64,000 bases of DNA, taken from Clostridiales bacterium. GTDB taxonomy: Bacteria > Bacillota > Clostridia > Lachnospirales > Lachnospiraceae. Made by a program: the position numbers and the translations under genes. The stretch covers positions 248,001 through 312,000 of the forward strand of contig DUNO01000001.1 of NCBI GenBank assembly GCA_012839295.1. Reading direction: 5' to 3'. Shown in pieces: positions 1-64,000 of the stretch; the first letter of the stretch is position 1, and each line of letters starts with the position of its first letter. The notes under the pieces were generated by a model. The model saw only the letters and a list, made by a program, of their open reading frames with translations, ran no database searches and was not told where the DNA came from.

Positions 1-2
1 CC

Positions 3-785
3 GAGCTGAATGCAGGAAATGCTAACCAGGCAAATAATCTGGCCAGGACAGCCCAAGCTAATGCGATGCAGGGCAATGTTCAAATGAAGGAAATGCTTCA
101 GGCAATGGAAGAAATAAACGAATCCTCAAGTAATATATTTAAGATAATAAAGGTAATTGATGACATTGCATTTCAAACAAATATCCTTGCCCTTAACGCT
201 GCGGTTGAAGCGGCAAGAGCCGGACAGCATGGAAAAGGCTTTGCAGTAGTGGCTGAGGAGGTTAGAACCCTGGCTGCCCGTTCAGCAAATGCAGCGAAAG
301 AAACTACGGATATGATAGAAGGATCCATAAAGAAAGCAGAGAGTGGAACAAGGATTGCAAAAGATACAGCTGCTTCACTTGATGAAATAGTAAATGGAAT
401 TGAGCAGGTAGCCGTCCTTGTCAATGATATTGCAACAGCCTCCAATGAACAGGCTTTGGCCGTCGGTCAGATCAATCAGGGAATCATGCAGGTATCAGAT
501 GTTGTTCAGACGAATTCTGCAACCTCCGAGGAAAGTGCTGCAGCAAGTGAAGAGCTTTCAAGCCAGGCTGGACTTTTAAAAGATATGGTCGGCAAATTTA
601 AACTAAGAAATAATGTGGGATTATCCCATAGGCAGGAAGAATTAAGTCCAGAGGTTCTTGCAATGCTTCAAAATATGTCCAACAGGAAAAAGCTTGGTGC
701 GAACAGCAGAGCAAACGAATACGTAGAAGCTCCTGTATCGAAGCACAAGATAGCATTAAGTGATGCAGAATTTGGGAAATATTAA
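3..785 (+). CDS. Methyl-accepting chemotaxis protein, C-terminal part (5' end outside window)
   Basis: The frame is open back to base 3, so this is the last 260 residues of a longer gene. It is the cytoplasmic signalling hairpin of a chemoreceptor: the conserved tip reads [20 protein letters not shown] followed by [15 protein letters not shown], where the receptor contacts CheA and CheW in the family. Flanking helices rich in A, E, Q and S ([18 protein letters not shown] type) are the methylation helices used by CheR and CheB, which are encoded next. The last 70 residues are a non-helical tail. The sensor and membrane parts are not visible, so the ligand and the location in the cell are unknown. 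Confidence 0.95.
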
Positions 786-856
786 TTTTATTCAGATGCA
801 TTCTATTTCCTCCATCGTTTTACATAGTAAAGTTTAAGGTGCTGCAGGGCACCAGC

Positions 857-912
857 CACAAATTACCGTATCAGTCAGGCGGGTAAAGGTCTTTCTGATA
901 CGATAATTTGTG
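857..912 (+). repeat. Long intercistronic hairpin between MCP and cheR
   Basis: An 18-nt arm at 857-874 pairs with 895-912 with a single C-A mismatch, around a 20-nt loop. No T-run follows, so it does not look like a standard intrinsic terminator. It ends 44 nt before the cheR start and could be an mRNA-processing or stabilising element, or a weak terminator lowering cheR output. Confidence 0.6.
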
Positions 913-956
913 ATCCAACCTTTTGCAAGCAAACAAGACCATGGAAGGTGAAGCCG

Positions 957-1772
957 ATGATAGCCATTACCAATGAAGAATATAGCCAGCTGGCATCGTA
1001 TATTCGGGCCAATTATGGAATTCATTTAAAGGAAGAAAAGAAGACCTTGATTACAGGAAGACTTTATAACGTATTGGTAAAAAATGGTTTTGATAACTTC
1101 ACGGAATATTATAACTATATACGTTCGGACAAAACTGGCGAGGCCGTAAGAACCTTAATCAATAAGATCACAACGAACCATACCTTTTTTATGAGGGAAT
1201 CGGATCATTTTGATTATTTTAGGGATAGTATACTGCCGCAGTTAACAGAGGTCGTAAGGGATAAGGATTTAAGAATTTGGAGCGCAGGCTGTTCCACCGG
1301 TGAAGAGCCATATACCCTGTCAATGATTATAAATGATTTTTTTGGAAGGGACAAAATGTGGTGGGATACTAAAATCCTGGCCACGGACATATCAAGTAAG
1401 GTTCTTGATGAGGCAAGGAAAGGGGTCTATCGGAATGAAGAAATCGCATCGCTTCCCCCTTCCTGGAGAATAAATTATTTTAATAAAATTGATCATGAAA
1501 AATCTATTCTGGTCGACAGGATCAGAGATGAAGTTATATATAGAAAATTTAATCTTATGGAGAACTCCTTTCCATTCAAACGAAAATTCCAAGTTATCTT
1601 TTGCCGGAATGTGATGATTTATTTTGATGTTCAGACGAAGCGGGAGCTGGTTAGTAAGTTTTATGAATCCTTGGAATATGGCGGATACTTGTTTATTGGG
1701 CATTCCGAGACAATTAACCGGGATGAGACACTGTTAAAGTATATTATTCCCTCTGTATATAGGAAGGAATAA
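957..1772 (+). CDS. cheR: Chemotaxis protein methyltransferase CheR
   Basis: CheR transfers methyl groups from S-adenosylmethionine to glutamates of chemoreceptors. The N-terminal helical domain (residues about 1-75) contains NEEYSQLASYIRANYGIHL. The Rossmann SAM domain carries IWSAGCSTGEEPYTL, the AdoMet loop, with ILATDIS and FCRNVMIYFD further on, all typical of CheR. The preferred start is ATG 957, which has GGAAGG at 943-948; a GTG at 948 is in frame but overlaps that site. The length of 271 aa is normal and no TPR extension is present. It lies between a receptor gene and cheB, as in many chemosensory operons. Confidence 0.95.
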   Translation: MIAITNEEYSQLASYIRANYGIHLKEEKKTLITGRLYNVLVKNGFDNFTEYYNYIRSDKTGEAVRTLINKITTNHTFFMRESDHFDYFRDSILPQLTEVVRDKDLRIWSAGCSTGEEPYTLSMIINDFFGRDKMWWDTKILATDISSKVLDEARKGVYRNEEIASLPPSWRINYFNKIDHEKSILVDRIRDEVIYRKFNLMENSFPFKRKFQVIFCRNVMIYFDVQTKRELVSKFYESLEYGGYLFIGHSETINRDETLLKYIIPSVYRKE

Positions 1773-1815
1773 AAAGCGCTTTATTCACTGCCAAGGGATG
1801 GAGTGAGGTGTGATT

Positions 1816-2841
1816 ATGAAGCTGGGAAAAAAAATTAGAGTTTTGGTTGTAGACGATAGCCTTATATTTAGGGAGGTATTGTCAAGAGGGCTTTCCTCCG
1901 ATATAAATATTGATGTGGTAGCTGTTGCCAACGATCCTTTTGATGCAAGGGATAAAATAATTAAGTATAAGCCGGATGTTATGACATGCGATGTCGAAAT
2001 GCCAAAAATGAATGGGATCGAGTTTATTAGACGTCTGCTTCCGCAATATCCTTTACCTGTTATTATAGTGAGCGGGGTAAATGCAGCAGTGTTCGATGCT
2101 ATGAATGCGGGTGCTGTTGATTTTGTAACCAAGCCTGATATAAAGTCAGCTAAGAGTGTTGAGGATTTCCTTATCGAGATGATTGACAAGATAAAGGTGG
2201 CATCAGCAGCTAAGGTTATTAAGTCAGATGACTGTTATTTTGCTCCGAAGCCTGGAAATAACCCGGATAAAGCAGCAGGAAGGATAATAGCCATAGGAGC
2301 CTCCACCGGCGGGACTGAGGCCATCTATCATATATTAAAGGAACTACCCTCAAGTTCGCCTGGCATTGTCATTGTACAACATATACCTCCTGTTTTTTCA
2401 CAGATGTTTGCAAAGCGCCTAAATGCTTCAACGAACCTGGAGGTTAAAGAAGCGGAGACCGGTGATTATGTTGAAGCAGGAAAGGTACTGATAGCGCCCG
2501 GGGATTTACATATGAAAATTAAAAAAAATGGTGACAGATACAGGATAGAATGCTTTGAAGGGGATAAATTAAACGGCCATTGTCCATCTGTCGATATTTT
2601 GTTTGAATCAGTTGCCAAAGAGGCCGGAGAAAATGCAATCGGCGTGATTCTAACCGGCATGGGTTATGATGGAGCGAAGGGGCTTTTGGCAATGAAACGT
2701 AACGGTGCAAGAACCATAGGACAGAATGAGGAAACCTCTGTGGTTTACGGAATGCCAAAGGTTGCCTATAATATTGGAGCAGTAGAGAGACAAGCTTTCC
2801 TGGGCAATATACCGAATATGCTATGCTCTCTATTTGGTTAG
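1816..2841 (+). CDS. cheB: Chemotaxis response regulator protein-glutamate methylesterase CheB
   Basis: CheB removes receptor methyl groups and deamidates receptor glutamines. The N-terminal receiver (residues about 7-125) has the acidic pair D13/D14 and phospho-acceptor D59 in CDVEMPKMNG. The C-terminal esterase shows the full catalytic triad: S163 in IGASTGGT, H189 in VQHIPP and D285 in GMGYDGAKG. ATG 1816 is preferred because GAGGTG at 1805-1810 lies 5 nt upstream; GTG 1810 is the alternative. It follows cheR by 43 nt and is probably in the same transcript. CheA and CheW are not in the window. Confidence 0.96.
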   Translation: MKLGKKIRVLVVDDSLIFREVLSRGLSSDINIDVVAVANDPFDARDKIIKYKPDVMTCDVEMPKMNGIEFIRRLLPQYPLPVIIVSGVNAAVFDAMNAGAVDFVTKPDIKSAKSVEDFLIEMIDKIKVASAAKVIKSDDCYFAPKPGNNPDKAAGRIIAIGASTGGTEAIYHILKELPSSSPGIVIVQHIPPVFSQMFAKRLNASTNLEVKEAETGDYVEAGKVLIAPGDLHMKIKKNGDRYRIECFEGDKLNGHCPSVDILFESVAKEAGENAIGVILTGMGYDGAKGLLAMKRNGARTIGQNEETSVVYGMPKVAYNIGAVERQAFLGNIPNMLCSLFG

Positions 2842-2916
2842 GGAAAGGTATAAAAGGAGCAGCCTGCAGTTCTATAAAGGGGCAGATATCAAAATATAAA
2901 AACGGAGTGATTCATA

Positions 2917-5900
2917 ATGCATAAAAATATGTTGTGGGGCGAAAATCTGGAGCATGCAATGGCCACCTTATCCTGTATAGGAGACGGAATAATATCAACT
3001 GACCTGACCGGCAAAATCACTTATATGAATAATAAGGCCGAAGAAATCATTGGCTTTCGTGCAAATGAGGTGATAGGAAAAGCTTTTGACCATATTTTCG
3101 TTTTCATGCATGCTGAATCAAAAAAGCCTATTAATAGCCCTATAAAAAAAATAATAGATAATGATACTGTCTCGGGATTAGAGCATGATACTATCATAAT
3201 AGCCAAAGACAATACACAAAAGTATGTTTCAGCAACCTGTTCTCCCGTAAAAAAAGCAGATAATACCGTAATAGGATCGGTAATTGTACTCCGCGATATC
3301 ACAAGATTAAAATATTTAGAAAAAGAACACATCAACGAGAAGGACAATTTATTGGCTATTTTTAATTATGCACCTGTAGGAATGGTAATGCTGGACGAGA
3401 ATGCAGGCATCATTAAGGTAAATGAGGTGGCATTACAATATATTAACAAAAAAAGTGTACAGGTAATAGGAAAATACTTTGGCGATGGTTTTCAATGTGA
3501 CCAGAGACTAGGGGCGAAGCCCGGCTGCGGCTATGGCGAAAAATGCTCGAATTGCAAGCTTAGGAAGGCCATCACCCTGGCCATAGAGCAGGGACAAGCA
3601 ACCGGTTATATGGAAGTAACAAAGACATTATTAGTGGATGGAGAAAAAGAAGAATTCTGGTTTAGGACAAGTATAACTCCTTTTGTAAATAAAGGGAGGA
3701 GAAACGCAGTAATAACACTTTTGGATATAACGGAAAGTAAAAAGAAAGAGCTGGAAATTATTGAATCCAGGGATTATTGCAATAGTATATTGGATCAGAT
3801 TCCTTCCCTGGTTTGGAAGACCGATACTAAATTAGAATGTAATTATGTTAATAAGGCATGGATTAATTATACGGGAAGGCCCATGGAGGAATTCATGAAA
3901 TATGGATGGGCCAATGTAATCCATACCGAAGATCTGGATAAGTATGTTAATGCCAGGGTAAATGCCATGCGGACAAGGGAATCCTTTCAATTAGAGTTCC
4001 GAATTCTTAGAAATGATGATGTTTATCGGTGGTGTCTCGCAGTTGGCGTACCATATTATGATGCGGCGGGCATGTATGTAGGCTACATAGGATCAATTTT
4101 TGATATAAACGATAGAAAAGAGAGCGAGGAAGATTTAAGAAGATACCGTAAGATTATTGATAATGCAAGGGATATCATGTTTTTTATTGGGCTGGATGGC
4201 AAAATAATTAATGCAAATAAAGCCGCCGCTAAAGCATATGGCTATACCCATGAGGAGCTCTGTTCCATGAATATACGCAATATCCGGGACGATTGGGGAT
4301 ATACAAAGCAGCAGATGAGGATAGCCAACAAAAATGGTATCTTTTTTGAAGCGCAGCACCGTAGGAAAGATGGTACTACTTTTCCTGTAGAGGTTAGCTC
4401 CCAAGGGGTAATGATGGGGGAAAAAGATATGCTTTTTAGCGTAGTAAGAGATATAACAGAGCGAACGAAGGCAGATTTAAAGTTTTATGAAAGCCAGGCT
4501 AAATACCGTTCCCTGTTCATGAATATGCAAAGCGGTTATGCATATTATGAGGAAATATACAATGAGGAGCAGATCCTTGAGGATCTACAGCTTTCAGAAG
4601 CAAATGAGGCATTTTGTAAACTCTATAATTTCAATATGAATGATATTATAGGAAAGAAATTTACGGAACTTTTTCAACCGGATATCGGTGGAATTATTGA
4701 TAAAATAATTCAAAACTTATATGAACTTAAGAATGGGAAATGTATAACCATCGAAGATTTATTTTCAAAACCACATAACAAATGGATATCAATAGCAATC
4801 TATAGCCCTAGAGCGAAAGAGATAGTAACGATTATTACAGATATTACACATTTAAAACAATCAGAAATAAGCCTGATTACAGCAAAAGATACTGCAGAAG
4901 CTGCTAATAAAGCTAAAAGTGAGTTTTTGGCGAATATGAGCCATGAAATACGTACCCCGATCAATGGTATGATGGGAATGGTGGATCTTACCCTGATGAC
5001 GGGCTTGAATAATGAGCAAAAGGATAATCTGTTAACGGCGAAAGCATGTGCTAATTCTCTTCTAAAGATTATTAATGATATTTTGGATTTTTCAAAATTG
5101 GAGGTTGGAAAGCTATCAATTGATAATGTTACCTTTAACCTGAAGGAAGTTGTAGAGGAGATAGTAAAAATGCATTCTCCCAGCATTGAAAGCAAAGGAC
5201 TTGAATTAAACTACACCTTTTCTTCAAATCTTCCACAGTATTTGATCGGTGACCCTATGAGGCTTCGCCAAATAATTAACAACCTGATTAGTAATGCAAT
5301 TAAATTTACCCAAAGAGGCAGCATTACAATTTCTGTGAATGGCAAAACTTTAAAGGATCAAGTGGAATTGAAGTTTGCGGTATCGGATACGGGAATCGGG
5401 ATTGCTTCCGAGGATATCGGAAAACTTTTTCAGAGCTTTAGCCAGGTTGAGGAATATGTGACGAAAAAATATGGCGGAGCAGGTCTTGGCCTTGCAATAT
5501 CAAAAAGCCTGGTCGGGATGATGGGTGGACATATAGGGGTAGAAAGTGAAAAGGGAAAGGGAAGCACCTTTTATTTTTACTTAAAGTTTAAACAGGGAAG
5601 GCCGCCTGAGGTCAAGGTTAATCAAGTACCAGCCATACGAAAGTCAACAAGGTCTATAAAAATTCTTTTGGTTGAGGATGATATTGTTAACCAGAAGGTA
5701 ATATTAAAAATACTTCGTAAAAACGGATACCTTGTGGATACTGCAAATAATGGGAAAGAAGCTTTGAAGCTGTTTGAAGTTGGAAAATATGACATCATTT
5801 TAATGGATATCCAAATGCCGGAGATGAATGGAGTTGAAGCTACCCGGAGAATAAAAGAAATAGAAGAGCCACATGGCAAGCATACACCCATTGTTGCCAT

Positions 5901-6369
5901 TACTGCCTATGCTTTACTTGGGGATATGGAGAGATTTTTAAGCCTTGGAATGGATGGGTATATTTCTAAGCCCATTCAAATGGATGAATTGTATGATACC
6001 ATTGAGAGCTTTATAGCAAATCAGGATCAGCCAGATACCTCTATGGCAAATAACGTCACTCTTAAGACAGATGATGAGAGTATACTGAAGAATATACAGG
6101 TGAAGCCGATGAATAGCAATCTGGAAAAATCCTTGGAAGAGATTTCAGGATACATTGACCGGATGGTAGCTGCATTGGAAAATGATGATTTGATCATTAT
6201 TGAAAATATGGCGCATGAAATAAAAAATCTTTCGATTGAAATTGAAGCTCTTGATATAAAGGACCTGGCCTTTCGGATTGAGCTGGCAACCAGGCGGGGG
6301 GACCTGGTCGGAGCCAAAAGAAATGTTTTACTAATTAAATCAGAATTCGATATATTTAAAGACCATTAA
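2917..6369 (+). CDS. Hybrid sensor histidine kinase: five PAS, HisKA, HATPase, receiver, Hpt
   Basis: This is a soluble 1150-aa phosphorelay kinase with no membrane segment. PAS-like modules lie at about 13-125, 140-285, 287-405, 410-525 and 529-645. HisKA carries the phospho-histidine H676 in FLANMSHEIRTPINGM. The ATPase domain shows ISNAIKFT, DTGIGI and GGAGLGL (about 780-895). The receiver (about 912-1030) has phospho-acceptor D964 in LMDIQMPEMNG. The C-terminal segment has H1100 in MAHEIKNLSIEIEA, which fits an Hpt phosphotransfer site. PAS 2 contains a cysteine cluster (CGYGEKCSNCKLR). A good SD (GGAGTGA) precedes the ATG. The adjacent lone receiver is a plausible phosphate acceptor; the signal is unknown. 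Confidence 0.93.
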   Translation: MHKNMLWGENLEHAMATLSCIGDGIISTDLTGKITYMNNKAEEIIGFRANEVIGKAFDHIFVFMHAESKKPINSPIKKIIDNDTVSGLEHDTIIIAKDNTQKYVSATCSPVKKADNTVIGSVIVLRDITRLKYLEKEHINEKDNLLAIFNYAPVGMVMLDENAGIIKVNEVALQYINKKSVQVIGKYFGDGFQCDQRLGAKPGCGYGEKCSNCKLRKAITLAIEQGQATGYMEVTKTLLVDGEKEEFWFRTSITPFVNKGRRNAVITLLDITESKKKELEIIESRDYCNSILDQIPSLVWKTDTKLECNYVNKAWINYTGRPMEEFMKYGWANVIHTEDLDKYVNARVNAMRTRESFQLEFRILRNDDVYRWCLAVGVPYYDAAGMYVGYIGSIFDINDRKESEEDLRRYRKIIDNARDIMFFIGLDGKIINANKAAAKAYGYTHEELCSMNIRNIRDDWGYTKQQMRIANKNGIFFEAQHRRKDGTTFPVEVSSQGVMMGEKDMLFSVVRDITERTKADLKFYESQAKYRSLFMNMQSGYAYYEEIYNEEQILEDLQLSEANEAFCKLYNFNMNDIIGKKFTELFQPDIGGIIDKIIQNLYELKNGKCITIEDLFSKPHNKWISIAIYSPRAKEIVTIITDITHLKQSEISLITAKDTAEAANKAKSEFLANMSHEIRTPINGMMGMVDLTLMTGLNNEQKDNLLTAKACANSLLKIINDILDFSKLEVGKLSIDNVTFNLKEVVEEIVKMHSPSIESKGLELNYTFSSNLPQYLIGDPMRLRQIINNLISNAIKFTQRGSITISVNGKTLKDQVELKFAVSDTGIGIASEDIGKLFQSFSQVEEYVTKKYGGAGLGLAISKSLVGMMGGHIGVESEKGKGSTFYFYLKFKQGRPPEVKVNQVPAIRKSTRSIKILLVEDDIVNQKVILKILRKNGYLVDTANNGKEALKLFEVGKYDIILMDIQMPEMNGVEATRRIKEIEEPHGKHTPIVAITAYALLGDMERFLSLGMDGYISKPIQMDELYDTIESFIANQDQPDTSMANNVTLKTDDESILKNIQVKPMNSNLEKSLEEISGYIDRMVAALENDDLIIIENMAHEIKNLSIEIEALDIKDLAFRIELATRRGDLVGAKRNVLLIKSEFDIFKDH

Positions 6370-6432
6370 GTGCCGGCCACTACAAGGCTGTATTTCATAA
6401 TCAAGATAAAACGAAGGAAGTAAAAGGAGAAA

Positions 6433-6849
6433 ATGAGCATGAGAATACTAATAGCGGAAGATGATTTAACAAGCCGTAAGTTTTTATTTAAGTTCCTTTC
6501 ACAATACGGAGAATGTGATTTGGTGGTAGATGGACTGGAAGCTTTGGATGCTTTTTTGATGTCAATCAAAGATAAAAGGCCATATGACCTTATCTGCCTT
6601 GATATTATGATGCCTAAGGTTGATGGGGTCAAGGTGTTAAAAAATATCAGGGATTATGAAAATCAAAAAGGGGTAGAACCTGAGAGACGCTCGAAAATAA
6701 TTATGACCACTGCATTAGCGGAAACACAATTTGTGCAAAACGCATTTGATGTTGGTTGTGACGCTTATGCCGCCAAGCCTATCGACATTGTTAAATTAGA
6801 GGAAGCCCTGCAGAAATTGGGATTAGAAAGAATGGATCAACACCTATAA
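6433..6849 (+). CDS. Stand-alone response regulator receiver (CheY-like)
   Basis: A single 138-aa receiver domain without an output domain. It has the acidic pair E9/D10/D11 in LIAEDDLTSRKFL, phospho-acceptor D57 in CLDIMMPKVDG, the conserved T in MTTALA and the K in AAKPID. AAGGAGA precedes it; a second ATG at 6439 is equally well spaced and would shorten the N-terminus by two residues. It lies 63 nt after the hybrid kinase and probably receives phosphate from that kinase's Hpt domain, or acts as a phosphate sink or protein-interaction output for the chemosensory block. The partner is inferred from position only. Confidence 0.9.
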   Translation: MSMRILIAEDDLTSRKFLFKFLSQYGECDLVVDGLEALDAFLMSIKDKRPYDLICLDIMMPKVDGVKVLKNIRDYENQKGVEPERRSKIIMTTALAETQFVQNAFDVGCDAYAAKPIDIVKLEEALQKLGLERMDQHL

Positions 6850-6891
6850 AAGCTATCGCTCTGGTCTGCTTCCAGTTAATAGTGATGCACC

Positions 6892-6920
6892 TTGATTTTT
6901 GTCGTTTAATCTGCTATCAT
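6892..6920 (+). promoter_or_regulatory. Predicted sigma-A promoter of the FtsA-like gene
   Basis: TTGATT at 6892-6897 and TATCAT at 6915-6920 are separated by 17 nt and lie about 57 nt upstream of the ATG at 6977. This marks the switch from the A/T-rich signalling block to the next unit. Confidence 0.55.
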
Positions 6921-6976
6921 TTTCATAATAGAAAATGCAATCAGGCATGATTAGAGAAAGCCTGCGGAGGTTTACG

Positions 6977-9070
6977 ATGGAGCATGAAAAATACCCGGAG
7001 CATCTTGTGTTTGGTTTGGATATAGGAACAAGGAGCATTGTTGGAACGGTAGGCTACCGGAAGCAGAATAACCAGTTCGTTGTTATAGCCCAGTGTATGC
7101 GTGAGCATGAGACAAGGGCTATGATAGACGGACAGATCCATGATATTGAGATGGTGTCGGAGACGATACGGAACGTGAAGGAAGAGCTGGAGAAGCAGGT
7201 TGGCCGCAAATTGACGGAGGTATGTATCGCTGCCGCAGGGCGTGTATTAAAGACCGTCCAGGTGTCGGCAGAATATGATTTTGCCAGTGACACCACGGTC
7301 AATGAAGAGCATATCCAGTCCCTTGACCTGATCGGTGTGGAGAAGGCCTATGATACCCTGAGGGAAGAGCTGAAGGAAGAGAAGATTAATTTTTACTGTG
7401 TAGGATACTCTGTTATTAATTATACCTTGAATGGTTATTCCATAGCCAAGCTAAATGGCCATAAGGCAAGCAAAATCGGGACTAATTTGCTGGCAACCTT
7501 CCTGCCGGATGAAGTCATCAATGGGCTTTATGCTGCTGTTGAAGAAGCAGGCCTCCAGGTGGTATGCATTACTTTGGAGCCTATTGCGGCGATTAATGTG
7601 GCTATCCCGGAGCGCTTCCGGCTGCTGAATATAGCTATGGTGGATGTGGGCGCCGGTACCTCGGATATCTCCATAACCAAGGACGGCAGCATAGTGGCCT
7701 ATGGCATGATTCCCTATGCGGGGGACGAGATTACGGAGGCAATAGCCCAGAAGTACCTGGTGGAATTTAATGTGGCAGAGACCATGAAGACCTCCTGCCT
7801 GAAGAAGAAAAGTGTATCCTTTAAGGATGTCATGGGGATTAAAAGCAAGATTACCACGGAAGAAATTCTCGGATCCGTGGATGATATTGTACATAAGATT
7901 ACCAAAAGTGTGGCGGAGAAGATTGTAGAGCTTAATGGCGGTAAATCGGTCAGCGCCGTATTTGTTGTAGGCGGCGGCGGTAAGATCCCCGGCTTTGTTA
8001 CCAGCCTTGCCAATTATCTGGAGCTGCCCCAGGACCGTGTTGCCCTAAGGGGTGAAGAGGTGCTTGGCAATATTATATTCCTTCAGGAGAAGGTCAAGAA
8101 GGATTCCCTTTTAGTAACACCGATCGGTATCTGTCTGACCTTTTATGAGAAAAGTAATAACTTTATCTTTGTCACGGTAAATGGAGTACGGGTTAAGCTT
8201 TATGATAATGATAAGCTGACCGTATCTGATGCTGCAGTTCAAATGGGATATCCAAATGAGAAGCTGTTTCCGAGGAGGGGAAAGCCGATTAACTTTACTT
8301 TGAATGGAAGCCCGCGTATGGTAAGGGGAGAGTTAGGTGAGGCTGCCCAAATCAGGCTGAATGGGGAGAATGTAGGCCTAAACCACAGGATTCTCCAAAA
8401 TGATAAGATTGAAATAACAGAATCCACGGTTGGCGGGGATGCGGTCTGTGAAATCGGACAGCTTCCCGAGTATCACAGTACAATCACAATTTATGTTAAC
8501 GGCTCCAGGATTCTATGCCCTAAGTTTATCGAGGTGAACGGTACTTTAGTGTCAGAATATTACAGCATACAGGACCAGGATGAGGTTCAGATGCTTAGTT
8601 ACTATACCCTGCAGCAGGTGTTGGAGTTCATGGATATCCAATGCCAGGGAGAAATCCTGGTAAATAATAAACCGGCGGGCATGGAGGAGAAGGTCTACGA
8701 GAACTTTACCATAACCTGTAACCTGAATAATAACCAGGCTTCAGATGACAGCTTTGCCGAAGGGCAGGAGGACATGTTTTCCGAAGAGGTGGCAGCTGCC
8801 GAGGTGAAGACGAAAGAAGGCAGTGAAGGGAAGTCCGGGGAGACGGCCAAGGGGGATTCTTCAGCCAGGGATATCTATGTGACTGTAAATTCCACGGTAG
8901 TGAAGCTGGAGGGTAAGGAGAATTATATCTTTGTAGATATTTTTGATTTCTATCATTTTGATTTGTCCGTTATGCAAGGAACCGAGCTGGTTACGGAGGT
9001 TAACGGCATCAGGGTGGATTTTACGGCACCATTGCAGGAAGGGGATCATATTCAGATTTATTGGAGGTAA
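6977..9070 (+). CDS. FtsA-like actin-fold ATPase with long repeat-bearing C-terminus
   Basis: A 697-aa protein whose first about 385 residues match the FtsA/PilM actin-like fold: FGLDIGTRSIVGTVG (phosphate 1), DVGAGTSDISI (phosphate 2) and VFVVGGGGKIPGF (adenosine motif). FtsA itself is about 400-450 aa and tethers FtsZ to the membrane. Here the terminal amphipathic helix is replaced by about 310 residues built from recurring small beta modules that each contain a VNG or LNG turn (about residues 390-600 and 640-697), split by a charged E/K/G/S-rich linker near 600-635. The start is set by GGAGG at 6966-6970. It is monocistronic, followed by strong hairpins. A role in division or envelope assembly is inferred; no FtsZ gene is nearby. 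Confidence 0.85.
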   Translation: MEHEKYPEHLVFGLDIGTRSIVGTVGYRKQNNQFVVIAQCMREHETRAMIDGQIHDIEMVSETIRNVKEELEKQVGRKLTEVCIAAAGRVLKTVQVSAEYDFASDTTVNEEHIQSLDLIGVEKAYDTLREELKEEKINFYCVGYSVINYTLNGYSIAKLNGHKASKIGTNLLATFLPDEVINGLYAAVEEAGLQVVCITLEPIAAINVAIPERFRLLNIAMVDVGAGTSDISITKDGSIVAYGMIPYAGDEITEAIAQKYLVEFNVAETMKTSCLKKKSVSFKDVMGIKSKITTEEILGSVDDIVHKITKSVAEKIVELNGGKSVSAVFVVGGGGKIPGFVTSLANYLELPQDRVALRGEEVLGNIIFLQEKVKKDSLLVTPIGICLTFYEKSNNFIFVTVNGVRVKLYDNDKLTVSDAAVQMGYPNEKLFPRRGKPINFTLNGSPRMVRGELGEAAQIRLNGENVGLNHRILQNDKIEITESTVGGDAVCEIGQLPEYHSTITIYVNGSRILCPKFIEVNGTLVSEYYSIQDQDEVQMLSYYTLQQVLEFMDIQCQGEILVNNKPAGMEEKVYENFTITCNLNNNQASDDSFAEGQEDMFSEEVAAAEVKTKEGSEGKSGETAKGDSSARDIYVTVNSTVVKLEGKENYIFVDIFDFYHFDLSVMQGTELVTEVNGIRVDFTAPLQEGDHIQIYWR

Positions 9071-9100
9071 TAGGAATAGTGGAATGAATTTCATAAATCG

Positions 9101-9171
9101 GGCGGGATAAAGCCAGTCGTTTTGTCCCGCCATAATAAAAATAACTTCTGTAAGCAGCAGAAGTTATTTTT
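9101..9171 (+). terminator. Double hairpin terminator after FtsA-like gene
   Basis: The first hairpin is 9101-9111 with 9121-9131 (11 bp, one G-T pair). The second is a perfect 14-bp inverted repeat, 9137-9150 with 9158-9171, whose right arm ends in a T-run and whose left arm starts with an A-run, so it could stop transcription in both directions. A third perfect 9-bp inverted repeat lies at 9203-9211/9225-9233. Confidence 0.8.
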
Positions 9172-9286
9172 CTATGAAAGCCAGACTGGCTATTTTTATA
9201 TCTGGATCCGGTCGGGTACAATCCCCGGATCCACTAAAAAATAAGTTAGAATACGGTTAGAATGAGGCTTGATCTTATCAAGACAG

Positions 9287-9315
9287 TTGATTTCGAAAAT
9301 CAGATATGATATGAT
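9287..9315 (+). promoter_or_regulatory. Predicted sigma-A promoter of the xpaC operon
   Basis: TTGATT at 9287-9292 and TATGAT at 9310-9315 with a 17-nt spacer lie 57 nt upstream of the xpaC ATG. It starts the likely four-gene transcript that runs to 15375. Confidence 0.6.
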
Positions 9316-9372
9316 TTACAGGATGATGTATGTAATAAAAAGTATTCAAAAGCTAGTTGTTTGGAGGCGGTT

Positions 9373-10791
9373 ATGAATAATCGGGGGAATATAAATTTAG
9401 GTGATGAAATCCGTAATATTGTCCAGGATGCAGTGAATAAAGGGGACTTTAATAGATTAAACCGTGATATTGGAACTATTGTTAACGGAGCCCTCGACGA
9501 GGTGAAAAGATCCTTTGGGCGGGGACAGGACGGGAATAATACCCGCAATAGTAACTCCTGGAACAACAATCAGTCCTGGAAGGTAAGCGGTGGACAGAAC
9601 AGCCAGGGCGGAGCCTCACAAAATGGAGCTTCACAGAATGGAACCTCACAGACCGGGGAAGCAGGCCGGGACTATCAGGGAAACCAGTACGGCTCACGGA
9701 ACAGGAGGGCGCAGGAGGCATACCGGCAAAACTATAATAATACGAGAGATTACAGGAACAATACGGGAAGCTATAATGCGGGAAATTACAATGCAACAAA
9801 TTATAACAGGAACCAGCCTGTCACCAGACCGGTGAAGCATACGGTGCCGGTTGGACAAGTAGCAGGTACCCTGTTTACGGTATTCGGAGCACTGGGAAGT
9901 ACCGCCTTTGGAATTGCAGCAGGCGTGCTGGCCTTAATTGGATATGTCATTGGAAACGGTATTTTATTTCCTATCGTTGCCTATGGGTTGATCCCCTGTT
10001 TTATCGCCTGCTTAGGTTTATCCATAAACGGAAGCAGAATCCGCAAGCGGTTAAAGCGGTTCCAGCGTTATATCGGACAAATGCGCGGCCGTAATTACTG
10101 CCTGATTAAGGATTTCTCTGCGGCCACCGGACGGAGTATAAGATATACGGTGAAGGATGTTCAGAAAATGATCGCAATCGGCATGTTTCCGGAAGGCCAT
10201 CTGGATGACAAAAAGACCTGCTTTATGTTAAATGGTGAGAGCTACCAGCAGTATCTTAATTTGCAGGAAAATATGCGGATGAAGAGCATGGAAGGACAGG
10301 CAGTGGAGCAGGGAAAGTCCATGGAGGAAGATGGGACAAAGAAGGATACGCTGGATCCGGTAATCCGTAAGGCGATTGATGAAGGCCGTGAGTTTGTACA
10401 GAAGATCAGGCATGCCAATGCGGCAATCCCGGGAGAAGAAATCTCAGGGAAGCTGGACAGGCTGGAGGCGGTCACGGGAAAAATCTATGATTATGTAGAA
10501 GCCCATCCGGAAAAATTCCCAGAAATAAAGAAATTTACGGAGTATTTCCTGCCGACGACCTTAAAGCTGCTTGATGCCTATAGGGATTTAGATGCCCAGC
10601 CGGTAGCGGGTGGAAATATTTTAACAGCGAAGAAGGAAATAGAGGATACGCTGGACACCATTAACCTGGCCTTTGAAAACCTGCTGGATGGCCTCTTTGA
10701 GGATGCAGCCATGGATATCTCGACGGATATCTCGGTATTGCACACCATGTTCGCCCAGGAAGGGTTAACCGAGAAGAACATTAGAAATTAA
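9373..10791 (+). CDS. xpaC: XpaC-like membrane protein (5-bromo-4-chloroindolyl phosphate hydrolysis family)
   Basis: A 472-aa protein with three parts: a short helical N-terminus (LGDEIRNIVQDAVNKGDF), a low-complexity N/G/Q/S/Y-rich stretch (about 60-155), and two membrane helices (about 165-220) followed by a soluble helical domain. Family assignment rests on the two-helix plus cytoplasmic domain plan and on the telA-like gene directly downstream, the conserved xpaC-yaaN pairing of Firmicutes. The biochemical role of XpaC is not established; the family name comes from a chromogenic phenotype. ATG 9373 is chosen because GGAGG at 9363-9367 lies 5 nt upstream. It is 26 nt from the next gene. 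Confidence 0.78.
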   Translation: MNNRGNINLGDEIRNIVQDAVNKGDFNRLNRDIGTIVNGALDEVKRSFGRGQDGNNTRNSNSWNNNQSWKVSGGQNSQGGASQNGASQNGTSQTGEAGRDYQGNQYGSRNRRAQEAYRQNYNNTRDYRNNTGSYNAGNYNATNYNRNQPVTRPVKHTVPVGQVAGTLFTVFGALGSTAFGIAAGVLALIGYVIGNGILFPIVAYGLIPCFIACLGLSINGSRIRKRLKRFQRYIGQMRGRNYCLIKDFSAATGRSIRYTVKDVQKMIAIGMFPEGHLDDKKTCFMLNGESYQQYLNLQENMRMKSMEGQAVEQGKSMEEDGTKKDTLDPVIRKAIDEGREFVQKIRHANAAIPGEEISGKLDRLEAVTGKIYDYVEAHPEKFPEIKKFTEYFLPTTLKLLDAYRDLDAQPVAGGNILTAKKEIEDTLDTINLAFENLLDGLFEDAAMDISTDISVLHTMFAQEGLTEKNIRN

Positions 10792-10817
10792 AATAAAATA
10801 GATGGGAGATATCAGTT

Positions 10818-11966
10818 ATGAATAATGAAACACCTACCTTAACCTTTGAACCATTTGAAGAAGAAGTGCCTGTACAAGGAGATTTATTTGCAGAAATAGT
10901 GGGCAAGAACAATGCCCAGCTTGAAAAACCGGCCTTTGATGAAAGTTCCCTGACACCGGAAGAGAAAAAGATGGTGGACAATTTTGCGGCGCAAATTGAT
11001 TTGACCAAATCGAGCCAGATACTCCAGTACGGCGTGGGAGCACAGAAAAAAATAGCTGACTTCTCCGAATCTGCCCTTGGCAACGTGAAAACAAAAGACC
11101 TGGGCGAGATAGGGGAAATGCTTTCCGGTGTTGTAACCGAATTAAAGAGCTTTGACGTGGAAGAAGAGGAAAAGGGGATTTTCGGTTTCTTTAAAAAGTC
11201 CTCCAACAAGCTCACCGCCCTGAGGGCAAAATATGATAAGGCAGAAGTAAATATCAATAAGATTATAGATGCTTTGGAAGCAAACCAGATCCAGCTGCTC
11301 AAGGATATTGCAATGCTGGATAAGATGTATGACCTTAATAAGACGTATTTTAAGGAGCTTTCCATGTATATCCTGGCCGGTAAGAAGAAGCTGGCGAAGG
11401 TACAGGCGGAAGAGCTTCCCCGGCTGATGGAAAAGGCGGCAGCCAGCGGCTTGCCGGAGGATGCACAGGCGGTTAATGATATGACTGCCATCTGCAACCG
11501 TTTTGAGAAGAAGATCCATGACCTGGAGCTGACCAGGATGATATCGATCCAGATGGCTCCCCAGATCCGTCTGGTCCAGAGCAATGATACCATGATGGCT
11601 GAGAAAATCCAGTCCACCATTGTAAATACGATCCCCCTTTGGAAGAGCCAGATGGTGCTGGCACTTGGTGTTACCCACTCCAGCCAGGCTGCAAGAGCCC
11701 AGCGGGAGGTAACGGATATGACCAATGAGCTCTTAAGGAAGAATGCAGAAACCCTCAAGATGGCTACGATAGAGACTGCCAAGGAGTCCGAGAGGGGAAT
11801 TGTCGATATCGAGACACTCCGTATTACCAATGAATCCCTGATCTCAACCCTTGACGAAGTGCTCCGAATCCAGACCGAAGGCCGCCAGAAGAGAAGGGAA
11901 GCAGAGGTCGAGCTGAACCGGATTGAGGTAGAGCTAAAGAAGAAGCTTCTGGAGATGAAAGGGTAA
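10818..11966 (+). CDS. TelA/YaaN-family protein (toxic anion resistance family)
   Basis: A 382-aa soluble, highly charged and largely helical protein without signal peptide or membrane segment. The segments GFFKKSSNKLTALRAKYDKA, ELTRMISIQMAPQIRLVQSN and LRITNESLISTLDEVLRIQ are typical of the TelA family, whose members were first linked to tellurite and antimicrobial-peptide tolerance; the molecular function is unsettled. GGGAGAT precedes the ATG. It sits between xpaC and the TetM-like fusion, with 26- and 33-nt gaps, so co-transcription is likely. Confidence 0.88.
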   Translation: MNNETPTLTFEPFEEEVPVQGDLFAEIVGKNNAQLEKPAFDESSLTPEEKKMVDNFAAQIDLTKSSQILQYGVGAQKKIADFSESALGNVKTKDLGEIGEMLSGVVTELKSFDVEEEEKGIFGFFKKSSNKLTALRAKYDKAEVNINKIIDALEANQIQLLKDIAMLDKMYDLNKTYFKELSMYILAGKKKLAKVQAEELPRLMEKAAASGLPEDAQAVNDMTAICNRFEKKIHDLELTRMISIQMAPQIRLVQSNDTMMAEKIQSTIVNTIPLWKSQMVLALGVTHSSQAARAQREVTDMTNELLRKNAETLKMATIETAKESERGIVDIETLRITNESLISTLDEVLRIQTEGRQKRREAEVELNRIEVELKKKLLEMKG

Positions 11967-11999
11967 GCCTCCTTCCATAAGGAGCTTAGGCTTAAGGAT

Positions 12000-14816
12000 A
12001 TGAAAAAGCTGGTAGTCGGAATATTAGCCCATGTGGATGCAGGAAAGACAACACTGGCGGAAAGCCTCCTGTATCTTACAGGCAGCATAAGAAAATTAGG
12101 CAGGGTAGATCATAAGGATGCATTTTTAGATACCTATGATCTGGAGCGGGCAAGAGGTATTACCATCTTTTCCAAGCAGGCAGTATTTACCCACAGGGAA
12201 CAGGAGATAACGCTTCTGGATACCCCGGGGCATGTGGACTTTTCGGCTGAGATGGAGAGGACGCTGCAGGTTCTGGATTATGCGGTGCTTGTCATCAGCG
12301 GCAGTGACGGTGTCCAGGGGCATACGGAAACCCTATGGAGGCTCCTGAACCGGTATGGGATCCCAACCTTCTTATTTATCAATAAAATGGATATGGAAGG
12401 GACGGATCGAAAGGCTCTGCTGGAGGAGCTGAGAAGGAAGCTAAGTGATGCATGCGTAGATTTTAGTGATGACCAGGGTGAGGAGTTCCTGGAAAACCTG
12501 GCAGTGTGTGATGAAGCCCTGCTGGAGCAGTACATGGAGCACCAGACCATAGATAGGAAGGATATCATAGGATTAATAGCAGGGAGGAAGGTGTTTCCCT
12601 GCTATTTTGGCTCCGCCCTTAAGGTGGAGGGCGTGGAACGGCTCCTTGACGGGCTTGCCGGTTACACGGAAAGCATGTCCTACCCGGAGCAGTTCGGTGC
12701 GAAGGTGTTTAAGATTGCAAGGGATGACCAGGGAAAGCGCTTAACCTTTTTAAAGGTTACCGGCGGAAGCATAAGGGTGAAGATGCCGCTGACGAACCGG
12801 AAGACCCCGGGAAATCAGGAAGAGGATGCAGACTGGGAGGAGAAGGTTGACCAGATAAGGATTTACTCCGGTTCAAAGTATGAGGCTGTCCCGGAAGCCG
12901 GGGCAGGTACCATATGTGCCGTGACAGGCCTGAACCGGACCTATCCTGGGGAAGGGCTGGGAATCGAGGCGGTATCTGACATGCCAAGCCTGGAGCCGGT
13001 ACTGAATTACCAGCTGATCCTGCCGCCGGACTGCGATGTGCCTCCCATGCTTTCAAGCTTAAGGCAGCTGGAGGAAGAGGATCCCCTGCTGCATATTGTA
13101 TGGTCTGAGACCCTGAGGGAGATCCATGTACAGCTGATGGGGGAGATACAGCTGGAGATCTTAAGAAGCCTTATCCTGGAGCGCTTTGGTGTCAATGTAG
13201 AATTTGGTACAGGCAATATTGTGTATAAGGAAACGATTCTGGAGCCGGTGGTAGGGGTAGGACATTTTGAACCGCTGAGGCATTATGCGGAGGTTCATCT
13301 GCTGCTGGAGCCGGGAGAGGAAGGAAGCGGCCTCCAGTTTTTCAGCAATTGCAGTGAGGATGTGCTGGGCCGTAACTGGCAGCATTTGATTCTGACCCAT
13401 CTTGAGGAAAGGCAGCATATCGGAGTGCTGACCGGTTCTCCGATTACTGACCTGCGGATTACTTTATTAAATGGCCGCGCCCATTTAAAGCATACGGAGG
13501 GCGGGGACTTCAGGCAGGCAACCTACCGGGCGGTGAGGCAGGGATTGATGAAGGCCAAAAGCATCCTTCTGGAGCCCTATTATAAGTACACCCTTGAGGT
13601 TCCTTCTGAATCCATAGGAAGGGCAATGTCCGATATCCAAAGGATGAGCGGGGAATTTGACCCGCCGGAGATCAATGAGGATGTGGCGGTGCTCACGGGA
13701 ACTGCGCCGGTTGCTTCCATGCAGGGGTACCTGGCCGAGGTAAATGCCTATACCCGGGGCAGGGGAAGGCTGTTCTGTACCCTGAAGGGCTATGCGCCCT
13801 GCCATAATCCTGAAGAGGTAATCAGTGCCATCGGGTACGACTGCGACAGTGACCTGGACAATCCCTCCGGCTCCGTATTCTGCGCCAATGGGGCAGGCTT
13901 TGTGGTGGAATGGGATAAGGTCGAGGACTACATGCATGTGGACAGCGGATGGAAGCCCCCGGGGACGGAAGAGGTAACGGAGGAGACCAAGGATGGGATT
14001 CAGAATGCTACAAAGTATGGCATAAATTACTACGGCATACAGGATGAGATAAAGAATGATCTAAAGCATGGGACAATGCGCGGGATGCAGGATGCAGCAA
14101 AGCGTGGAGCCGTTAAAAGCGGGAACAAAGGAAGGGATAATGATCCCTGGAAGATGGATAAGGAGCTGGAAGATATCTTTGTCCGTACCTTTGGACCGAT
14201 TAAGCAGAGGATAAACACTTCCCAGGGCAGCCTTGGATATGAGAAGCCGGATCCATATGAGAAAGCTGACTACCAGAGGAGTTCCAGGGAGCAGGAGCCG
14301 GTGAAGGATTATCTGCTGGTGGACGGTTATAATATCATATTTGCCTGGGATGAGCTGAATGAGCTGGCAAAGATGAATCTGGACGGGGCAAGGAATAAGC
14401 TGATGGATATTCTTTGTAATTACCAGGGCTTTAAAAAATGCATCCTGATCCTTGTTTTTGATGCATATAAGGTCAAGGGCGGTGTTGGTGGAATCCAGGA
14501 TTACCATAATATCCATGTAGTCTATACCAAGGAAGCCGAAACAGCAGACCAATATATTGAAAAGGTCACACATGAAATTGCGAAAAAACACCGTGTTACC
14601 GTAGCGACCTCGGATGCCCTGGAACAATTGATTATCATGGGCCAGGGCGCAGCCCGGTTATCTGCAAAGGACCTGAAGGAGGAAGTGCTGCGGGTCATGA
14701 ACCAAATCCGCAGGGATTATCTGGAGAAACAGCCTTCCGGCAGGGCGTACCTGAAGGAACAATTTAGCGATAATATCCTGGAGCTGCTGGAGGATCGAAA
14801 GGATGGGCAGGAATAG
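12000..14816 (+). CDS. TetM/EF-G-like ribosomal GTPase fused to a C-terminal NYN (YacP/Rae1-like) nuclease domain
   Basis: A 938-aa translational GTPase. The G domain has the P-loop AHVDAGKTT (A10-T18), switch I ARGITIFSKQ, DTPGH and NKMD. EF-G-type domains II-V continue to about residue 655, as in ribosomal protection proteins (TetM, normally about 640 aa). A charged linker (about 655-768) contains three degenerate G-I/M-Q-N/D units. Residues about 770-935 form a NYN/PIN-like domain of the YacP/Rae1 type: YLLVDGYNIIFAW with D775, LVFDAYK with D821, ETADQYIE with D850 and VATSDALEQ with D872, fitting a metal-binding acidic site. Rae1 in Bacillus cleaves mRNA on the ribosome, so GTPase-guided ribosomal mRNA cleavage is inferred. 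Tetracycline resistance cannot be concluded. Confidence 0.88.
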   Translation: MKKLVVGILAHVDAGKTTLAESLLYLTGSIRKLGRVDHKDAFLDTYDLERARGITIFSKQAVFTHREQEITLLDTPGHVDFSAEMERTLQVLDYAVLVISGSDGVQGHTETLWRLLNRYGIPTFLFINKMDMEGTDRKALLEELRRKLSDACVDFSDDQGEEFLENLAVCDEALLEQYMEHQTIDRKDIIGLIAGRKVFPCYFGSALKVEGVERLLDGLAGYTESMSYPEQFGAKVFKIARDDQGKRLTFLKVTGGSIRVKMPLTNRKTPGNQEEDADWEEKVDQIRIYSGSKYEAVPEAGAGTICAVTGLNRTYPGEGLGIEAVSDMPSLEPVLNYQLILPPDCDVPPMLSSLRQLEEEDPLLHIVWSETLREIHVQLMGEIQLEILRSLILERFGVNVEFGTGNIVYKETILEPVVGVGHFEPLRHYAEVHLLLEPGEEGSGLQFFSNCSEDVLGRNWQHLILTHLEERQHIGVLTGSPITDLRITLLNGRAHLKHTEGGDFRQATYRAVRQGLMKAKSILLEPYYKYTLEVPSESIGRAMSDIQRMSGEFDPPEINEDVAVLTGTAPVASMQGYLAEVNAYTRGRGRLFCTLKGYAPCHNPEEVISAIGYDCDSDLDNPSGSVFCANGAGFVVEWDKVEDYMHVDSGWKPPGTEEVTEETKDGIQNATKYGINYYGIQDEIKNDLKHGTMRGMQDAAKRGAVKSGNKGRDNDPWKMDKELEDIFVRTFGPIKQRINTSQGSLGYEKPDPYEKADYQRSSREQEPVKDYLLVDGYNIIFAWDELNELAKMNLDGARNKLMDILCNYQGFKKCILILVFDAYKVKGGVGGIQDYHNIHVVYTKEAETADQYIEKVTHEIAKKHRVTVATSDALEQLIIMGQGAARLSAKDLKEEVLRVMNQIRRDYLEKQPSGRAYLKEQFSDNILELLEDRKDGQE

Positions 14817-14820
14817 AAAT

Positions 14821-15375
14821 ATGAACCTGGAAAAATATATAGCATTTATAGAGGAAATAGAGAAAATGAAATCGGTCCTTCGCACCTCCTGGACCAGCAG
14901 CGGACGCAGGGAAAGTGATGCGGAGCATTCCTGGCGCCTGGCTCTTTTGGCCTGTGTCATATCAGAAGAGTATAAGGGGCTGGATCTGCCCAAGCTGTTA
15001 ATTATGAGCTTGATCCATGATATCGGGGAGATCTATGAAGGTGATATTTCAGCGGCATTAGAGCTGGATAAGTCTGACAAGTACGATACGGAATACCGGG
15101 CTGTGCAGAAGGTGTTTTCAATATTGCCTGAGGGGCAGGCTGAAAGGATGCTGGACATCTGGCTGGAATATAATGCGAACGAGACCCCGGAGGCGAAGCT
15201 GGTTAAGGCGCTGGATAAGGCGGAAACGATTCTCCAGCATAACCAGGGAAATGCTCCGGAGGATTTTGACTATGGATTTAATCTGGCCTATGGTAAGGAG
15301 TATTTTAAAGAGGGAGATATCTTAATCCGGTTAAGGTCATACCTTGACCAAAAAACGAAGGAACGTATGCAATAA
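14821..15375 (+). CDS. HD-domain phosphohydrolase (YfbR/5'-nucleotidase-like)
   Basis: A 184-aa metal-dependent HD-superfamily hydrolase. Metal-binding residues are visible in RESDAEHSWRLALL (first His), SLIHDIGEIYEGD (HD pair) and the later ALDKAETIL (Asp). Relatives remove phosphate from deoxynucleoside monophosphates; the substrate here is unknown. ATG 14821 is preferred (AGGA at 14810-14813, and the product starts MNLEKYIAFIEEIEKMK). ATG 14803 is in frame and would overlap the GTPase stop at 14816, so translation is probably coupled. It is the last gene of the xpaC operon. Confidence 0.85.
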   Translation: MNLEKYIAFIEEIEKMKSVLRTSWTSSGRRESDAEHSWRLALLACVISEEYKGLDLPKLLIMSLIHDIGEIYEGDISAALELDKSDKYDTEYRAVQKVFSILPEGQAERMLDIWLEYNANETPEAKLVKALDKAETILQHNQGNAPEDFDYGFNLAYGKEYFKEGDILIRLRSYLDQKTKERMQ

Positions 15376-15502
15376 CCTATTAGCCTTTAATTTTTACGGA
15401 ACCTACACTATATTTTGATTAGAGCAACCTGATTTTAATCAATAGAGCAACCTCCCACAAGGGGGATACTTCCAAAATAGTTTATACTATGTCCGTAAGG
15501 AC

Positions 15503-15534
15503 ACGCCCATCCTGTTGGCAGACAGGGTGGGCGT
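15503..15534 (+). terminator. Hairpin terminator after the xpaC operon
   Basis: Arms 15503-15515 and 15522-15534 pair over 13 bp with one wobble around a 6-nt loop, followed by a T-rich stretch. The rest of 15376-15736 holds a 10-nt direct repeat (AGAGCAACCT at about 15421 and 15444) and nothing else recognised. Confidence 0.6.
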
Positions 15535-15736
15535 TACTATTTCTTGTTATTCCAGCATAAATCCCCAGTAAATTAAGATATCCTTATATTATATAATTTG
15601 AATTATTTTAATTTTGTTCCTTTTGTGACCAGTAATCATTCTATCCACTTTTCGTTAACCAGTGCTCCTTAATGCTGATAATGGCTACACGAAAGATGGC
15701 TGCGTAAAGGACCATACTGTTTCGGCCAATATCTTT

Positions 15737-17767
15737 TTAATAAACCTCCAGCTTGATTAAGCCCGTATAAGTTCCGGCCTTCACCGGGGTATATGCGCCA
15801 TTTACATACATCAGTAGAGTTTTTCCGGCGGGAGCGGTTATGCTGCAGCCATCACCGATGGTTAAGCTTGTAATGATGGAGGTATCCGTTACTTCCCAGC
15901 TGCCGTTATCCTTTAAAGTTAAGGAAATATCATTGCCGCCGTTATAATAGCCTTTATTTGCCACATGGCCGAGATAGTAGTACTGGTCAATTGTAAAATG
16001 CTCATTCTGCACCCCGTTCTCATCCACATGGATGACTGAGGTTGCGCTGATGGCACCAGTTAAGGTGGAATCCTTGCCGAGGGTTACATTTAATAAATCA
16101 GCAGCCTGGTTGGAAGGGGAAGGACCGCCTCCGAAATACCCTGTGCCGTTGTACAGATTGCCCTTCAGGTCAACAGCTTCCGCATTGAAATTAACGGTAT
16201 TCCTACCGGCCTTCGTAACCTTGACACTATAATCAATTCCCGGATAGCCGGCTTTTTCATAAAAATCGGTGTTAAAGGTCGGGCCGCCTGCTTCCATGAC
16301 GGCACCTACGATGGAATCATCGTTATCTATCATTTGGAGAAGCACGCCGTCCTTAGGGTTGATTTTTGCGCCGTCATTTACATTAATATCCACATCACCG
16401 GATTTGATTAAGAAAGCAGCATTGTCTGTAGTTACGACAGTACCGTCGGTGATGGTTAAGCTGCCGGAGTTATGTGCCATAAAGCCAAAGGCATCGGAAT
16501 TGATCCTGGTAATCTGCCCCAGGCCGGTGATTCCTTTAAAAACAGGAGTTGTGGAGGCAACTGTATCATAGCCTTCCTGCTCATTTCCCATAAAATCAGT
16601 CACGGTCTTGCCGTTAGGAACCTGGGTCAGGGGATAGATGTCCAGGGGCTCGCTGAAATTGGAGGAGGCATAGACAGCATCGCCGCCCGTAAGGATGGAA
16701 GCATAGGTTCCGACATTAAAGGTTACACCGTAAAAACGTTCCTGTGCATTACCGATGATATAAGTACCATAACCGCTGCCAAAGCTGGTGCTATAGGGAT
16801 CCTTCTGATCCTTGCCGACCAGGGTTAAGGTGGAATCAACAACTGTAAGCAGCATGTCTGAGCCGCTGTCAGTAGAGAGAACGCCCCATTGGTCAGCAGT
16901 TACATTTGATCTTACGACAGTGGTAGAAGAGCAGTTGCCCATCATATTGGTGGAGCGGGCATTGCCGGTGATGCCCAAAACCCAGGGCGGTGCCACCATT
17001 TTCGTCTGGTCCGCACTGTTTACATAACCGTCATAGAGGGTGCCGCCCCATACATTGATCCTGGAATCGGTGATCAAGGCATCGGAGGAGCTGTCGGCAA
17101 ACAGGGCTGTACGGGCAACGCCCCAGGTATTAATGTACACATTGTCCAAGGTCAGCTTTGCATCGTTAAAGGCACTAATCACTGACCCGTAACCGGTAAA
17201 GTCGGATACCTTGCTTCCATCGCTATTGCTCTTGAAATAGAAGGTGGAATCCTTAACCGTATATTCACCGCCGTTTACCATGATTCCGGTAAAATTATCG
17301 CTGTTGGAGGTTATTTTAATGTTTTCTGCAGCCGTATCCGTTACCTTTGTACCCTTGACAGCCGCACTGATGGACTGGGACTTGACAAGTCCGGTATTGT
17401 CCACATAGATAGCAGCGCGGTAGTCATCAATACCGCGGCCGTTGTAGCTGGAAGGATTGGTGGCAAGCTTTGGGGTAACTGTGAGCACAATATCCCCCTG
17501 GTAGGTTCCCTGCTCGATTGCAGTTTCAACACCCCCTACGGTCAAGGTCACGGTGTAGTTACCCGGCGCAGTGATGGCAGCGCCTTCCTTGAGGGTTAAA
17601 GAGGATAAAGCCGTAGTTTTTGCCACTTCCCAGGTGGTTCCGGCAGAGACTACCTTTTGTTGGCTCGCGGGCTGTGCAGCCGCCCCCGCCGTTGAGACAG
17701 AGCCTGTTACCATACAAACAAGGACAAGCAGGCAGAATAATTTCTGGTACCAGTGTTTCTTAAACAT
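15737..17767 (-). CDS. Secreted right-handed beta-helix repeat protein
   Basis: A 676-aa exported protein. Its signal peptide (MFKKHWYQK, hydrophobic core LFCLLVLVCMVTG, cleavage near AGAAAQ) is followed by many short beta-strand repeats rich in N, D, G, S and T (for example KLTLDNVYINTWG, SDALITDSRINVWGGT), the pattern of a parallel beta-helix. The first and last modules are related: WEVAKTTALSSLTLKEGAAI near residue 47 and WEVTDTSIITSLTIGDGCSI near 625, each ending in GTYxGxIxLxV. No cell-wall anchor or catalytic motif is evident, so polysaccharide binding, adhesion or lyase activity are all possible. AAAGGAG precedes the start. It is monocistronic. Confidence 0.82.
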   Translation of the reverse strand: MFKKHWYQKLFCLLVLVCMVTGSVSTAGAAAQPASQQKVVSAGTTWEVAKTTALSSLTLKEGAAITAPGNYTVTLTVGGVETAIEQGTYQGDIVLTVTPKLATNPSSYNGRGIDDYRAAIYVDNTGLVKSQSISAAVKGTKVTDTAAENIKITSNSDNFTGIMVNGGEYTVKDSTFYFKSNSDGSKVSDFTGYGSVISAFNDAKLTLDNVYINTWGVARTALFADSSSDALITDSRINVWGGTLYDGYVNSADQTKMVAPPWVLGITGNARSTNMMGNCSSTTVVRSNVTADQWGVLSTDSGSDMLLTVVDSTLTLVGKDQKDPYSTSFGSGYGTYIIGNAQERFYGVTFNVGTYASILTGGDAVYASSNFSEPLDIYPLTQVPNGKTVTDFMGNEQEGYDTVASTTPVFKGITGLGQITRINSDAFGFMAHNSGSLTITDGTVVTTDNAAFLIKSGDVDINVNDGAKINPKDGVLLQMIDNDDSIVGAVMEAGGPTFNTDFYEKAGYPGIDYSVKVTKAGRNTVNFNAEAVDLKGNLYNGTGYFGGGPSPSNQAADLLNVTLGKDSTLTGAISATSVIHVDENGVQNEHFTIDQYYYLGHVANKGYYNGGNDISLTLKDNGSWEVTDTSIITSLTIGDGCSITAPAGKTLLMYVNGAYTPVKAGTYTGLIKLEVY

Positions 17768-17858
17768 AATTTTCTCCTTTCAATACATTATATTTTCAAG
17801 ACCATATGTAAGAAAATTTATGCTGCTTAGGATTTCATCCAGAATGGTCCCTTAATTT

Positions 17859-17887
17859 ATTATCCAGAATATACCATATATTGACAA
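17859..17887 (-). promoter_or_regulatory. Predicted promoter of the beta-helix protein
   Basis: On the minus strand TTGTCA (17887-17882) and GATAAT (17864-17859) are separated by 17 nt, giving a leader of about 85 nt before the ATG at 17767. Confidence 0.45.
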
Positions 17888-18099
17888 TGATGTTTTTAAA
17901 GAAGAAATGGATGTTTTTTTCGATGCGCCTTTAGACAATAATATATAAATACCGTGGATTTCCTTATGGGAGCTTAGAGTATTGTTGTAACTTGGCGGAA
18001 AAAGTGAGTTATGATAATAAATTGGTTTTGTGTTATACTAGGGGCGGGATCATATTAAAAAACGAAGAATTATATTTGATAAGAATGGAGGTGTATGGA

Positions 18100-18552
18100 A
18101 TGGAAAAATATCCGAAAAAATCAAAGAAGGAATTAGAGAACAGCTTAACCAGCCTGCAATATGACGTGACGCAAAACAGCCAGACGGAGCCGCCTTTCCA
18201 AAATGAATATTATAACGAATACAGGGAAGGAATTTATGTGGACATTACGACAGGGGAGCCCTTGTTTTCCTCCGCTGCAAAGTTTGAGTCCGGCTGTGGC
18301 TGGCCAAGCTTTGCAAAGCCAATCGACAAAGCCGCAATCCATGAAATCCTTGACCGCAGCCATGGCATGGTACGGACCGAAGTTAGGAGCAAGCTGGGGG
18401 ATTCCCACCTTGGACATGTATTCGAGGACGGACCCAAGGAGCTAGGCGGGCTGAGATACTGCATTAATAGCGCATCCCTAAGATTCATACCGAAGGAAGA
18501 AATGGAGAAGGAAGGCTACGGAGATTTTATCGTTCTCCTGAAGAACCAATAA
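18100..18552 (+). CDS. msrB: Peptide-methionine (R)-S-oxide reductase MsrB
   Basis: A 150-aa single-domain MsrB that reduces methionine-R-sulfoxide in proteins. It shows [10 protein letters not shown] (C66), [18 protein letters not shown] and the catalytic cysteine C121 in [11 protein letters not shown]. The CxxC zinc pairs of some MsrB enzymes are absent. ATG 18100 is chosen because GGAGG at 18087-18091 is 8 nt upstream; upstream in-frame codons lack a site. An extended -10 (TGTTATACT, 18031-18039) lies upstream. There is no signal peptide, so it is a cytoplasmic repair enzyme. No MsrA is adjacent. Confidence 0.95.
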
Positions 18553-18602
18553 AACAGGAAATACAGGCGCTTTATTCTTGCTATTTGCAGGAAATAAAAA
18601 TA

Positions 18603-18679
18603 AAAACCGGATCAGCCACAAGTGAACTTCGCCCCGTCTACTACGAGAAAAGCATATCACAAGTGTCTGCTCCGGTTTT
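18603..18679. repeat. Long-range inverted repeat after msrB
   Basis: Arms 18603-18615 and 18667-18679 pair over 13 nt with one mismatch and end in T4 or A4. This could be a weak terminator between the convergent msrB and pdu units. The 51-nt loop contains CACAAGTG directly repeated at its two ends. Confidence 0.4.
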
Positions 18680-18791
18680 GCTTTACGGCAAGATAATCCG
18701 GTAATTCACCTTGCTAATCCTATTTATCCTATTAACGTTATCTAGAAAGCCTGAGGCTCAAATTTGATTCGTCCAGCAAAGACTCCTAATT

Positions 18792-18928
18792 AACTAACGC
18801 GGTGAATCTGAGTGTCTATCTATCCATCTGGGCGCAGACCGGGCATCCCGTGGTTGCCTGCACTTGGCAATCACGGGATGTTAAAGGCAAGCACAGGTGG
18901 ATAGATAGACACTCAGATTCACCTCACA
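18792..18928. ncRNA. Structured intergenic element, copy 1 (covaries with 40877-41013)
   Basis: A perfect 25-bp outer stem (18801-18825 with 18899-18923) encloses a conserved core (GGGCGCAGACCGGG), an inner 15-bp hairpin with one G-U pair (18844-18858 with 18866-18880, loop TGCACTT) and the single-stranded segment TTAAAGGCAAG. Copy 2 has the same length, core and loop, while seven outer-stem positions and one inner-stem position differ with full compensation. Both copies lie between convergent genes and are bordered by AACTAACGC on the left and TCACA-CCTAAA on the right. It may be a non-coding RNA or a small mobile palindromic element; I cannot match it to a known family. Confidence 0.7.
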
Positions 18929-18979
18929 GCCTAAACTCACAGCCCAAACCCCTACTCATTTAATGTTCGAATCACTCTA

Positions 18980-19519
18980 TCACATCAACGCCTCATATAA
19001 CTTATCAACAGGCCTCGGAATAACCGCACATTCAACCATAAGCTCGCTGACAGCCTTCGCTGCGTTAATTGCCTCTGTTACAGCGCTGACATCACCGCTC
19101 ATAGTAACAAAGCCTTTTCCGCCGACAGCAAAGCCGGTCCGGATTTCAATCAGGTTTACATCCGCTGCCTTTGCCGCAGTATCTGCCGCAATAATAGCAG
19201 AGGCCACGGAATAAAATTCAATGACACCGATGGCTCCGGTGGTTGCTACCTGGGAGGTGCCGCTGATTGCAGGCATAAGCTGGTCACTGACATTTGGTAT
19301 GAATAATTTATCGACTAAGAATTCACCGGCAATTTCCTCGCCTGCCTTCATGGAGGCATTTACCGCACTGGTATTGCCGCCGACGATAACCATGTATTTT
19401 CCCGGGCATATGGTAGATGACCGGAGTAATTCAACGTCAGCCGCCTTTAACATATAATCGCAGGTTTCGATTCCTCTGGCTATACTTGATAGCTCTATCA
19501 TACAAACTGAATTTCCCAT
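18980..19519 (-). CDS. pduT: PduT-like tandem-BMC microcompartment shell protein with Fe-S pore cysteine
   Basis: A 179-aa shell protein made of two BMC domains (about 3-90 and 95-179), which would form pseudohexameric trimers in a bacterial microcompartment facet. The motif LLRSSTICPGK places a cysteine at residue 38, the position that ligates the central 4Fe-4S cluster of Salmonella PduT; this match supports the start at 19519, which also has GGAG 6 nt upstream. An in-frame start at 19588 lacks a ribosome-binding site. The C-terminal VIPRP is also PduT-like. It follows pduS and pduQ homologues, suggesting a role in passing electrons across the shell. Confidence 0.92.
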   Translation of the reverse strand: MGNSVCMIELSSIARGIETCDYMLKAADVELLRSSTICPGKYMVIVGGNTSAVNASMKAGEEIAGEFLVDKLFIPNVSDQLMPAISGTSQVATTGAIGVIEFYSVASAIIAADTAAKAADVNLIEIRTGFAVGGKGFVTMSGDVSAVTEAINAAKAVSELMVECAVIPRPVDKLYEALM

Positions 19520-19677
19520 TTCAAACTCCATTCCGCCGCCCAGCGGCAAATTAAATATTAGTGCTGCATCAGTGTAAATATCAGGCACTGAGTGGAAGAG
19601 AAACTTTCACGATACAGTATTAATGTACTGTCTCATTCATAATTAGACTAACAGCACTGCCTAAATGAACAGAACAC

Positions 19678-21027
19678 TTAGCTTACACGGATTCTGATAC
19701 CGGCAGGTGTCACCTCGCTCACAGTACCGTTTACACTGGCATGTATGTTGGTTGATAATCCCGTATCGTCGGCACGGGCAACCAGGTCACCGGCTGATAC
19801 CCTGTCCCCGGCAGCCTTTACCGCGATTGCAGGCTTTCCGATGTGCTGTGAGAAAGGAAGGAACACTTCGTCAGGCTTGAGGCCGATACAGACATGGGCG
19901 TGGAGTCCGTTATATTTCCCAAGGTTAAGCCTTGCAATGAGCCGGTCCGTTGGGACCTTGCTGAGGTCAACGGAGGATCTTACCTGGGGATTTAAATTTC
20001 TTTCAACAGTAATGCCTCTTTCGCGTAGCTTTCCTTTCATATATTGGTTTGCCCTTCTTGGGGACAGACCCATGGGGCAGGAGAACATCTCGCAGATTCC
20101 ACAGTCACAGCAATTGATCGCATCTCCGAAGCTTTTCTCGAATTCTTCCTGGGTTTCGATTTTGTCCTCCCGCCAAACATTCCTCATGACGAGGTGGGGC
20201 TTAATCCGATGGCCGATCTGGAATCTTGGACATAAATCCGTACACATCCTGCATTGGATACAGGCACTTCTGGTCTGGTGCTTAATGCGGCTGATGGAAA
20301 CCTCGGAGCGTTTAATTAAATAATGGTCTTTTGGCAATACGATAATATTTCCGGTGGTTTTAGTGACAAACTGCTGGTCGATGAGTTTGTCCTCCGCCAC
20401 AACACGCCCCATCATCGGTCCGCCCAAAATAATGGCATATTCACTGACGGTGGGGGAGGCAGCCTTGATACATTCCCTGATGGAGGTGCCGATGGGAACC
20501 TTTAGCATAACCGGTTCCTTTACCTCGCCGACCACAGAGAGGTATTTTTCCGTTGTCTTTTCTCCCTTTGTCACCGCGTTATAGATTCCGATTACAGTTC
20601 CCACATTGTCTACGACGGCGCCCACATCAATGGGGATGCCCCGTTCCGGTACGCATCTTCCGGTCACCTGCTGTACCATGATCTGCTCATCACCTGCCGG
20701 ATAGAAGGTCCTCATCTCAAAGATCTCGATAGCCGCACTGTTCTTTTCAATGGCAGCCTTTAGGGCGGCAATTTCATCCTTATATTTTCCCTTTAATGCG
20801 ATAACTGATTTCTTAGCCTCCAGATGCTCTGCTACCAGCATCACGCCCTTTACTAATTCATCTGCAAAGGCTCTGCATAAATATTTGTCAGTTTCAATTA
20901 AGGGCTCACACTCGGCAGCATTTACGATAAAATATTCTGCTTTTGTATTTAACTTAATATGGGTGGGGAACCCGGCGCCGCCGGCACCGACGATTCCCGC
21001 ATCCTTTATTGTTTCAATCAAATTCAT
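19678..21027 (-). CDS. pduS: PduS-like flavin / dual 4Fe-4S electron-transfer protein
   Basis: A 449-aa RnfC-related protein, reported as a cobalamin reductase in the Pdu pathway. It has a flavin/NADH-binding-like N-terminus (GIVGAGGAGFPTHIKL), an SLBB-like middle, then two cysteine clusters, CIQCRMCTDLCP and CCDCGICEMFSCP, for two 4Fe-4S centres, and a C-terminal biotinyl-lipoyl-like beta region. ATG 21027 has GGAG 7 nt upstream; an ATG at 21039 is in frame but lacks a site. Length matches PduS (about 450 aa). Its partner is the Fe-S shell protein PduT encoded next. Confidence 0.93.
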   Translation of the reverse strand: MNLIETIKDAGIVGAGGAGFPTHIKLNTKAEYFIVNAAECEPLIETDKYLCRAFADELVKGVMLVAEHLEAKKSVIALKGKYKDEIAALKAAIEKNSAAIEIFEMRTFYPAGDEQIMVQQVTGRCVPERGIPIDVGAVVDNVGTVIGIYNAVTKGEKTTEKYLSVVGEVKEPVMLKVPIGTSIRECIKAASPTVSEYAIILGGPMMGRVVAEDKLIDQQFVTKTTGNIIVLPKDHYLIKRSEVSISRIKHQTRSACIQCRMCTDLCPRFQIGHRIKPHLVMRNVWREDKIETQEEFEKSFGDAINCCDCGICEMFSCPMGLSPRRANQYMKGKLRERGITVERNLNPQVRSSVDLSKVPTDRLIARLNLGKYNGLHAHVCIGLKPDEVFLPFSQHIGKPAIAVKAAGDRVSAGDLVARADDTGLSTNIHASVNGTVSEVTPAGIRIRVS

Positions 21028-21078
21028 AGGCTTCTCCATTCATTATCAATCAAGGTTAATCAGTTACGGCAGCATAGC

Positions 21079-22212
21079 TCAGACCGCATACTTACCTTCG
21101 TATGCCCGGATAAAGAGTGTGGTCAGTTCTTCCTTCGTAACCTGTCTCGGGTTGCCGGCGGTACAGGGATCTGCATAGGCAGCCTCCACCAGCTCCGGCA
21201 GTACATCCAAAAAGTCCTGTTTATTTACACCCGCCGCTTTAATACTGGAGGGGATATTTAGCTTGGAAATGTAGTTTCTTAAGGCACGGACGAGATTCAT
21301 GGTACTCTGGCGCTCGTTGGTGCTGTCCAGCCAGATCAACCGTGCGATCTTGGCATAGCGCTTATTTGCCTCAGTCAGCTGGTCGTAGAGGCCTGCATTG
21401 TAGGATATTACGTAGGGCAGCAGGATTGCATTCGCCTTTCCGTGGGGAATGTGGAAATGTGCTCCCAGGGTGTGGGCCATGGAGTGGTTGATTCCGAGGC
21501 CGGAATTACTAAATGCCATTCCCGCAAGGCAGGAGGCATTATGTACCCTTTGCCGGAGAGTCACATCCTCAGGGTTTTCAAAAACCTGGATCAGGAATTT
21601 ATTGGCGAGCTTGATTGCCTTTTCCGCCAGGGCATCGGTAAAATCATTCCTCATATTACAGACAAAGGCCTCAATGGCATGGGTCAATACGTCCATCCCC
21701 GTATCGGCGGTTATGCTCCTGGGAACGGATTTTGTCAGCTCGGCATCAATGATGGCCATGTCCGGCAGCATGCTGTCATCCACCAGGGGATATTTAGTCT
21801 CTGTCTCCGGATCGGTGATTACGGAAAATTTGGTAACCTCTGAACCGGTCCCGCTGGTCGTTGGAATCGCGATAAATCTCAGCTTAACGGAGGCATCCTG
21901 CATCCGGGCAAAATAGATCATTCCCTTTGCCGCATCAATAGGAGAACCGCCGCCGAGGGCGACCACCAGCTCCGGCCTAAATTCTAAGATCAGCTTTACA
22001 CCCTTTACAACGGTAGCAATATCCGGGTTCGGCTTTACGTCTGAAAATATCTTGTATTCAGCTCCATTCAGGTGCTTTGTAATATATTTCGTTACTTCCT
22101 TCTCCACCATGAAGCGGTCGGTAACGATCAGAACCTTGCCGGCACCCCCAAAGGTATTATCATCCCCGGAGCCGATCATTATATCAGTCTTAATACTAAA
22201 AGAGCTATTCAT
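21079..22212 (-). CDS. pduQ: Iron-containing alcohol dehydrogenase (PduQ-like, microcompartment NAD recycling)
   Basis: A 377-aa group III Fe-dependent alcohol dehydrogenase. NAD-binding GGGSPIDAAKG is followed by metal ligands in TGMDVLTHAIEAF and in GLGINHSMAHTLGAHFHIPHG. In Pdu-type compartments this enzyme reduces the aldehyde and regenerates NAD inside the shell. The start is ATG 22212, with AAAGGAG 6 nt upstream; that site lies inside 31-bp tandem repeats able to form hairpins (see 22217-22287). It is the first gene of a pduQ-pduS-pduT operon under the AraC regulator upstream. Confidence 0.92.
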   Translation of the reverse strand: MNSSFSIKTDIMIGSGDDNTFGGAGKVLIVTDRFMVEKEVTKYITKHLNGAEYKIFSDVKPNPDIATVVKGVKLILEFRPELVVALGGGSPIDAAKGMIYFARMQDASVKLRFIAIPTTSGTGSEVTKFSVITDPETETKYPLVDDSMLPDMAIIDAELTKSVPRSITADTGMDVLTHAIEAFVCNMRNDFTDALAEKAIKLANKFLIQVFENPEDVTLRQRVHNASCLAGMAFSNSGLGINHSMAHTLGAHFHIPHGKANAILLPYVISYNAGLYDQLTEANKRYAKIARLIWLDSTNERQSTMNLVRALRNYISKLNIPSSIKAAGVNKQDFLDVLPELVEAAYADPCTAGNPRQVTKEELTTLFIRAYEGKYAV

Positions 22213-22216
22213 GAAT

Positions 22217-22287
22217 TCTCCTTTCAATCGTGGGAAAGGAGAATTCGTCTCCTTTCAATCGTGGGAAAGGAGAATTCGTCTCCTTTC
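22217..22287 (-). repeat. 31-bp tandem repeats covering the pduQ ribosome-binding site
   Basis: Two exact 31-bp units (22217-22247, 22248-22278) and a partial third. On the pduQ strand each unit carries CTCCTTTC followed, after CCACGATT, by GAAAGGAG. The unit next to the start forms a perfect 13-bp hairpin that buries the Shine-Dalgarno site and ends one base before the ATG. Confidence 0.85.
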
Positions 22288-22318
22288 GAATTCGGTAACA
22301 ATCAACATTGAAACCCAC

Positions 22319-22355
22319 ATAAAACAACATTTCGAATAGATATATGTTGTTTTAT
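22319..22355. promoter_or_regulatory. Perfect 12-bp inverted repeat in the pduQ leader (operator or araC terminator)
   Basis: ATAAAACAACAT (22319-22330) and its exact complement at 22344-22355 flank 13 nt. It lies just after a minus-strand TTGACA (22394-22389)/TATACT (22373-22368) pair with a short 15-nt spacer. The AAACAACA core also occurs at the regulator's own promoter region (23267-23296), which favours an operator; termination of the regulator gene is the alternative. Confidence 0.5.
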
Positions 22356-22403
22356 CTTTATTTATAAAGTATATCATATCCGCCCATTTGTCAAGTGAAC
22401 TTG

Positions 22404-23123
22404 TTATTTCTTTATATATTCAACGGGTGATAAAGCATAGTATTTCTTGAATACCCGGCTGAAGTAGGAGTAATTCTGATAGCCCAGCAGCTCGGCTATT
22501 TCGTTAAAATGGTAGACATTGCTTCTCATAAGCTGGATGGCGAATTCCAGCTTGGTTTTATGGATATAGTCAGTGAGGGTTTCACCCACCTCTTCCCTGA
22601 AGCGTTTGGACAGATAGCTGCGGTTTACACTGATGGCCTCAGCCACATCCTTAGCATATAGGAACTTGAATTTATTGTTGTGGATAAATTCGAGGGCCAT
22701 TTTTATTACCAGGGAATATTGCTTCATGGAATATTTCTTTATCGAGGCGAGGAGCTCTTCAAAAGCATTGATATTAATATCTGCAAGCTCGCCCTTATTA
22801 TGTGAGCGGGCAATTTTATAGAAGCAATTCTTTTTAATGGATTCCCCGATATCCTTTGGTAAGCCGTTTTTGATGGAAATCTCAGTCAGAGTGGAAACGG
22901 AATGGGCACAGTAAAGCTTCAAAACCTCAAGGTCTTCGCTTATGACGAGCTGCAGATCCTTGATTTGCTCCGCAATTTCTGCGATTTTATAAACCTGTGC
23001 CGGATCTCCTGAGGAAAGGGAGTCCTGGAAAGCCAGCATGAGCTTGGTGCTTTTTTCGGAGAAATCCGTGTCGTATTCGGAACGGATGGACAGGTCCTGG
23101 GAAATAGAATGGTCAAAATTCAT
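22404..23123 (-). CDS. AraC-family transcriptional regulator of the pdu-like module
   Basis: A 239-aa regulator with a C-terminal AraC DNA-binding domain of two helix-turn-helix units: AKDVAEAISVNRSYLSKRFR and FNEIAELLGYQNYSYFSRVF, ending in PVEYIKK. The N-terminal 130 residues are helical and carry no sensor domain I can name. AGGAGG precedes the ATG. It lies directly upstream of pduQ in the same direction, a common place for activators of microcompartment operons. Its inducer is unknown but should relate to the compartment substrate. Confidence 0.88.
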   Translation of the reverse strand: MNFDHSISQDLSIRSEYDTDFSEKSTKLMLAFQDSLSSGDPAQVYKIAEIAEQIKDLQLVISEDLEVLKLYCAHSVSTLTEISIKNGLPKDIGESIKKNCFYKIARSHNKGELADININAFEELLASIKKYSMKQYSLVIKMALEFIHNNKFKFLYAKDVAEAISVNRSYLSKRFREEVGETLTDYIHKTKLEFAIQLMRSNVYHFNEIAELLGYQNYSYFSRVFKKYYALSPVEYIKK

Positions 23124-23266
23124 GGGATACCTCCTGGAAAAATGGGCGTTACTACTTCAATTGTAAACAAACCGGGGCAAACTCAATTGAAATGGGCTTC
23201 CTTGGGAATGCCTTAAAAAGCTTTGAGAATACCTATTAAACATATTGTAACATGAAATTTAGATAC

Positions 23267-23296
23267 AAACAACAATCAAGCAATAAAAACAACAAT
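23267..23296. promoter_or_regulatory. Direct repeats in the araC/GH3 intergenic region (candidate AraC site)
   Basis: AAACAACAAT occurs at 23267-23276 and again at 23287-23296, exactly 20 bp apart, two helical turns, as expected for an AraC-family dimer site. The rest of 23124-23451 carries A/T-rich sequence with GATAAAAT boxes but no clear promoter. Confidence 0.45.
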
Positions 23297-23451
23297 TGTA
23301 TAACTTCTGGACAAAATACTCTGATAAAATGATAAAATGAAAAATCTTGAATGCCCCTGGAAGAAAGCAATTACGGTTCCAAAATGGTTTGGGGCGCTAT
23401 AGCCGGCAAACAATCCATGAAATAATCCATAAAAAGAAGGGAGAATGCAAT

Positions 23452-25917
23452 ATGCTTTACAAGGATCCAAACAAAACAATTCAAGAAAGGGTGGAGGATT
23501 TACTGGGAAGGATGACCTTAAAGGAAAAGGTAGCCCAGCTCTCCTGCACAATGACAACCGGAAGGGCGGACAATATTGAGAGCATGAGAGGGGAGCTGGA
23601 AAACGGTATCGGTACCATCAGCTATCTGAACAGCTCACTTTCCGGCGATAATGAAAAAGACATGAATAACATCAAAGCGATCCAGAGGCATCTGATGGAG
23701 GAGACGAGGCTGGGAATCCCGGCGCTGATCCATAATGAAGGAATTGCGGGAGCACAGATACCTGGGGCAACAACCTTTCCCCAATCCTTAAATGCGGCAG
23801 CCACCTGGGAACCGGAGCTGGCATACAAAATGGGAGAGGTGGTCCGCAGGCAGATAAAGGCCTTTGGCATCCATGCTGTCCACTCTCCTTTGTTTGACCT
23901 TGGCCGGGATCCAAGATGGGGAAGGATTGGTGAGACCTACGGCGAAGATCCCTATCTGGTGGCCAGGATGGGAACCGCATATGTAAAGGGAATACAGGGT
24001 AACCATGAGGTTATGGCTACGGCAAAGCATTTTGTCGGATATGGAAATGCAGAAGGTGGGAGAAATGGCGGGGAACAGCAGATCGGGAACCGGAAGCTGC
24101 TTGATACCTATTGCTTTCCCTTTGAAGCAGCAATCCAGGAAGCCGGTGTTATGGGTGTCATGAACAGCTATGGTATCTTAAACGAGGAGGCGGTATCCAC
24201 CTCAAAACGGCTTCTGACAGAGGTGCTAAGGGACAAGCTGGGCTTTGAGGGGGTGACAGTGGCAGATTACGGCAGCATAAGCCATGCCTTCGCAAGATAC
24301 CGGGTGGCGGAAACCAAAAAGGACACGGCAATCCTGGCTATAAAAGCAGGGATGGATGTGGAGCAGCCCCAGGGCACCTGTTACCGGTATTTAGAAGAGG
24401 CCGTAGAAGCAGGGGAGCTTGGGATGGAATATATCGACCGTTCCGTTAGGCGGGTATTGGAGACGAAATTTAAGCTGGGCTTGTTTGAAAACCCATATCA
24501 GGAGGGGGATTTTTTTGAGGAGATAAAGCGGCCGCAATATGCGGAGCTTTCCCAGGAAATCGCAGAAAAGTCCATTGTCCTGGTGAAAAATGAGGATCAG
24601 GCCCTGCCACTGTCCGGCGATGGCAAGCTTAAGATAGCGTTAATCGGCCCTTCCTCCGATGTAAAGGCGAATTTCTTCGGAGGCTACTCCTCCGTCAGCA
24701 CGGCCAGCACAACCAGCCGCGACTTTGACCGCTCCGAGGACGACAATTTCATTAAAATGGCATATCAGGCAATGATTACGGAATATAAGGATGGATTGAA
24801 GGCCTACGGGATAGAATTTGAAGACCAGCCGACCCCGGAGCAGAAGCAGGTGATTTTAGCAATGCTGAAGCAGCACCGGTCAGGCTCTGATAAGGCATAC
24901 AAGTCACAGGATGATTTTATGGAAAAATACTATCCGGATTGTAAAACAGTCAAGGAGGCTATGGAAGAGGCCTTTGGAAAGGAGAACATCCTCCATGCAA
25001 GGGGCTGCAATACCCGGGATATGCTGGAGGGAGGAATGGAAGCGGTAATCTCTGCCGTAGGGCAGGCGGACGTCGTCATTGCCGTATTAGGCGGAAGGGA
25101 AAGCATGACTGACCCGGAAGCAACCTGTGGTGAAAATAAGGATAACAGCAATATCAACCTGGAGCAGCACCAGCTGGATATGATGGCGGAGGTATTCAAG
25201 CTTAATAAACCGGTAATATCGGTTATCGTAGATGGAAGGCCTTTGGCAGCGCCGGAAATCAATGATAACAGTAAGGCGGTCCTTTATGCCTGGCTGCCGG
25301 CTCAAAACGGAGCACAGGCAATCGCCAATGTCCTGACCGGCAGGGTAAACCCCAGTGGAAAGCTCCCGGTGACGGTGTTAAAGGAGAAGGGGCAGATTCC
25401 TATGTATTACAGCCGGCTGCCCTTTATGGCGGAGCTTGACGAATGGTCTGAGTATATCGGCCAGGATAAGAATGCCCCAATGTATCCCTTCGGACATGGG
25501 CTTAGTTATACGAAGTTCGAATATTCAGGCTTGGTGATGGAGGATGCTGTTGAAGCAACAGGCAAATTAAAGCTTAGCTTCAAGATTAAGAATACGGGAG
25601 CCTGCGCCGGGGATGAAATTGCCCAGGTCTATATCCGTGACTGTGTCGGCAGCGTTGCCAGGCCAACAAAGCAGCTGGTTGGATTTGTACGGCTGGGATT
25701 GGAGCCTATGGAGGAAAAGCAGCTTTCTTTTGAAATTGATATGAGACAGCTGGCCTTCCATGACCTGAACATGGAGCAGGTGGTGGAGCCGGGAAATATG
25801 GAGGTATACATCGGAGCCTCCTCAGAGGATATCCGATTACAGGGACAGTTTATAATCACCGGTGAAAAGCTTATAGTGGAGAGAAAAGTATTTGCTTCAA
25901 AGGTAATCACAGGGTAA
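23452..25917 (+). CDS. Glycoside hydrolase family 3 beta-glycosidase, cytoplasmic
   Basis: An 821-aa GH3 enzyme that releases sugars from the non-reducing ends of beta-linked oligosaccharides. The barrel domain shows DPRWGRIGETYGEDP, ATAKHFVGYGNAEGGRNGG and the nucleophile D272 in VTVADYGSISH. The second domain contains VLVKNEDQALPL and the C-terminus is a fibronectin III-like domain (GDEIAQVYIRD, RPTKQLVGF). There is no signal peptide, so substrate must be imported. ATG 23452 is chosen (GGGAG 8 nt upstream); upstream in-frame codons lack a site. Specificity (glucosidase or xylosidase) cannot be read from the sequence. Confidence 0.95.
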   Translation: MLYKDPNKTIQERVEDLLGRMTLKEKVAQLSCTMTTGRADNIESMRGELENGIGTISYLNSSLSGDNEKDMNNIKAIQRHLMEETRLGIPALIHNEGIAGAQIPGATTFPQSLNAAATWEPELAYKMGEVVRRQIKAFGIHAVHSPLFDLGRDPRWGRIGETYGEDPYLVARMGTAYVKGIQGNHEVMATAKHFVGYGNAEGGRNGGEQQIGNRKLLDTYCFPFEAAIQEAGVMGVMNSYGILNEEAVSTSKRLLTEVLRDKLGFEGVTVADYGSISHAFARYRVAETKKDTAILAIKAGMDVEQPQGTCYRYLEEAVEAGELGMEYIDRSVRRVLETKFKLGLFENPYQEGDFFEEIKRPQYAELSQEIAEKSIVLVKNEDQALPLSGDGKLKIALIGPSSDVKANFFGGYSSVSTASTTSRDFDRSEDDNFIKMAYQAMITEYKDGLKAYGIEFEDQPTPEQKQVILAMLKQHRSGSDKAYKSQDDFMEKYYPDCKTVKEAMEEAFGKENILHARGCNTRDMLEGGMEAVISAVGQADVVIAVLGGRESMTDPEATCGENKDNSNINLEQHQLDMMAEVFKLNKPVISVIVDGRPLAAPEINDNSKAVLYAWLPAQNGAQAIANVLTGRVNPSGKLPVTVLKEKGQIPMYYSRLPFMAELDEWSEYIGQDKNAPMYPFGHGLSYTKFEYSGLVMEDAVEATGKLKLSFKIKNTGACAGDEIAQVYIRDCVGSVARPTKQLVGFVRLGLEPMEEKQLSFEIDMRQLAFHDLNMEQVVEPGNMEVYIGASSEDIRLQGQFIITGEKLIVERKVFASKVITG

Positions 25918-25929
25918 AATTATAGAATT

Positions 25930-25966
25930 CCGCCACAACCATCACAATTGGCGATGGTTGTGGCGG
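25930..25966. terminator. Hairpin between convergent GH3 and AraC genes
   Basis: A perfect 14-bp stem (25930-25943 with 25953-25966) and 9-nt loop lies between two convergent genes. It lacks a long T-run but its position fits a shared bidirectional terminator. Confidence 0.6.
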
Positions 25967-26013
25967 GCATAAAAGGCAGTCCCCATTCCTGTCTTATCAG
26001 TTCCCGGATCACA

Positions 26014-27282
26014 TTAAAAATTAATATTAATTTTCCTGTACTCACTGGGAGTCATTCCAATATAGCGCTTAAAAACCCGTGAGAAATAGTAGGGCTCGGA
26101 AAAGCCCAGGTAATATGAAACATCTTCAATTTTACAATTCTGACTTTTTAACAGGTCTTTGGCCAATCTTACCTTTTTCTGGTAAACATAATCGATAAAA
26201 TTCACCCCTGTTTCCTTCCGAAAAAGCTTTGAAACATATTTATAATTTAAATTCAGAGTTCTTGCAATCGATACCAGGTCAATATTTTGTTGGATATGGG
26301 CATCGATATAGTTGATTAGGGTTCTGGTATGCTTGGAATATTGGTTTTCTTCCTTTGCTTTTTTTACCTCCTTCCGAAAGAAGGAGATCATCTGTGTAAG
26401 AAGCATGGGAATCTCGTCAACTGTCCTGGTATCCTCCAGCCGGATAACAAAGAAATCTGCAAAGGAAAATGCTGTTTCCGATGGAACTCCCAGGTTAATA
26501 GCGCCCCTGCAGCAAAGCGCGGACATAATAATAAGCCGGTTTTTTTCGGAGCGGAGGATATCATTGGTGGCAAGGGGAAGCGCTTGGACATGGCCCAAAT
26601 TACTTCTAACCAGGCTCTCCAGGCTTTGCTCTGATTGGAGAAGCTCCTGGATTATTTTTTCTTCCTTATGGTAGGAATGGTGTTTTCCTGACGAGATGTT
26701 ATCGTAAGTAAAGGTTTTAACAGGCACATCGCCGGTATCGTAGATGATAAAATTATAATCAATATCCGTTTCTGTTTCTGCAACTATTTTTAAAAGATAT
26801 TGGAAGCTGATGACCTGTGCCTGGTTTATGAAGGGGACGGATTCAAGGTAACGCTTTATGTTTATAACGTCGACCGCCGGGTTTAGGACGGACAGCTGGT
26901 CAAGTTGGGTGGCTGTAATATCATTTATCCGGAAAGGTCCAAGATATAGAGTGCCTTTAAAATCATTCCTATAAAATAATGGGTAAGTAATTATTATTTC
27001 ATGAAAGGGTAAAAAGGTTGAAATCGAAGTATTCGTCCTTTTTTCAGACACGGAAGAGGATGATATTTTCGAGATATGCTCTGCCAGATAATTTTCATAA
27101 GGCTCCATTAAGGAAGCTATCTCTGCTTCTGCTTTGAGTTCCTGTTCCGGCTGGGGAAGGCTGTGGTCCGTAAGGGGAAGATTCTTCTGAAAGCCAATGG
27201 GATGGCCGGTACAGAGATAAAAGGTATTGGAGATTTTATATAAAAAATTCATGTTAATTGTTCCGCTTTTATTGTAAAGCAA
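26014..27282 (-). CDS. AraC-family transcriptional regulator (large)
   Basis: About 422 aa. The last 100 residues form the AraC double helix-turn-helix: LVSIARTLNLNYKYVSKLFR and IEDVSYYLGFSEPYYFSRVF, ending MTPSEYRK. The N-terminal 300 residues resemble sensory regions of clostridial AraC/YesN-type regulators but show no nameable domain. The start is uncertain: TTG 27282 has AAAGAGGTGAT 6 nt upstream, while GTG 27291 overlaps that site. It is divergent from the GH3 gene at 27440, which it probably controls. Three TAAGTTATA repeats lie between the two genes. Confidence 0.87.
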   Translation of the reverse strand: MLYNKSGTINMNFLYKISNTFYLCTGHPIGFQKNLPLTDHSLPQPEQELKAEAEIASLMEPYENYLAEHISKISSSSVSEKRTNTSISTFLPFHEIIITYPLFYRNDFKGTLYLGPFRINDITATQLDQLSVLNPAVDVINIKRYLESVPFINQAQVISFQYLLKIVAETETDIDYNFIIYDTGDVPVKTFTYDNISSGKHHSYHKEEKIIQELLQSEQSLESLVRSNLGHVQALPLATNDILRSEKNRLIIMSALCCRGAINLGVPSETAFSFADFFVIRLEDTRTVDEIPMLLTQMISFFRKEVKKAKEENQYSKHTRTLINYIDAHIQQNIDLVSIARTLNLNYKYVSKLFRKETGVNFIDYVYQKKVRLAKDLLKSQNCKIEDVSYYLGFSEPYYFSRVFKRYIGMTPSEYRKININF

Positions 27283-27301
27283 GGATATCACCTCTTTCAG
27301 A

Positions 27302-27329
27302 TAAGTTATATAAGTTATAATAAGTTATA
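27302..27329. promoter_or_regulatory. Three direct TAAGTTATA repeats (candidate AraC operator)
   Basis: TAAGTTATA occurs at 27302, 27311 and 27321, about one helical turn apart, just upstream of the AraC gene start and about 110 nt from the divergent GH3 gene. Confidence 0.4.
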
Positions 27330-27375
27330 AGCTCCGGAAGTATGAATATATACTCTAATCTACGAATTTATATTA

Positions 27376-27402
27376 TTGATATTTTCATATACAGTGTATA
27401 AT
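27376..27402 (+). promoter_or_regulatory. Predicted promoter of the second GH3 gene
   Basis: TATAAT at 27397-27402 has TTGATA at 27376-27381 (15-nt spacer) or TATTGA at 27374 (17-nt spacer) upstream. The ATG follows at 27440. Confidence 0.45.
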
Positions 27403-27439
27403 AATCTTAGCATTTTGTAAAGGAGAAGGAGGTATTGCA

Positions 27440-29188
27440 ATGGTTCAATTAAAGGCAAAGCCATTTCATCTTGATGATAATGGGGTTCAGTGGGTGGAAG
27501 ATACGTTAAAGGGAATGACCCTGGAAGAAAAAATAGGGCAGCTCTTTTGTATGCCCGGATCAACTACTGATAAGAATGTATTAGAAATGCTTACCCAGAA
27601 GGTAGGGATCGGCGGGATTATGTACCGCTCGGAGCAGGCTAAGACGTTGCGGGAAGCCTATGGCATTCTGCAAAGCTCCTCTAAAATTCCGCTCCTGGTC
27701 GCGGCGAATCTTGAGGCCGGCGGGACAGGCCTGGTTTTTGAGGGGACGAATTTTGCCAAGCCCTTACAGGTTGCTGCTACGGACGATGATAGGATGGGCT
27801 ATGCCCTGGGCAAGATCTCCTGCAGCGAGGGGGCAGCGGTTGGATGCAACTGGGCATTTGCGCCGATTGTGGATATCGATATGAATTTCCGTAACCCAAT
27901 CACAAACTGCAGAACCTTTGGAAACGATGCAGACCGGGTCATCCGGATGGCGAAGGGATATATGGATGCGGCGAAGGAAGAGGGCGTTGCGGTCAGCATC
28001 AAGCATTTTCCTGGAGATGGGGTAGATGAACGTGACCAGCACCTGCTGACAAGCATAAACAGCCTGTCGATAGAGGAATGGGATAATTCCTATGGAAAAG
28101 TATACCGGGAGCTTATCGACTATGGCGCCCAGACGGTTATGGTGGGGCATATCGCCCAGCCGGCTTATGAAAAGAAATTCAACCTGACGCATCAGGGAAG
28201 ACCCATACCCGCCTCCCTTTCCAAGGGGATCGTGACAGGGCTGCTGAGAAACCAGCTTGGCTTTAACGGATTGGTTATTACGGACGCTTCCCAGATGGTC
28301 GGGTATACCGTAGGAATGAAGCGTGAGGACGCAGTTCCTGCCGCCATTGCAGCGGGCTGTGATATGTTCCTGTTTACGAAGAATATGGAGGAGGATATCC
28401 AGTACATGTTCCTGGGATACCAGAAGGGGATCCTTACAGAGGAGCGGTTAAATGAAGCTGTTACCAGAATCCTGGCTACTAAGGCGGGCTTGAAGCTCCA
28501 TGAGAAGCAGACGCTCGGTACCCTGGTTCCCGGGGAAGAGGCGCTGTCTGTCTTAAGGAAGGAAGAACATCTTCAATGGACCAGGGAATGTGCGGATAAG
28601 GGAATCACCCTTGTAAAAAATATTGATAATGTGCTGCCGTTAAGCAATGTAAAATATAAAAAAATGTATCTCAATGTGCTGGAGGAGGACGACAGCATCA
28701 ACAGCTCCCTGCGGACAAAAATGAAAGGGCTCTTTGAGGCAGAGGGCTTTGAGGTGCATGTCCGTAACCGGGATCTAAAGATTGATATGGAAGCCTTCAT
28801 GGCTGGTAAGCCTGATGCCCGCACCCTTGAGGTGATCGCGGAAATCGGAGGCAAGGTATCTGATTTCAAAAGTAAATATGATCTGGCAGTATATGTAGCG
28901 AATTTTGAAACAGCCAGCAACAACACTGTGATACGGATTAACTGGAAGGGGCTTGGCGGCATGGGTGATGACACCCCTTGGTTTGCAGCAGAGATACCAA
29001 CGATTTTCATCAGCCTTGCCAATCCATATCATCTGCTGGATGTGCCGATGGTACAGAGCTATGTGAACGCCTATACAAATAATGAGGCAGTACTGGAAAG
29101 CCTGATGGATAAAATCATGGGACGCTCCGAGTTCAAAGGAAAGAGCCCGGTTGATGCATTCTGTGGAAGAGAAGATGTGCGGTATTAA
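27440..29188 (+). CDS. GH3 enzyme of the NagZ-like (beta-N-acetylhexosaminidase) type, cytoplasmic
   Basis: A 582-aa GH3 protein. The barrel shows SIKHFPGDGVDERDQH, where D199 and H201 match the Asp-x-His acid/base dyad that sets NagZ-type enzymes apart from other GH3 members, and the nucleophile D282 in VITDASQMVG. The C-terminal domain (about 370-582) includes GITLVKN. Likely substrates are beta-linked N-acetylhexosaminides such as mucin, chitin or peptidoglycan fragments. No signal peptide. GGAGG precedes the ATG. It is divergent from the large AraC regulator and close to sulfatase genes, which fits sulfated or mucin-type glycans. Confidence 0.9.
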   Translation: MVQLKAKPFHLDDNGVQWVEDTLKGMTLEEKIGQLFCMPGSTTDKNVLEMLTQKVGIGGIMYRSEQAKTLREAYGILQSSSKIPLLVAANLEAGGTGLVFEGTNFAKPLQVAATDDDRMGYALGKISCSEGAAVGCNWAFAPIVDIDMNFRNPITNCRTFGNDADRVIRMAKGYMDAAKEEGVAVSIKHFPGDGVDERDQHLLTSINSLSIEEWDNSYGKVYRELIDYGAQTVMVGHIAQPAYEKKFNLTHQGRPIPASLSKGIVTGLLRNQLGFNGLVITDASQMVGYTVGMKREDAVPAAIAAGCDMFLFTKNMEEDIQYMFLGYQKGILTEERLNEAVTRILATKAGLKLHEKQTLGTLVPGEEALSVLRKEEHLQWTRECADKGITLVKNIDNVLPLSNVKYKKMYLNVLEEDDSINSSLRTKMKGLFEAEGFEVHVRNRDLKIDMEAFMAGKPDARTLEVIAEIGGKVSDFKSKYDLAVYVANFETASNNTVIRINWKGLGGMGDDTPWFAAEIPTIFISLANPYHLLDVPMVQSYVNAYTNNEAVLESLMDKIMGRSEFKGKSPVDAFCGREDVRY

Positions 29189-29249
29189 AGGCGGCTGGAT
29201 CGCGGAGTGCCTGCCGTTTCACATGTAATTATATAAAATTAAAAAGAGA

Positions 29250-29303
29250 GAACGTGTTGCATCCTAGCTGATAATGCCAGCTGAGCAATACGTTCCTTTT
29301 TTT
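29250..29303 (+). terminator. Intrinsic terminator after the NagZ-like GH3 gene
   Basis: Outer arms 29250-29260 and 29285-29295 pair over 11 nt, with an inner AGCTG/CAGCT pair, followed by a seven-T run. Confidence 0.8.
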
Positions 29304-29330
29304 GCCCTTTTGTAAAGGGGATTATGTATG

Positions 29331-30758
29331 TTACTGCCTGGTACCTGCCACCATATCAGCCGGGATATGCAGCAGATCTGGGTTTACTTCAACCGGAGAA
29401 CTGCAGTGGGCGGATAATTTTGAGATCAGATCATTAATGATGGGGGCGTAGGCTGGGTCGTCAGCCATGTTAAAGTCTTCGTCTGGATATTTTTCGCAAT
29501 CCACAAAGAAAATATCTGCCTCGCTAAGTGACGGATAAACTCCATTGACCCGGGTGTTCATGTCGAGGCGGTATTGCTTGGTACGAATGCATGAACGGCG
29601 GGGCCAGCCCCGGTCTCCGGATAAACGTCCTAATTGCCGGGCCGGGAATGCGCAGCTGTCATACTCCCCGTATCCAATCGTAGCATATACAGCCTGGGGA
29701 TCATGCCCTGAAAAAAGATTAACTCCTTTAAATTGTGGAGGAGCCTCAATTCCGGCTAAATGAAATATTGTTTTTGGGAGATCAATGTTAGAGCATAGGG
29801 TTGATATCCTTTTATCCCCCTTGTCATCGGGAGTAGCAATAATTAAAGGTACGGACTGGCTTGCCCGATGGAATATATGCTTGCCAAGTCCACGGCATTC
29901 GCCGCGAAGGGCACCATGGTCGGCTCCTAAAATCAAGATGGTATTATCTAATTGACCTTGTGCCTGTAAAAAATGAAGCACCTTCCCAATCTCATCATCA
30001 ATCCAGGACACCATACCATAATAGCAGGCTTTGGCCTGAATTAATTCCTCCTCTGTCACGGTATCTAAAGCGATGGCCTGGGCAAATGCCTGCTCAAATT
30101 CGCTGAGGTGGCTGATGTCCGGAAGCTTTCCGCTGAAGGGATAATCCTTATAAATGGTTTCATATCCCCGCTTTACGATAATCGGTGAATGAGGCTGAGT
30201 ATAGGATATACGTATAAAATAAGGATCCGCTTGTTTCGCCATCCAATCAAGGGCATTGGAAGTCACTGTTTCCGGATAATATTCTTTGTCTTGTGGATAT
30301 AGGCTGGCCATATTAAAAGACAATGCGCCTCGTGGAGAGATTTTATGGAGAGTTTCCCGTTCTAAGGCGGATAATCCGAGGTTCATTTCGCTTCCTTGCT
30401 TATTATCCCTTTCAAATGGGTGCATTTGTGGTGGTAAATGGGTTTTTCCAAAGCTAGCGGTATGATAACCGGATTCATGTAAGACCTTAGGAAAGGTAAG
30501 AAAGGAGCCCGGTAACGTGAAAGCCGGAAGAGCAGCCTCGTTATCGTAAACACCGGTGTCCTCCGGATAAAGACCCGTCATAATGCTTGTTCTGGATGGG
30601 ACGCAGACTGGTGAATTGCAGAAACAATTTTCAAACAGATGCCCCCGCTTAGCGATGGAATCGATATTCGGAGTATGCATATCACCTGCTGCGTTGCCAT
30701 AACAGCCTAGCGCATCCGGGCGCAGTTCATCACAAAAGAAGAAAACTATATTTTTCAT
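29331..30758 (-). CDS. Sulfatase 1 (Cys-type, cytoplasmic)
   Basis: A 475-aa type I sulfatase that hydrolyses sulfate esters after conversion of its active cysteine to formylglycine. The modification motif is C52-V-P-S-R56 in SPVCVPSRTSIMTG. Metal-binding residues appear in FFCDELRPDALGCYGN (D10) and ILGADHGALRG; SFGKTHLPP supplies the conserved Lys and His. There is no signal peptide, so it acts in the cytoplasm on imported substrate. GAGGAGG precedes the start. It follows the LacI gene by 30 nt in the same direction. Confidence 0.94.
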   Translation of the reverse strand: MKNIVFFFCDELRPDALGCYGNAAGDMHTPNIDSIAKRGHLFENCFCNSPVCVPSRTSIMTGLYPEDTGVYDNEAALPAFTLPGSFLTFPKVLHESGYHTASFGKTHLPPQMHPFERDNKQGSEMNLGLSALERETLHKISPRGALSFNMASLYPQDKEYYPETVTSNALDWMAKQADPYFIRISYTQPHSPIIVKRGYETIYKDYPFSGKLPDISHLSEFEQAFAQAIALDTVTEEELIQAKACYYGMVSWIDDEIGKVLHFLQAQGQLDNTILILGADHGALRGECRGLGKHIFHRASQSVPLIIATPDDKGDKRISTLCSNIDLPKTIFHLAGIEAPPQFKGVNLFSGHDPQAVYATIGYGEYDSCAFPARQLGRLSGDRGWPRRSCIRTKQYRLDMNTRVNGVYPSLSEADIFFVDCEKYPDEDFNMADDPAYAPIINDLISKLSAHCSSPVEVNPDLLHIPADMVAGTRQ

Positions 30759-30788
30759 AAATCCTCCTCATTACTATAATTCAGTCCA

Positions 30789-31817
30789 TTAATATATGCT
30801 CGGATCTACCGGCTCAAGTATGGGCTGAAGTGTTATTTTCCGTACTTCATCTTTGTTGTTGATGATATTCAATAAGGAACGTGCCGCCTCGGTGCCTGCG
30901 CTGTAGTGGGAAAAGTGGTAGGAGACAGAGCGGTCAAACCAATTCTGCGTTTCTGGTGATTGCAGCGTAAGGTGTTGGATATACAACCGGTCAGACAGTA
31001 TTTTCTGGACCTCCCTGGAGCTACAGATAAAGCAGGTGTCCAAGGGCGCAGAATTCACAATATTTTTTATCATCTGGATGTCACTGATATCAGGCTCAAA
31101 GGAGAAATTATTCTGGGAAAACATACTGGAGTTAGCATCAATACCACCGATGGATATAATTTCATAGGATAAATTATCCTGACCCAGGACAACTGCTTTG
31201 AAGCCTCTTTCACGGGCTGTTTCCTTCGCGTTCTCATAACTGGGGCGAATATAGATAAATTTCTTAAAGCCCTTATTCAGCAAATAGTCTGCACGTTGAT
31301 AGGAGGAAGCAAAATAATCATAGCGGACACTGGATATCGTTGGATTCTCTGACATGCAGTCGATGGTAGAGAAAGGGATATTGTGTGTGTTGATTTGCTC
31401 CAACGCATCCGGCGGTATATCGCTGTGGTTTGAGGAAACATAAATGACCCCATCCGTCTGTGTATTTAGGTATGTGTCTATGAAATTGTATGTGTTGCCA
31501 CGCTCCTGGTCGTTGCATAACAAAATATTATATCCCCTTGGCTCAAGATAAGAGCGGATACCCTGCATGGCGTTATAGTACCTGGGCATATTCAGGGTGG
31601 TTCCCAGACGCACGGCAATACAATAGGAGCGGTTGCTTTTCAGACGTTTTGCTGCACTGTTAGGAATATAATTCAGCTCAGCAACCGCATCGAGGACACG
31701 TTTTCTGGTATGCTCAGAGATTGATTTTCCGGGAGCATTGTTTAATACGTAGGAAACGGTTGCTTGGGAGACGTTAGCCCGCCGGGCAATATCTTTGCTT
31801 GTGATTTTTCTGCTCAT
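30789..31817 (-). CDS. LacI-family transcriptional repressor
   Basis: A 342-aa regulator. The N-terminal helix-turn-helix reads ITSKDIARRANVSQATVSYVLNN followed by the hinge helix PNSAAKRLKSNRS; the rest is a periplasmic-binding-protein-like sensor domain. It is divergent from the sulfatase/ABC operon at 32142 and precedes sulfatase 1 in the same direction, so it probably represses both sides until a (sulfated) sugar binds. TGGAG lies 8 nt upstream of the ATG. TAGCATA or its complement occurs at 31856, 31924 and 32064 in the intergenic region. Confidence 0.93.
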   Translation of the reverse strand: MSRKITSKDIARRANVSQATVSYVLNNAPGKSISEHTRKRVLDAVAELNYIPNSAAKRLKSNRSYCIAVRLGTTLNMPRYYNAMQGIRSYLEPRGYNILLCNDQERGNTYNFIDTYLNTQTDGVIYVSSNHSDIPPDALEQINTHNIPFSTIDCMSENPTISSVRYDYFASSYQRADYLLNKGFKKFIYIRPSYENAKETARERGFKAVVLGQDNLSYEIISIGGIDANSSMFSQNNFSFEPDISDIQMIKNIVNSAPLDTCFICSSREVQKILSDRLYIQHLTLQSPETQNWFDRSVSYHFSHYSAGTEAARSLLNIINNKDEVRKITLQPILEPVDPSIY

Positions 31818-32070
31818 TTTTTTACTCCAATGTAAATGTATTTTATAATAGTTGGTATGCTAAAGTATTAGTAAATTGATGCTGTCCTGTGAATAATTAA
31901 GGGGATTTGCATCTTTTTTATGATAGCATAAATTGGTAATAATATAAAGTGTATTTTGGATATACGTTTCAATAACTATATTTACGATAGGAATTATAAC
32001 AAAGAATTTCGATGCATGGAATATACAAAATGACTAAAAATATTGCTGGTAAATTAGATATAATAGCATA

Positions 32071-32099
32071 TTGACGGCAAAAATAAATGCGAATATAAT
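32071..32099 (+). promoter_or_regulatory. Predicted promoter of the sulfatase/ABC operon
   Basis: TTGACG (32071-32076) and TATAAT (32094-32099) are spaced by 17 nt. A TAGCATA copy (32064-32070) abuts the -35 box and may belong to the LacI operator. The first ATG follows at 32142. Confidence 0.65.
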
Positions 32100-32141
32100 G
32101 GTTATACGATTAAACAAAATTGATCAGGAAAGGAAATGACA

Positions 32142-33533
32142 ATGGGAAAATCACCTAATTTTTTATTTTTATTCAGCGACCAGCATCGGGGAGATTGGAT
32201 GCCTTATGATACAGACACCAAAAGAAAACTGGGTGTAGAAAAGCTGGAATTAGATATGCCGAATATCCGGGGCATTATGGACAGAGGCACTGCATTTAGC
32301 TGCGCTATATCCCCCGCACCGATCTGTGCACCGGCCCGTGCTTGTCTGGCATCCGGCAGGAGGTACAAAAACTGCCGTGTCTATAGTAATAATGTCAATT
32401 TTGATGCAAAGCTGGAGACCTTCTATGGAAAACTGCAGAATGCGGGATACTTCGTGAGTGGTACAGGAAAGTTTGATTTGAACAAGGCGGATCTTGACTG
32501 GGGAGATGGATATCATCCTCTGCTTCAAAAGATTGGATTCTCCGATGCGTCGGACAGTGAAGGGAAGATGGACACCATATGGGCGGCGGTGAAAAACCAG
32601 CCGGGGCCGTATGGAAGGATGCTCAAAGAAGCGGGCTGGCTGGAAGCACATGTTGAAGATATGCTTCATCGCGGAGGGAACACATACCCTACCCCTCTTC
32701 CGGACGAGCTTTATGCTGATAATTGGATTACAAAAAAAAGCACGGATATTATTGAGAAGCTTCCGAAGGATAGTCCCTGGTTCCTGCAGGTTAATTTTTC
32801 AGGCCCCCATGATCCGTGGGATATCACAAAAAAAATGAAGGATGAAGTATCGGGAAGAAAATTTCCTGATGCGGCAGCTTGTACTATTCCTGGAGAAAAC
32901 CAACAGGTGCGTCAAAACTATGCATCGATGATAGAAAACATCGACTCATGCATCGGGAAAATCCTGGAGAAGCTTAAAAAGCATGGCGACCTGGAGAATA
33001 CCATTGTCGTATATGCAGCAGATCATGGGGAAATGATGGGGGATCATGATCTATATGGAAAAGCGAAGCCGGAGCAAGGATCGATACATATTCCACTAGT
33101 CATTGATGCATCGTATTTTGGTGGGAAGCAAGGGATTTGTAATCATACGCCCATAGAGCTTCAGGATTTGGCTGCAACATTTCTTGATTATGCAGGAATA
33201 GTGCCAAAGGATAGCTTGGAATCCCTTTCCTTGAAGCCGATATTGGATGGAAAAAAGGAGCGTGTCAGGGAATATGGAATTTCTGAGCTGATTAATCCAA
33301 ATCAGGCAGGCTTAATACAGAGCTTTGGCGCTATAACGGACGGAAAGCTAAAATTAATTATGAGAGTTGGAGCCGCGGACCGTTTATATGATTTGAGTGA
33401 GGATCCCTTCGAAGAGAATGATATTGCAGCAAAGCAGCCGGAGGAGGTCCAGAGATTAAGGAAAGCATTCGGGGAGCGCGGGCAAAAGCTGGATCCGGCT
33501 GTTGAGCTATACATAAAATCATTTCATGCATAG
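32142..33533 (+). CDS. Sulfatase 2 (Cys-type, cytoplasmic)
   Basis: A 463-aa sulfatase. The formylglycine motif is C62-A-P-A-R66 in APICAPARACLASG. Metal-site residues appear in LFSDQHRGDWM (D13) and YAADHGEMMGDH, and GTGKFDL corresponds to the conserved Lys loop. No signal peptide. ATG 32142 is preferred because AGGAAAGG (32127-32134) is properly spaced; ATG 32136 lies too close to it. First gene of a long operon with sulfatase 3 and the oligopeptide-type importer. Confidence 0.93.
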   Translation: MGKSPNFLFLFSDQHRGDWMPYDTDTKRKLGVEKLELDMPNIRGIMDRGTAFSCAISPAPICAPARACLASGRRYKNCRVYSNNVNFDAKLETFYGKLQNAGYFVSGTGKFDLNKADLDWGDGYHPLLQKIGFSDASDSEGKMDTIWAAVKNQPGPYGRMLKEAGWLEAHVEDMLHRGGNTYPTPLPDELYADNWITKKSTDIIEKLPKDSPWFLQVNFSGPHDPWDITKKMKDEVSGRKFPDAAACTIPGENQQVRQNYASMIENIDSCIGKILEKLKKHGDLENTIVVYAADHGEMMGDHDLYGKAKPEQGSIHIPLVIDASYFGGKQGICNHTPIELQDLAATFLDYAGIVPKDSLESLSLKPILDGKKERVREYGISELINPNQAGLIQSFGAITDGKLKLIMRVGAADRLYDLSEDPFEENDIAAKQPEEVQRLRKAFGERGQKLDPAVELYIKSFHA

Positions 33534-33546
33534 GAGGGAAAGCGAG

Positions 33547-35034
33547 ATGAAAGCGATTATGGTAATGTTTGATTCTTTAAATAAGAATTTTTTGCCTCCC
33601 TATGGATGTGATTGGGTTCATGCTCCCAACTTTTCCCGGCTGGCAGAGCATGCGGTGACCTTTAAAAGGGCTTACGCGGGAAGCCTGCCCTGTATGCCGG
33701 CCCGCAGGGAATTGCATACCGGTAGGTTGAATTTTCTTCATAGAAGCTGGTCGCCGCTGGAGCCTTTTGATGATTCGGCACCTGAAATCCTTAAAAATGC
33801 AGGAATCCACACCCATTTAGTCAGTGATCATGGGCATTACTGGGAGGATGGCGGAGCAACTTACCATACCAGGTATTCTACCTGGGAAGGCGTCCGGGGA
33901 CAGGAGGGGGATCCGTGGAAGGGTAATCTTTCACCATGTATTCAGCCATCAGGAAGGATGGAAGATGAAAATACGGAAATCCCTGCATTTAAACAAAAGC
34001 TTTACCGGCAGGATGCGATAAACCGCAATCACCGCCAAAGCAGCGGTAATAGCTGTCAGCGTCTGACCTTTGACAAGGGTCTGGAATTTATTGAGACAAA
34101 CCAGGCTTATGACAACTGGTTTGTCCAAATAGAATCCTTTGACCCACATGAACCTTTCTTTACCTATGAAGAATACCTGGAGATGTATCACAAGCCCGAT
34201 ATCGGAAAGGACATAGACTGGCCTCCTTATGGACGTGTCCATGAATCGGAGGAAGAGGTTGAGTACATCCGCACAAAATATGCGGCGTTACTTTCCATGT
34301 GTGATGAAAATCTTGGAAGAGTGCTTGATAAGATGGATCAATATGATATGTGGAAGGACACCATGCTTATCGTAAATACGGATCACGGATATCTTCTGGG
34401 AGAGCACGGATGGTGGGCCAAAAATATTATGCCATGCTACAACGAAATTGCTAATATTCCATTATTTATATGGGATCCAAGGTGCAAAGCAAAGGATGAA
34501 TACCGGGAAAGCCTTGTACAGACCATTGATCTGGCTCCTACGCTTCTGGAGTATTTTGGATGTGCAATTCCGGGGGATATGACAGGTAAATCCTTAGCGG
34601 ATACCATTGCAAAGGATGTACCCATAAGAGAGTTTGCAATGTTTGGATATCATGGAAATCAGTTGAACATAACGGATGGAAGATATGTATATATGCAGGA
34701 TGCTGTAAACCGGGAGGTTCCGCTTTATGAATATACCTTAATGCCAAATCATATGAACTGCAGAATGGGAGCCGCCCTTGAACATGCAACGCTGGCGAAG
34801 CCCTTCAAATTCACCAAGAATATGCCCTTACTTAAGATCCCTGCCGCAAAAGGCACGGACACCATAACCGGTTCCTATGGATCCCAGCTGTTTGATTTGG
34901 AAATGGATCCAGGACAATTACATCCGATCAAGGATGAGCAACAGGAAAAGAGGCTGCGTAAGGCGATGAAGGAGCTGATGAAGGGGCACGATGCCCCGGA
35001 GGAATTATTCCGGCGTATGGGCATGACAGATTAA
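33547..35034 (+). CDS. Sulfatase 3 (Cys-type, cytoplasmic)
   Basis: A 495-aa sulfatase. The motif is C49-M-P-A-R53 in GSLPCMPARRELHTGR. Metal-site residues appear in MVMFDSLNKNFLPPYG (D9) and VNTDHGYLLGEHGWW; SDHGHYWEDGG and FDPHEPF supply further active-site positions. No signal peptide. ATG 33547 is chosen (GGAGGG at 33532-33537); the gene begins 13 nt after sulfatase 2. Its sequence is clearly different from sulfatases 1 and 2, suggesting another sulfate position or sugar. Confidence 0.92.
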   Translation: MKAIMVMFDSLNKNFLPPYGCDWVHAPNFSRLAEHAVTFKRAYAGSLPCMPARRELHTGRLNFLHRSWSPLEPFDDSAPEILKNAGIHTHLVSDHGHYWEDGGATYHTRYSTWEGVRGQEGDPWKGNLSPCIQPSGRMEDENTEIPAFKQKLYRQDAINRNHRQSSGNSCQRLTFDKGLEFIETNQAYDNWFVQIESFDPHEPFFTYEEYLEMYHKPDIGKDIDWPPYGRVHESEEEVEYIRTKYAALLSMCDENLGRVLDKMDQYDMWKDTMLIVNTDHGYLLGEHGWWAKNIMPCYNEIANIPLFIWDPRCKAKDEYRESLVQTIDLAPTLLEYFGCAIPGDMTGKSLADTIAKDVPIREFAMFGYHGNQLNITDGRYVYMQDAVNREVPLYEYTLMPNHMNCRMGAALEHATLAKPFKFTKNMPLLKIPAAKGTDTITGSYGSQLFDLEMDPGQLHPIKDEQQEKRLRKAMKELMKGHDAPEELFRRMGMTD

Positions 35035-35210
35035 GGGCACACGGTATCCATAGTTATAGATTTCCCTTCGCTTTAGAGGATGATACGGTCATAGCTATTT
35101 GCCAAAGCGCAGAGGAATTTATATAAATGTAAAGCACGGATCCAATAAATTCAATGGCTTCAGGGCTTTTACAAAATGCATTTAAAAATCATAATAAGGA
35201 GAGGGAAATA

Positions 35211-36815
35211 ATGAAGAAAAAAATTACGAGATGGGTATGTACAGTTATGGCAGGTTGTATGTTGATCGGGTTACTCGCAGGATGTACAAGCGGCAGCAGC
35301 CCGAAGGAGACCGGTACCCCGGATGCAAATTCCGATAACAGCACGGCCACGGACAAAGCAGTAACAAGCATTACGATTGGAACGTCTGATGCCTGGGATA
35401 CATTGACTCCGTTCCGTACAACACAGAGCCAAATGTCATCAATGGTAAGATATATTTATGACAGGCTCGCATATCAGACTGCTGATAACAGGTATATCCC
35501 CCAGGTGGCAAAAAGCTGGGAGGTTGAAGACGATGGTGTTACATGGAATGTTGAGATTTTTGATTATGTAGCAGACTCTGAAGGGAATCATATTACGGCA
35601 AGTGATATTGTATGGATGCTTGAAGAGTCTATGGCACAGGGACTGAAGCCCTGCTACAATAAAATTGCCAGCGTAGAGCAGACAGGAGATTACTCCTTTA
35701 AGGTTGTTATGAAACAAGATATAGTGAACTCCTTTGAGCTTGTCCTTGTAAGCACCTATGTGGTATCCCAGAAGGCATATGAAGCAAGTACAGATGACTT
35801 TGCTGCTAAAACAATATCCACATCTCCCTATCTTGTAACGGATTTTGTATCCGGCTCCCATATTACCTTTAAGAAGAGGGATGATTATTGGCAGAAGGAA
35901 GAATTGATTGATAAAGCCCAAGCCAATAATCTGGAGACGATTACTTATAAAATTATCAAAGAGGCTTCCCAGCAGCAGGTTGCCCTTGAAACAGGAACGG
36001 TTGATGCCTTTGAGAACATTAGTGCAACGGTTGTACCTGCATTTGAAGGTAATGCTTCCTATGAAACTGTCCAATTCCCCAGCAGTAACGGCATTCAATT
36101 ATTCTATTCCGGTGATGAAAGCAGGGTCATAGCAAAGGATGAAGATCTTTGCCGTGCAATCTCTTATGCCATTGATGCGGAAGGACTGGTAGCCGGAGTA
36201 TATAATGGATACGCTAAAGTAATGCATGATGCGGCTGTTGAGAGCGTTGTTGGGTATCTGGAAAAATGGAATGATGAGGAATATTTCCCCTATGACGTGG
36301 ATAAGGCAAAGGAATATCTGGCAAAATCCAATTACAAGGGTGAGGAGCTGGAGCTGCTTTGTATGTCTGATTCTACATCACAGCGTATCGCCCAAATGAT
36401 TCAAAATTATCTGCTGGCAGTTGATATTAAGCTAAAATTAAACATTGTGGATGCAGCGTTGTTTTCCGCATCCCGTTTTGATGGCGCACAATACGATATG
36501 ATTATTATAAATGCAGGTGCAGGATCCTTGCCGGCATTTTGGTCAAACCGCTTTGACAGCACTGCATATGAAAAAGGTGATGGTACGGCACGCAATGATG
36601 AGGTTTTAACAGCAATGCTGTATTCTACATGGACCAATGAAGGCTTTACAGAAGAAAATATCGATGCGGTCCGCCGGTACATAATTGACCATGCATATGC
36701 GTATGGTATGTGTCTTCCTACAAGCTGCAGCATCTATGCTAAGACCCTTTCCATTCAAGAGATCGTCAGCCTCCCCGCCGGTACCCTTGATTTTGCGGCC
36801 TGCGTTTATCAGTAA
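35211..36815 (+). CDS. ABC importer substrate-binding lipoprotein (SBP_bac_5, oligopeptide/dipeptide type)
   Basis: A 534-aa lipoprotein: MKKKITRWVCTV, hydrophobic core, lipobox LLAGC with acylated C25, then an S/T/D-rich linker. The body (TPFRTTQSQMSSMVRYIYDR, VAKSWEVEDDGVTWNV) is family-5 solute-binding protein, which binds peptides, nickel or, in some members, oligosaccharides. The operon partners are sulfatases, so sulfated oligosaccharides or glycopeptides are likely cargo. AAGGAG sets the start. The 176 nt upstream (35035-35210) hold no clear promoter. Confidence 0.92.
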   Translation: MKKKITRWVCTVMAGCMLIGLLAGCTSGSSPKETGTPDANSDNSTATDKAVTSITIGTSDAWDTLTPFRTTQSQMSSMVRYIYDRLAYQTADNRYIPQVAKSWEVEDDGVTWNVEIFDYVADSEGNHITASDIVWMLEESMAQGLKPCYNKIASVEQTGDYSFKVVMKQDIVNSFELVLVSTYVVSQKAYEASTDDFAAKTISTSPYLVTDFVSGSHITFKKRDDYWQKEELIDKAQANNLETITYKIIKEASQQQVALETGTVDAFENISATVVPAFEGNASYETVQFPSSNGIQLFYSGDESRVIAKDEDLCRAISYAIDAEGLVAGVYNGYAKVMHDAAVESVVGYLEKWNDEEYFPYDVDKAKEYLAKSNYKGEELELLCMSDSTSQRIAQMIQNYLLAVDIKLKLNIVDAALFSASRFDGAQYDMIIINAGAGSLPAFWSNRFDSTAYEKGDGTARNDEVLTAMLYSTWTNEGFTEENIDAVRRYIIDHAYAYGMCLPTSCSIYAKTLSIQEIVSLPAGTLDFAACVYQ

Positions 36816-36875
36816 ACGATAATGTGGAAGCAATTGATCGGATATCGCTCCATGATGGAAGGAAGGAACTAGATA

Positions 36876-37835
36876 ATGTTAAGATATATTTTAAAGAGAA
36901 TTCTATGGATGATACCCATAGTACTTGGTGTGGCAATTATCGTATTTACATTAATGTCTTTTTGTCCTGGTGACCCGGCCACGATCATCCTTGGTTCAAC
37001 TGCAACAGAGAGCGACCTCACGGCGATGCGGGAGGAGCTTGGGCTAAATAAGACATACATAGAGAGATTAGGAACCTTCCTATATGATACCTTTATCAGG
37101 TTTGATTTCGGAGAATCCTGGATAACACGGACAAGTATTAAAGCGGCTATAATAGAACGGTTGCCGAGAACGATGCTCTTGACCATAGCGACCTTGGGCC
37201 TTTCGACTCTCATCGGTATTTCATTAGGGATTATGGCAGCCATTAATCAGGGGAACTGGAAGGATAATTTCTGTATGGCCTTTGCCTTAATAGGTGTCTC
37301 TGTTCCGGATTTTTGGCTGGCGTTGCTTCTGATCCTCCTGTTCTCAGTGAAGTTGGGGTGGCTTCCTGCGATGGGTATCGGTGGACTGCAGTATTATATC
37401 TTGCCGGCAATGGCCGGGTGTATGGGCGGCATAGCTGCCCTGGCCCGGCAGACACGGTCCAGTATGCTGGATGTAATACGTGCAGATTATATTACAACGG
37501 CCAGATCCAAGGGCGTTCCGGAATTCAGGGTTATTACAAGGCATGCGTTAAAGAATGCATTTATCCCGATCATCACTATTATTGGCACACATTTCGGTAA
37601 AATGCTGGGAGGAGCAATGGTTATCGAAACTATTTTTGCGATCCCGGGTATGGGCTCCTATATTGTAACAGCTGTAAATTCCCGGGATTATCCTGTGGTT
37701 CAGGTTGGCGCTGTCTTTTTAGCTATTGTATTTAGCATATGCATGTTAGGTGTGGACTTGATTTATGCGGCAGTAGATCCTAGAATCAGGGCCCAGTATG
37801 GAAAAAAGAGTAGGAAGGTGAAGGTAAATGCTTAA
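36876..37835 (+). CDS. ABC importer permease (DppB/OppB-like)
   Basis: A 319-aa inner-membrane permease with six predicted helices, starting MLRYILKRILWMIPIVLGVA, followed by a large external loop with GDPA and the cytoplasmic EAA-type loop ARSKGVPEFRVITRHALKNA that couples to the ATPases. GGAAGGA precedes the ATG. It overlaps the next permease gene by 8 nt, showing translational coupling. Confidence 0.94.
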   Translation: MLRYILKRILWMIPIVLGVAIIVFTLMSFCPGDPATIILGSTATESDLTAMREELGLNKTYIERLGTFLYDTFIRFDFGESWITRTSIKAAIIERLPRTMLLTIATLGLSTLIGISLGIMAAINQGNWKDNFCMAFALIGVSVPDFWLALLLILLFSVKLGWLPAMGIGGLQYYILPAMAGCMGGIAALARQTRSSMLDVIRADYITTARSKGVPEFRVITRHALKNAFIPIITIIGTHFGKMLGGAMVIETIFAIPGMGSYIVTAVNSRDYPVVQVGAVFLAIVFSICMLGVDLIYAAVDPRIRAQYGKKSRKVKVNA

Positions 37836-38712
37836 TACGATGGCAGGAAAAACACAAATTAAGATAAAAAAGAAGTCTGAATTCATGAGAACCTTAAAGC
37901 AGATGAGCTATAATAAGCTGGCCGTTTTTGGTGCTATTGTGTTTGCAATTGAGTTAATACTTGTTATATTGGCTCCGCTCATTGCACCTTATGGGTATGC
38001 AGAGATGGATATGGCTGCGGCATATCAGCCGCCTTCCTGGGCACATCTGTGCGGAACAGATGATCTGGGAAGGGATATCTTTAGCCGTTTGCTATATGGC
38101 GGACGCTATTCAATCACAATGGGTATTTTCAGTATCGGAATTTCAGTCATGCTGGGTATTATCATCGGCTCTACCGCAGGCTATTTCGGTGGGAAGGTTG
38201 ATAATATTATTATGAGGTTTTTGGATATCATCCAATCTCTTCCGGGCATGCTGCTTACCATCGTAATTTCAGCGGTTCTCGGTTCCGGATATATCAATAC
38301 AATCCTGTCTCTTTCGGTAAATGGTATTCCCGGACAGGCAAGAATGCTGCGTGCGCAGATGATGAGGGTCAGGGGAAGTGAATACATAGAGGCAGCAGAA
38401 TCCATCAATTGCAGCAAATTCAGAATTATTGCGAAGCATCTGATTCCGAATTCATTTTCCCCGCTGATTGTACAAGCAACCATGGGCGTCGCAAATATGA
38501 TTATCATGGCAGCCGGCTTGAGCTTTATCGGTCTTGGAGTCCAGCCTCCTGCTTCCGAATGGGGAGCGATGCTTTCCGGTTCCAGGCAGTTCATCAGATC
38601 CAGTCCACATATGGTATTCTTTCCGGGGCTTGCCATTGCAATCACAATTCTCGCCCTCAACCTGATGGGAGACGGACTGCGTGATGCACTGGATCCGAAA
38701 CTGAAACGCTAA
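37828..38712 (+). CDS. ABC importer permease (DppC/OppC-like)
   Basis: A 294-aa permease with six predicted helices. The N-terminal region carries LAVFGAIVFAIELILVILAP and HLCGTDDLGRDIFSRLLYG, the hallmark DxLGRDxxSR of DppC proteins; the coupling loop is IEAAESINCSKFRIIAKHLI. The start overlaps the previous gene by 8 nt and AAGGTGAAGG lies upstream. It forms the heterodimeric channel with the DppB-like protein. Confidence 0.94.
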   Translation: MLNTMAGKTQIKIKKKSEFMRTLKQMSYNKLAVFGAIVFAIELILVILAPLIAPYGYAEMDMAAAYQPPSWAHLCGTDDLGRDIFSRLLYGGRYSITMGIFSIGISVMLGIIIGSTAGYFGGKVDNIIMRFLDIIQSLPGMLLTIVISAVLGSGYINTILSLSVNGIPGQARMLRAQMMRVRGSEYIEAAESINCSKFRIIAKHLIPNSFSPLIVQATMGVANMIIMAAGLSFIGLGVQPPASEWGAMLSGSRQFIRSSPHMVFFPGLAIAITILALNLMGDGLRDALDPKLKR

Positions 38713-38730
38713 GGAAAGGAGGCAGAGTAT

Positions 38731-39732
38731 ATGTCGGATGAAATAAAAGAAAGCATGCCATTTCTGGAAGTAAAGAATTTAATTGTTGAATACTTTACAA
38801 GTGAACAGACGGTTCATGCGGTCAATGGTGTTTCCTTCAAACTGGAAAAAGGAAAGACATTAGGCCTCGTTGGTGAGACCGGTGCAGGAAAAACATCAAT
38901 TGCAAAAGCCATCCTTCGGATATTGCCCGATGTCGGAGCAAGGATTGCCAAAGGGGAAGTATGGCTGGCAGATGAAAATATCACGCGTATATCGGAAGAG
39001 GAAATGAGAAAAATCCGTGGGAAAAAGATATCTATGATTTTCCAGGATCCTATGACGGCGCTTAATCCGGTTCAACGGGTAGGTGACCAGATTGCCGAGG
39101 TAGTATCCCTGCACAATAGCGGAACAAAGGAGAGCTTCAAGAAAAGGGCAGAAGAAATGCTTGAAATGGTCGGGATACAGAAGGAACGCTATGGGGATTA
39201 CCCACACCAGTTTTCCGGCGGAATGAAGCAGCGGGTGGTGATAGCAATTGCGCTGGCATGTAATCCGGAGCTTCTGTTGGCGGATGAGCCAACAACAGCC
39301 CTTGACGTAACGATACAGGCCCAGGTTCTGAAGTTAATCGATAACCTGAAAGAAAAGCTCAATACATCCATGGTATTAATTACCCATGACATGGGTGTGG
39401 TGGCAACGCATTGTGATGATGTTGCAGTTGTTTATGCGGGAAATATTGTTGAATATGGAAGTAAAGAGCAGGTATTCGATCATCCGGCCCATCCATATAC
39501 CATAGGGCTGTTCGGAGCTATCCCAAATCTGGGCAGGGACGAAGAGTGGTTACATCCCATTGAGGGACTTCCGCCGGATCCGTCGGATTTGCCGGAAGGC
39601 TGTTCCTTCCATCCCCGCTGTAATTATACAACAGAGGAATGTAAGGCTGGAACGATAGACATGTTGGCTACGCCTGATGGGCACCAATGCCGTTGCATCC
39701 ATATGGATAGAGTCTTGAAAGGAGAGGTTTAG
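38731..39732 (+). CDS. ABC importer ATPase (DppD/OppD-like)
   Basis: A 333-aa ATPase: Walker A GETGAGKTS, signature FSGGMKQRV, Walker B LLADEPTTALD, and switch His in ITHDMG. The C-terminal oligopeptide-specific extension contains GCSFHPRCNYTTEEC. GGAGG lies upstream. It pairs with the next gene as the second of two ATPases, as usual in this importer class. Confidence 0.95.
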   Translation: MSDEIKESMPFLEVKNLIVEYFTSEQTVHAVNGVSFKLEKGKTLGLVGETGAGKTSIAKAILRILPDVGARIAKGEVWLADENITRISEEEMRKIRGKKISMIFQDPMTALNPVQRVGDQIAEVVSLHNSGTKESFKKRAEEMLEMVGIQKERYGDYPHQFSGGMKQRVVIAIALACNPELLLADEPTTALDVTIQAQVLKLIDNLKEKLNTSMVLITHDMGVVATHCDDVAVVYAGNIVEYGSKEQVFDHPAHPYTIGLFGAIPNLGRDEEWLHPIEGLPPDPSDLPEGCSFHPRCNYTTEECKAGTIDMLATPDGHQCRCIHMDRVLKGEV

Positions 39733-39733
39733 C

Positions 39734-40684
39734 ATGCGACCAGTAATCGAAGTAAAAAACCTCAAAAAATATTTCCCGGTTGCAAACGGTGTGCTCCATG
39801 CGGTTGATGATGTGTCATTATCCATAGGAAGAGGAAAGACGTTGGGTGTTGTAGGGGAATCAGGCTGTGGAAAATCAACACTGGGCAGAACGATTATTCA
39901 TTTGCAGGAGCATACCTCCGGAGAAATTTTTTTACATGGAGATGATATCTCTAATTTAAAAGGAAAGGAATTGCGGAAAGTCCGCGAGAAAATGCAGATT
40001 ATTTTCCAGGATCCATATTCGTCAATCGATCCCAGGAAAACAGTGGATGCAACGATCCGTGAGCCACTGCAGGTATCAAAAAGGTATAAGAGAAATGAAA
40101 TTGACGATGTAACCACAGAGCTGATGGAGCTGGTAGGCATTGATAACCGCCTGAGAATGTCTTACCCTCATGAGCTTGACGGCGGGCGCAGGCAGCGGGT
40201 AGGAATTGCCAGGGCGCTTGCACTGAATCCTGATTTTGTTGTATGTGATGAGCCGGTATCTGCCCTTGACGTTTCTATCCAGGCACAGGTATTAAACCTA
40301 CTGAAAAAGCTTCAGCAGCAGAGAGGGCTGACTTATATGTTTGTTACCCATAACTTGTCGGTAGTCAAGCATATTTCAGATGATATTTGTGTCATGTATC
40401 TTGGGCAGGTAGTCGAATTATGTCCGTCTAAGGAACTTTTCAAAAATCCTCTGCACCCGTACACCAAAGCATTACTCTCAGCCATTCCCTCCATCGATAT
40501 TCATAATCCGAATAAGCCTGAAATTTTAAAAGGAGAGCTAACATCCCCAATTAACCCAAAGCCGGGATGCCGGTTTGCTTCAAGATGTAACTTTGCAACA
40601 GAAGCCTGTAAACAGCCCCAAAAGCTGCAGGAAATTTCCTCAGGGCATTTTGCCGCATGCTGCAGGGTAAGAGAGATACAGTGA
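39734..40684 (+). CDS. ABC importer ATPase (DppF/OppF-like)
   Basis: A 316-aa ATPase: Walker A GESGCGKST, Walker B VCDEPVSALD and the switch His in VTHNLS. The signature reads LDGGRRQRV in place of the usual LSGGQ, a substitution of the signature serine. The C-terminal extension has GCRFASRCNFATEAC. It starts 1 nt after the previous stop. Last gene of the operon, followed by a terminator. Confidence 0.95.
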   Translation: MRPVIEVKNLKKYFPVANGVLHAVDDVSLSIGRGKTLGVVGESGCGKSTLGRTIIHLQEHTSGEIFLHGDDISNLKGKELRKVREKMQIIFQDPYSSIDPRKTVDATIREPLQVSKRYKRNEIDDVTTELMELVGIDNRLRMSYPHELDGGRRQRVGIARALALNPDFVVCDEPVSALDVSIQAQVLNLLKKLQQQRGLTYMFVTHNLSVVKHISDDICVMYLGQVVELCPSKELFKNPLHPYTKALLSAIPSIDIHNPNKPEILKGELTSPINPKPGCRFASRCNFATEACKQPQKLQEISSGHFAACCRVREIQ

Positions 40685-40771
40685 ATATAAAGAGAAATAC
40701 ATAATGATCATTTTCCCGGTACCACGAAAATGATAAGCTAAAAGAATATAATCCAAAGGCTTAAACCCAAA

Positions 40772-40818
40772 GAAACCTGTTGTTGCACTATAACTAACGC
40801 AACAGCAGGTTTCCTTTT
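40772..40818 (+). terminator. Intrinsic terminator of the sulfatase/ABC operon
   Basis: Arms 40772-40786 and 40799-40813 pair over 15 bp with one G-T pair, followed by CTTTT. The loop includes AACTAACGC, the same 9-mer that borders the structured element at 40877. Confidence 0.7.
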
Positions 40819-40876
40819 CGTAATAAAACTCCTATAAAACAATATAATTCCACCCAACAGAAGGCTCCATACATTA

Positions 40877-41013
40877 AACTAACGCGGAGAATCGGAGGGG
40901 CTCCATATCCATATGGGCGCAGACCGGGCCTCCTGTGGTTGCCTGCACTTGGCAATCACGGGAGGTTAAAGGCAAGCCCAGGTGGATATGGAGCCCCTCC
41001 GATTCTCCTCACA
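40877..41013. ncRNA. Structured intergenic element, copy 2
   Basis: Same length and layout as 18792-18928: perfect 25-bp outer stem (40886-40910 with 40984-41008), invariant core GGGCGCAGACCGGGC, and an inner hairpin with loop TGCACTT (40929-40943 with 40951-40965, two G-U pairs). The outer stem here extends inward with TGGGC/GCCCA. It ends 12 nt before the stop of the minus-strand ATPase gene, again between convergent genes. Confidence 0.7.
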
Positions 41014-41025
41014 ACCTAAATCCCA

Positions 41026-41820
41026 TTAAGCCAAAATCGCCTTATCATTCGTAAATTCCCTACCAGAAACCAGCTCAAACTGGTGCATAAGGTCAGCTAC
41101 CGTAAGCTTTGTCTTTTCCTCACCCTTGATATCCAGGATGACCCTGCCCTCATGCATCATGATGAGGCGGTTGCCATGGGCTATGGCATCCTTCATATTA
41201 TGGGTAACCATAAGGGCTGTCAGGCGGTTGTCTGCAATAATTTGGTCTGTTACACGGAGAACCTTTTCAGCTGTCTTTGGATCCAAGGCAGCAGTATGCT
41301 CATCCAGGAGCAGCAGCTTTGGATGCTGGAGTGTAGCCATAAGCAGGGTAAGGGCCTGGCGCTGTCCGCCGGAGAGAAGCCCCACCTTAGCAGTCATTCG
41401 GTTCTCAAGGCCTAAATCAAGGATTTTCAGCAATTCCCTGAATTTCTCTTTCTCCTTTTTCCTGATATTCCAGCTTAAGGTCCTGCTCTGCCCACGGCGT
41501 GCAGCCAGGGCAAGATTCTCCTGGATCTCCATGGCAGCGGCGGTGCCGGTCATGGGATCCTGGAACACACGGCCCAGATAAGCGGCTCTTTTATGCTCGG
41601 ACAGTCCGGTGATATTCTTATCATCAAGCAGGATGGCACCCTGGTCTACGGACCAGACACCGGCAATAGCATTTAAGGTAGTGGACTTTCCGGCACCGTT
41701 GCCGCCGATGATCGTACAGAAATCACCGTCATCCAAATGGAGGTTGACACCGTTTAAGGCCACTTTTTCATTAATGGTACCGGGGTTGAAGGTTTTGTGG
41801 ACGTCAATAATATTTAGCAT
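41026..41820 (-). CDS. ABC importer ATPase of a TrpXYZ-like system
   Basis: A 264-aa ATPase: Walker A GGNGAGKST, signature LSGGQRQAL, Walker B LLLDEHTAALD and switch His in VTHNMK. Walker B has H where P is usual (DEHTA), which is typical of this small family linked to ABC_sub_bind substrate-binding proteins. It is the last gene of a three-gene minus-strand set, starting 1 nt after the permease stop. The cargo is an amino acid or similar small molecule. Confidence 0.92.
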   Translation of the reverse strand: MLNIIDVHKTFNPGTINEKVALNGVNLHLDDGDFCTIIGGNGAGKSTTLNAIAGVWSVDQGAILLDDKNITGLSEHKRAAYLGRVFQDPMTGTAAAMEIQENLALAARRGQSRTLSWNIRKKEKEKFRELLKILDLGLENRMTAKVGLLSGGQRQALTLLMATLQHPKLLLLDEHTAALDPKTAEKVLRVTDQIIADNRLTALMVTHNMKDAIAHGNRLIMMHEGRVILDIKGEEKTKLTVADLMHQFELVSGREFTNDKAILA

Positions 41821-41821
41821 C

Positions 41822-42793
41822 TTACCTTACCTCCTTATTATTAAGTGCTTTCAGCAATGCGTCAGATGTTTTTGCAGTCCGGGCGAAGGAGCTTCTGCGC
41901 ATGCCCTGAAGATATGGGACGGCGAGGAAGATGGCAACGATAATGGCGGTAAAGAGCTTAAGGTCATTGGAATTTAACTTCAGCCAGAGGACAATACCAA
42001 CTACGATATAATAGATAACACCGCCCAGGACCACGAAGGATAAGCGCAGTGCAAAGTTCATATGCTTTCTCAGCAGGGCATCACCAAATACCTCACCGAT
42101 AATAACGGCTGCCAGGCCGATAACGATGGAACCGCGTCCCATATTGATATCCGCAAAGCCCTGGTACTGGGCCATTAAGCCGCCTGCCAGACTGACAATG
42201 CCATTGGATAAAGCAAGGGCGAGTACCTTTGTAAAATTAATATTAATACCGTTCGCCTTACTCATGGCGGGATTACATCCGGTTGCACGGATGGAGCTGC
42301 CAAGCTCGGTACCAAAAAACCAATATAGAATGATGATTAAAGCAGCAGTGAAAATACATCCGACAAGAATTGACCTTGATATATGCATCAATGAAATCAG
42401 AAGGGCATATTTTTGCACGCTGATGGCCTGGTTTGCCGCCATGCCCATAATATGAAGGTTGACGGAATAAAGGGCAATCTGGGTTAGGATACCCGATAAA
42501 ATAGGGGGGATGCCTAAGGCAGTGTGTAAAAGGCCTGTAACAATACCGGCAGCCATACCGGCAAAAATGGCGATCAATAAGGCGACAGGGACAGGAAAGC
42601 CGGCAATAATTAGCATAACGGTTACCGCGCCTCCCGTAGCAAAGCTGCCATCCACGGTCAGGTCCGCAAAATCCAGCAGACGGAAGGTGACATATACACC
42701 CAGGGCCATGATGCCCCAGATTAATCCCTGGGCAATGCAGCCGGGCAGAGCGTTAAGTAAATTCGAGGGATTAAGGGATAAAATATAACTCAT
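41822..42793 (-). CDS. ABC importer permease of a TrpXYZ-like system
   Basis: A 323-aa membrane protein with about eight to nine hydrophobic helices, related to branched-chain amino-acid/ribose-type permeases: GLIWGIMALGVYVTFRLLDF, LTVDGSFATGGAVTVMLI and GIVSLAGGLMAQYQGFADINMGRGSIV. It lies between the binding protein and ATPase genes. A strong hairpin at 43108-43154 separates it from the binding-protein gene and may lower its level. Confidence 0.92.
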   Translation of the reverse strand: MSYILSLNPSNLLNALPGCIAQGLIWGIMALGVYVTFRLLDFADLTVDGSFATGGAVTVMLIIAGFPVPVALLIAIFAGMAAGIVTGLLHTALGIPPILSGILTQIALYSVNLHIMGMAANQAISVQKYALLISLMHISRSILVGCIFTAALIIILYWFFGTELGSSIRATGCNPAMSKANGININFTKVLALALSNGIVSLAGGLMAQYQGFADINMGRGSIVIGLAAVIIGEVFGDALLRKHMNFALRLSFVVLGGVIYYIVVGIVLWLKLNSNDLKLFTAIIVAIFLAVPYLQGMRRSSFARTAKTSDALLKALNNKEVR

Positions 42794-43107
42794 ACTTTTG
42801 TTCTCCTTCTATTAATGGAACCTGGATTAACTGGAGCTCCATTAATCATAGTGTTCTGTAATCAATAAATATTACCGGAACAAAATGCATTCCGATAATA
42901 AATAACAGAAAAAAGCGAGTTCCTGTTATTTGGATGTACGGTGCAAAAGCAGCGCCTTTTATCAGAAGCTGGAATGCAGCATCCGATAACGTAAATTATA
43001 CCAAGCAAAACGGACGAGCGCAACTGCCTTCATAAATTTAACGTGCAAATTGTTCCCGGGAATCATGGAAATCTGAAGCCAGTAAGAAATTACCTTAAGC
43101 GTAAATT

Positions 43108-43154
43108 AACACTTACAGGTGTGCCGTCATTTCCACGGCACACCTGTAAGTGTT
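43108..43154 (-). terminator. Perfect 20-bp intercistronic hairpin between binding-protein and permease genes
   Basis: Arms 43108-43127 and 43135-43154 are perfectly complementary over 20 bp with a 7-nt loop. In transcript direction it follows the binding-protein gene and precedes the permease gene, with no T-run. It probably protects the upstream mRNA end or attenuates read-through. The rest of 42794-43217 shows nothing recognisable. Confidence 0.65.
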
Positions 43155-43217
43155 ATACAGTTGCAAATTATTTTTGAAGGGCAGGGATCCAATGGATTCC
43201 TGCTGATTGGTACGGAG

Positions 43218-44267
43218 TTATTGTACTTCGATTGCTACATAGTTGTCAGGAACGGTAACGCCTAATTTTGCAGCACGGTCAGCCATATATTTATATGTAG
43301 TATTTGGTGCAAACTGTACCTCCAGCTTGGAAACATCAGCGCCATTTGCAAGTACTTCATATGCCATCTTGCCGGTCTCATATCCAAGATCATAATAGCT
43401 GATGGATAAGGTTGCGATACCACAGCCCCTGCAGATTCCTTCCTCTCCGGCAACGATAGGGATTCCGGCAGGCTCAGCTACATTATTGATAGCCTCGGTA
43501 CAGGAAGCAGCAGTGTTATCCGTCGGAATATAAAGGATATCGCTATTGGAAACTGCGTTCTGGGTTACGGAGGCAACATCGTTAGAGTCAGCAAAGGTAT
43601 ATTCAGTGCAGGTATAGCCCATATCCTTAAGGTAGCCCTGGATTACTGAGGACTGGTATTTGGAGTTTGGCTCTGCGGAGCAGTAGAGGATACCGATGTT
43701 CTTAACATCCGGGAATAATTCCTTAATCATCTCAGCCTGCTTGTCAAGAGGAGCCAGGTCGGAGGTACCGGATACATTGTAGCCCGTTACGCCGGTCCAG
43801 TTGTCGATATCAAGTGCAGTTGCGTAATCCGTAACAGAAGTACCGAGGATCGGAATGGAATTCGTTGCGGAAAAGGCAGCCTGCAGGGCAGGGGTTGCAT
43901 TTGCCATGATCAAATCATAATTGTTGGAAACGAACTGGTTGGCGATAGTAGCGCAGGTTGCAGAATCACCGGAAGCGTTCTGTAAATCAAAGCTAACCTT
44001 GTCACCTAATAATTCTTTTAAGGCATCCTGGAAGCCCTGGGTCGCAGCATCTAAGGCTTCATGCTGTACAAGCTGGATAATTCCTACCGTATAGGCTGCA
44101 TCGGAAGACCCTGCATCCTCCGTAGCAGGAGCGGTTGGCTGGGTGGACGTCTGGTCACCGGATTCGCTGGTTGAATTCGACGGTTCGCCTCCCTTATTCG
44201 TTGTGCCGCAGGCAGAAAGGCTTAGGATCATGCTTAGACATAAAATAAGCGCAAAAATTTTTTTCAT
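43218..44267 (-). CDS. ABC_sub_bind-family substrate-binding lipoprotein (TrpX-like)
   Basis: A 349-aa lipoprotein: MKKIFALILCLSMILSLSAC with acylated C20, an S/T/E-rich linker, then the two-lobed binding domain (VGIIQLVQHEALDAATQGFQ, IGILYCSAEPNS, YIPTDNTAASC). Family members bind aromatic or other amino acids. GAGGAGG upstream fixes ATG 44267. Minus-strand boxes TTGACT (44361-44356) and TATACT (44337-44332), 18 nt apart, form its likely promoter. No T-box or riboswitch was seen in the leader. Confidence 0.93.
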   Translation of the reverse strand: MKKIFALILCLSMILSLSACGTTNKGGEPSNSTSESGDQTSTQPTAPATEDAGSSDAAYTVGIIQLVQHEALDAATQGFQDALKELLGDKVSFDLQNASGDSATCATIANQFVSNNYDLIMANATPALQAAFSATNSIPILGTSVTDYATALDIDNWTGVTGYNVSGTSDLAPLDKQAEMIKELFPDVKNIGILYCSAEPNSKYQSSVIQGYLKDMGYTCTEYTFADSNDVASVTQNAVSNSDILYIPTDNTAASCTEAINNVAEPAGIPIVAGEEGICRGCGIATLSISYYDLGYETGKMAYEVLANGADVSKLEVQFAPNTTYKYMADRAAKLGVTVPDNYVAIEVQ

Positions 44268-44487
44268 TGAAAATATCCTCCTCATAAATAAGTATAATTT
44301 AACGCTTTGCTGTGATGAATTGATTAGGCATAGTATATAACAAAACAACTTAAAAAGTCAATGGTTTAATGCGCTAAAGTTATAAAATTTTAAGAAAAAG
44401 TTAAGGGTATTATATGGTAGAAAGCGGATTTACCATAAAAAAGCTTTACCGAATTGCTAATTCATGGCAAAAAGATGGCAAAAAGAC

Positions 44488-44515
44488 TTGATTTTTTAAA
44501 AATGTATGTTATAAT
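44488..44515 (+). promoter_or_regulatory. Predicted promoter of the SleB-like hydrolase gene
   Basis: TTGATT (44488-44493) and TATAAT (44510-44515) with a 16-nt spacer; the ATG follows at 44636. Confidence 0.55.
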
Positions 44516-44635
44516 TGTTACGTAAATGTTAACCGACTTATTAATCACTTAATAACTTGGCCACCATTATGAAATGCCATTCGACTTTTCTTTGACGAAT
44601 TTTTTCAAATAATAATCCGGCCTAAGGAGAATGAA

Positions 44636-45148
44636 ATGAGATTTAAGAAATTGCTTATATGTATGTTTGTTGCTGTGCTGGCTTTTAATTTTACAAATGC
44701 ATTTGCTTTGGCAGCAGAAGACACAACGGTAGACAGTCAGGAAGATGAAAAGCAGGAATATTCAGAGGCAGACCTAAGATTATTATCAGCTCTGATTCGC
44801 TGTGAAGCACAATCCGAAATTTATAGAGGGAAAATAGCAGTTGGTATTGTAGTCATGAACCGTGTCAAATCCGGTAGCTATCCTGATACTGTGAAGGGAG
44901 TTATCTATCAGAAAAGCCAGTTCAGCCCTGCGAAAACCGGTTCTTTAGAAACAGCATTAGAGGATTATGACAACGGTAAATTTACCTCCGAGGAAGAAAA
45001 GGATTGTATTAAAGCCGCAAAAGCCGCATTAAGCGGAGTTACCAGTATTACCATTGATGATGAAAAGGTTGATTTTAGTAAGTTCCTATACTTCAGCGGA
45101 AGATTAAGCGGCTATAAGCTAAAGCTTGGAAACCACCAGTTCAAATAA
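44636..45148 (+). CDS. SleB/CwlJ-type cell-wall hydrolase, secreted
   Basis: A 170-aa exported protein: signal peptide MRFKKLLICMFVAVLAF with cleavage near AFALAAE, then a Hydrolase_2 domain. LLSALIRCEAQSE contains the catalytic-type glutamate, followed by AVGIVVMNRVKSGSYPDTVKG and the QFSPAKTGSL segment typical of spore cortex-lytic enzymes. It has no SPOR or LysM anchor. It could act in sporulation/germination or in vegetative wall turnover; no spore gene is adjacent. AAGGAG lies upstream. Confidence 0.9.
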   Translation: MRFKKLLICMFVAVLAFNFTNAFALAAEDTTVDSQEDEKQEYSEADLRLLSALIRCEAQSEIYRGKIAVGIVVMNRVKSGSYPDTVKGVIYQKSQFSPAKTGSLETALEDYDNGKFTSEEEKDCIKAAKAALSGVTSITIDDEKVDFSKFLYFSGRLSGYKLKLGNHQFK

Positions 45149-45201
45149 TTAAATGCATACCATTGAAGCTTGCGGATATGGTATCAGAAAGTAATTGACG
45201 G

Positions 45202-45263
45202 ATACGCTCCCTTTATGGTAGACAGTTTAAGAACTGTTTAGCATAAGGGGAGTATATTTTTTA
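45202..45263 (+). terminator. Intrinsic terminator after SleB-like gene
   Basis: ATACGCTCCCTTTATG at 45202 pairs with a nearly complementary arm at 45242-45255 (one bulge), followed by a T-rich tail. Confidence 0.65.
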
Positions 45264-45367
45264 TATTTGGGATGGGGCTTATTAATATAAAAGCCCGGGA
45301 AATACGCAATAGTTTAATGCAATAATACAATAGCAAAAAGAAACTTACACAAAAAACAAGATATATA

Positions 45368-45396
45368 TTGACATATTATAAGGCATAATATATAAT
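45368..45396 (+). promoter_or_regulatory. Consensus promoter with long leader before the PLP enzyme
   Basis: TTGACA (45368-45373) and TATAAT (45391-45396) with a 17-nt spacer match consensus exactly. Transcription would start near 45403 and leave about 255 nt of leader. That leader holds a short hairpin followed by T7 (45427-45450), a CAGTTAA/TTAACTG pair (45507-45535) and short GTACCAG repeats. Confidence 0.7.
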
Positions 45397-45659
45397 TTGA
45401 TTTAATCAGTTAAGGCTTTCAGGAATAAGCTGTGGGAGCTTTGTTTTTTTGGACATAGTAAAGCAAATATAGGCGGGCGGAGCATTTAAGGGGCATATTG
45501 CTTATCAGTTAAATGTTTTTTTAAAGGGTTAACTGGTTGTACCAGCATACCAGAGTACCAGAGTACCAGCAAACGAAAAGATCCGGTAAACCAAAAATCA
45601 GTCAGCAGGAAAGCCAGCAAGTAATCACCAGAATGATTCTGGATTAAAGGAGGATAAAA

Positions 45660-46826
45660 ATGAAGGAAGATTTAATCGCTTTGACACATACGGGGGACGA
45701 ATACGGAAAATATTTAAATGCGGTGGTACCGCCAGTTTTTTTGAATTCCCTTCATGTATTTGAAACATTTGAAGAATATTCCCAAGTGGATATATTTGAA
45801 GAAGACCAGTTTGTTTATGGAAGGTCCTCCAATCCTACAATACATATCCTGGAAAGGAAGATAGCGCAATTAGAGCATGGGGCGCGTGCAGCTGTATTTT
45901 CTTCGGGAATGGCCGCATGTACGGCAGCCATTATGGGAGTATGCAGCAGCGGAAGCCATATTATCTGCATGAAGGATGTATACCAGCCGGTAAAACGGTT
46001 TTTGAACCAGGTCTGCATTCCAAGGTTTAAGATGCAGGTGACCTACGTGACAGGAGCAGATTTGGAGGAAATCGAGAAGGCTGTCCGTCCTGACACTGCC
46101 CTGATGATCCTGGAAAGTCCGGCGACCTTTGTATTCCGTGTGATTGACCTGGAGGCGGTTACGGCGATTGCCAAAAAGCATGGAATTAAAACCTACATTG
46201 ATAATACCTGCCTTACACCCATCTACCAGAAGCCGCTGGAGCTGGGAGTGGATATCGTAATGCATACGATGTCCAAATATATTGGCGGGCACAGTGATAT
46301 CATAGGCGGTGTCCTGGTTTCCAAGGATGAGGGGCTGATGAGGAAGATTATAGGTGAAATGAGGGAATGGCTGGGGGGAGTGTTAGGACCCATGGAAGGC
46401 TGGCTGGCAATACGTGGCTTAAGAACCCTGCATGCAAGGCTGGAACAGCACCAGAGGACGGCCATGGAGATAGCCGCTTATCTGGAGAAGCAGGACAAGG
46501 TAAGAAAGGTAAACTATACGGGGCTGGAATCACATCCCCAAAGGGATATTATTAAGAAGCAGCAGAGCGGACATACCAGCCTTATGAGCTTTGAGCTGGA
46601 TACTTCCCCGGAAAAGGCTGTGGAATTTATTAACAAGCTTCATTATTTTGGGAAGGGCTGCTCCTGGGGAGGCTTTGAAAGTCTGGCGCTTTGCCCATTA
46701 TATAAAGCGGGACAGGAGGAGCTGGATTTTCTGGGCGTTGGACGGGGGCTTATCCGCCTGTACTGCGGCCTGGAAGGAACCGAGAACCTGCTGGAGGATT
46801 TAGACAAGGCATTCCTAAGCTTGTGA
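45660..46826 (+). CDS. PLP-dependent Cys/Met metabolism enzyme (cystathionine gamma-synthase/lyase or methionine gamma-lyase family)
   Basis: A 388-aa fold-type I PLP enzyme. VYGRSSNPTIHILERKIAQL, FSSGMAACTAAI (phosphate loop), YIDNTCLTPIYQKPLELG (Asp that binds the PLP ring) and HTMSKYIGGHSDIIGG with the cofactor lysine K206 are family hallmarks. It makes or breaks C-gamma to sulfur bonds in cystathionine, homocysteine or methionine; the exact reaction cannot be assigned. GGAGG precedes the ATG. It is preceded by a strong promoter and long leader. No SAM riboswitch is recognisable. Confidence 0.92.
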   Translation: MKEDLIALTHTGDEYGKYLNAVVPPVFLNSLHVFETFEEYSQVDIFEEDQFVYGRSSNPTIHILERKIAQLEHGARAAVFSSGMAACTAAIMGVCSSGSHIICMKDVYQPVKRFLNQVCIPRFKMQVTYVTGADLEEIEKAVRPDTALMILESPATFVFRVIDLEAVTAIAKKHGIKTYIDNTCLTPIYQKPLELGVDIVMHTMSKYIGGHSDIIGGVLVSKDEGLMRKIIGEMREWLGGVLGPMEGWLAIRGLRTLHARLEQHQRTAMEIAAYLEKQDKVRKVNYTGLESHPQRDIIKKQQSGHTSLMSFELDTSPEKAVEFINKLHYFGKGCSWGGFESLALCPLYKAGQEELDFLGVGRGLIRLYCGLEGTENLLEDLDKAFLSL

Positions 46827-46977
46827 TTTTTGTCTGGGAGAAGCGTTCCTAAGCCTGTGATTAGGCTGGGGAGGGCTTTCCTGGACCTGTATTTGGGATA
46901 AAGACCCGTAGCAGAGAGCTGGTTTGGCCTTTGCGGGTATTTATATAACGAATGACTATTTCAAAAGGAGGAAGGTT

Positions 46978-48351
46978 ATGAAACGAAAGGGATTAGCAAC
47001 AATGTTGGCAGTGATGATGGTTGGTTTGACAGCTGTTGGCTGCGGAAAGGGTAATGCTTCACAGGGACAGGCAAATGCTACCGGAGGGAAGGAAGAAGTG
47101 AAAACCCTCAGGTTCCTGGATGTAACACCCAGCGAAAAAAGGCAGACTTATTATGAAGGTATCTTTGACAAATTTGAGGCAGAGACGGGGATTGCAGTAA
47201 CTTATGAAAGCGTCCCATGGGATGATGCGGCCAATAAGATTACGGTTCTGGGATCCTCAAATCAGCTTCCGGATGTTATGACTACCTGGTCCGGATGGCT
47301 TGGACAGTATACCCAGGCAGGATGGGTAATTCCCTTGGACGACTATATTGCAGACAGCAGGGATGAGTACACGGAAGCGGTCAACAAGCTTTTGTGGAAA
47401 AGCGAAGAAGACCGTTACGGACATGTATATACCATTCCCGACGGCTTAATGGTGAAGGGTATCTTTGTGAGAAAGGATTGGTGTGAAGAGGCCGGAATTA
47501 CCTTGGATCCCACAAAGGATTGGACCTATGACGATTATTTTGATTTAGTAAAGAAGCTCACGGATGCCAGCAAGAAGCATTATGGGGCAGCTTACCGGGG
47601 AGCCAGGGGAGCGTTGGATCCATTATTGGTTTACATGCAGGGATATACCGGCGGCAACACCTATGACCAGAGTGGAAAGATACTGATTAACTCTGAGGAT
47701 TGCCTGAATGCGTTTGTTAAGTGGACAGATGTGTATAAGAACGGCTATGCACCGGAAGATGCGATTAATTGGGGCTTTACCGAGATGGTCGACAATTTCA
47801 CGGGAGGCCTTGTAGGTACCTTGATCAATGATTCAGAGGTAGCGGCGACCTGTCAGGCAAACATGTCTGATGACCAATGGATGGTAATGCCAATGCCAAA
47901 GAGCACAGCAGACGGTAAGCTTTATAATACGATCAATGCCCCCTATGCTTATTCGATTTCGGGAAGCAGCAAGAACCCGGATGAGGCATGGAAATTAATT
48001 GAGTTTTTAAGCCGCCCTGAAAATAATATTGAATATTGCAAGCTCACCGGTGAGATTCCAATCAAGAAGGATGTGGAAAATGACGAGACATACGGTCTTT
48101 CAGGCCCCTATGCAACCTTTGCAAGACAGTTAAATGATCCTGACCTTGCTGTTCCGACTACATTTGGACCTTTTGATTATACGGATTTACATCAGGGAAT
48201 GTTCCATGAAGAAATCCAGAATTATTTACTTGGAAATGTGGATGCAAGGACGGCATTGGATAATATCACGTCAGAGCTGCAGAGAAGGATGGATATGTAT
48301 TTACAGGATAATCCGGATTCTGTAATTGAATCAGCGCTGAAGCTGAAGTAA
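46978..48351 (+). CDS. Sugar ABC importer substrate-binding lipoprotein (family 1)
   Basis: A 457-aa extracellular lipoprotein: MKRKGLATMLAVMMVGLTAVGC with acylated C22, then a family-1 solute-binding fold (FDKFEAETGIAVTYESVPWD, LPDVMTTWSGWLGQYTQAGW, ISGSSKNPDEAWKLIEFLSR). Such proteins capture oligosaccharides. GGAGG upstream fixes ATG 46978. The downstream genes supply two permeases; the ATPase is not in the cluster, so a shared MsmK-type ATPase elsewhere is expected. Confidence 0.94.
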   Translation: MKRKGLATMLAVMMVGLTAVGCGKGNASQGQANATGGKEEVKTLRFLDVTPSEKRQTYYEGIFDKFEAETGIAVTYESVPWDDAANKITVLGSSNQLPDVMTTWSGWLGQYTQAGWVIPLDDYIADSRDEYTEAVNKLLWKSEEDRYGHVYTIPDGLMVKGIFVRKDWCEEAGITLDPTKDWTYDDYFDLVKKLTDASKKHYGAAYRGARGALDPLLVYMQGYTGGNTYDQSGKILINSEDCLNAFVKWTDVYKNGYAPEDAINWGFTEMVDNFTGGLVGTLINDSEVAATCQANMSDDQWMVMPMPKSTADGKLYNTINAPYAYSISGSSKNPDEAWKLIEFLSRPENNIEYCKLTGEIPIKKDVENDETYGLSGPYATFARQLNDPDLAVPTTFGPFDYTDLHQGMFHEEIQNYLLGNVDARTALDNITSELQRRMDMYLQDNPDSVIESALKLK

Positions 48352-48365
48352 GAAAAAGATTTGCC

Positions 48366-48461
48366 GTTGGATTGGATTGTGGGCAATTCAATGAATTAAA
48401 TCGTGGATGCTTTAATGAATTAGGTTATGGGTGATCCAATGAATTGGATTGTGGCAATTCA
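48366..48461. repeat. Four 24-bp imperfect tandem repeats between SBP and permease genes
   Basis: Units begin at 48366, 48390, 48414 and 48438. Units 2-4 start AATGAATT and share a T-GTGG/ATGG core; units 1 and 4 are most alike. Non-coding, in an intercistronic gap. Confidence 0.7.
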
Positions 48462-48479
48462 GTTTAAGAAGGAGGAAAA

Positions 48480-49403
48480 ATGGTGAAAGAAAAACGGGAG
48501 AAGAAAAAATGGATCTACCGCGGGGTAAAAACGAAAATGGAGCCATATTTCTACATACTTCCAGTTATGGTTTTACTGGTGTTGATGTTCGGATATCCGC
48601 TGATCAAAAGCGTCATCATGGCTTTCCAGAACTACAAGCTGTCCAATATCAATAATGTTTATTTTAACGACCTGGCTAATTTTAAGAAGATGTTTGGGGA
48701 CCAGAACTTCTTACTTCTGCTGAAAAACTCCGTCGTATATGTTATAGTTGCGGTTCTTGGACAGTTTTTACTGGGGATGATACTGGCGCTTGCTTTAAAA
48801 CAGAAGTTCAGGGGAAGAGGGCTTTATCAGTCCATAGTATTTCTTCCATGGGCATTTTCAACCTTTGTCGTAGGCCTTCTGTTCCGCTGGTCCTTCAATG
48901 GGGAATATGGTGTTGTAAACGACCTGTTGATGAAAATCGGGGTGATAGATAAGGGTATCGCATGGTTAGGTACTCCGGGATTGTCACTGGTGGTAATTAT
49001 CCTGGCAATGATCTGGATGGGGATCCCGTTTTTCGGAATCATGGTATTGGCTGCGCTGCAGTCAATACCGGAGGAAGTATATGAGGCAGCGGAGATGGAT
49101 GGCTGCGGCATTATTAAGAAATTTTTCTTCCTGACCCTTCCTTATATTAAACCGACCATTATTATTACGGTTTTACTGCGGACGATCTGGATTTTCAATT
49201 CCTTCGACCTGGTGGTAATTGTTACGGGAGGGGGTCCGGCGAACTATTCCCAGACACTGCCGTCCTATATGTATACCAAGGCCTTTTCCGGATATGATTT
49301 CGGGCTGGCCGGGGCATTCGGGCTGCTATTAATGGTTATTCTCGGCATTTATGCGGTAGTATTCCTGAAAATCAGTAATTACGATAAGGCAGGTGATTTT
49401 TAA
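48480..49403 (+). CDS. Sugar ABC importer permease (MalF/MsmF-like)
   Basis: A 307-aa inner-membrane permease. After a basic N-terminus (KEKREKKKW) come six helices, including YFYILPVMVLLVLMFGYPLI; the coupling loop is EVYEAAEMDGCGIIKKFFFL, followed by LPYIKPTI. AAGGAGG precedes the ATG. The stop overlaps the ATG of the next permease gene by one base. Confidence 0.95.
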   Translation: MVKEKREKKKWIYRGVKTKMEPYFYILPVMVLLVLMFGYPLIKSVIMAFQNYKLSNINNVYFNDLANFKKMFGDQNFLLLLKNSVVYVIVAVLGQFLLGMILALALKQKFRGRGLYQSIVFLPWAFSTFVVGLLFRWSFNGEYGVVNDLLMKIGVIDKGIAWLGTPGLSLVVIILAMIWMGIPFFGIMVLAALQSIPEEVYEAAEMDGCGIIKKFFFLTLPYIKPTIIITVLLRTIWIFNSFDLVVIVTGGGPANYSQTLPSYMYTKAFSGYDFGLAGAFGLLLMVILGIYAVVFLKISNYDKAGDF

Positions 49404-50245
49404 TGAAGCGTTCAACGAAAAGAAAACTGGTAAATGCTGTCCGTTTTGTGGTATTGACATTTTTCCTGCTGCTGGTGGTGCTTCCGATTTACTGGATGGT
49501 GATTACCTCCTTTAAGATCAACCAGGAAATAGTAAATGCCCAGCGTCTCACTTATTTTCCGCAGGTGTTTACCCTGGAAAATTACCAGTCCCTGTTCCGC
49601 ATGCTGGATTATGGCGGTTTTTTGAGGAACAGTATAACCATAACCATGGCTACAGCCATATGTGTGGTGGTCCTGTCCATCCTTGGGGGCTATGGCCTGG
49701 CGCGGTTTAAATTTAAGGGGAAATCCGCCGTACTTTTATTTTTCCTGATTACGCAAATGATACCGGGCATCCTGGTTATCATTCCGCTATATGTGGTATT
49801 TAGCAAGGCAGGCCTGGTCAATACCCATTTCAGCCTCTTTGTATTTTACCTGATTACAAACCTGCCGTTCTGTGTTATCACCATGAGAAGCTTTTTTGAA
49901 CGGATACCTTACGTATTGGAGGAGGCAGCCTATGTAGACGGCTGCAGCCGCCTGGAATCCCTGGTTAAAATAATACTGCCGGTAATGTTTCCGGGAATTG
50001 TGGCAGTGTTCGTATTTGCATTTATCGGCTCCTGGAACGAGCTCATCGCAGGAACCATCTTCTTAAACACACCGGACCAATGGACCATTCCGGTAGGCCT
50101 GAAATCGCTGATAGGAAAATACAGTGTCCAGTGGGGAGCGCTTATGGCAGGAGGTGTCCTGGCTCTTTTACCGACGGCAGTGATGTTCATTTTTGTGCAG
50201 AAATATGTCGTGGAGGGCTTGACATCAGGAGCTGTAAAGGGTTAG
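49403..50245 (+). CDS. Sugar ABC importer permease (MalG/MsmG-like)
   Basis: A 280-aa permease with six helices. Typical segments are LPIYWMVITSFKINQEIV near the N-terminus and the coupling loop EEAAYVDGCSRLESLVKIIL, followed by FIGSWNELIAGTIFL. Translation is coupled to the preceding gene through a TAATG overlap. Together they form the channel for the lipoprotein at 46978. Confidence 0.95.
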   Translation: MKRSTKRKLVNAVRFVVLTFFLLLVVLPIYWMVITSFKINQEIVNAQRLTYFPQVFTLENYQSLFRMLDYGGFLRNSITITMATAICVVVLSILGGYGLARFKFKGKSAVLLFFLITQMIPGILVIIPLYVVFSKAGLVNTHFSLFVFYLITNLPFCVITMRSFFERIPYVLEEAAYVDGCSRLESLVKIILPVMFPGIVAVFVFAFIGSWNELIAGTIFLNTPDQWTIPVGLKSLIGKYSVQWGALMAGGVLALLPTAVMFIFVQKYVVEGLTSGAVKG

Positions 50246-50280
50246 ACTACAACAAGGAGTATTCATGACCGGAGGTATCA

Positions 50281-51012
50281 ATGAAAGAGCATTTTGTTCC
50301 GATAAAACCAGTTTCCAAGGATTTGCTGTATACGAAGATAGCAGATGCGATATTGGAATATATCAGGGAAAACAAGTTAAAGGACGGGGATAAGCTGCCA
50401 TCGGAGAGAACCCTTGCGGAGCAGTTTTTCACCAGCCGCAATTCCGTAAGGGAAGCTTTGAGGGTTTTGGAAAATGAGAATGTCATCAAAGTAAAAACCG
50501 GAAAAGGCGCCTTTATCACCTCCGGAGGTGTGGCAGATTCCTTGTACGTAAAGCTTTGGAAGGTGAATTATAGGGAACTGCTGGAGATTAAATGCTTGCT
50601 GGAAAAAAGCATTGTCCAGAAATTGTGCAACGCCAGGTTATGCAACTCCATTGGAGAAAAGGAGCTGGCTTATATTGAGGAACCGCTCCTGCAATTGGAG
50701 GAGGCTGCGTCCAGGGGGATTTTCCTCCAGAAATACGATTATATGTTTCACAGCAGGATCCGGCAGATCAGCAAAAATTCCACAATGGAGCAGATGATTG
50801 ACAACCTTGTCATTGCCCTGGATAATTACGGGAAGGATCTGAGCGGAGCGGAGGGAATCTGGTGCAATACCATACCCTACCACAGGGATATGTTCCAGGC
50901 AATCAAGGACGGGAACATATTTCAGGCGGAGGAGGCCTGTCAGAAGATATATGAAACAGATGCGCAGGCTCTACATATGGTAGATTCCGTCAAAAAAGAA
51001 AAAACATTATAA
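50281..51012 (+). CDS. GntR-family regulator (FadR-like, FCD domain)
   Basis: A 243-aa regulator. The winged helix-turn-helix (about 10-78) reads KLPSERTLAEQFFTSRNSVREALRVLENENVI followed by the wing KTGKGAFIT; in the sequence this runs continuously and is quoted here in abbreviated family form only. The C-terminal helical FCD domain (about 95-235) includes YDYMFHSRI and IPYHRDMFQAI, whose histidines usually bind a metal and a carboxylate ligand. GGAGG lies upstream. It starts 35 nt after the sugar permease and probably controls that importer. Confidence 0.93.
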   Translation: MKEHFVPIKPVSKDLLYTKIADAILEYIRENKLKDGDKLPSERTLAEQFFTSRNSVREALRVLENENVIKVKTGKGAFITSGGVADSLYVKLWKVNYRELLEIKCLLEKSIVQKLCNARLCNSIGEKELAYIEEPLLQLEEAASRGIFLQKYDYMFHSRIRQISKNSTMEQMIDNLVIALDNYGKDLSGAEGIWCNTIPYHRDMFQAIKDGNIFQAEEACQKIYETDAQALHMVDSVKKEKTL

Positions 51013-51059
51013 ATTGGGGCTTCCCTTTTAGGGCTTTATCATTTATAATGTGAATTAAA

Positions 51060-51366
51060 TTATCGGAGCAGGATCCTGTTCCCAAATAAACAAAGCGATG
51101 AAGGGAAGAAGTAAATCAGTTCCGCGTTTTCAGAGAGCATCCGGCTGGTGGGAGGATGTAGCGCACTGATCCAAATACATCCCGGAGCTGCTGCCTGAAC
51201 TGACAGTAGGGTATGACGGGTGCGCCCGGTAAAGCGCAAAAGTGTATCGGGCCTTGCCAAAAGCTATGGTTTGCGCACTTAATAAGGGGGATTCCGTGAG
51301 GGATTCCTGTCCCAGAGGTGGTACCGCATATATGCCCTCTGCACCAATTGGTGCAGGGGGCTTTTT
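51060..51366 (+). promoter_or_regulatory. tyrS: Tyrosyl T-box leader of tyrS
   Basis: The T-box sequence AGAGGTGGTACCGC (51314-51327) contains TGGT, complementary to a tRNA acceptor end with an A discriminator, as in tRNA-Tyr. It is followed by the terminator hairpin (51335-51345 with 51350-51360) and a T-run. Upstream Stem I elements are visible: AGTA near 51109, GAGAGCATCC near 51131 and a possible TAT specifier near 51212. Uncharged tRNA-Tyr would stabilise the antiterminator and allow tyrS transcription. Confidence 0.9.
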
Positions 51367-51443
51367 GGCGTCTACGGGTTAGGCAGTGCCGCAAGCCGGT
51401 CGGCGGTATGCACCGGTGTAAAAAAGCAAAGGAGTATGGAAAG

Positions 51444-52667
51444 ATGAAAATTTATGAAGAATTGGTTGCCCGCGGCCTGATTGCACAGGTTACGGACGAA
51501 GAAGAAATCAAGAACCTGATTAATGAAGGGAAAGCGACCTTTTATATCGGCTTTGATCCTACGGCAGACTCCCTCCATGTAGGGCATTTCATGGCACTGT
51601 GCCTGATGAAACGTCTGCAGATGGCAGGGAACAGGCCGGTGGTGCTCATTGGCGGAGGAACCGCTACAGTCGGTGATCCTTCCGGCAGGACGGACATGCG
51701 ATCCATGATGACGGATGAAATAATCCAGCATAACTGTGACTGCTTTAAGAAGCAGATGGAACGCTTTATCGAATTTGGGGAAGGCAAGGCCATCATGGTA
51801 AATAATGCGGATTGGCTGACGAAGCTTAACTATATCGAGCTGCTCCGCGAGGTTGGGGCATGCTTCTCCGTAAATAACATGCTGCGCGCGGAATGCTACA
51901 AGCAGAGGATGGAGAAGGGACTTACCTTCCTGGAATTCAACTACATGATCATGCAGTCCTTTGACTTCTACCATCTGTTCCAGCATTACGGCTGCAATAT
52001 GCAGTTCGGCGGGGACGACCAGTGGTCCAATATGCTGGGCGGTACCGAATTGATCCGCAAGAAGCTGGGCAAGGATGCTTATGCCATGACCATCACCCTC
52101 CTTATGAATTCTGAGGGAAATAAGATGGGAAAAACAGCGAAGGGTGCAGTGTGGCTGGATCCGAATAAAACCTCACCCTTTGAATTCTTCCAGTACTGGA
52201 GGAATGTAGGGGATGCGGATGTACTGAAATGTATCCGTATGCTGACCTTCCTCCCCATAGAGCAGATCAATGCCATGGAAGGATGGGAAGGCAGCCAGTT
52301 AAATGAGGCGAAGGAGATTTTGGCATATGAGCTGACCTCCCTGGTACACGGGGAAGAAGAAGCCCGGAAGGCGAAGACCGCTTCCCATGCTTTATTTGCC
52401 GGCGGAGGGGATGATTCCAACATGCCTACTACAGAAATTGGGGCGGCTGAATTGACCGAGGGGGCTATCGGTATCATGGATTTAATGCTAAAATGCAAGC
52501 TGGTTCCTTCCAAAAGCGAAGCGAGGCGTCTGATCCAGCAGGGTGGAGTAGCTGTGGATGAGGTTACGGTAGAATCCTTTGACCATCAGGTTACGGCAGA
52601 ACAATTACAGGCAGGCATAAAAATACGTAAGGGTAAAAAGACATACCATAAGGCAGTTATGTCATAA
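51444..52667 (+). CDS. tyrS: Tyrosyl-tRNA synthetase
   Basis: A 407-aa class I synthetase that charges tRNA-Tyr. The HIGH-type motif appears in DSLHVGHFMALC, YIGFDPTADS binds tyrosine, FGGDDQWSNM is the second half of the pocket, and KMGKTAKGAVWLD is the KMSKS-type loop. The C-terminal S4 RNA-binding domain contains KSEARRLIQQGGVAVD. ATG 51444 has AAAGGAG upstream. It is under T-box control and followed by a strong terminator. Confidence 0.98.
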   Translation: MKIYEELVARGLIAQVTDEEEIKNLINEGKATFYIGFDPTADSLHVGHFMALCLMKRLQMAGNRPVVLIGGGTATVGDPSGRTDMRSMMTDEIIQHNCDCFKKQMERFIEFGEGKAIMVNNADWLTKLNYIELLREVGACFSVNNMLRAECYKQRMEKGLTFLEFNYMIMQSFDFYHLFQHYGCNMQFGGDDQWSNMLGGTELIRKKLGKDAYAMTITLLMNSEGNKMGKTAKGAVWLDPNKTSPFEFFQYWRNVGDADVLKCIRMLTFLPIEQINAMEGWEGSQLNEAKEILAYELTSLVHGEEEARKAKTASHALFAGGGDDSNMPTTEIGAAELTEGAIGIMDLMLKCKLVPSKSEARRLIQQGGVAVDEVTVESFDHQVTAEQLQAGIKIRKGKKTYHKAVMS

Positions 52668-52691
52668 TAGGCTGGCTTACAGGGTGTAAAT

Positions 52692-52734
52692 AAAACCGGG
52701 GGTAGAAGATGTGGCATCTTTTACCTCCGGTTTT
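52692..52734 (+). terminator. Intrinsic terminator of tyrS
   Basis: A 20-bp stem (52692-52711 with 52715-52734) with two G-T pairs and a 3-nt loop, the right arm ending in TTTT. Confidence 0.8.
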
Positions 52735-52813
52735 GGTAATGTGGTTTTTACCTTTTTGACATTGTTTTCTTGGTTTCATTGTTCTGGTTTTTCTTTTTCG
52801 TGCTGCCTTCTTT

Positions 52814-52898
52814 ATTTCACTGTTTTATTTTACTGTTTTTGGTTCACTGTTTTTGGTTCACTGTTTTGGAGTTCACTATTTTGGGTTTCACTGTTTTG
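52814..52898. repeat. Imperfect 14-15-bp repeats at the 3' end of the orphan ATPase gene
   Basis: About six units of the GGTTCACTGTTTT type run through this stretch. On the minus strand each contains CAGTGAAC, and the stop codon of the ATPase gene (52888-52890) lies in the last unit. Confidence 0.6.
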
Positions 52899-54411
52899 CA
52901 TCGCTATGGGACAGGCTTAAATTGGAGGACATACGGACCTGCAGTCCCGTAATCTCTTCAGCTGTGGTTGCGCTGGTCGGCAGGTCACAGATTAAGGTTT
53001 TGTCGGACAGGACGGCAACACGGTCACAGATACCCATGATCTCATCAATATCGGAAGAGATGTATATAATCCCGGCTTTCTTTTTGGTCATATCATTTAA
53101 AAAATTATAAATGTCAATTTTACTTGCCAGATCAATGCCCCGTGTCGGTTCATCCAGGATGAAAATCTTTGCCCGGCTCATCATCCACTTGGCGAAAATC
53201 GCCTTCTGGAGGCTGCCGTCACTGTAGGACAGGATGCTCCTGCGGTTGATGTAGGGGAGGTTGATCTTTATGATATAATCAAGTACCGTCAGCTTCATAT
53301 AATCAAAATTAATGACTTTATTCCTGGAAAAGCGGTGCAGGGATGGGAAGGCAACGTTCTCATTGGTATCCATCCCCTGGAATATGGAATCCTCGAACCG
53401 GTTTTCCGGCATCAGCGCGATGCCGTTGCGGATTGCATCCCGGGGGCTTTTGATCTGTAATGCTTTACCGCCCACGCGTATTTCCCCATGATATTCGGCC
53501 ATGCCAAAGAGGCAATGGGCCAGCAGGGTTCTTCCGGAACCGGCAAGTCCGGTGATGCCTAAGATCTCCCCCTCCCGGAGCTGGAAATTAATATCGGTCA
53601 GCTTATCCTCATAGCCCAAGGACGAGACGGAGAGCAGGGTCTTGCCTTTTTTGAAGTTGATCTTAGGGAAACGTTCACTGATCCGGGAACCTACTAATAG
53701 ATGAAGCAGCTCTTCTTCCGTGGTTTCCCGGATAATTTTTGTTCCTACCAGCTCGCCGTTCTTGATGATTGAGATGCGGTCCCCAATTTTCATCGTATCG
53801 TCAATGCGGTGGGTGATGTAGAAAACTCCTGCACCCCTGGCTCTGATGTGGTTGACGATCCGGTAAAGGAGCTCACGCTCACTGGGGGTGAGGGAAGCAG
53901 AAGGTTCGTCCAGTATGACAACCTTGGCATCGGAGATATAGGCCTTGCAGAACTCAATCATCTGCCGCTGGGCCAAACCGAGTGTTTTGACTGTGTCCGT
54001 TGTATGGATGGGAAGGTTCAACTCCAGGATTAAATCCCGAAACTGCTTATTCAGCCTGTCATAATCAATGGAATGGAGAACCTTATTCTTGTAAGGAAGG
54101 TTATGGAAATATAGGTTTTCAGCCACACTGAGATTTTCCAGCAGGGTGGAATGCTGCTGGATGAATATAAGCTCGTGGGTGGAATAAAAAGAAAGGCTCT
54201 TTGGCTTCACCAGCTGCCCTTCAAAATAAATTTCGCCGGAGTCGGGTTGGATCATTCCGCTAATAAGTTCCATCAGCATACTTTTACCGGATCCGTTTTC
54301 GCCCATGATCATATGTACTTCTCCCGGATACAGGGAAATATTAATGTCCTGCAGACGAAAATTAAATACTTCTAAATTAATATTCCTAAGTTCAAGCAAT
54401 GGATTATTCAA
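52888..54411 (-). CDS. Orphan sugar ABC ATPase with two nucleotide-binding domains
   Basis: A 507-aa RbsA/XylG-like protein. NBD1: Walker A GENGSGKSM, signature region LGLAQRQMIEF, Walker B VVILDEPSASL. NBD2: Walker A-like GLAGSGRTLL and signature SYSDGSLQKA instead of the usual [19 protein letters not shown] is intact. No permease or binding-protein gene follows. The start is TTG 54411, with AGGAGG 6-7 nt upstream. It lies 20 nt behind the DeoR gene in one transcript, divergent from a complete sugar importer that has its own ATPase. It may be an alternative ATPase or a regulator. Confidence 0.88.
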   Translation of the reverse strand: MNNPLLELRNINLEVFNFRLQDINISLYPGEVHMIMGENGSGKSMLMELISGMIQPDSGEIYFEGQLVKPKSLSFYSTHELIFIQQHSTLLENLSVAENLYFHNLPYKNKVLHSIDYDRLNKQFRDLILELNLPIHTTDTVKTLGLAQRQMIEFCKAYISDAKVVILDEPSASLTPSERELLYRIVNHIRARGAGVFYITHRIDDTMKIGDRISIIKNGELVGTKIIRETTEEELLHLLVGSRISERFPKINFKKGKTLLSVSSLGYEDKLTDINFQLREGEILGITGLAGSGRTLLAHCLFGMAEYHGEIRVGGKALQIKSPRDAIRNGIALMPENRFEDSIFQGMDTNENVAFPSLHRFSRNKVINFDYMKLTVLDYIIKINLPYINRRSILSYSDGSLQKAIFAKWMMSRAKIFILDEPTRGIDLASKIDIYNFLNDMTKKKAGIIYISSDIDEIMGICDRVAVLSDKTLICDLPTSATTAEEITGLQVRMSSNLSLSHSDAKQ

Positions 54412-54431
54412 AATGAACCTCCTGATAAGAA

Positions 54432-55208
54432 CTAATTTTCATAAACGTCAATCGAAGTAAAAAGCGGAATATTCTGGTTATATATAAGTTTTTTATATTG
54501 GTCGTCCAATTGGGAATCAGTAAGGACACGATGTGCGATATTTAAGTTCCCTACACGGTATAGGGATTTGGAACCGAAGAAACGGGATAGGCATACCACA
54601 GTCACCGAATCAGCAAGCTTTATGGAGTGCTGTATCAGGGTGGCTTTTTTTGTGCTGGACACAGTCATTCCTATTGTTTCACTGAGACCGTCAATTTCTA
54701 TAAAAAGGTGGTCGAAGGAAAAGTTCCTCAAATTATCAATTGTCATTTGTCCAAATACTGCATTCTCCTCCAGGTCACCTCCAAGGAGGATCAGGTTATT
54801 GGTGGGGGAGTGCGCAAAAGCGGCAGCAATCTGTAAGTCGTTGGTGACAATGGTCAGATTACTCCGGGTAGACAAAGCTTTGGCGATGTATGCATTAACG
54901 GTTCCGTTGGCCAGCATAATGGCCTCGCCGTCATTTACCAGGTGAAAGGCAGTATCAGCGATTTCCTGGTACAGGGGGACATTCTCCGGGGAATCGGAAT
55001 CATCCCATAAGGACTCTTCGACAACAGGATCAAACAGGACGGCACCGCCATGGGTACGCTTAAGGAAGCCTTCCTTCTCCAATTTCTCAAGGTCACGGCG
55101 GATGGTTACCTCGGTAACGTTAAGCAACTCGCTCAATTTGGCTACGGATACTTTATGATCTTTTAACAGGTAGTTTTTAATAATTCGTATTCGTTCGATC
55201 GCAAACAT
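54432..55208 (-). CDS. DeoR-family transcriptional regulator
   Basis: A 258-aa repressor. The N-terminal helix-turn-helix reads VSVAKLSELLNVTEVTIRRD followed by LEKEGFLKRTHGGAVL, the DeoR signature. The C-terminal sugar-phosphate-sensing domain contains ADTAFHLVNDGEAIMLANGT, TIVTNDLQIA and GGDLEENAVFG. It is divergent from the ChvE-type importer, whose promoter is followed by ACGAA repeats, the likely operator. ATG 55208 has AGGA about 9 nt upstream. Confidence 0.93.
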   Translation of the reverse strand: MFAIERIRIIKNYLLKDHKVSVAKLSELLNVTEVTIRRDLEKLEKEGFLKRTHGGAVLFDPVVEESLWDDSDSPENVPLYQEIADTAFHLVNDGEAIMLANGTVNAYIAKALSTRSNLTIVTNDLQIAAAFAHSPTNNLILLGGDLEENAVFGQMTIDNLRNFSFDHLFIEIDGLSETIGMTVSSTKKATLIQHSIKLADSVTVVCLSRFFGSKSLYRVGNLNIAHRVLTDSQLDDQYKKLIYNQNIPLFTSIDVYEN

Positions 55209-55543
55209 ATCGTTATCCTATCTCTCCATAATAGTAGGGTCAGTGCCATGTAAAAAGCGGTTTATATGGACATCATACATGATTCTTTAAAAAAAAACAA
55301 TAAAAAACAATAGCAAACGTAAAAAAACGAAGAAGCATAAAAGGTAAATTTAAAAATAATCATGGATAATGAACCTGATACCTAAAAATTTACATAATAT
55401 CCTTCAGCCCGGCAGCAGTAAATAGAAATCCCATGATGAAATCCGAGCCATCAAAAAGCACTATAAAACAAGGGTTTTAGCAGAATCTTCGTTTGTGTGT
55501 GTTAAAAGTGCATAATAAAACATTGGTAAAATAAAAATTATTG

Positions 55544-55572
55544 TTGACAATGATCTATGGCAGTGGTATGAT
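55544..55572 (+). promoter_or_regulatory. Consensus promoter of the ChvE-type importer
   Basis: TTGACA (55544-55549) and TATGAT (55567-55572) with a 17-nt spacer. The start of transcription would fall near 55579, directly before the ACGAA repeats. Confidence 0.75.
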
Positions 55573-55590
55573 TCAAACATACAAACAAAA

Positions 55591-55627
55591 ACGAAGTACA
55601 AAACGAACACAAACGAAACATCACGAA
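55591..55627. promoter_or_regulatory. Four ACGAA direct repeats (candidate DeoR operator)
   Basis: ACGAA occurs at 55591, 55603, 55613 and 55623, about one helical turn apart and just downstream of the predicted start. CACAAACGAA (55608-55617) has an inverted copy at 55488-55497 and a further ACGAA lies at 55327 near the DeoR gene, as expected for a looping repressor. The rest of 55209-55732 shows nothing further. Confidence 0.5.
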
Positions 55628-55732
55628 AGAAAAGTAATGAGAATAGCGTTTCGAATTTCTTTGATGTAAGCTATGGGAAAACTATAGTTTAGCATAAATC
55701 AACAAAAATAATTAATTATTAAGGAGGATTTT

Positions 55733-56908
55733 ATGGAAAGAAACAAATGGGGTCTTCGAAAAGTAGTATCATTACTAGTAGTGCTTGCACTGGCGGTATC
55801 TATGTTCACGGCTTGCGGTTCCAAAGCAGGGACAACGGACACAACAAAGACCGAACCGACCAAGGCAGCAGCTACCGAAACGCAGCCGACCAAAGCAGCA
55901 GCTACAGCAGAGCAGACCGGATCAGGACAGTACATAGGCATTGCAATGCCAACCCAGTCCAGTGAACGTTGGATCAAAGACGGTGCGGCAATGAAAGAAA
56001 TTCTGGAATCAAAAGGTTATACAGTTGACTTACAGTATGCAGAAGACGATATCCCGACCCAGAAATCACAGATCGAGAATATGATCACAAAGGGTGCCAA
56101 GGTACTTGTTATTGCATCAATCGATGGTTCTACCCTTTCCGATACGCTGGATGCGGCAGCGGCTGAGGGTATTAAGGTAATTTCCTATGACCGTCTGTTG
56201 GTAAATACGGATGCCGTTTCCTATTATGCAACCTTTGATAATAGACGTGTAGGGCAGCAGCAGGCACAGTCCTTGGTTGACGGCCTGAAGGCGCTTAAGG
56301 GGGAAGGACCTTATAATATCGAGTTATTTGCAGGTTCCCCTGACGATACAAATTCCTTCTATTTCTTCCAGGGCGCTATGGATGTGCTCCAGCCGCTGAT
56401 TGATGATGGTACAATCGTTGTTCCCTCCGGCCAGGTATCACAGGATGAGGTTGGTACCCTAAGGTGGGACGGAGCAGTTGCACAGGCACGTATGGATGCC
56501 ATCCTTGCAGCAAATTATACGGATGGAAAGACACTTCACGGCGTGTTATCCCCATATGACGGTTTATCCAGGGGTATCCTCTCCGCGACAACAGCTTTCG
56601 GTCTGACCGGCAGCGATATACCGGTTGTAACAGGACAGGATGCGGAAGCGGCTTCCATTAAATTAATTGTATCCGGTGACCAGTATTCAACAATATTAAA
56701 GGATACCCGTGAGCTTGCCAAGGTTGCTGCCGGCATGGTAGACGCTGTCCTTTCCGGAAAAGAGCCGGAAATCAACGATACCGAGACCTACAACAACAAC
56801 GTAAAAATCGTTCCTTCTTACCTTCTTGAGCCATTCATCGTAACAAAGGACAATTATAAGGAATTAGTAATTGATTCAGGTTATCTGACAGAAGCTGATA
56901 TTAAATAA
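55733..56908 (+). CDS. chvE: Multiple-sugar-binding lipoprotein (ChvE-like)
   Basis: A 391-aa lipoprotein: basic N-terminus, hydrophobic core, lipobox MFTAC with acylated C28, then a T/K/A/E-rich linker with a repeated KAAATE/Q unit. The family-4-like sugar-binding domain shows [42 protein letters not shown] and [12 protein letters not shown], close to ChvE, which binds aldoses such as arabinose, xylose, galactose or glucose. AAGGAGG precedes the ATG. First gene of a three-gene importer. Confidence 0.95.
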
Positions 56909-56939
56909 TCAGGAAAAGCGTAGGAATATCTAAAATATT

Positions 56940-57010
56940 AATTCCGGTTCTTTGTTCAGAAATAGGGTGATTTATCGAGTTTGTGACAAAAAGAACCGGA
57001 ATTATATTTT
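56940..57010 (+). terminator. Intercistronic hairpin after chvE
   Basis: A 14-bp stem (56940-56953 with about 56989-57002) is followed by TATATTTT. It probably lets partial read-through so that the binding protein is made in excess over the ATPase and permease. Confidence 0.65.
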
Positions 57011-57131
57011 AATCATTCCTTAGTTGCTGGAATGTCGGTTAGTAGGGGAATGCTAACCGGCATTTTGGCATCAAATATCTTAGGGGCACCCAATAACCAG
57101 AATACAGAGCGGATGCTAAAGGAGTGGAAAT

Positions 57132-58670
57132 ATGGAACAATATGCATTGGAAATGAAAAATATATCGAAATCGTTTCCTGGCGTTAAAGCTCTTGATAAT
57201 GTTAACCTGAAGGTAAGACCCAGGCATATCCATGCCCTGGTGGGAGAAAACGGAGCTGGAAAATCGACCTTGATGAACGTCTTGAGCGGTGTATACCCTT
57301 ATGGGACCTATGAAGGGGATATTGTTATTGAAGGGCAGATATGTGAGTTTAAGAATATTAAGGAAAGCGAAGCGAAGGGTGTGGCCATCATCCACCAGGA
57401 GCTTGCCCTGATCCCGCAGCTGTCAATTGCGGAAAATGTCTTCCTCGGCAATGAGCAGACTAACCGGGGACCCTTTATCAGCTGGGATAAGACCCGTGTG
57501 AGAACCGTAGAAATGATGAGAAAGGTAGGCTTGCAGGAGAACATAGAAACCAGGATCATGGATATCGGAATGGGCAAGCAGCAGTTGGTGGAGATAATCA
57601 AGGCATTAGCCAAGGATGTTAAGATACTTATCCTGGATGAACCTACGGCAGCCTTAAATGACGATGATTCCAAGCATTTGCTGGACCTGCTGTTAGACCT
57701 TAAAAATCATGGCATTACGAGTATCATCATTTCACATAAGCTGAACGAAGTTACGAGAGTGGCGGATGAGATTACTGTTTTGCGTGACGGTAAGACAATA
57801 GAAACCCTGGTGAAGGGGATTGATGAAATCACCGAGGCAAGAATAATAAAGGGGATGGTCGGGCGTGACCTGGTTGACCGTTTCCCAAAAAGAAACCATA
57901 AAATAGGTGAGATTTGTTTTGAAGTCAGGAACTGGAATGCTTATGACCCGAAGGATGAATCAAAGCATATCCTGAAGGATATCAGCATTAATACAAGAAG
58001 AGGCGAAGTGGTAGGCATCGCCGGACTTATGGGCGCCGGGCGCACTGAGTTTGCAATGAGTGTATTTGGAAAATCATATGGTAAGAAAATTCAGGGAACT
58101 ATCATAAAAGACGGAAAAGAAATCACCATTAAAAACGTTAAGGATGCTATCAAACATGGCATCGCTTATACGACGGAGGACAGGAAGAATGCAGGGCTGG
58201 TTTTAATGGACAGTATTAAGCATAATATTAGCTTAACTGCTTTCCATAAGATCAGCAAGGGTGTCGTGATTGATGAGAATCAAGAAATAAAAGTTGCGGA
58301 GGATTACCGGAACAAGCTGAGGATTAAATCCTCCAGCATCCTGCAAAAGACAGGGAACCTATCCGGTGGCAACCAGCAGAAAGTGGTATTCAGCAAATGG
58401 ATATTCTCCGATCCTGATGTGTTAATTCTCGATGAGCCAACCCGTGGTATTGATGTCGGTGCCAAGTATGAAATATATTCTGTCATCAATGAGTTGACGG
58501 AAAATGGAAAAGCAGTAATAATGATATCATCGGAGCTGCCGGAGATCCTGGGCATGTGTGACAGGGTCTATGTTATGAATGAAGGAAGAATTGTAGGGGA
58601 ATTGTCTGCTGATGAAGCTTCACAAGTCAGCATAATGAATTGTATAATGCAGAGTCATCAGGAGGGATAG
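57132..58670 (+). CDS. mmsA: Sugar ABC importer ATPase with two NBDs (MmsA/GguA-like)
   Basis: A 512-aa double ATPase. NBD1: Walker [10 protein letters not shown], signature MGKQQLVE, Walker [24 protein letters not shown]2: [10 protein letters not shown], intact signature [14 protein letters not shown] and Walker [13 protein letters not shown]. It energises uptake through the permease that starts 2 nt after its stop. The best relatives are the ATPases of ChvE/xylose-type importers. Confidence 0.95.
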
Positions 58671-58671
58671 A

Positions 58672-59838
58672 ATGGGTAAGATGGGTGATTTTTTAAAGGG
58701 TAACCTGCGTCAATATGTAATGGTTATCGCGTTGGTAGTAGTAATTATTTTGTTTCAGATTTTAACAGGCGGCGTACTGCTAAAGCCGCTCAACATTTCT
58801 AACCTGATTTCACAGAATGCGTACATATTAATCCTTGCCATCGGTATGCTGCTATGTATCCTGACCGGAGGTAATGTGGATCTGTCGGTAGGCTCCGTGG
58901 CAGGCTTTGTAGGTGCAATTTCAGCCATAATGATGCTTAAGCTGGATGTGCCGGTTCTGCCGACAATCCTCGTATCAATTATACTGGGGCTGGCAATCGG
59001 ATGCTGGCAGGGCTTTTGGATTGCATATGTGGGAGTTCCGGCATTCATAGCAACCTTGGCCGGTATGCTGATTTTCAGGGGCTTGACCTTAGTTGTCCTG
59101 CAGGGAACGAGCCTGGCTCCGCTGCCGGCGGGCTATACTTTTATGGCATCAGGCTTTATTCCGGATATTGTGAAAATCGGCAGATTAAATCTTTTGGCGA
59201 TCCTGTTGGGCATCATAGCTTCAATCCTTTATGTAGTCAAAGAACTGAACGGCAGAAAAAATAAAAGAAAATACGGCTTTGAGGTAACGCCTTATAAGAT
59301 TTTTATTCCGCAGGTTGTTGGAATCCTGGCAGTCCTGAATGCCTTTACCTTTTCCCTTGCTTCCTATAAGGGAGTTCCGATGGTGCTGGTCATTGTAATT
59401 GCTTTGGTATTGATTTATTCCTTCATTACACTGAAAACAATTCCGGGAAGGCATATCTACGCCTTCGGAGGAAATGCAAAAGCAGCACAGCTATCCGGTG
59501 TTAATACCAAGAAGGTAATGTTCTGGGTATATGCAAACATGGGTGTGCTGGCAGCCCTTGCAGGTATTGTTTTTACCGGAAGGCTTAATTCTGCTACACC
59601 AAAGGCCGGCGTCAACTTCGAACTGGATGCCATTGCAGCCTGCTTCATCGGTGGGGCATCTACCTCCGGCGGCATTGGTACGGTAGTCGGAGCCATGGTC
59701 GGGGGCTTGCTCATGGGTGTCCTTAACAATGGTATGTCCATCATGGGTATCAGTATTGACTGGCAGCAGGCCATCAAAGGCTTTGTACTTTTAGGCGCAG
59801 TTGCATTTGACGTATATTCAAAATCAAAAACCAAATAA
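58672..59838 (+). CDS. mmsB: Sugar ABC importer permease (MmsB/GguB/XylH-like)
   Basis: A 388-aa permease with about ten hydrophobic helices. LILAIGMLLCILTGGNVDLSVGS is the family hallmark (quoted in part: GGNVDLSVGS), followed by YVGVPAFIATLAGMLIFRGL and the long loop with LNGRKNKRKYGFEVTPYK that is typical of the XylH/GguB length class. It starts 1 nt after the ATPase stop. Its region ends the three-gene importer. Confidence 0.95.
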   Translation: MGKMGDFLKGNLRQYVMVIALVVVIILFQILTGGVLLKPLNISNLISQNAYILILAIGMLLCILTGGNVDLSVGSVAGFVGAISAIMMLKLDVPVLPTILVSIILGLAIGCWQGFWIAYVGVPAFIATLAGMLIFRGLTLVVLQGTSLAPLPAGYTFMASGFIPDIVKIGRLNLLAILLGIIASILYVVKELNGRKNKRKYGFEVTPYKIFIPQVVGILAVLNAFTFSLASYKGVPMVLVIVIALVLIYSFITLKTIPGRHIYAFGGNAKAAQLSGVNTKKVMFWVYANMGVLAALAGIVFTGRLNSATPKAGVNFELDAIAACFIGGASTSGGIGTVVGAMVGGLLMGVLNNGMSIMGISIDWQQAIKGFVLLGAVAFDVYSKSKTK

Positions 59839-59973
59839 CAGGGGATGTGTTTGGGGTCCAGACACTCCAGTTAATAGTAGAATAGCGATATATAACGGAA
59901 TATCCTTTAGGATGGAAGGCTTGCAGTTCCATTGGCTTAATTGCCAAAGGGGCAGCAGCCTTCTATATTTTTC

Positions 59974-60002
59974 TTGCCCCATCCCTGTAATAGCTGTATA
60001 AT
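59974..60002 (+). promoter_or_regulatory. Predicted promoter of the dihydrouridine synthase gene
   Basis: TTGCCC (59974-59979) and TATAAT (59997-60002) with a 17-nt spacer and a TG directly before the -10 box; the ATG is at 60061. Confidence 0.5.
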
Positions 60003-60060
60003 AAATCCAAGTTTGTTACAAGGATTACATAAATAATTACATAAAGGAGTATTTTAAGCT

Positions 60061-60996
60061 ATGCAGTTTTATTTCGCACCAATGGAAGGTGTCACCGGGT
60101 ATATTTACCGCAATGCCCATGCCGCCTTTTTTCCACATATTGATAAGTATTTTTCCCCCTTCATTGTTGCCAACCAGCATGAGGGCTTTAAATCTAAGGA
60201 AATGAATGATGTCATCCCGGAGCATAATGAGGGCATCAACCTGGTGCCCCAGCTGCTGACGAACAATGCAAGGGACTTCATTCATACGGCAAAGAGGCTT
60301 AAGCAGCTTGGGTACGGGGAAGTGAACCTGAACCTGGGGTGCCCTTCCGGCACGGTTGTGGCAAAGGGCAAAGGATCAGGATTTTTAGCAAAGCCGGAGG
60401 AGCTGGATCGATTTCTTGAGGAAATTTTCTCGGAGCAGGTTATGAAGATATCTGTAAAAACGAGAATAGGAAAGGATGCGCCGGAGGAGTTTTTCCGGTT
60501 GATAGAGATATTTAACAGGTATCCGCTGGAGGAGCTTACTATCCATCCCAGGATCCAAAAGGATTTTTATAATAATAAGCCGAATTTATCTGTATTTGAA
60601 CAGGCGATTAAACTAAGTGCGCATCCCTTATGCTATAACGGAGATCTCCATTCCATGAAGGATTATCAGGAGTTTACCGGAGGTTATCCCGGAATTGATA
60701 CGGTAATGCTTGGGCGGGGGCTGGTTATGAACCCTGGACTGGTCCAGGAAATCAGGGATGGTGTGAAGCTTGACAAGCAGAGGCTTAAGGCTTTTCATGA
60801 TGAGGTATACGCCGGGTATCAGAAAATCCTTTTCGGGGAACGGAATGTGCTGTTTAAAATGAAGGAGCTGTGGTTCTATATGGCTCCAATATTTACAGAG
60901 CATGGAAAATATGCCAAGAAGATTAAAAAGGCCGGGAAGCTTCAGGAGTATGAGGAAGCGGTAAACCGTTTGTTCCTTGAGCAGGAGCTTATGTGA
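60061..60996 (+). CDS. dus: tRNA-dihydrouridine synthase
   Basis: A 311-aa FMN enzyme that reduces uridines in tRNA. It starts MQFYFAPMEGVTGYIYRNAH (active-site region with FMN contacts). VNLNLGCPSGTVVAKGKGSGFL contains the catalytic cysteine (quoted in part: LNLGCPSG), SVKTRIG binds FMN and VMLGRGLVMNPGL closes the barrel. The helical C-terminus binds tRNA. The C-terminal half is shorter than DusA/DusB, as in a clostridial subgroup. AAAGGAG lies 11 nt upstream. Confidence 0.94.
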   Translation: MQFYFAPMEGVTGYIYRNAHAAFFPHIDKYFSPFIVANQHEGFKSKEMNDVIPEHNEGINLVPQLLTNNARDFIHTAKRLKQLGYGEVNLNLGCPSGTVVAKGKGSGFLAKPEELDRFLEEIFSEQVMKISVKTRIGKDAPEEFFRLIEIFNRYPLEELTIHPRIQKDFYNNKPNLSVFEQAIKLSAHPLCYNGDLHSMKDYQEFTGGYPGIDTVMLGRGLVMNPGLVQEIRDGVKLDKQRLKAFHDEVYAGYQKILFGERNVLFKMKELWFYMAPIFTEHGKYAKKIKKAGKLQEYEEAVNRLFLEQELM

Positions 60997-61205
60997 CAGT
61001 GATTGCAGACGGCAGATCACAGATAGTAGATTATGTGCGACAGATTACGGAGGGCTGATCCTGGGTGGGAGTCATGGAATAGTGGTGAAAAAGAATATAT
61101 GGCTATTAAGAATGCTGTGCCATTTGTCGATACATTATTTGTAGGTCTAAATTTAAAAGAAAAATATAATTTCAATGGAAAAAAGGATATTATTTTATAA
61201 AGGTA

Positions 61206-61264
61206 TTGTAAGAAAAGAATTTTTTGTCTACAATAATAAGAAAAGAATTTTTTGTCTACAATAA
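61206..61264 (+). promoter_or_regulatory. Duplicated 26-bp promoter-like repeat before the transglycosylase gene
   Basis: Two identical 26-nt copies (61211-61236, 61239-61264) end in TACAAT. With TTGTAA (61206-61211) and a 17-nt spacer the first copy makes a promoter; the second copy supplies another -10 box. 60997-61304 holds nothing else. Confidence 0.55.
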
Positions 61265-61304
61265 AAAGTAGCAATAGCGTTATGGATGGTTTAGGGAGGT
61301 CAAA

Positions 61305-62132
61305 ATGTCGGAGATATCAGGAATTTCAAATATTGAAAATAAGAATTCATATGGCTTAAATGCGGTAAAAAAGGGTACAGGCAGTGATTTTTCTTCCTAT
61401 TTGGGGGAGACAAAGAGTCTGGCTGAGATATTTGACGCAGCCGCTGAAAAATATAATATTCCCTCCAATCTGCTGAAGGCAATTGGAAAGGCGGAATCCG
61501 ACTTTAACGCTTCTGCCGTATCCCGCTGCGGCGCCCAGGGCGTTATGCAGTTAATGCCTGCAACTGCCAAAGAACTTGGGGTTTCCAATGCCTTTGATGC
61601 GGAGCAGAATATTATGGGTGGAGCAAAATATATTGCGGGATTACTTGAAAAATATGAGGGTAATACGAAGCTGGCTCTGGCCGCATACAATGCAGGCAGT
61701 GGAAATGTAAAAAAATATAACGGCATACCGCCCTTTGAAGAAACACAGAATTATGTCAAAAAAGTAATGAATTATTTCGGACAGGGAAATATCGAAATTG
61801 CTTCCGGCGGAAATTCACAGGGCAGCAGCCAGGCAAACCTTTTGCTGAGCCGGACAGCTCCCGTAAGCACGGTTCCTCTCCAAAGAAACCTGACATTAAT
61901 ATTGACCGGCGGTACCGACAGTGATAATACTTCCGTCAGCGTGGAGGATCTGTATTCCTTCTTTTCCTATGATGATTATATGAAGTTTCTTGACCTGTTC
62001 CTGGAGGATAGGGACGGGGAGGTTGAAAAGCAGGAAACGGAGGACAAGGATTCCGGTAATAATTATTTTACAACGGATATTAATTATAGTGCGCCTGTAA
62101 TGAATTTATTGTCGGAACAGAATTTGCTGTAG
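61305..62132 (+). CDS. Lytic transglycosylase, SLT domain
   Basis: A 275-aa protein. The SLT domain (about 40-165) shows the catalytic glutamate in KAIGKAESDFNASAVS, GAQGVMQLMPATAKELG and ALAAYNAGSGNVKKYNG, all standard for peptidoglycan transglycosylases. A conventional signal peptide is missing; the N-terminus is polar (SEISGISNIENKNS), as in flagellar-type or non-classically exported enzymes. The last 100 residues are acidic with no known domain. GGGAGG precedes the ATG. Confidence 0.92.
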   Translation: MSEISGISNIENKNSYGLNAVKKGTGSDFSSYLGETKSLAEIFDAAAEKYNIPSNLLKAIGKAESDFNASAVSRCGAQGVMQLMPATAKELGVSNAFDAEQNIMGGAKYIAGLLEKYEGNTKLALAAYNAGSGNVKKYNGIPPFEETQNYVKKVMNYFGQGNIEIASGGNSQGSSQANLLLSRTAPVSTVPLQRNLTLILTGGTDSDNTSVSVEDLYSFFSYDDYMKFLDLFLEDRDGEVEKQETEDKDSGNNYFTTDINYSAPVMNLLSEQNLL

Positions 62133-62320
62133 CAGCTGTCATGATAAAGGTAGGATTAATAATGGGATAATAATATTGTTGGCAATAATATTATTGTGTA
62201 GAATACCAGATGACAGGTTGGATATGCGGTCTGAAGCATATAACCTTGTCATAAGTAGAATATGGGAAGCCGTAAGTACATAGTTTTTTATAGATAGGTT
62301 TTTATATGATGGAGGCTGGG

Positions 62321-62779
62321 ATGAAGCAGGAGTTTGATGCGGTAATTAGGCAGCATGAGGGCATAGATGGAGCTTATATTGTGCCACCCTTTGATGTACG
62401 GGAGGTTTACGGCGCAAAACGGGTCAAAGTAATTGCCACCTTTGACGGTGTGGGATACAGAGGTTCCCTGGTTACCATGGGCGGCAGCTATGTGATTGGC
62501 ATGACTCAGGAAGTCCGTAGGAAGATCGGTAAAAGTTTTGGGGATACGGTTCATGTAACCCTGGAAAAGGATGTGGAAGAAAGAACTGTTGAAGCTCCTG
62601 ACGATTTTATGGAAGGGATGAAACAAAGCCCGGAGGCGCTGGCAAACTACGAAAAGCTTTCCTTTACGGCAAAGAAGGAGTATGTGACCTGGATTACGGC
62701 CGCTAAAAAAGCTGAAACAAGGCAAAGCCGCATTGAAAAAACGATTGGACAATTAAAACAGGGTAGAAAATTGAGATAA
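62321..62779 (+). CDS. DUF1905 / YdeI-OmdA-type protein
   Basis: A 152-aa soluble protein. The N-terminal half (FDAVIRQHEGIDGAYIVPPF, VKVIATFDGVGYRGSLVTMG, YVIGMTQEVRRKIGKSFGDT) is a DUF1905 beta-barrel; the C-terminal half (KLSFTAKKEYVTWITAAKKA, RQSRIEKTIGQLKQG) is the YdeI/OmdA helical motif. The biochemical role is unknown; some relatives protect against bacteriocins. ATG 62321 is chosen because GGAGG at 62311-62315 is 5 nt upstream; ATG 62306 overlaps that site. Confidence 0.9.
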   Translation: MKQEFDAVIRQHEGIDGAYIVPPFDVREVYGAKRVKVIATFDGVGYRGSLVTMGGSYVIGMTQEVRRKIGKSFGDTVHVTLEKDVEERTVEAPDDFMEGMKQSPEALANYEKLSFTAKKEYVTWITAAKKAETRQSRIEKTIGQLKQGRKLR

Positions 62780-62959
62780 AAATAAGATAAAAAACCAAGC
62801 TAACCCCAAGATAAAAAGCAGGTGGGAGTGGAATGAATCAATGAAGCGGCAGGTGATACCTGTCTCTTTTTTGAATTTCTGGCAGCAGACCAGCCTGCCG
62901 CTTTAGCTGATTGCACCTGGAACCTGATAATAAATCAAAATGAGGAAATGAGGCTGCAT

Positions 62960-64000
62960 ATGAAACAAAGTATCCAAGGAAAATATAATGTTAATGCTAT
63001 CGCATGTGCGGTTCTGGCCGCTGCCCTGTATGGAATCAGCTCACCCATTTCAAAGCTGCTTCTGAAGGAGGTTCCTCCAACCTTAATGGCAGCCTTGCTG
63101 TACCTTGGAGCCGGGATTGGTATGCTGGGTGTGAATGGTATCCACCGTGTCTTTCGCAGGGAACAGCGGGAGGCTAAGATGACTGTAAAGGAGCTGCCTT
63201 ATATCTTTGGAATGATTGCATTGGATATTGCGGCACCTGTGCTGCTGATGTTTGGTCTTAGCCTGACAACCGCCGCCAATGCTTCACTGCTGAATAATTT
63301 TGAAATTGTAACCACTTCCCTTATCGCATTATTCTTCTTTAAAGAAGCCGTCGGAAAACGGATGTGGGTGGCCATACTGCTGATCACGGCTTCCAGCTTT
63401 GTGCTGTCCATAGATGATGCCAGCAGCATTTCCTTCTCAATTGGCTCCATCTTTGTACTGATGGCATGCGTCTGCTGGGGATTTGAAAATAATTGTACAA
63501 GAATGCTCTCGGTAAAGGATCCAAGGCAGATTGTAGTATATAAGGGGCTAGGCTCCGGGGCCGGAGCCCTGGTTATTTTCTTTATAACGGGGAAGCATTC
63601 CAGCTATGACCTTACCTATATTTTCATAACCCTTGTGCTTGGGTTTGTGGCTTATGGGTTAAGCATCTATTTTTACCTGCTGGCACAGAGGCAGCTTGGT
63701 GCAGCCAGGACCAGCTCCTATTATGCGGCAGCCCCCTTTATCGGCGTCTTCATTTCCTGGTTGCTTTTCCGTGACCGGATAACAATTAATTTTATCATAG
63801 CGCTTGGAATTATGCTGCTGGGAACCTATTTTGCCGTAACGGAGCTGCACCGCCACATGCATGTCCATATCCCCATTAGCCATGAACATAAGCATAACCA
63901 TGAGGATGGGCACCATACCCACCGGCATGGGGAGGGTTTTCATGGGGAGCATTCCCATGTACATAGCCATGAGGCCATCAGGCACACCCATAGCCATGCC
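62960..64000 (+). CDS. DMT/EamA-family transporter with histidine-rich C-terminal tail (3' end outside window)
   Basis: The first 347 residues of a membrane transporter; the frame is open to the window end. Ten hydrophobic helices arranged as two EamA repeats run from VNAIACAVLAAALYGISSPI to ALGIMLLGTYFAVTEL (about residue 295). The tail that follows holds about 20 histidines in 52 residues (HRHMHVH, HEHKHNH, HSHVHSH). EamA transporters move metabolites or drugs; the tail suggests metal binding. GAGG lies 6 nt upstream of the ATG. Confidence 0.9.
   Translation, partial: MKQSIQGKYNVNAIACAVLAAALYGISSPISKLLLKEVPPTLMAALLYLGAGIGMLGVNGIHRVFRREQREAKMTVKELPYIFGMIALDIAAPVLLMFGLSLTTAANASLLNNFEIVTTSLIALFFFKEAVGKRMWVAILLITASSFVLSIDDASSISFSIGSIFVLMACVCWGFENNCTRMLSVKDPRQIVVYKGLGSGAGALVIFFITGKHSSYDLTYIFITLVLGFVAYGLSIYFYLLAQRQLGAARTSSYYAAAPFIGVFISWLLFRDRITINFIIALGIMLLGTYFAVTELHRHMHVHIPISHEHKHNHEDGHHTHRHGEGFHGEHSHVHSHEAIRHTHSHA

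Follow-up and report, generated by a model that had tools for sequence, protein, structure and literature searches.

A MITE-like palindromic repeat in a Lachnospiraceae genome with outer-stem covariation that fits replication template switching

Introduction

The closest described counterparts of the repeat reported here are the bcr1-bcr3 elements of the Bacillus cereus group, which are MITE-like in structure and function, high-copy and intergenic, and are often located in UTRs or operon intergenic regions; bcr1 is 147-167 bp long and foldable (PMC3446304, PMC2267715). Compared through these published descriptions, the present repeat resembles them as a MITE-like, high-copy intergenic repeat but occurs in another host family, and the 3' orientation and arm-coupling statistics given below belong to the present repeat. 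ERIC/NEMIS/RUP-type repeats are dispersed, intergenic and roughly 100-160 bp long, with ERIC forming a single long stem-loop (PMC2267715). They share the size class and the form of a dispersed intergenic palindrome, but they are found in other hosts, and in the present repeat a conserved core is enclosed by a long stem of its own, with the terminal inverted repeats (TIRs) lying beyond that stem. REP/REPIN repeats are linked to RAYT transposases and are likewise dispersed extragenic palindromes. In contrast to these, the genome studied here is without a Y1 transposase, the repeat is associated with 6-7-nt target duplications, and its unit exceeds the 20-40 bp stated for REPs (PMC3733652) several-fold.

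Where covariation is perfect, a functional RNA is usually considered strongly supported. Template switching (quasipalindrome mutation), a mutational process and not an element, is reported to homogenise the arms of inverted repeats, to invert spacers and, in the bacterial data cited, to favour transversions (PMC8604942); it has also been reported to maintain RNA stems (PMC8794818). Arm homogenisation, spacer inversion and a preference for transversions are also the points of likeness with the present repeat, for which the process is inferred from dispersed natural copies. With more than 100 copies in two genomes, both causes of covariation can be compared inside one molecule. The family thereby offers a natural setting in which to test template switching as an origin of compensatory changes, and it calls for caution when RNAs are sought by covariation among palindromic repeats.

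Results

The window analysed was a 64,000-nt stretch of contig DUNO01000001.1 (assembly GCA_012839295.1). A preliminary description had reported two equal-length structured copies at 18792-18928 and 40877-41013, and both were located there. As modelled, the structured unit spans 143 nt, at 18793-18935 for copy 1 (+ strand, E 2.3e-39, G000:C33:266793-266935) and 40878-41020 for copy 2 (+ strand, E 2.0e-37, G000:C33:288878-289020), both copies being part of the alignment behind the covariance model used (R1). The left and right outer arms, at 18801-18826 and 18898-18923 in copy 1 and at 40886-40911 and 40983-41008 in copy 2 (all + strand), form perfect inverted repeats as had been described, but of 26 bp and not the 25 bp given; an inverted-repeat search extended them to 33 nt at 94%. 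The inner hairpin of copy 1 (18844-18880, + strand), with 15-nt arms and a 7-nt loop, was identified by inverted-repeat search and folding, and that of copy 2 (40929-40965, + strand) by folding, with coordinates set by register with copy 1. All seven reported outer-arm differences between the copies are compensated on the opposite arm, and six of the seven are transversions by our reading. The inner hairpin carries the A-T to C-G exchange and the new G-U (U-G) pair already noted. The loop is identical in both copies, while the core, previously called identical, is nearly so, with two unmatched differences (ATCTGG/ATATGG and AAGCAC/AAGCCC).

The right arm of copy 1 is followed by a CTCACAGCCTAAA unit and then a second degenerate unit (18924-18950, + strand), read from the sequence. 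Decayed TIRs were observed by eye at the left end of copy 1 (GATTCG..., 18766-18784, + strand), in the position where relatives have GATTCGAGTGTCANAAGTC ends, and at its right end (18955-18973, GATTCG on the - strand). Copy 2 has a decayed left TIR (AATTCC..., 40846-40864, + strand, by eye); no right terminal repeat was seen for this copy, and a gene end is located 5 nt away. Both copies sit between convergent genes, as first described, namely SelR-domain and BMC-domain genes for copy 1 and two ABC ATPase genes for copy 2, with the stops of the BMC-domain gene (18980-19588, - strand) and of an ABC ATPase gene (41026-41820, - strand) just to the right of the respective copy. Genome-wide, this convergent setting was found for only 11 of 66 copies in the same (own) genome and for 5 of 50 copies in a sister genome.

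BLAST returned at least 64 matches in the own genome, made up of 40 places and 24 antisense matches of the same palindromes (best 40 of 116 candidates scored), and the covariance model returned at least 128 raw matches (best 150 of 2203 candidates scored). Merging of the model matches gave at least 83 places, of which 64 were whole (one weak) and 19 were cut by contig ends. For statistical analysis, 115 own and 65 sister model matches were filtered to 66 and 50 copies, removing duplicates and matches whose core motif was absent from its expected position; the latter were mostly double hits on the antisense strand, plus some copies at contig ends. Matches were present in 9 of 33 other genomes of the genus, with the members of the genus having between 0 and 86 raw model matches each, and a single weak match was found among 199 genomes of the wider family. 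Plasmid and phage records gave no match. A scan of contigs with a loose pattern gave at least 96 stretches, of which 80 were rescored with the model together with 10 viral loci and L057; all matches among these except L057 lay in the Herbinix MAG JAQZBD, and the 16 other stretches included one more Herbinix contig. Viral contigs had no match to the exact pattern and 10 to the loose pattern, none of which scored with the model. The preliminary description could assign no known family, and at the gathering threshold Rfam likewise had no match in the window; at a relaxed threshold, five loci gave only miRNA hairpin matches far below the cut-off. The repeat family is apparently unrecorded, being absent from every library searched.

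Many scattered copies with variable flanks, proposed earlier as a sign favouring mobility, were indeed found. In relatives the unit is bounded by 19-nt TIRs (GATTCGAGTGTCANAAGTC), and we collected 38 end pairs, mainly in relatives, a count that includes L063 three times and L074 twice as well as some pairs holding no core or an unrelated interior. Exact 6-7-nt target duplications were observed in 12 of the 38 pairs, with 0.27 expected from mispaired flanks, while in 26 pairs no duplication reached 6 nt; the duplications come from end pairs mainly in relatives, the ends of the window copies being decayed. By reading, the core was contained in 8 of the 12 duplicated pairs (L065, L070, L071, L075, L081, L113, L280:117, L292), and two elements without the core were noted by eye (L299, L290). 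Conserved synteny, the earlier expectation for an RNA gene, did not hold, with no insertion common to both species in any of five syntenic blocks shared with the sister species (4-9 reciprocal-best proteins each, 75-99% identical). Clean empty sites were found for L105, L106 and L142:9018. In a sixth block (L021/L142) the element is located in the same intergenic region in both species, in opposite orientation. The repeat shows features by which a MITE is recognised: TIRs, target duplication, short length without a transposase gene, dispersal and differing insertion sites. The TIRs are poorly conserved in the own genome, which is odd for an active transposon, and many own-genome copies, with their decayed ends, are probably no longer mobile.

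A search for a partner found no match to a Y1 (RAYT-type) transposase in the own genome (97.9% complete), and across the genus the terminal repeats bounded neither any of 18 Y1 loci nor any of 30 ISL3 loci (best similarity 14/19). We rejected Y1 and ISL3 transposases as the autonomous partner since their loci are not bounded by the element's ends, and the lack of a transposase carrying these ends among them counts against the MITE reading. No transposase was recognised by eye in the ORFs beside ten end-repeat loci (one a pair).

The two window copies folded with z-scores of -13.5 and -13.1 on the + strand and -11.3 and -9.7 on the - strand, and none of 200 shuffles folded as well in each of the four folds (two copies, two strands). 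Covariation was also found in a larger alignment, as the earlier reading of the two copies had anticipated. In the model alignment of 30 copies, a picked set taken as the best of 40 BLAST places, 98.6% of cells pair, compared with 90.1% in column shuffles and 24-40% with slid partners, and two-sided changes were observed at 19 pairs, a value reached in none of 500 shuffles.

We then compared the two stems of the same molecules. A total of 62 own and 50 sister copies entered the pair statistics (leaving out L094, L096 and every row having at least 20 gaps), pair columns with more than 20% wobble were excluded, and changes were counted over 27 own and 23 sister independent nearest-copy pairs with up to 28 differences. 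Two-sided and one-sided changes numbered 135 and 117 in the outer stem, compared with 7 and 45 in the inner hairpin (Fisher 4e-8), and the two-sided changes of the outer stem comprised 81 transversional and 54 transitional cases. An inverted core was observed in L094 and L096 (2 of 66 own copies, 0 of 50 sister copies). Counting against the reading favoured below are the lack of core inversion among the sister copies and the equal divergence of inner hairpin and outer stem in the sister genome (0.23 each). The best-supported explanation is that template switching keeps the arms perfect by using one as the template for the other, and most of the 'compensated' changes would then be single DNA events. 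The outer-stem covariation is thus best read as fitting replication template switching and mostly not as proof of an RNA gene. Covariation in the family is strong but largely arm-coupled, with a G-U bias remaining on top.

This bias was measured as 98 G-U to 30 A-C single mismatches on the + strand (p 1.3e-9), divided into 56:14 at G-C pairs and 42:16 at A-U pairs, an excess that template switching alone does not predict. Mean pairwise identity among 58 own copies was 0.82 for the unit and 0.49 and 0.40 for the flanks (shuffled, 0.35 and 0.34), and conservation is higher in the unpaired core than in the flanks and ends of the element. RNA energy was lower on the + than on the - strand in 57 of 60 own copies (60 of the 66 were taken in) and 49 of 50 sister copies, which are not independent owing to shared ancestry. 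From the G-U bias and core conservation we infer that one folded strand is still under selection. This + strand runs antisense to the gene upstream. As a candidate + strand promoter at the left end of the element, TATACT was seen by eye in some of the copies listed but is not conserved among them.

Of 64 own copies, 48 had a gene stop within 200 nt on the right and 9 on the left (7 on both sides); of 50 sister copies, 33 had one on the right and 7 on the left (2 on both sides). Same-direction contexts had the favoured over the other orientation in 38 vs 4 cases (p 6e-8) and 28 vs 7 cases (p 5e-4), respectively. Statistically, copies are thus shown to prefer positions immediately 3' of genes and one of the two orientations. 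As causes of this orientation, the direction of the gene and that of replication could not be told apart (9 vs 5 discordant cases). GC skew on the element's + strand was negative for 58 of 64 own copies, many of whose loci are only 3 kb, and for 35 of 50 sister copies.

Discussion

We favour, at a probability of about 0.65, a MITE-like repeat with arms kept by template switching and added selection on the + strand fold and core. Such an element would be non-autonomous and mostly ~160-210 nt long, and would combine TIRs with a long perfect stem and a conserved core that contains the inner hairpin. A transposase, resident now or formerly, would have recognised the terminal repeats, and the target duplications point to one that cuts double strands. 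Template switching during replication would copy arm onto arm and now and then invert the core, while selection would keep the + strand foldable and the core sequence intact, that strand probably being recognised as folded RNA or single-stranded DNA. Only tentatively do we suggest that, at dozens of loci, the core of this mobile repeat may have undergone domestication into a signal behind genes, strand-specific and acting as folded RNA or single-stranded DNA, while template switching, and not point mutation followed by selection, would keep the stem perfect.

The preliminary description had proposed a non-coding RNA, with a homogenised mobile palindrome as the alternative. The alternative fits better, given the dispersal, the ends with their duplications, the unshared insertions, the transversion-rich two-arm changes and the core inversion; what stands of the RNA claim is the conserved core and the G-U over A-C excess on one strand, set against scattered copies, target duplications, coupled arms and unshared insertions. 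A functional RNA family, acting in trans or as a 3' antisense RNA, in which compensatory substitutions were selected and a useful RNA was duplicated to give the many copies, would account for the near-complete pairing and two-sided changes beyond all shuffles, for the G-U bias and conserved unpaired core, and for the lower + strand energies of the non-independent copies. We nevertheless consider it quite unlikely. Two-arm transversions outnumber transitions although only transitions can pass via G-U, one-sided changes prevail in the inner hairpin of these molecules, and neither the TIRs and target duplications, nor five blocks sharing no insertion, nor the lack of an Rfam match suit such a family. 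At the other extreme, the TIRs and target duplications, the range of raw matches within the genus and the elements without a core are as expected of a purely selfish MITE under no selection after insertion, in which core likeness reflects recent spread or short-tract gene conversion. This appears doubtful, as the flanks have decayed towards the shuffled baseline and the unit of the same copies has not, and the G-U bias would call for selection or for some unusual asymmetry of mutation.

The position of gene stops, mostly to the right of copies, and the orientation bias of same-direction contexts in both genomes would also suit a host-domesticated 3'-end element, whose - strand hairpin in the upstream mRNA would protect or end the transcript. 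However, both the mismatch counts and the folding energies speak for the opposite strand, and no T-run was seen by reading directly after the - strand hairpin in the window copies and others listed; with gene and replication direction also inseparable, we regard this role as unlikely. Position behind genes, together with a favoured strand complementary to the coding strand of the gene, would also agree with a recombination site resembling integron attC or REPINs that works in the form of folded single-stranded DNA, but the copies are dispersed over many contigs and not arrayed, the own genome has no Y1 transposase, and target duplications are present, leaving this reading very improbable.

A recurrent neighbour gene was looked for and rejected: among 403 flanking ORFs, the most recurrent neighbour, transporter permeases by reading, occurred at 4 loci. 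Separately, 19 of the family's matches in this assembly fall at the ends of contigs.

Copies and distribution

The preliminary description reported two hairpins with fully compensated stems in the window, and this was confirmed: the arms of copy 1 (18793-18935) and copy 2 (40878-41020) pair perfectly over 26 bp and differ at seven matched positions. It also called their cores identical, but the near-core sequence differs at two unmatched places as well. A covariance model search of Lachnospiraceae genomes, the check proposed there, found many dispersed copies in the window's source genome and matches in 10 of 34 genomes of the genus (source genome included), with 2 to 86 raw matches each; G228, which matches the Herbinix sp. 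MAG JAQZBD (Lachnospiraceae) and is hereafter the sister genome, was the richest of the relatives. BLAST with copy 1 against the source genome (40 of 116 candidates scored) gave at least 64 matches: 40 places, with the same palindromes matched a further 24 times in antisense. The model, built from 30 copies, gave at least 128 raw matches there (150 of 2203 candidates scored), which merged into at least 83 places, 64 of them whole (including a weak one at C2:22583, E 1.8e-5). Contig ends truncate the other 19, and two of those pieces may be the two halves of a single copy. The contigs concerned include C12, C22, C25, C29, C32, C41, C46 and C64, and from these cuts the repeat probably breaks assemblies.

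Two hundred genomes sampled from the wider family were searched under stricter filters, at the cost of weak matches; apart from the source genome, they showed a single weak match, in another genus. Searches of Rfam and of phage and plasmid records gave no match to the element, and no paper on this repeat family was found by host or type in the open-access literature.

Element structure and mobility

In relatives the unit ends in GATTCGAGTGTCANAAGTC, inverted on the two sides. Exact 6- or 7-nt duplications flanked 12 of 38 such end pairs (L063 counted three times and L074 twice), where mispaired flanks predicted 0.27, and by eye the core was present in 8 of the 12. From the ends inward, a spacer is followed by a stem of roughly 26-33 bp and then by the core with its inner hairpin. 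Among the matches listed, the core reads GCAGACCGG...TAAAGGCAAG, the inner hairpin differs from subfamily to subfamily, and one sister subfamily carries an extra hairpin; the elements at L299 and L290 have lost the core. The end repeats have decayed in the source genome, where 58 copies had a mean identity of 0.82 over the 143-nt unit, falling to 0.49 and 0.40 for the flanks (shuffled flanks, 0.35 and 0.34). Right of the stem, 2-4 degenerate tandem copies of CTCACAGCCTAAAC were observed at L003, L125, L085, L095 and L027. Two elements of 272 and 310 nt in another genome, G223 (L281, L291), have similar terminal repeats and a 5- or 7-nt duplication around an unrelated interior (CTTCGTCAATTTGCACAA...), and several MITE families may therefore share one transposase.

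The source and sister genomes were compared over five blocks, each made up of 4-9 reciprocal-best proteins (75-99% identical). Each block contained the element in both genomes, in none at the same place. Clean empty sites were found for L105 and L106 in the sister genome and for L142:9018 in the source genome; the remaining alignments were less clean. One intergenic region holds an element in both genomes (L021:1503-1645, source; L142:10156-10315, sister), in opposite orientation and at different distances from the shared flank. These are read as two insertions, possibly independent, with an inversion as a possible alternative.

Apparently these MITE-like palindromes, with their conserved core, form a new repeat family, here likened to known repeats by description. 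Closest in kind are bcr1-bcr3 of Bacillus cereus, MITE-like and UTR-associated according to PMC3446304 and PMC2267715, followed by ERIC-like repeats. A REPIN/RAYT identity was rejected because the source genome has no Y1 transposase match.

Covariation, orientation and selection

The preliminary description favoured a non-coding RNA on the strength of the compensated stems, with a mobile palindrome of homogenised arms as its main alternative. Over independent nearest-copy pairs (27 source, 23 sister), two-sided versus one-sided changes numbered 135 versus 117 in the outer stem and 7 versus 45 in the inner hairpin (p 4e-8). Eighty-one of the two-sided outer-stem changes were transversional and 54 transitional; a route through G-U steps is open to transitions only. 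Between copies 1 and 2, six of the seven matched arm differences were transversions by eye, a hint that G-U intermediates were not passed through. The core was inverted relative to its flanks in 2 of 66 source copies (L094:10001-10143, L096:10001-10143) and 0 of 50 sister copies, and the two cases are evidence for flipping between arms.

Template switching between inverted repeats has arm homogenisation and spacer inversion among its outcomes, according to PMC8604942; bacterial data cited there show transversions favoured, and its own yeast data show transitions outnumbering transversions. PMC8794818 proposes that template switching maintains RNA stems. From the pairwise comparison of copies, made without a tree, we conclude that the outer-stem covariation is mostly arm copying, as in the homogenised palindrome, and that the conspicuous covariation of the family arises mainly at the DNA level.

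The excess of G-U (98) over A-C (30) among one-sided mismatches on the + (GCAGACC) strand is not accounted for by arm copying. The excess held in G-C pairs (56:14) and A-U pairs (42:16) alike, so a single deamination bias is insufficient. The + strand folded better in 57 of 60 source and 49 of 50 sister copies under RNA parameters; DNA parameters gave 51 of 60 and 50 of 50, respectively. The copies share ancestry. Divergence in the unpaired core, outer stem and inner stem was 9%, 27% and 11% (source) and 15%, 23% and 23% (sister). Given the G-U excess, + strand folding and core divergence, it is likely that the folded + strand and the core are under some selection, and to that extent the RNA reading keeps some support.

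Copies lie mostly in one orientation behind genes, with neighbours taken from a simple ORF rule that may misassign individual genes. Of the 63 source copies whose right-hand gene is known, 50 have that gene directed towards the element, as do 34 of 49 in the sister genome; the median distance on this side was 32 and 33 nt. Within 200 nt, 48 of 64 source and 33 of 50 sister copies had a stop codon to their right, and 9 and 7 had one to their left. Between co-directional neighbours the - strand was the sense strand in 38 versus 4 (source) and 28 versus 7 (sister) cases; the + strand is antisense to the upstream gene, so the folded strand under likely selection is not simply its 3' UTR. With gene direction set against replication direction as the cause of orientation, discordant cases were 9 versus 5.

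Also in the window, AACTAACGC appears once more at 40785-40800, in the loop of an apparent terminator hairpin on the left side of copy 2; this is probably coincidental. A T-box leader (RF00230, 96.4 bits) lies at 51089-51342 on the + strand.
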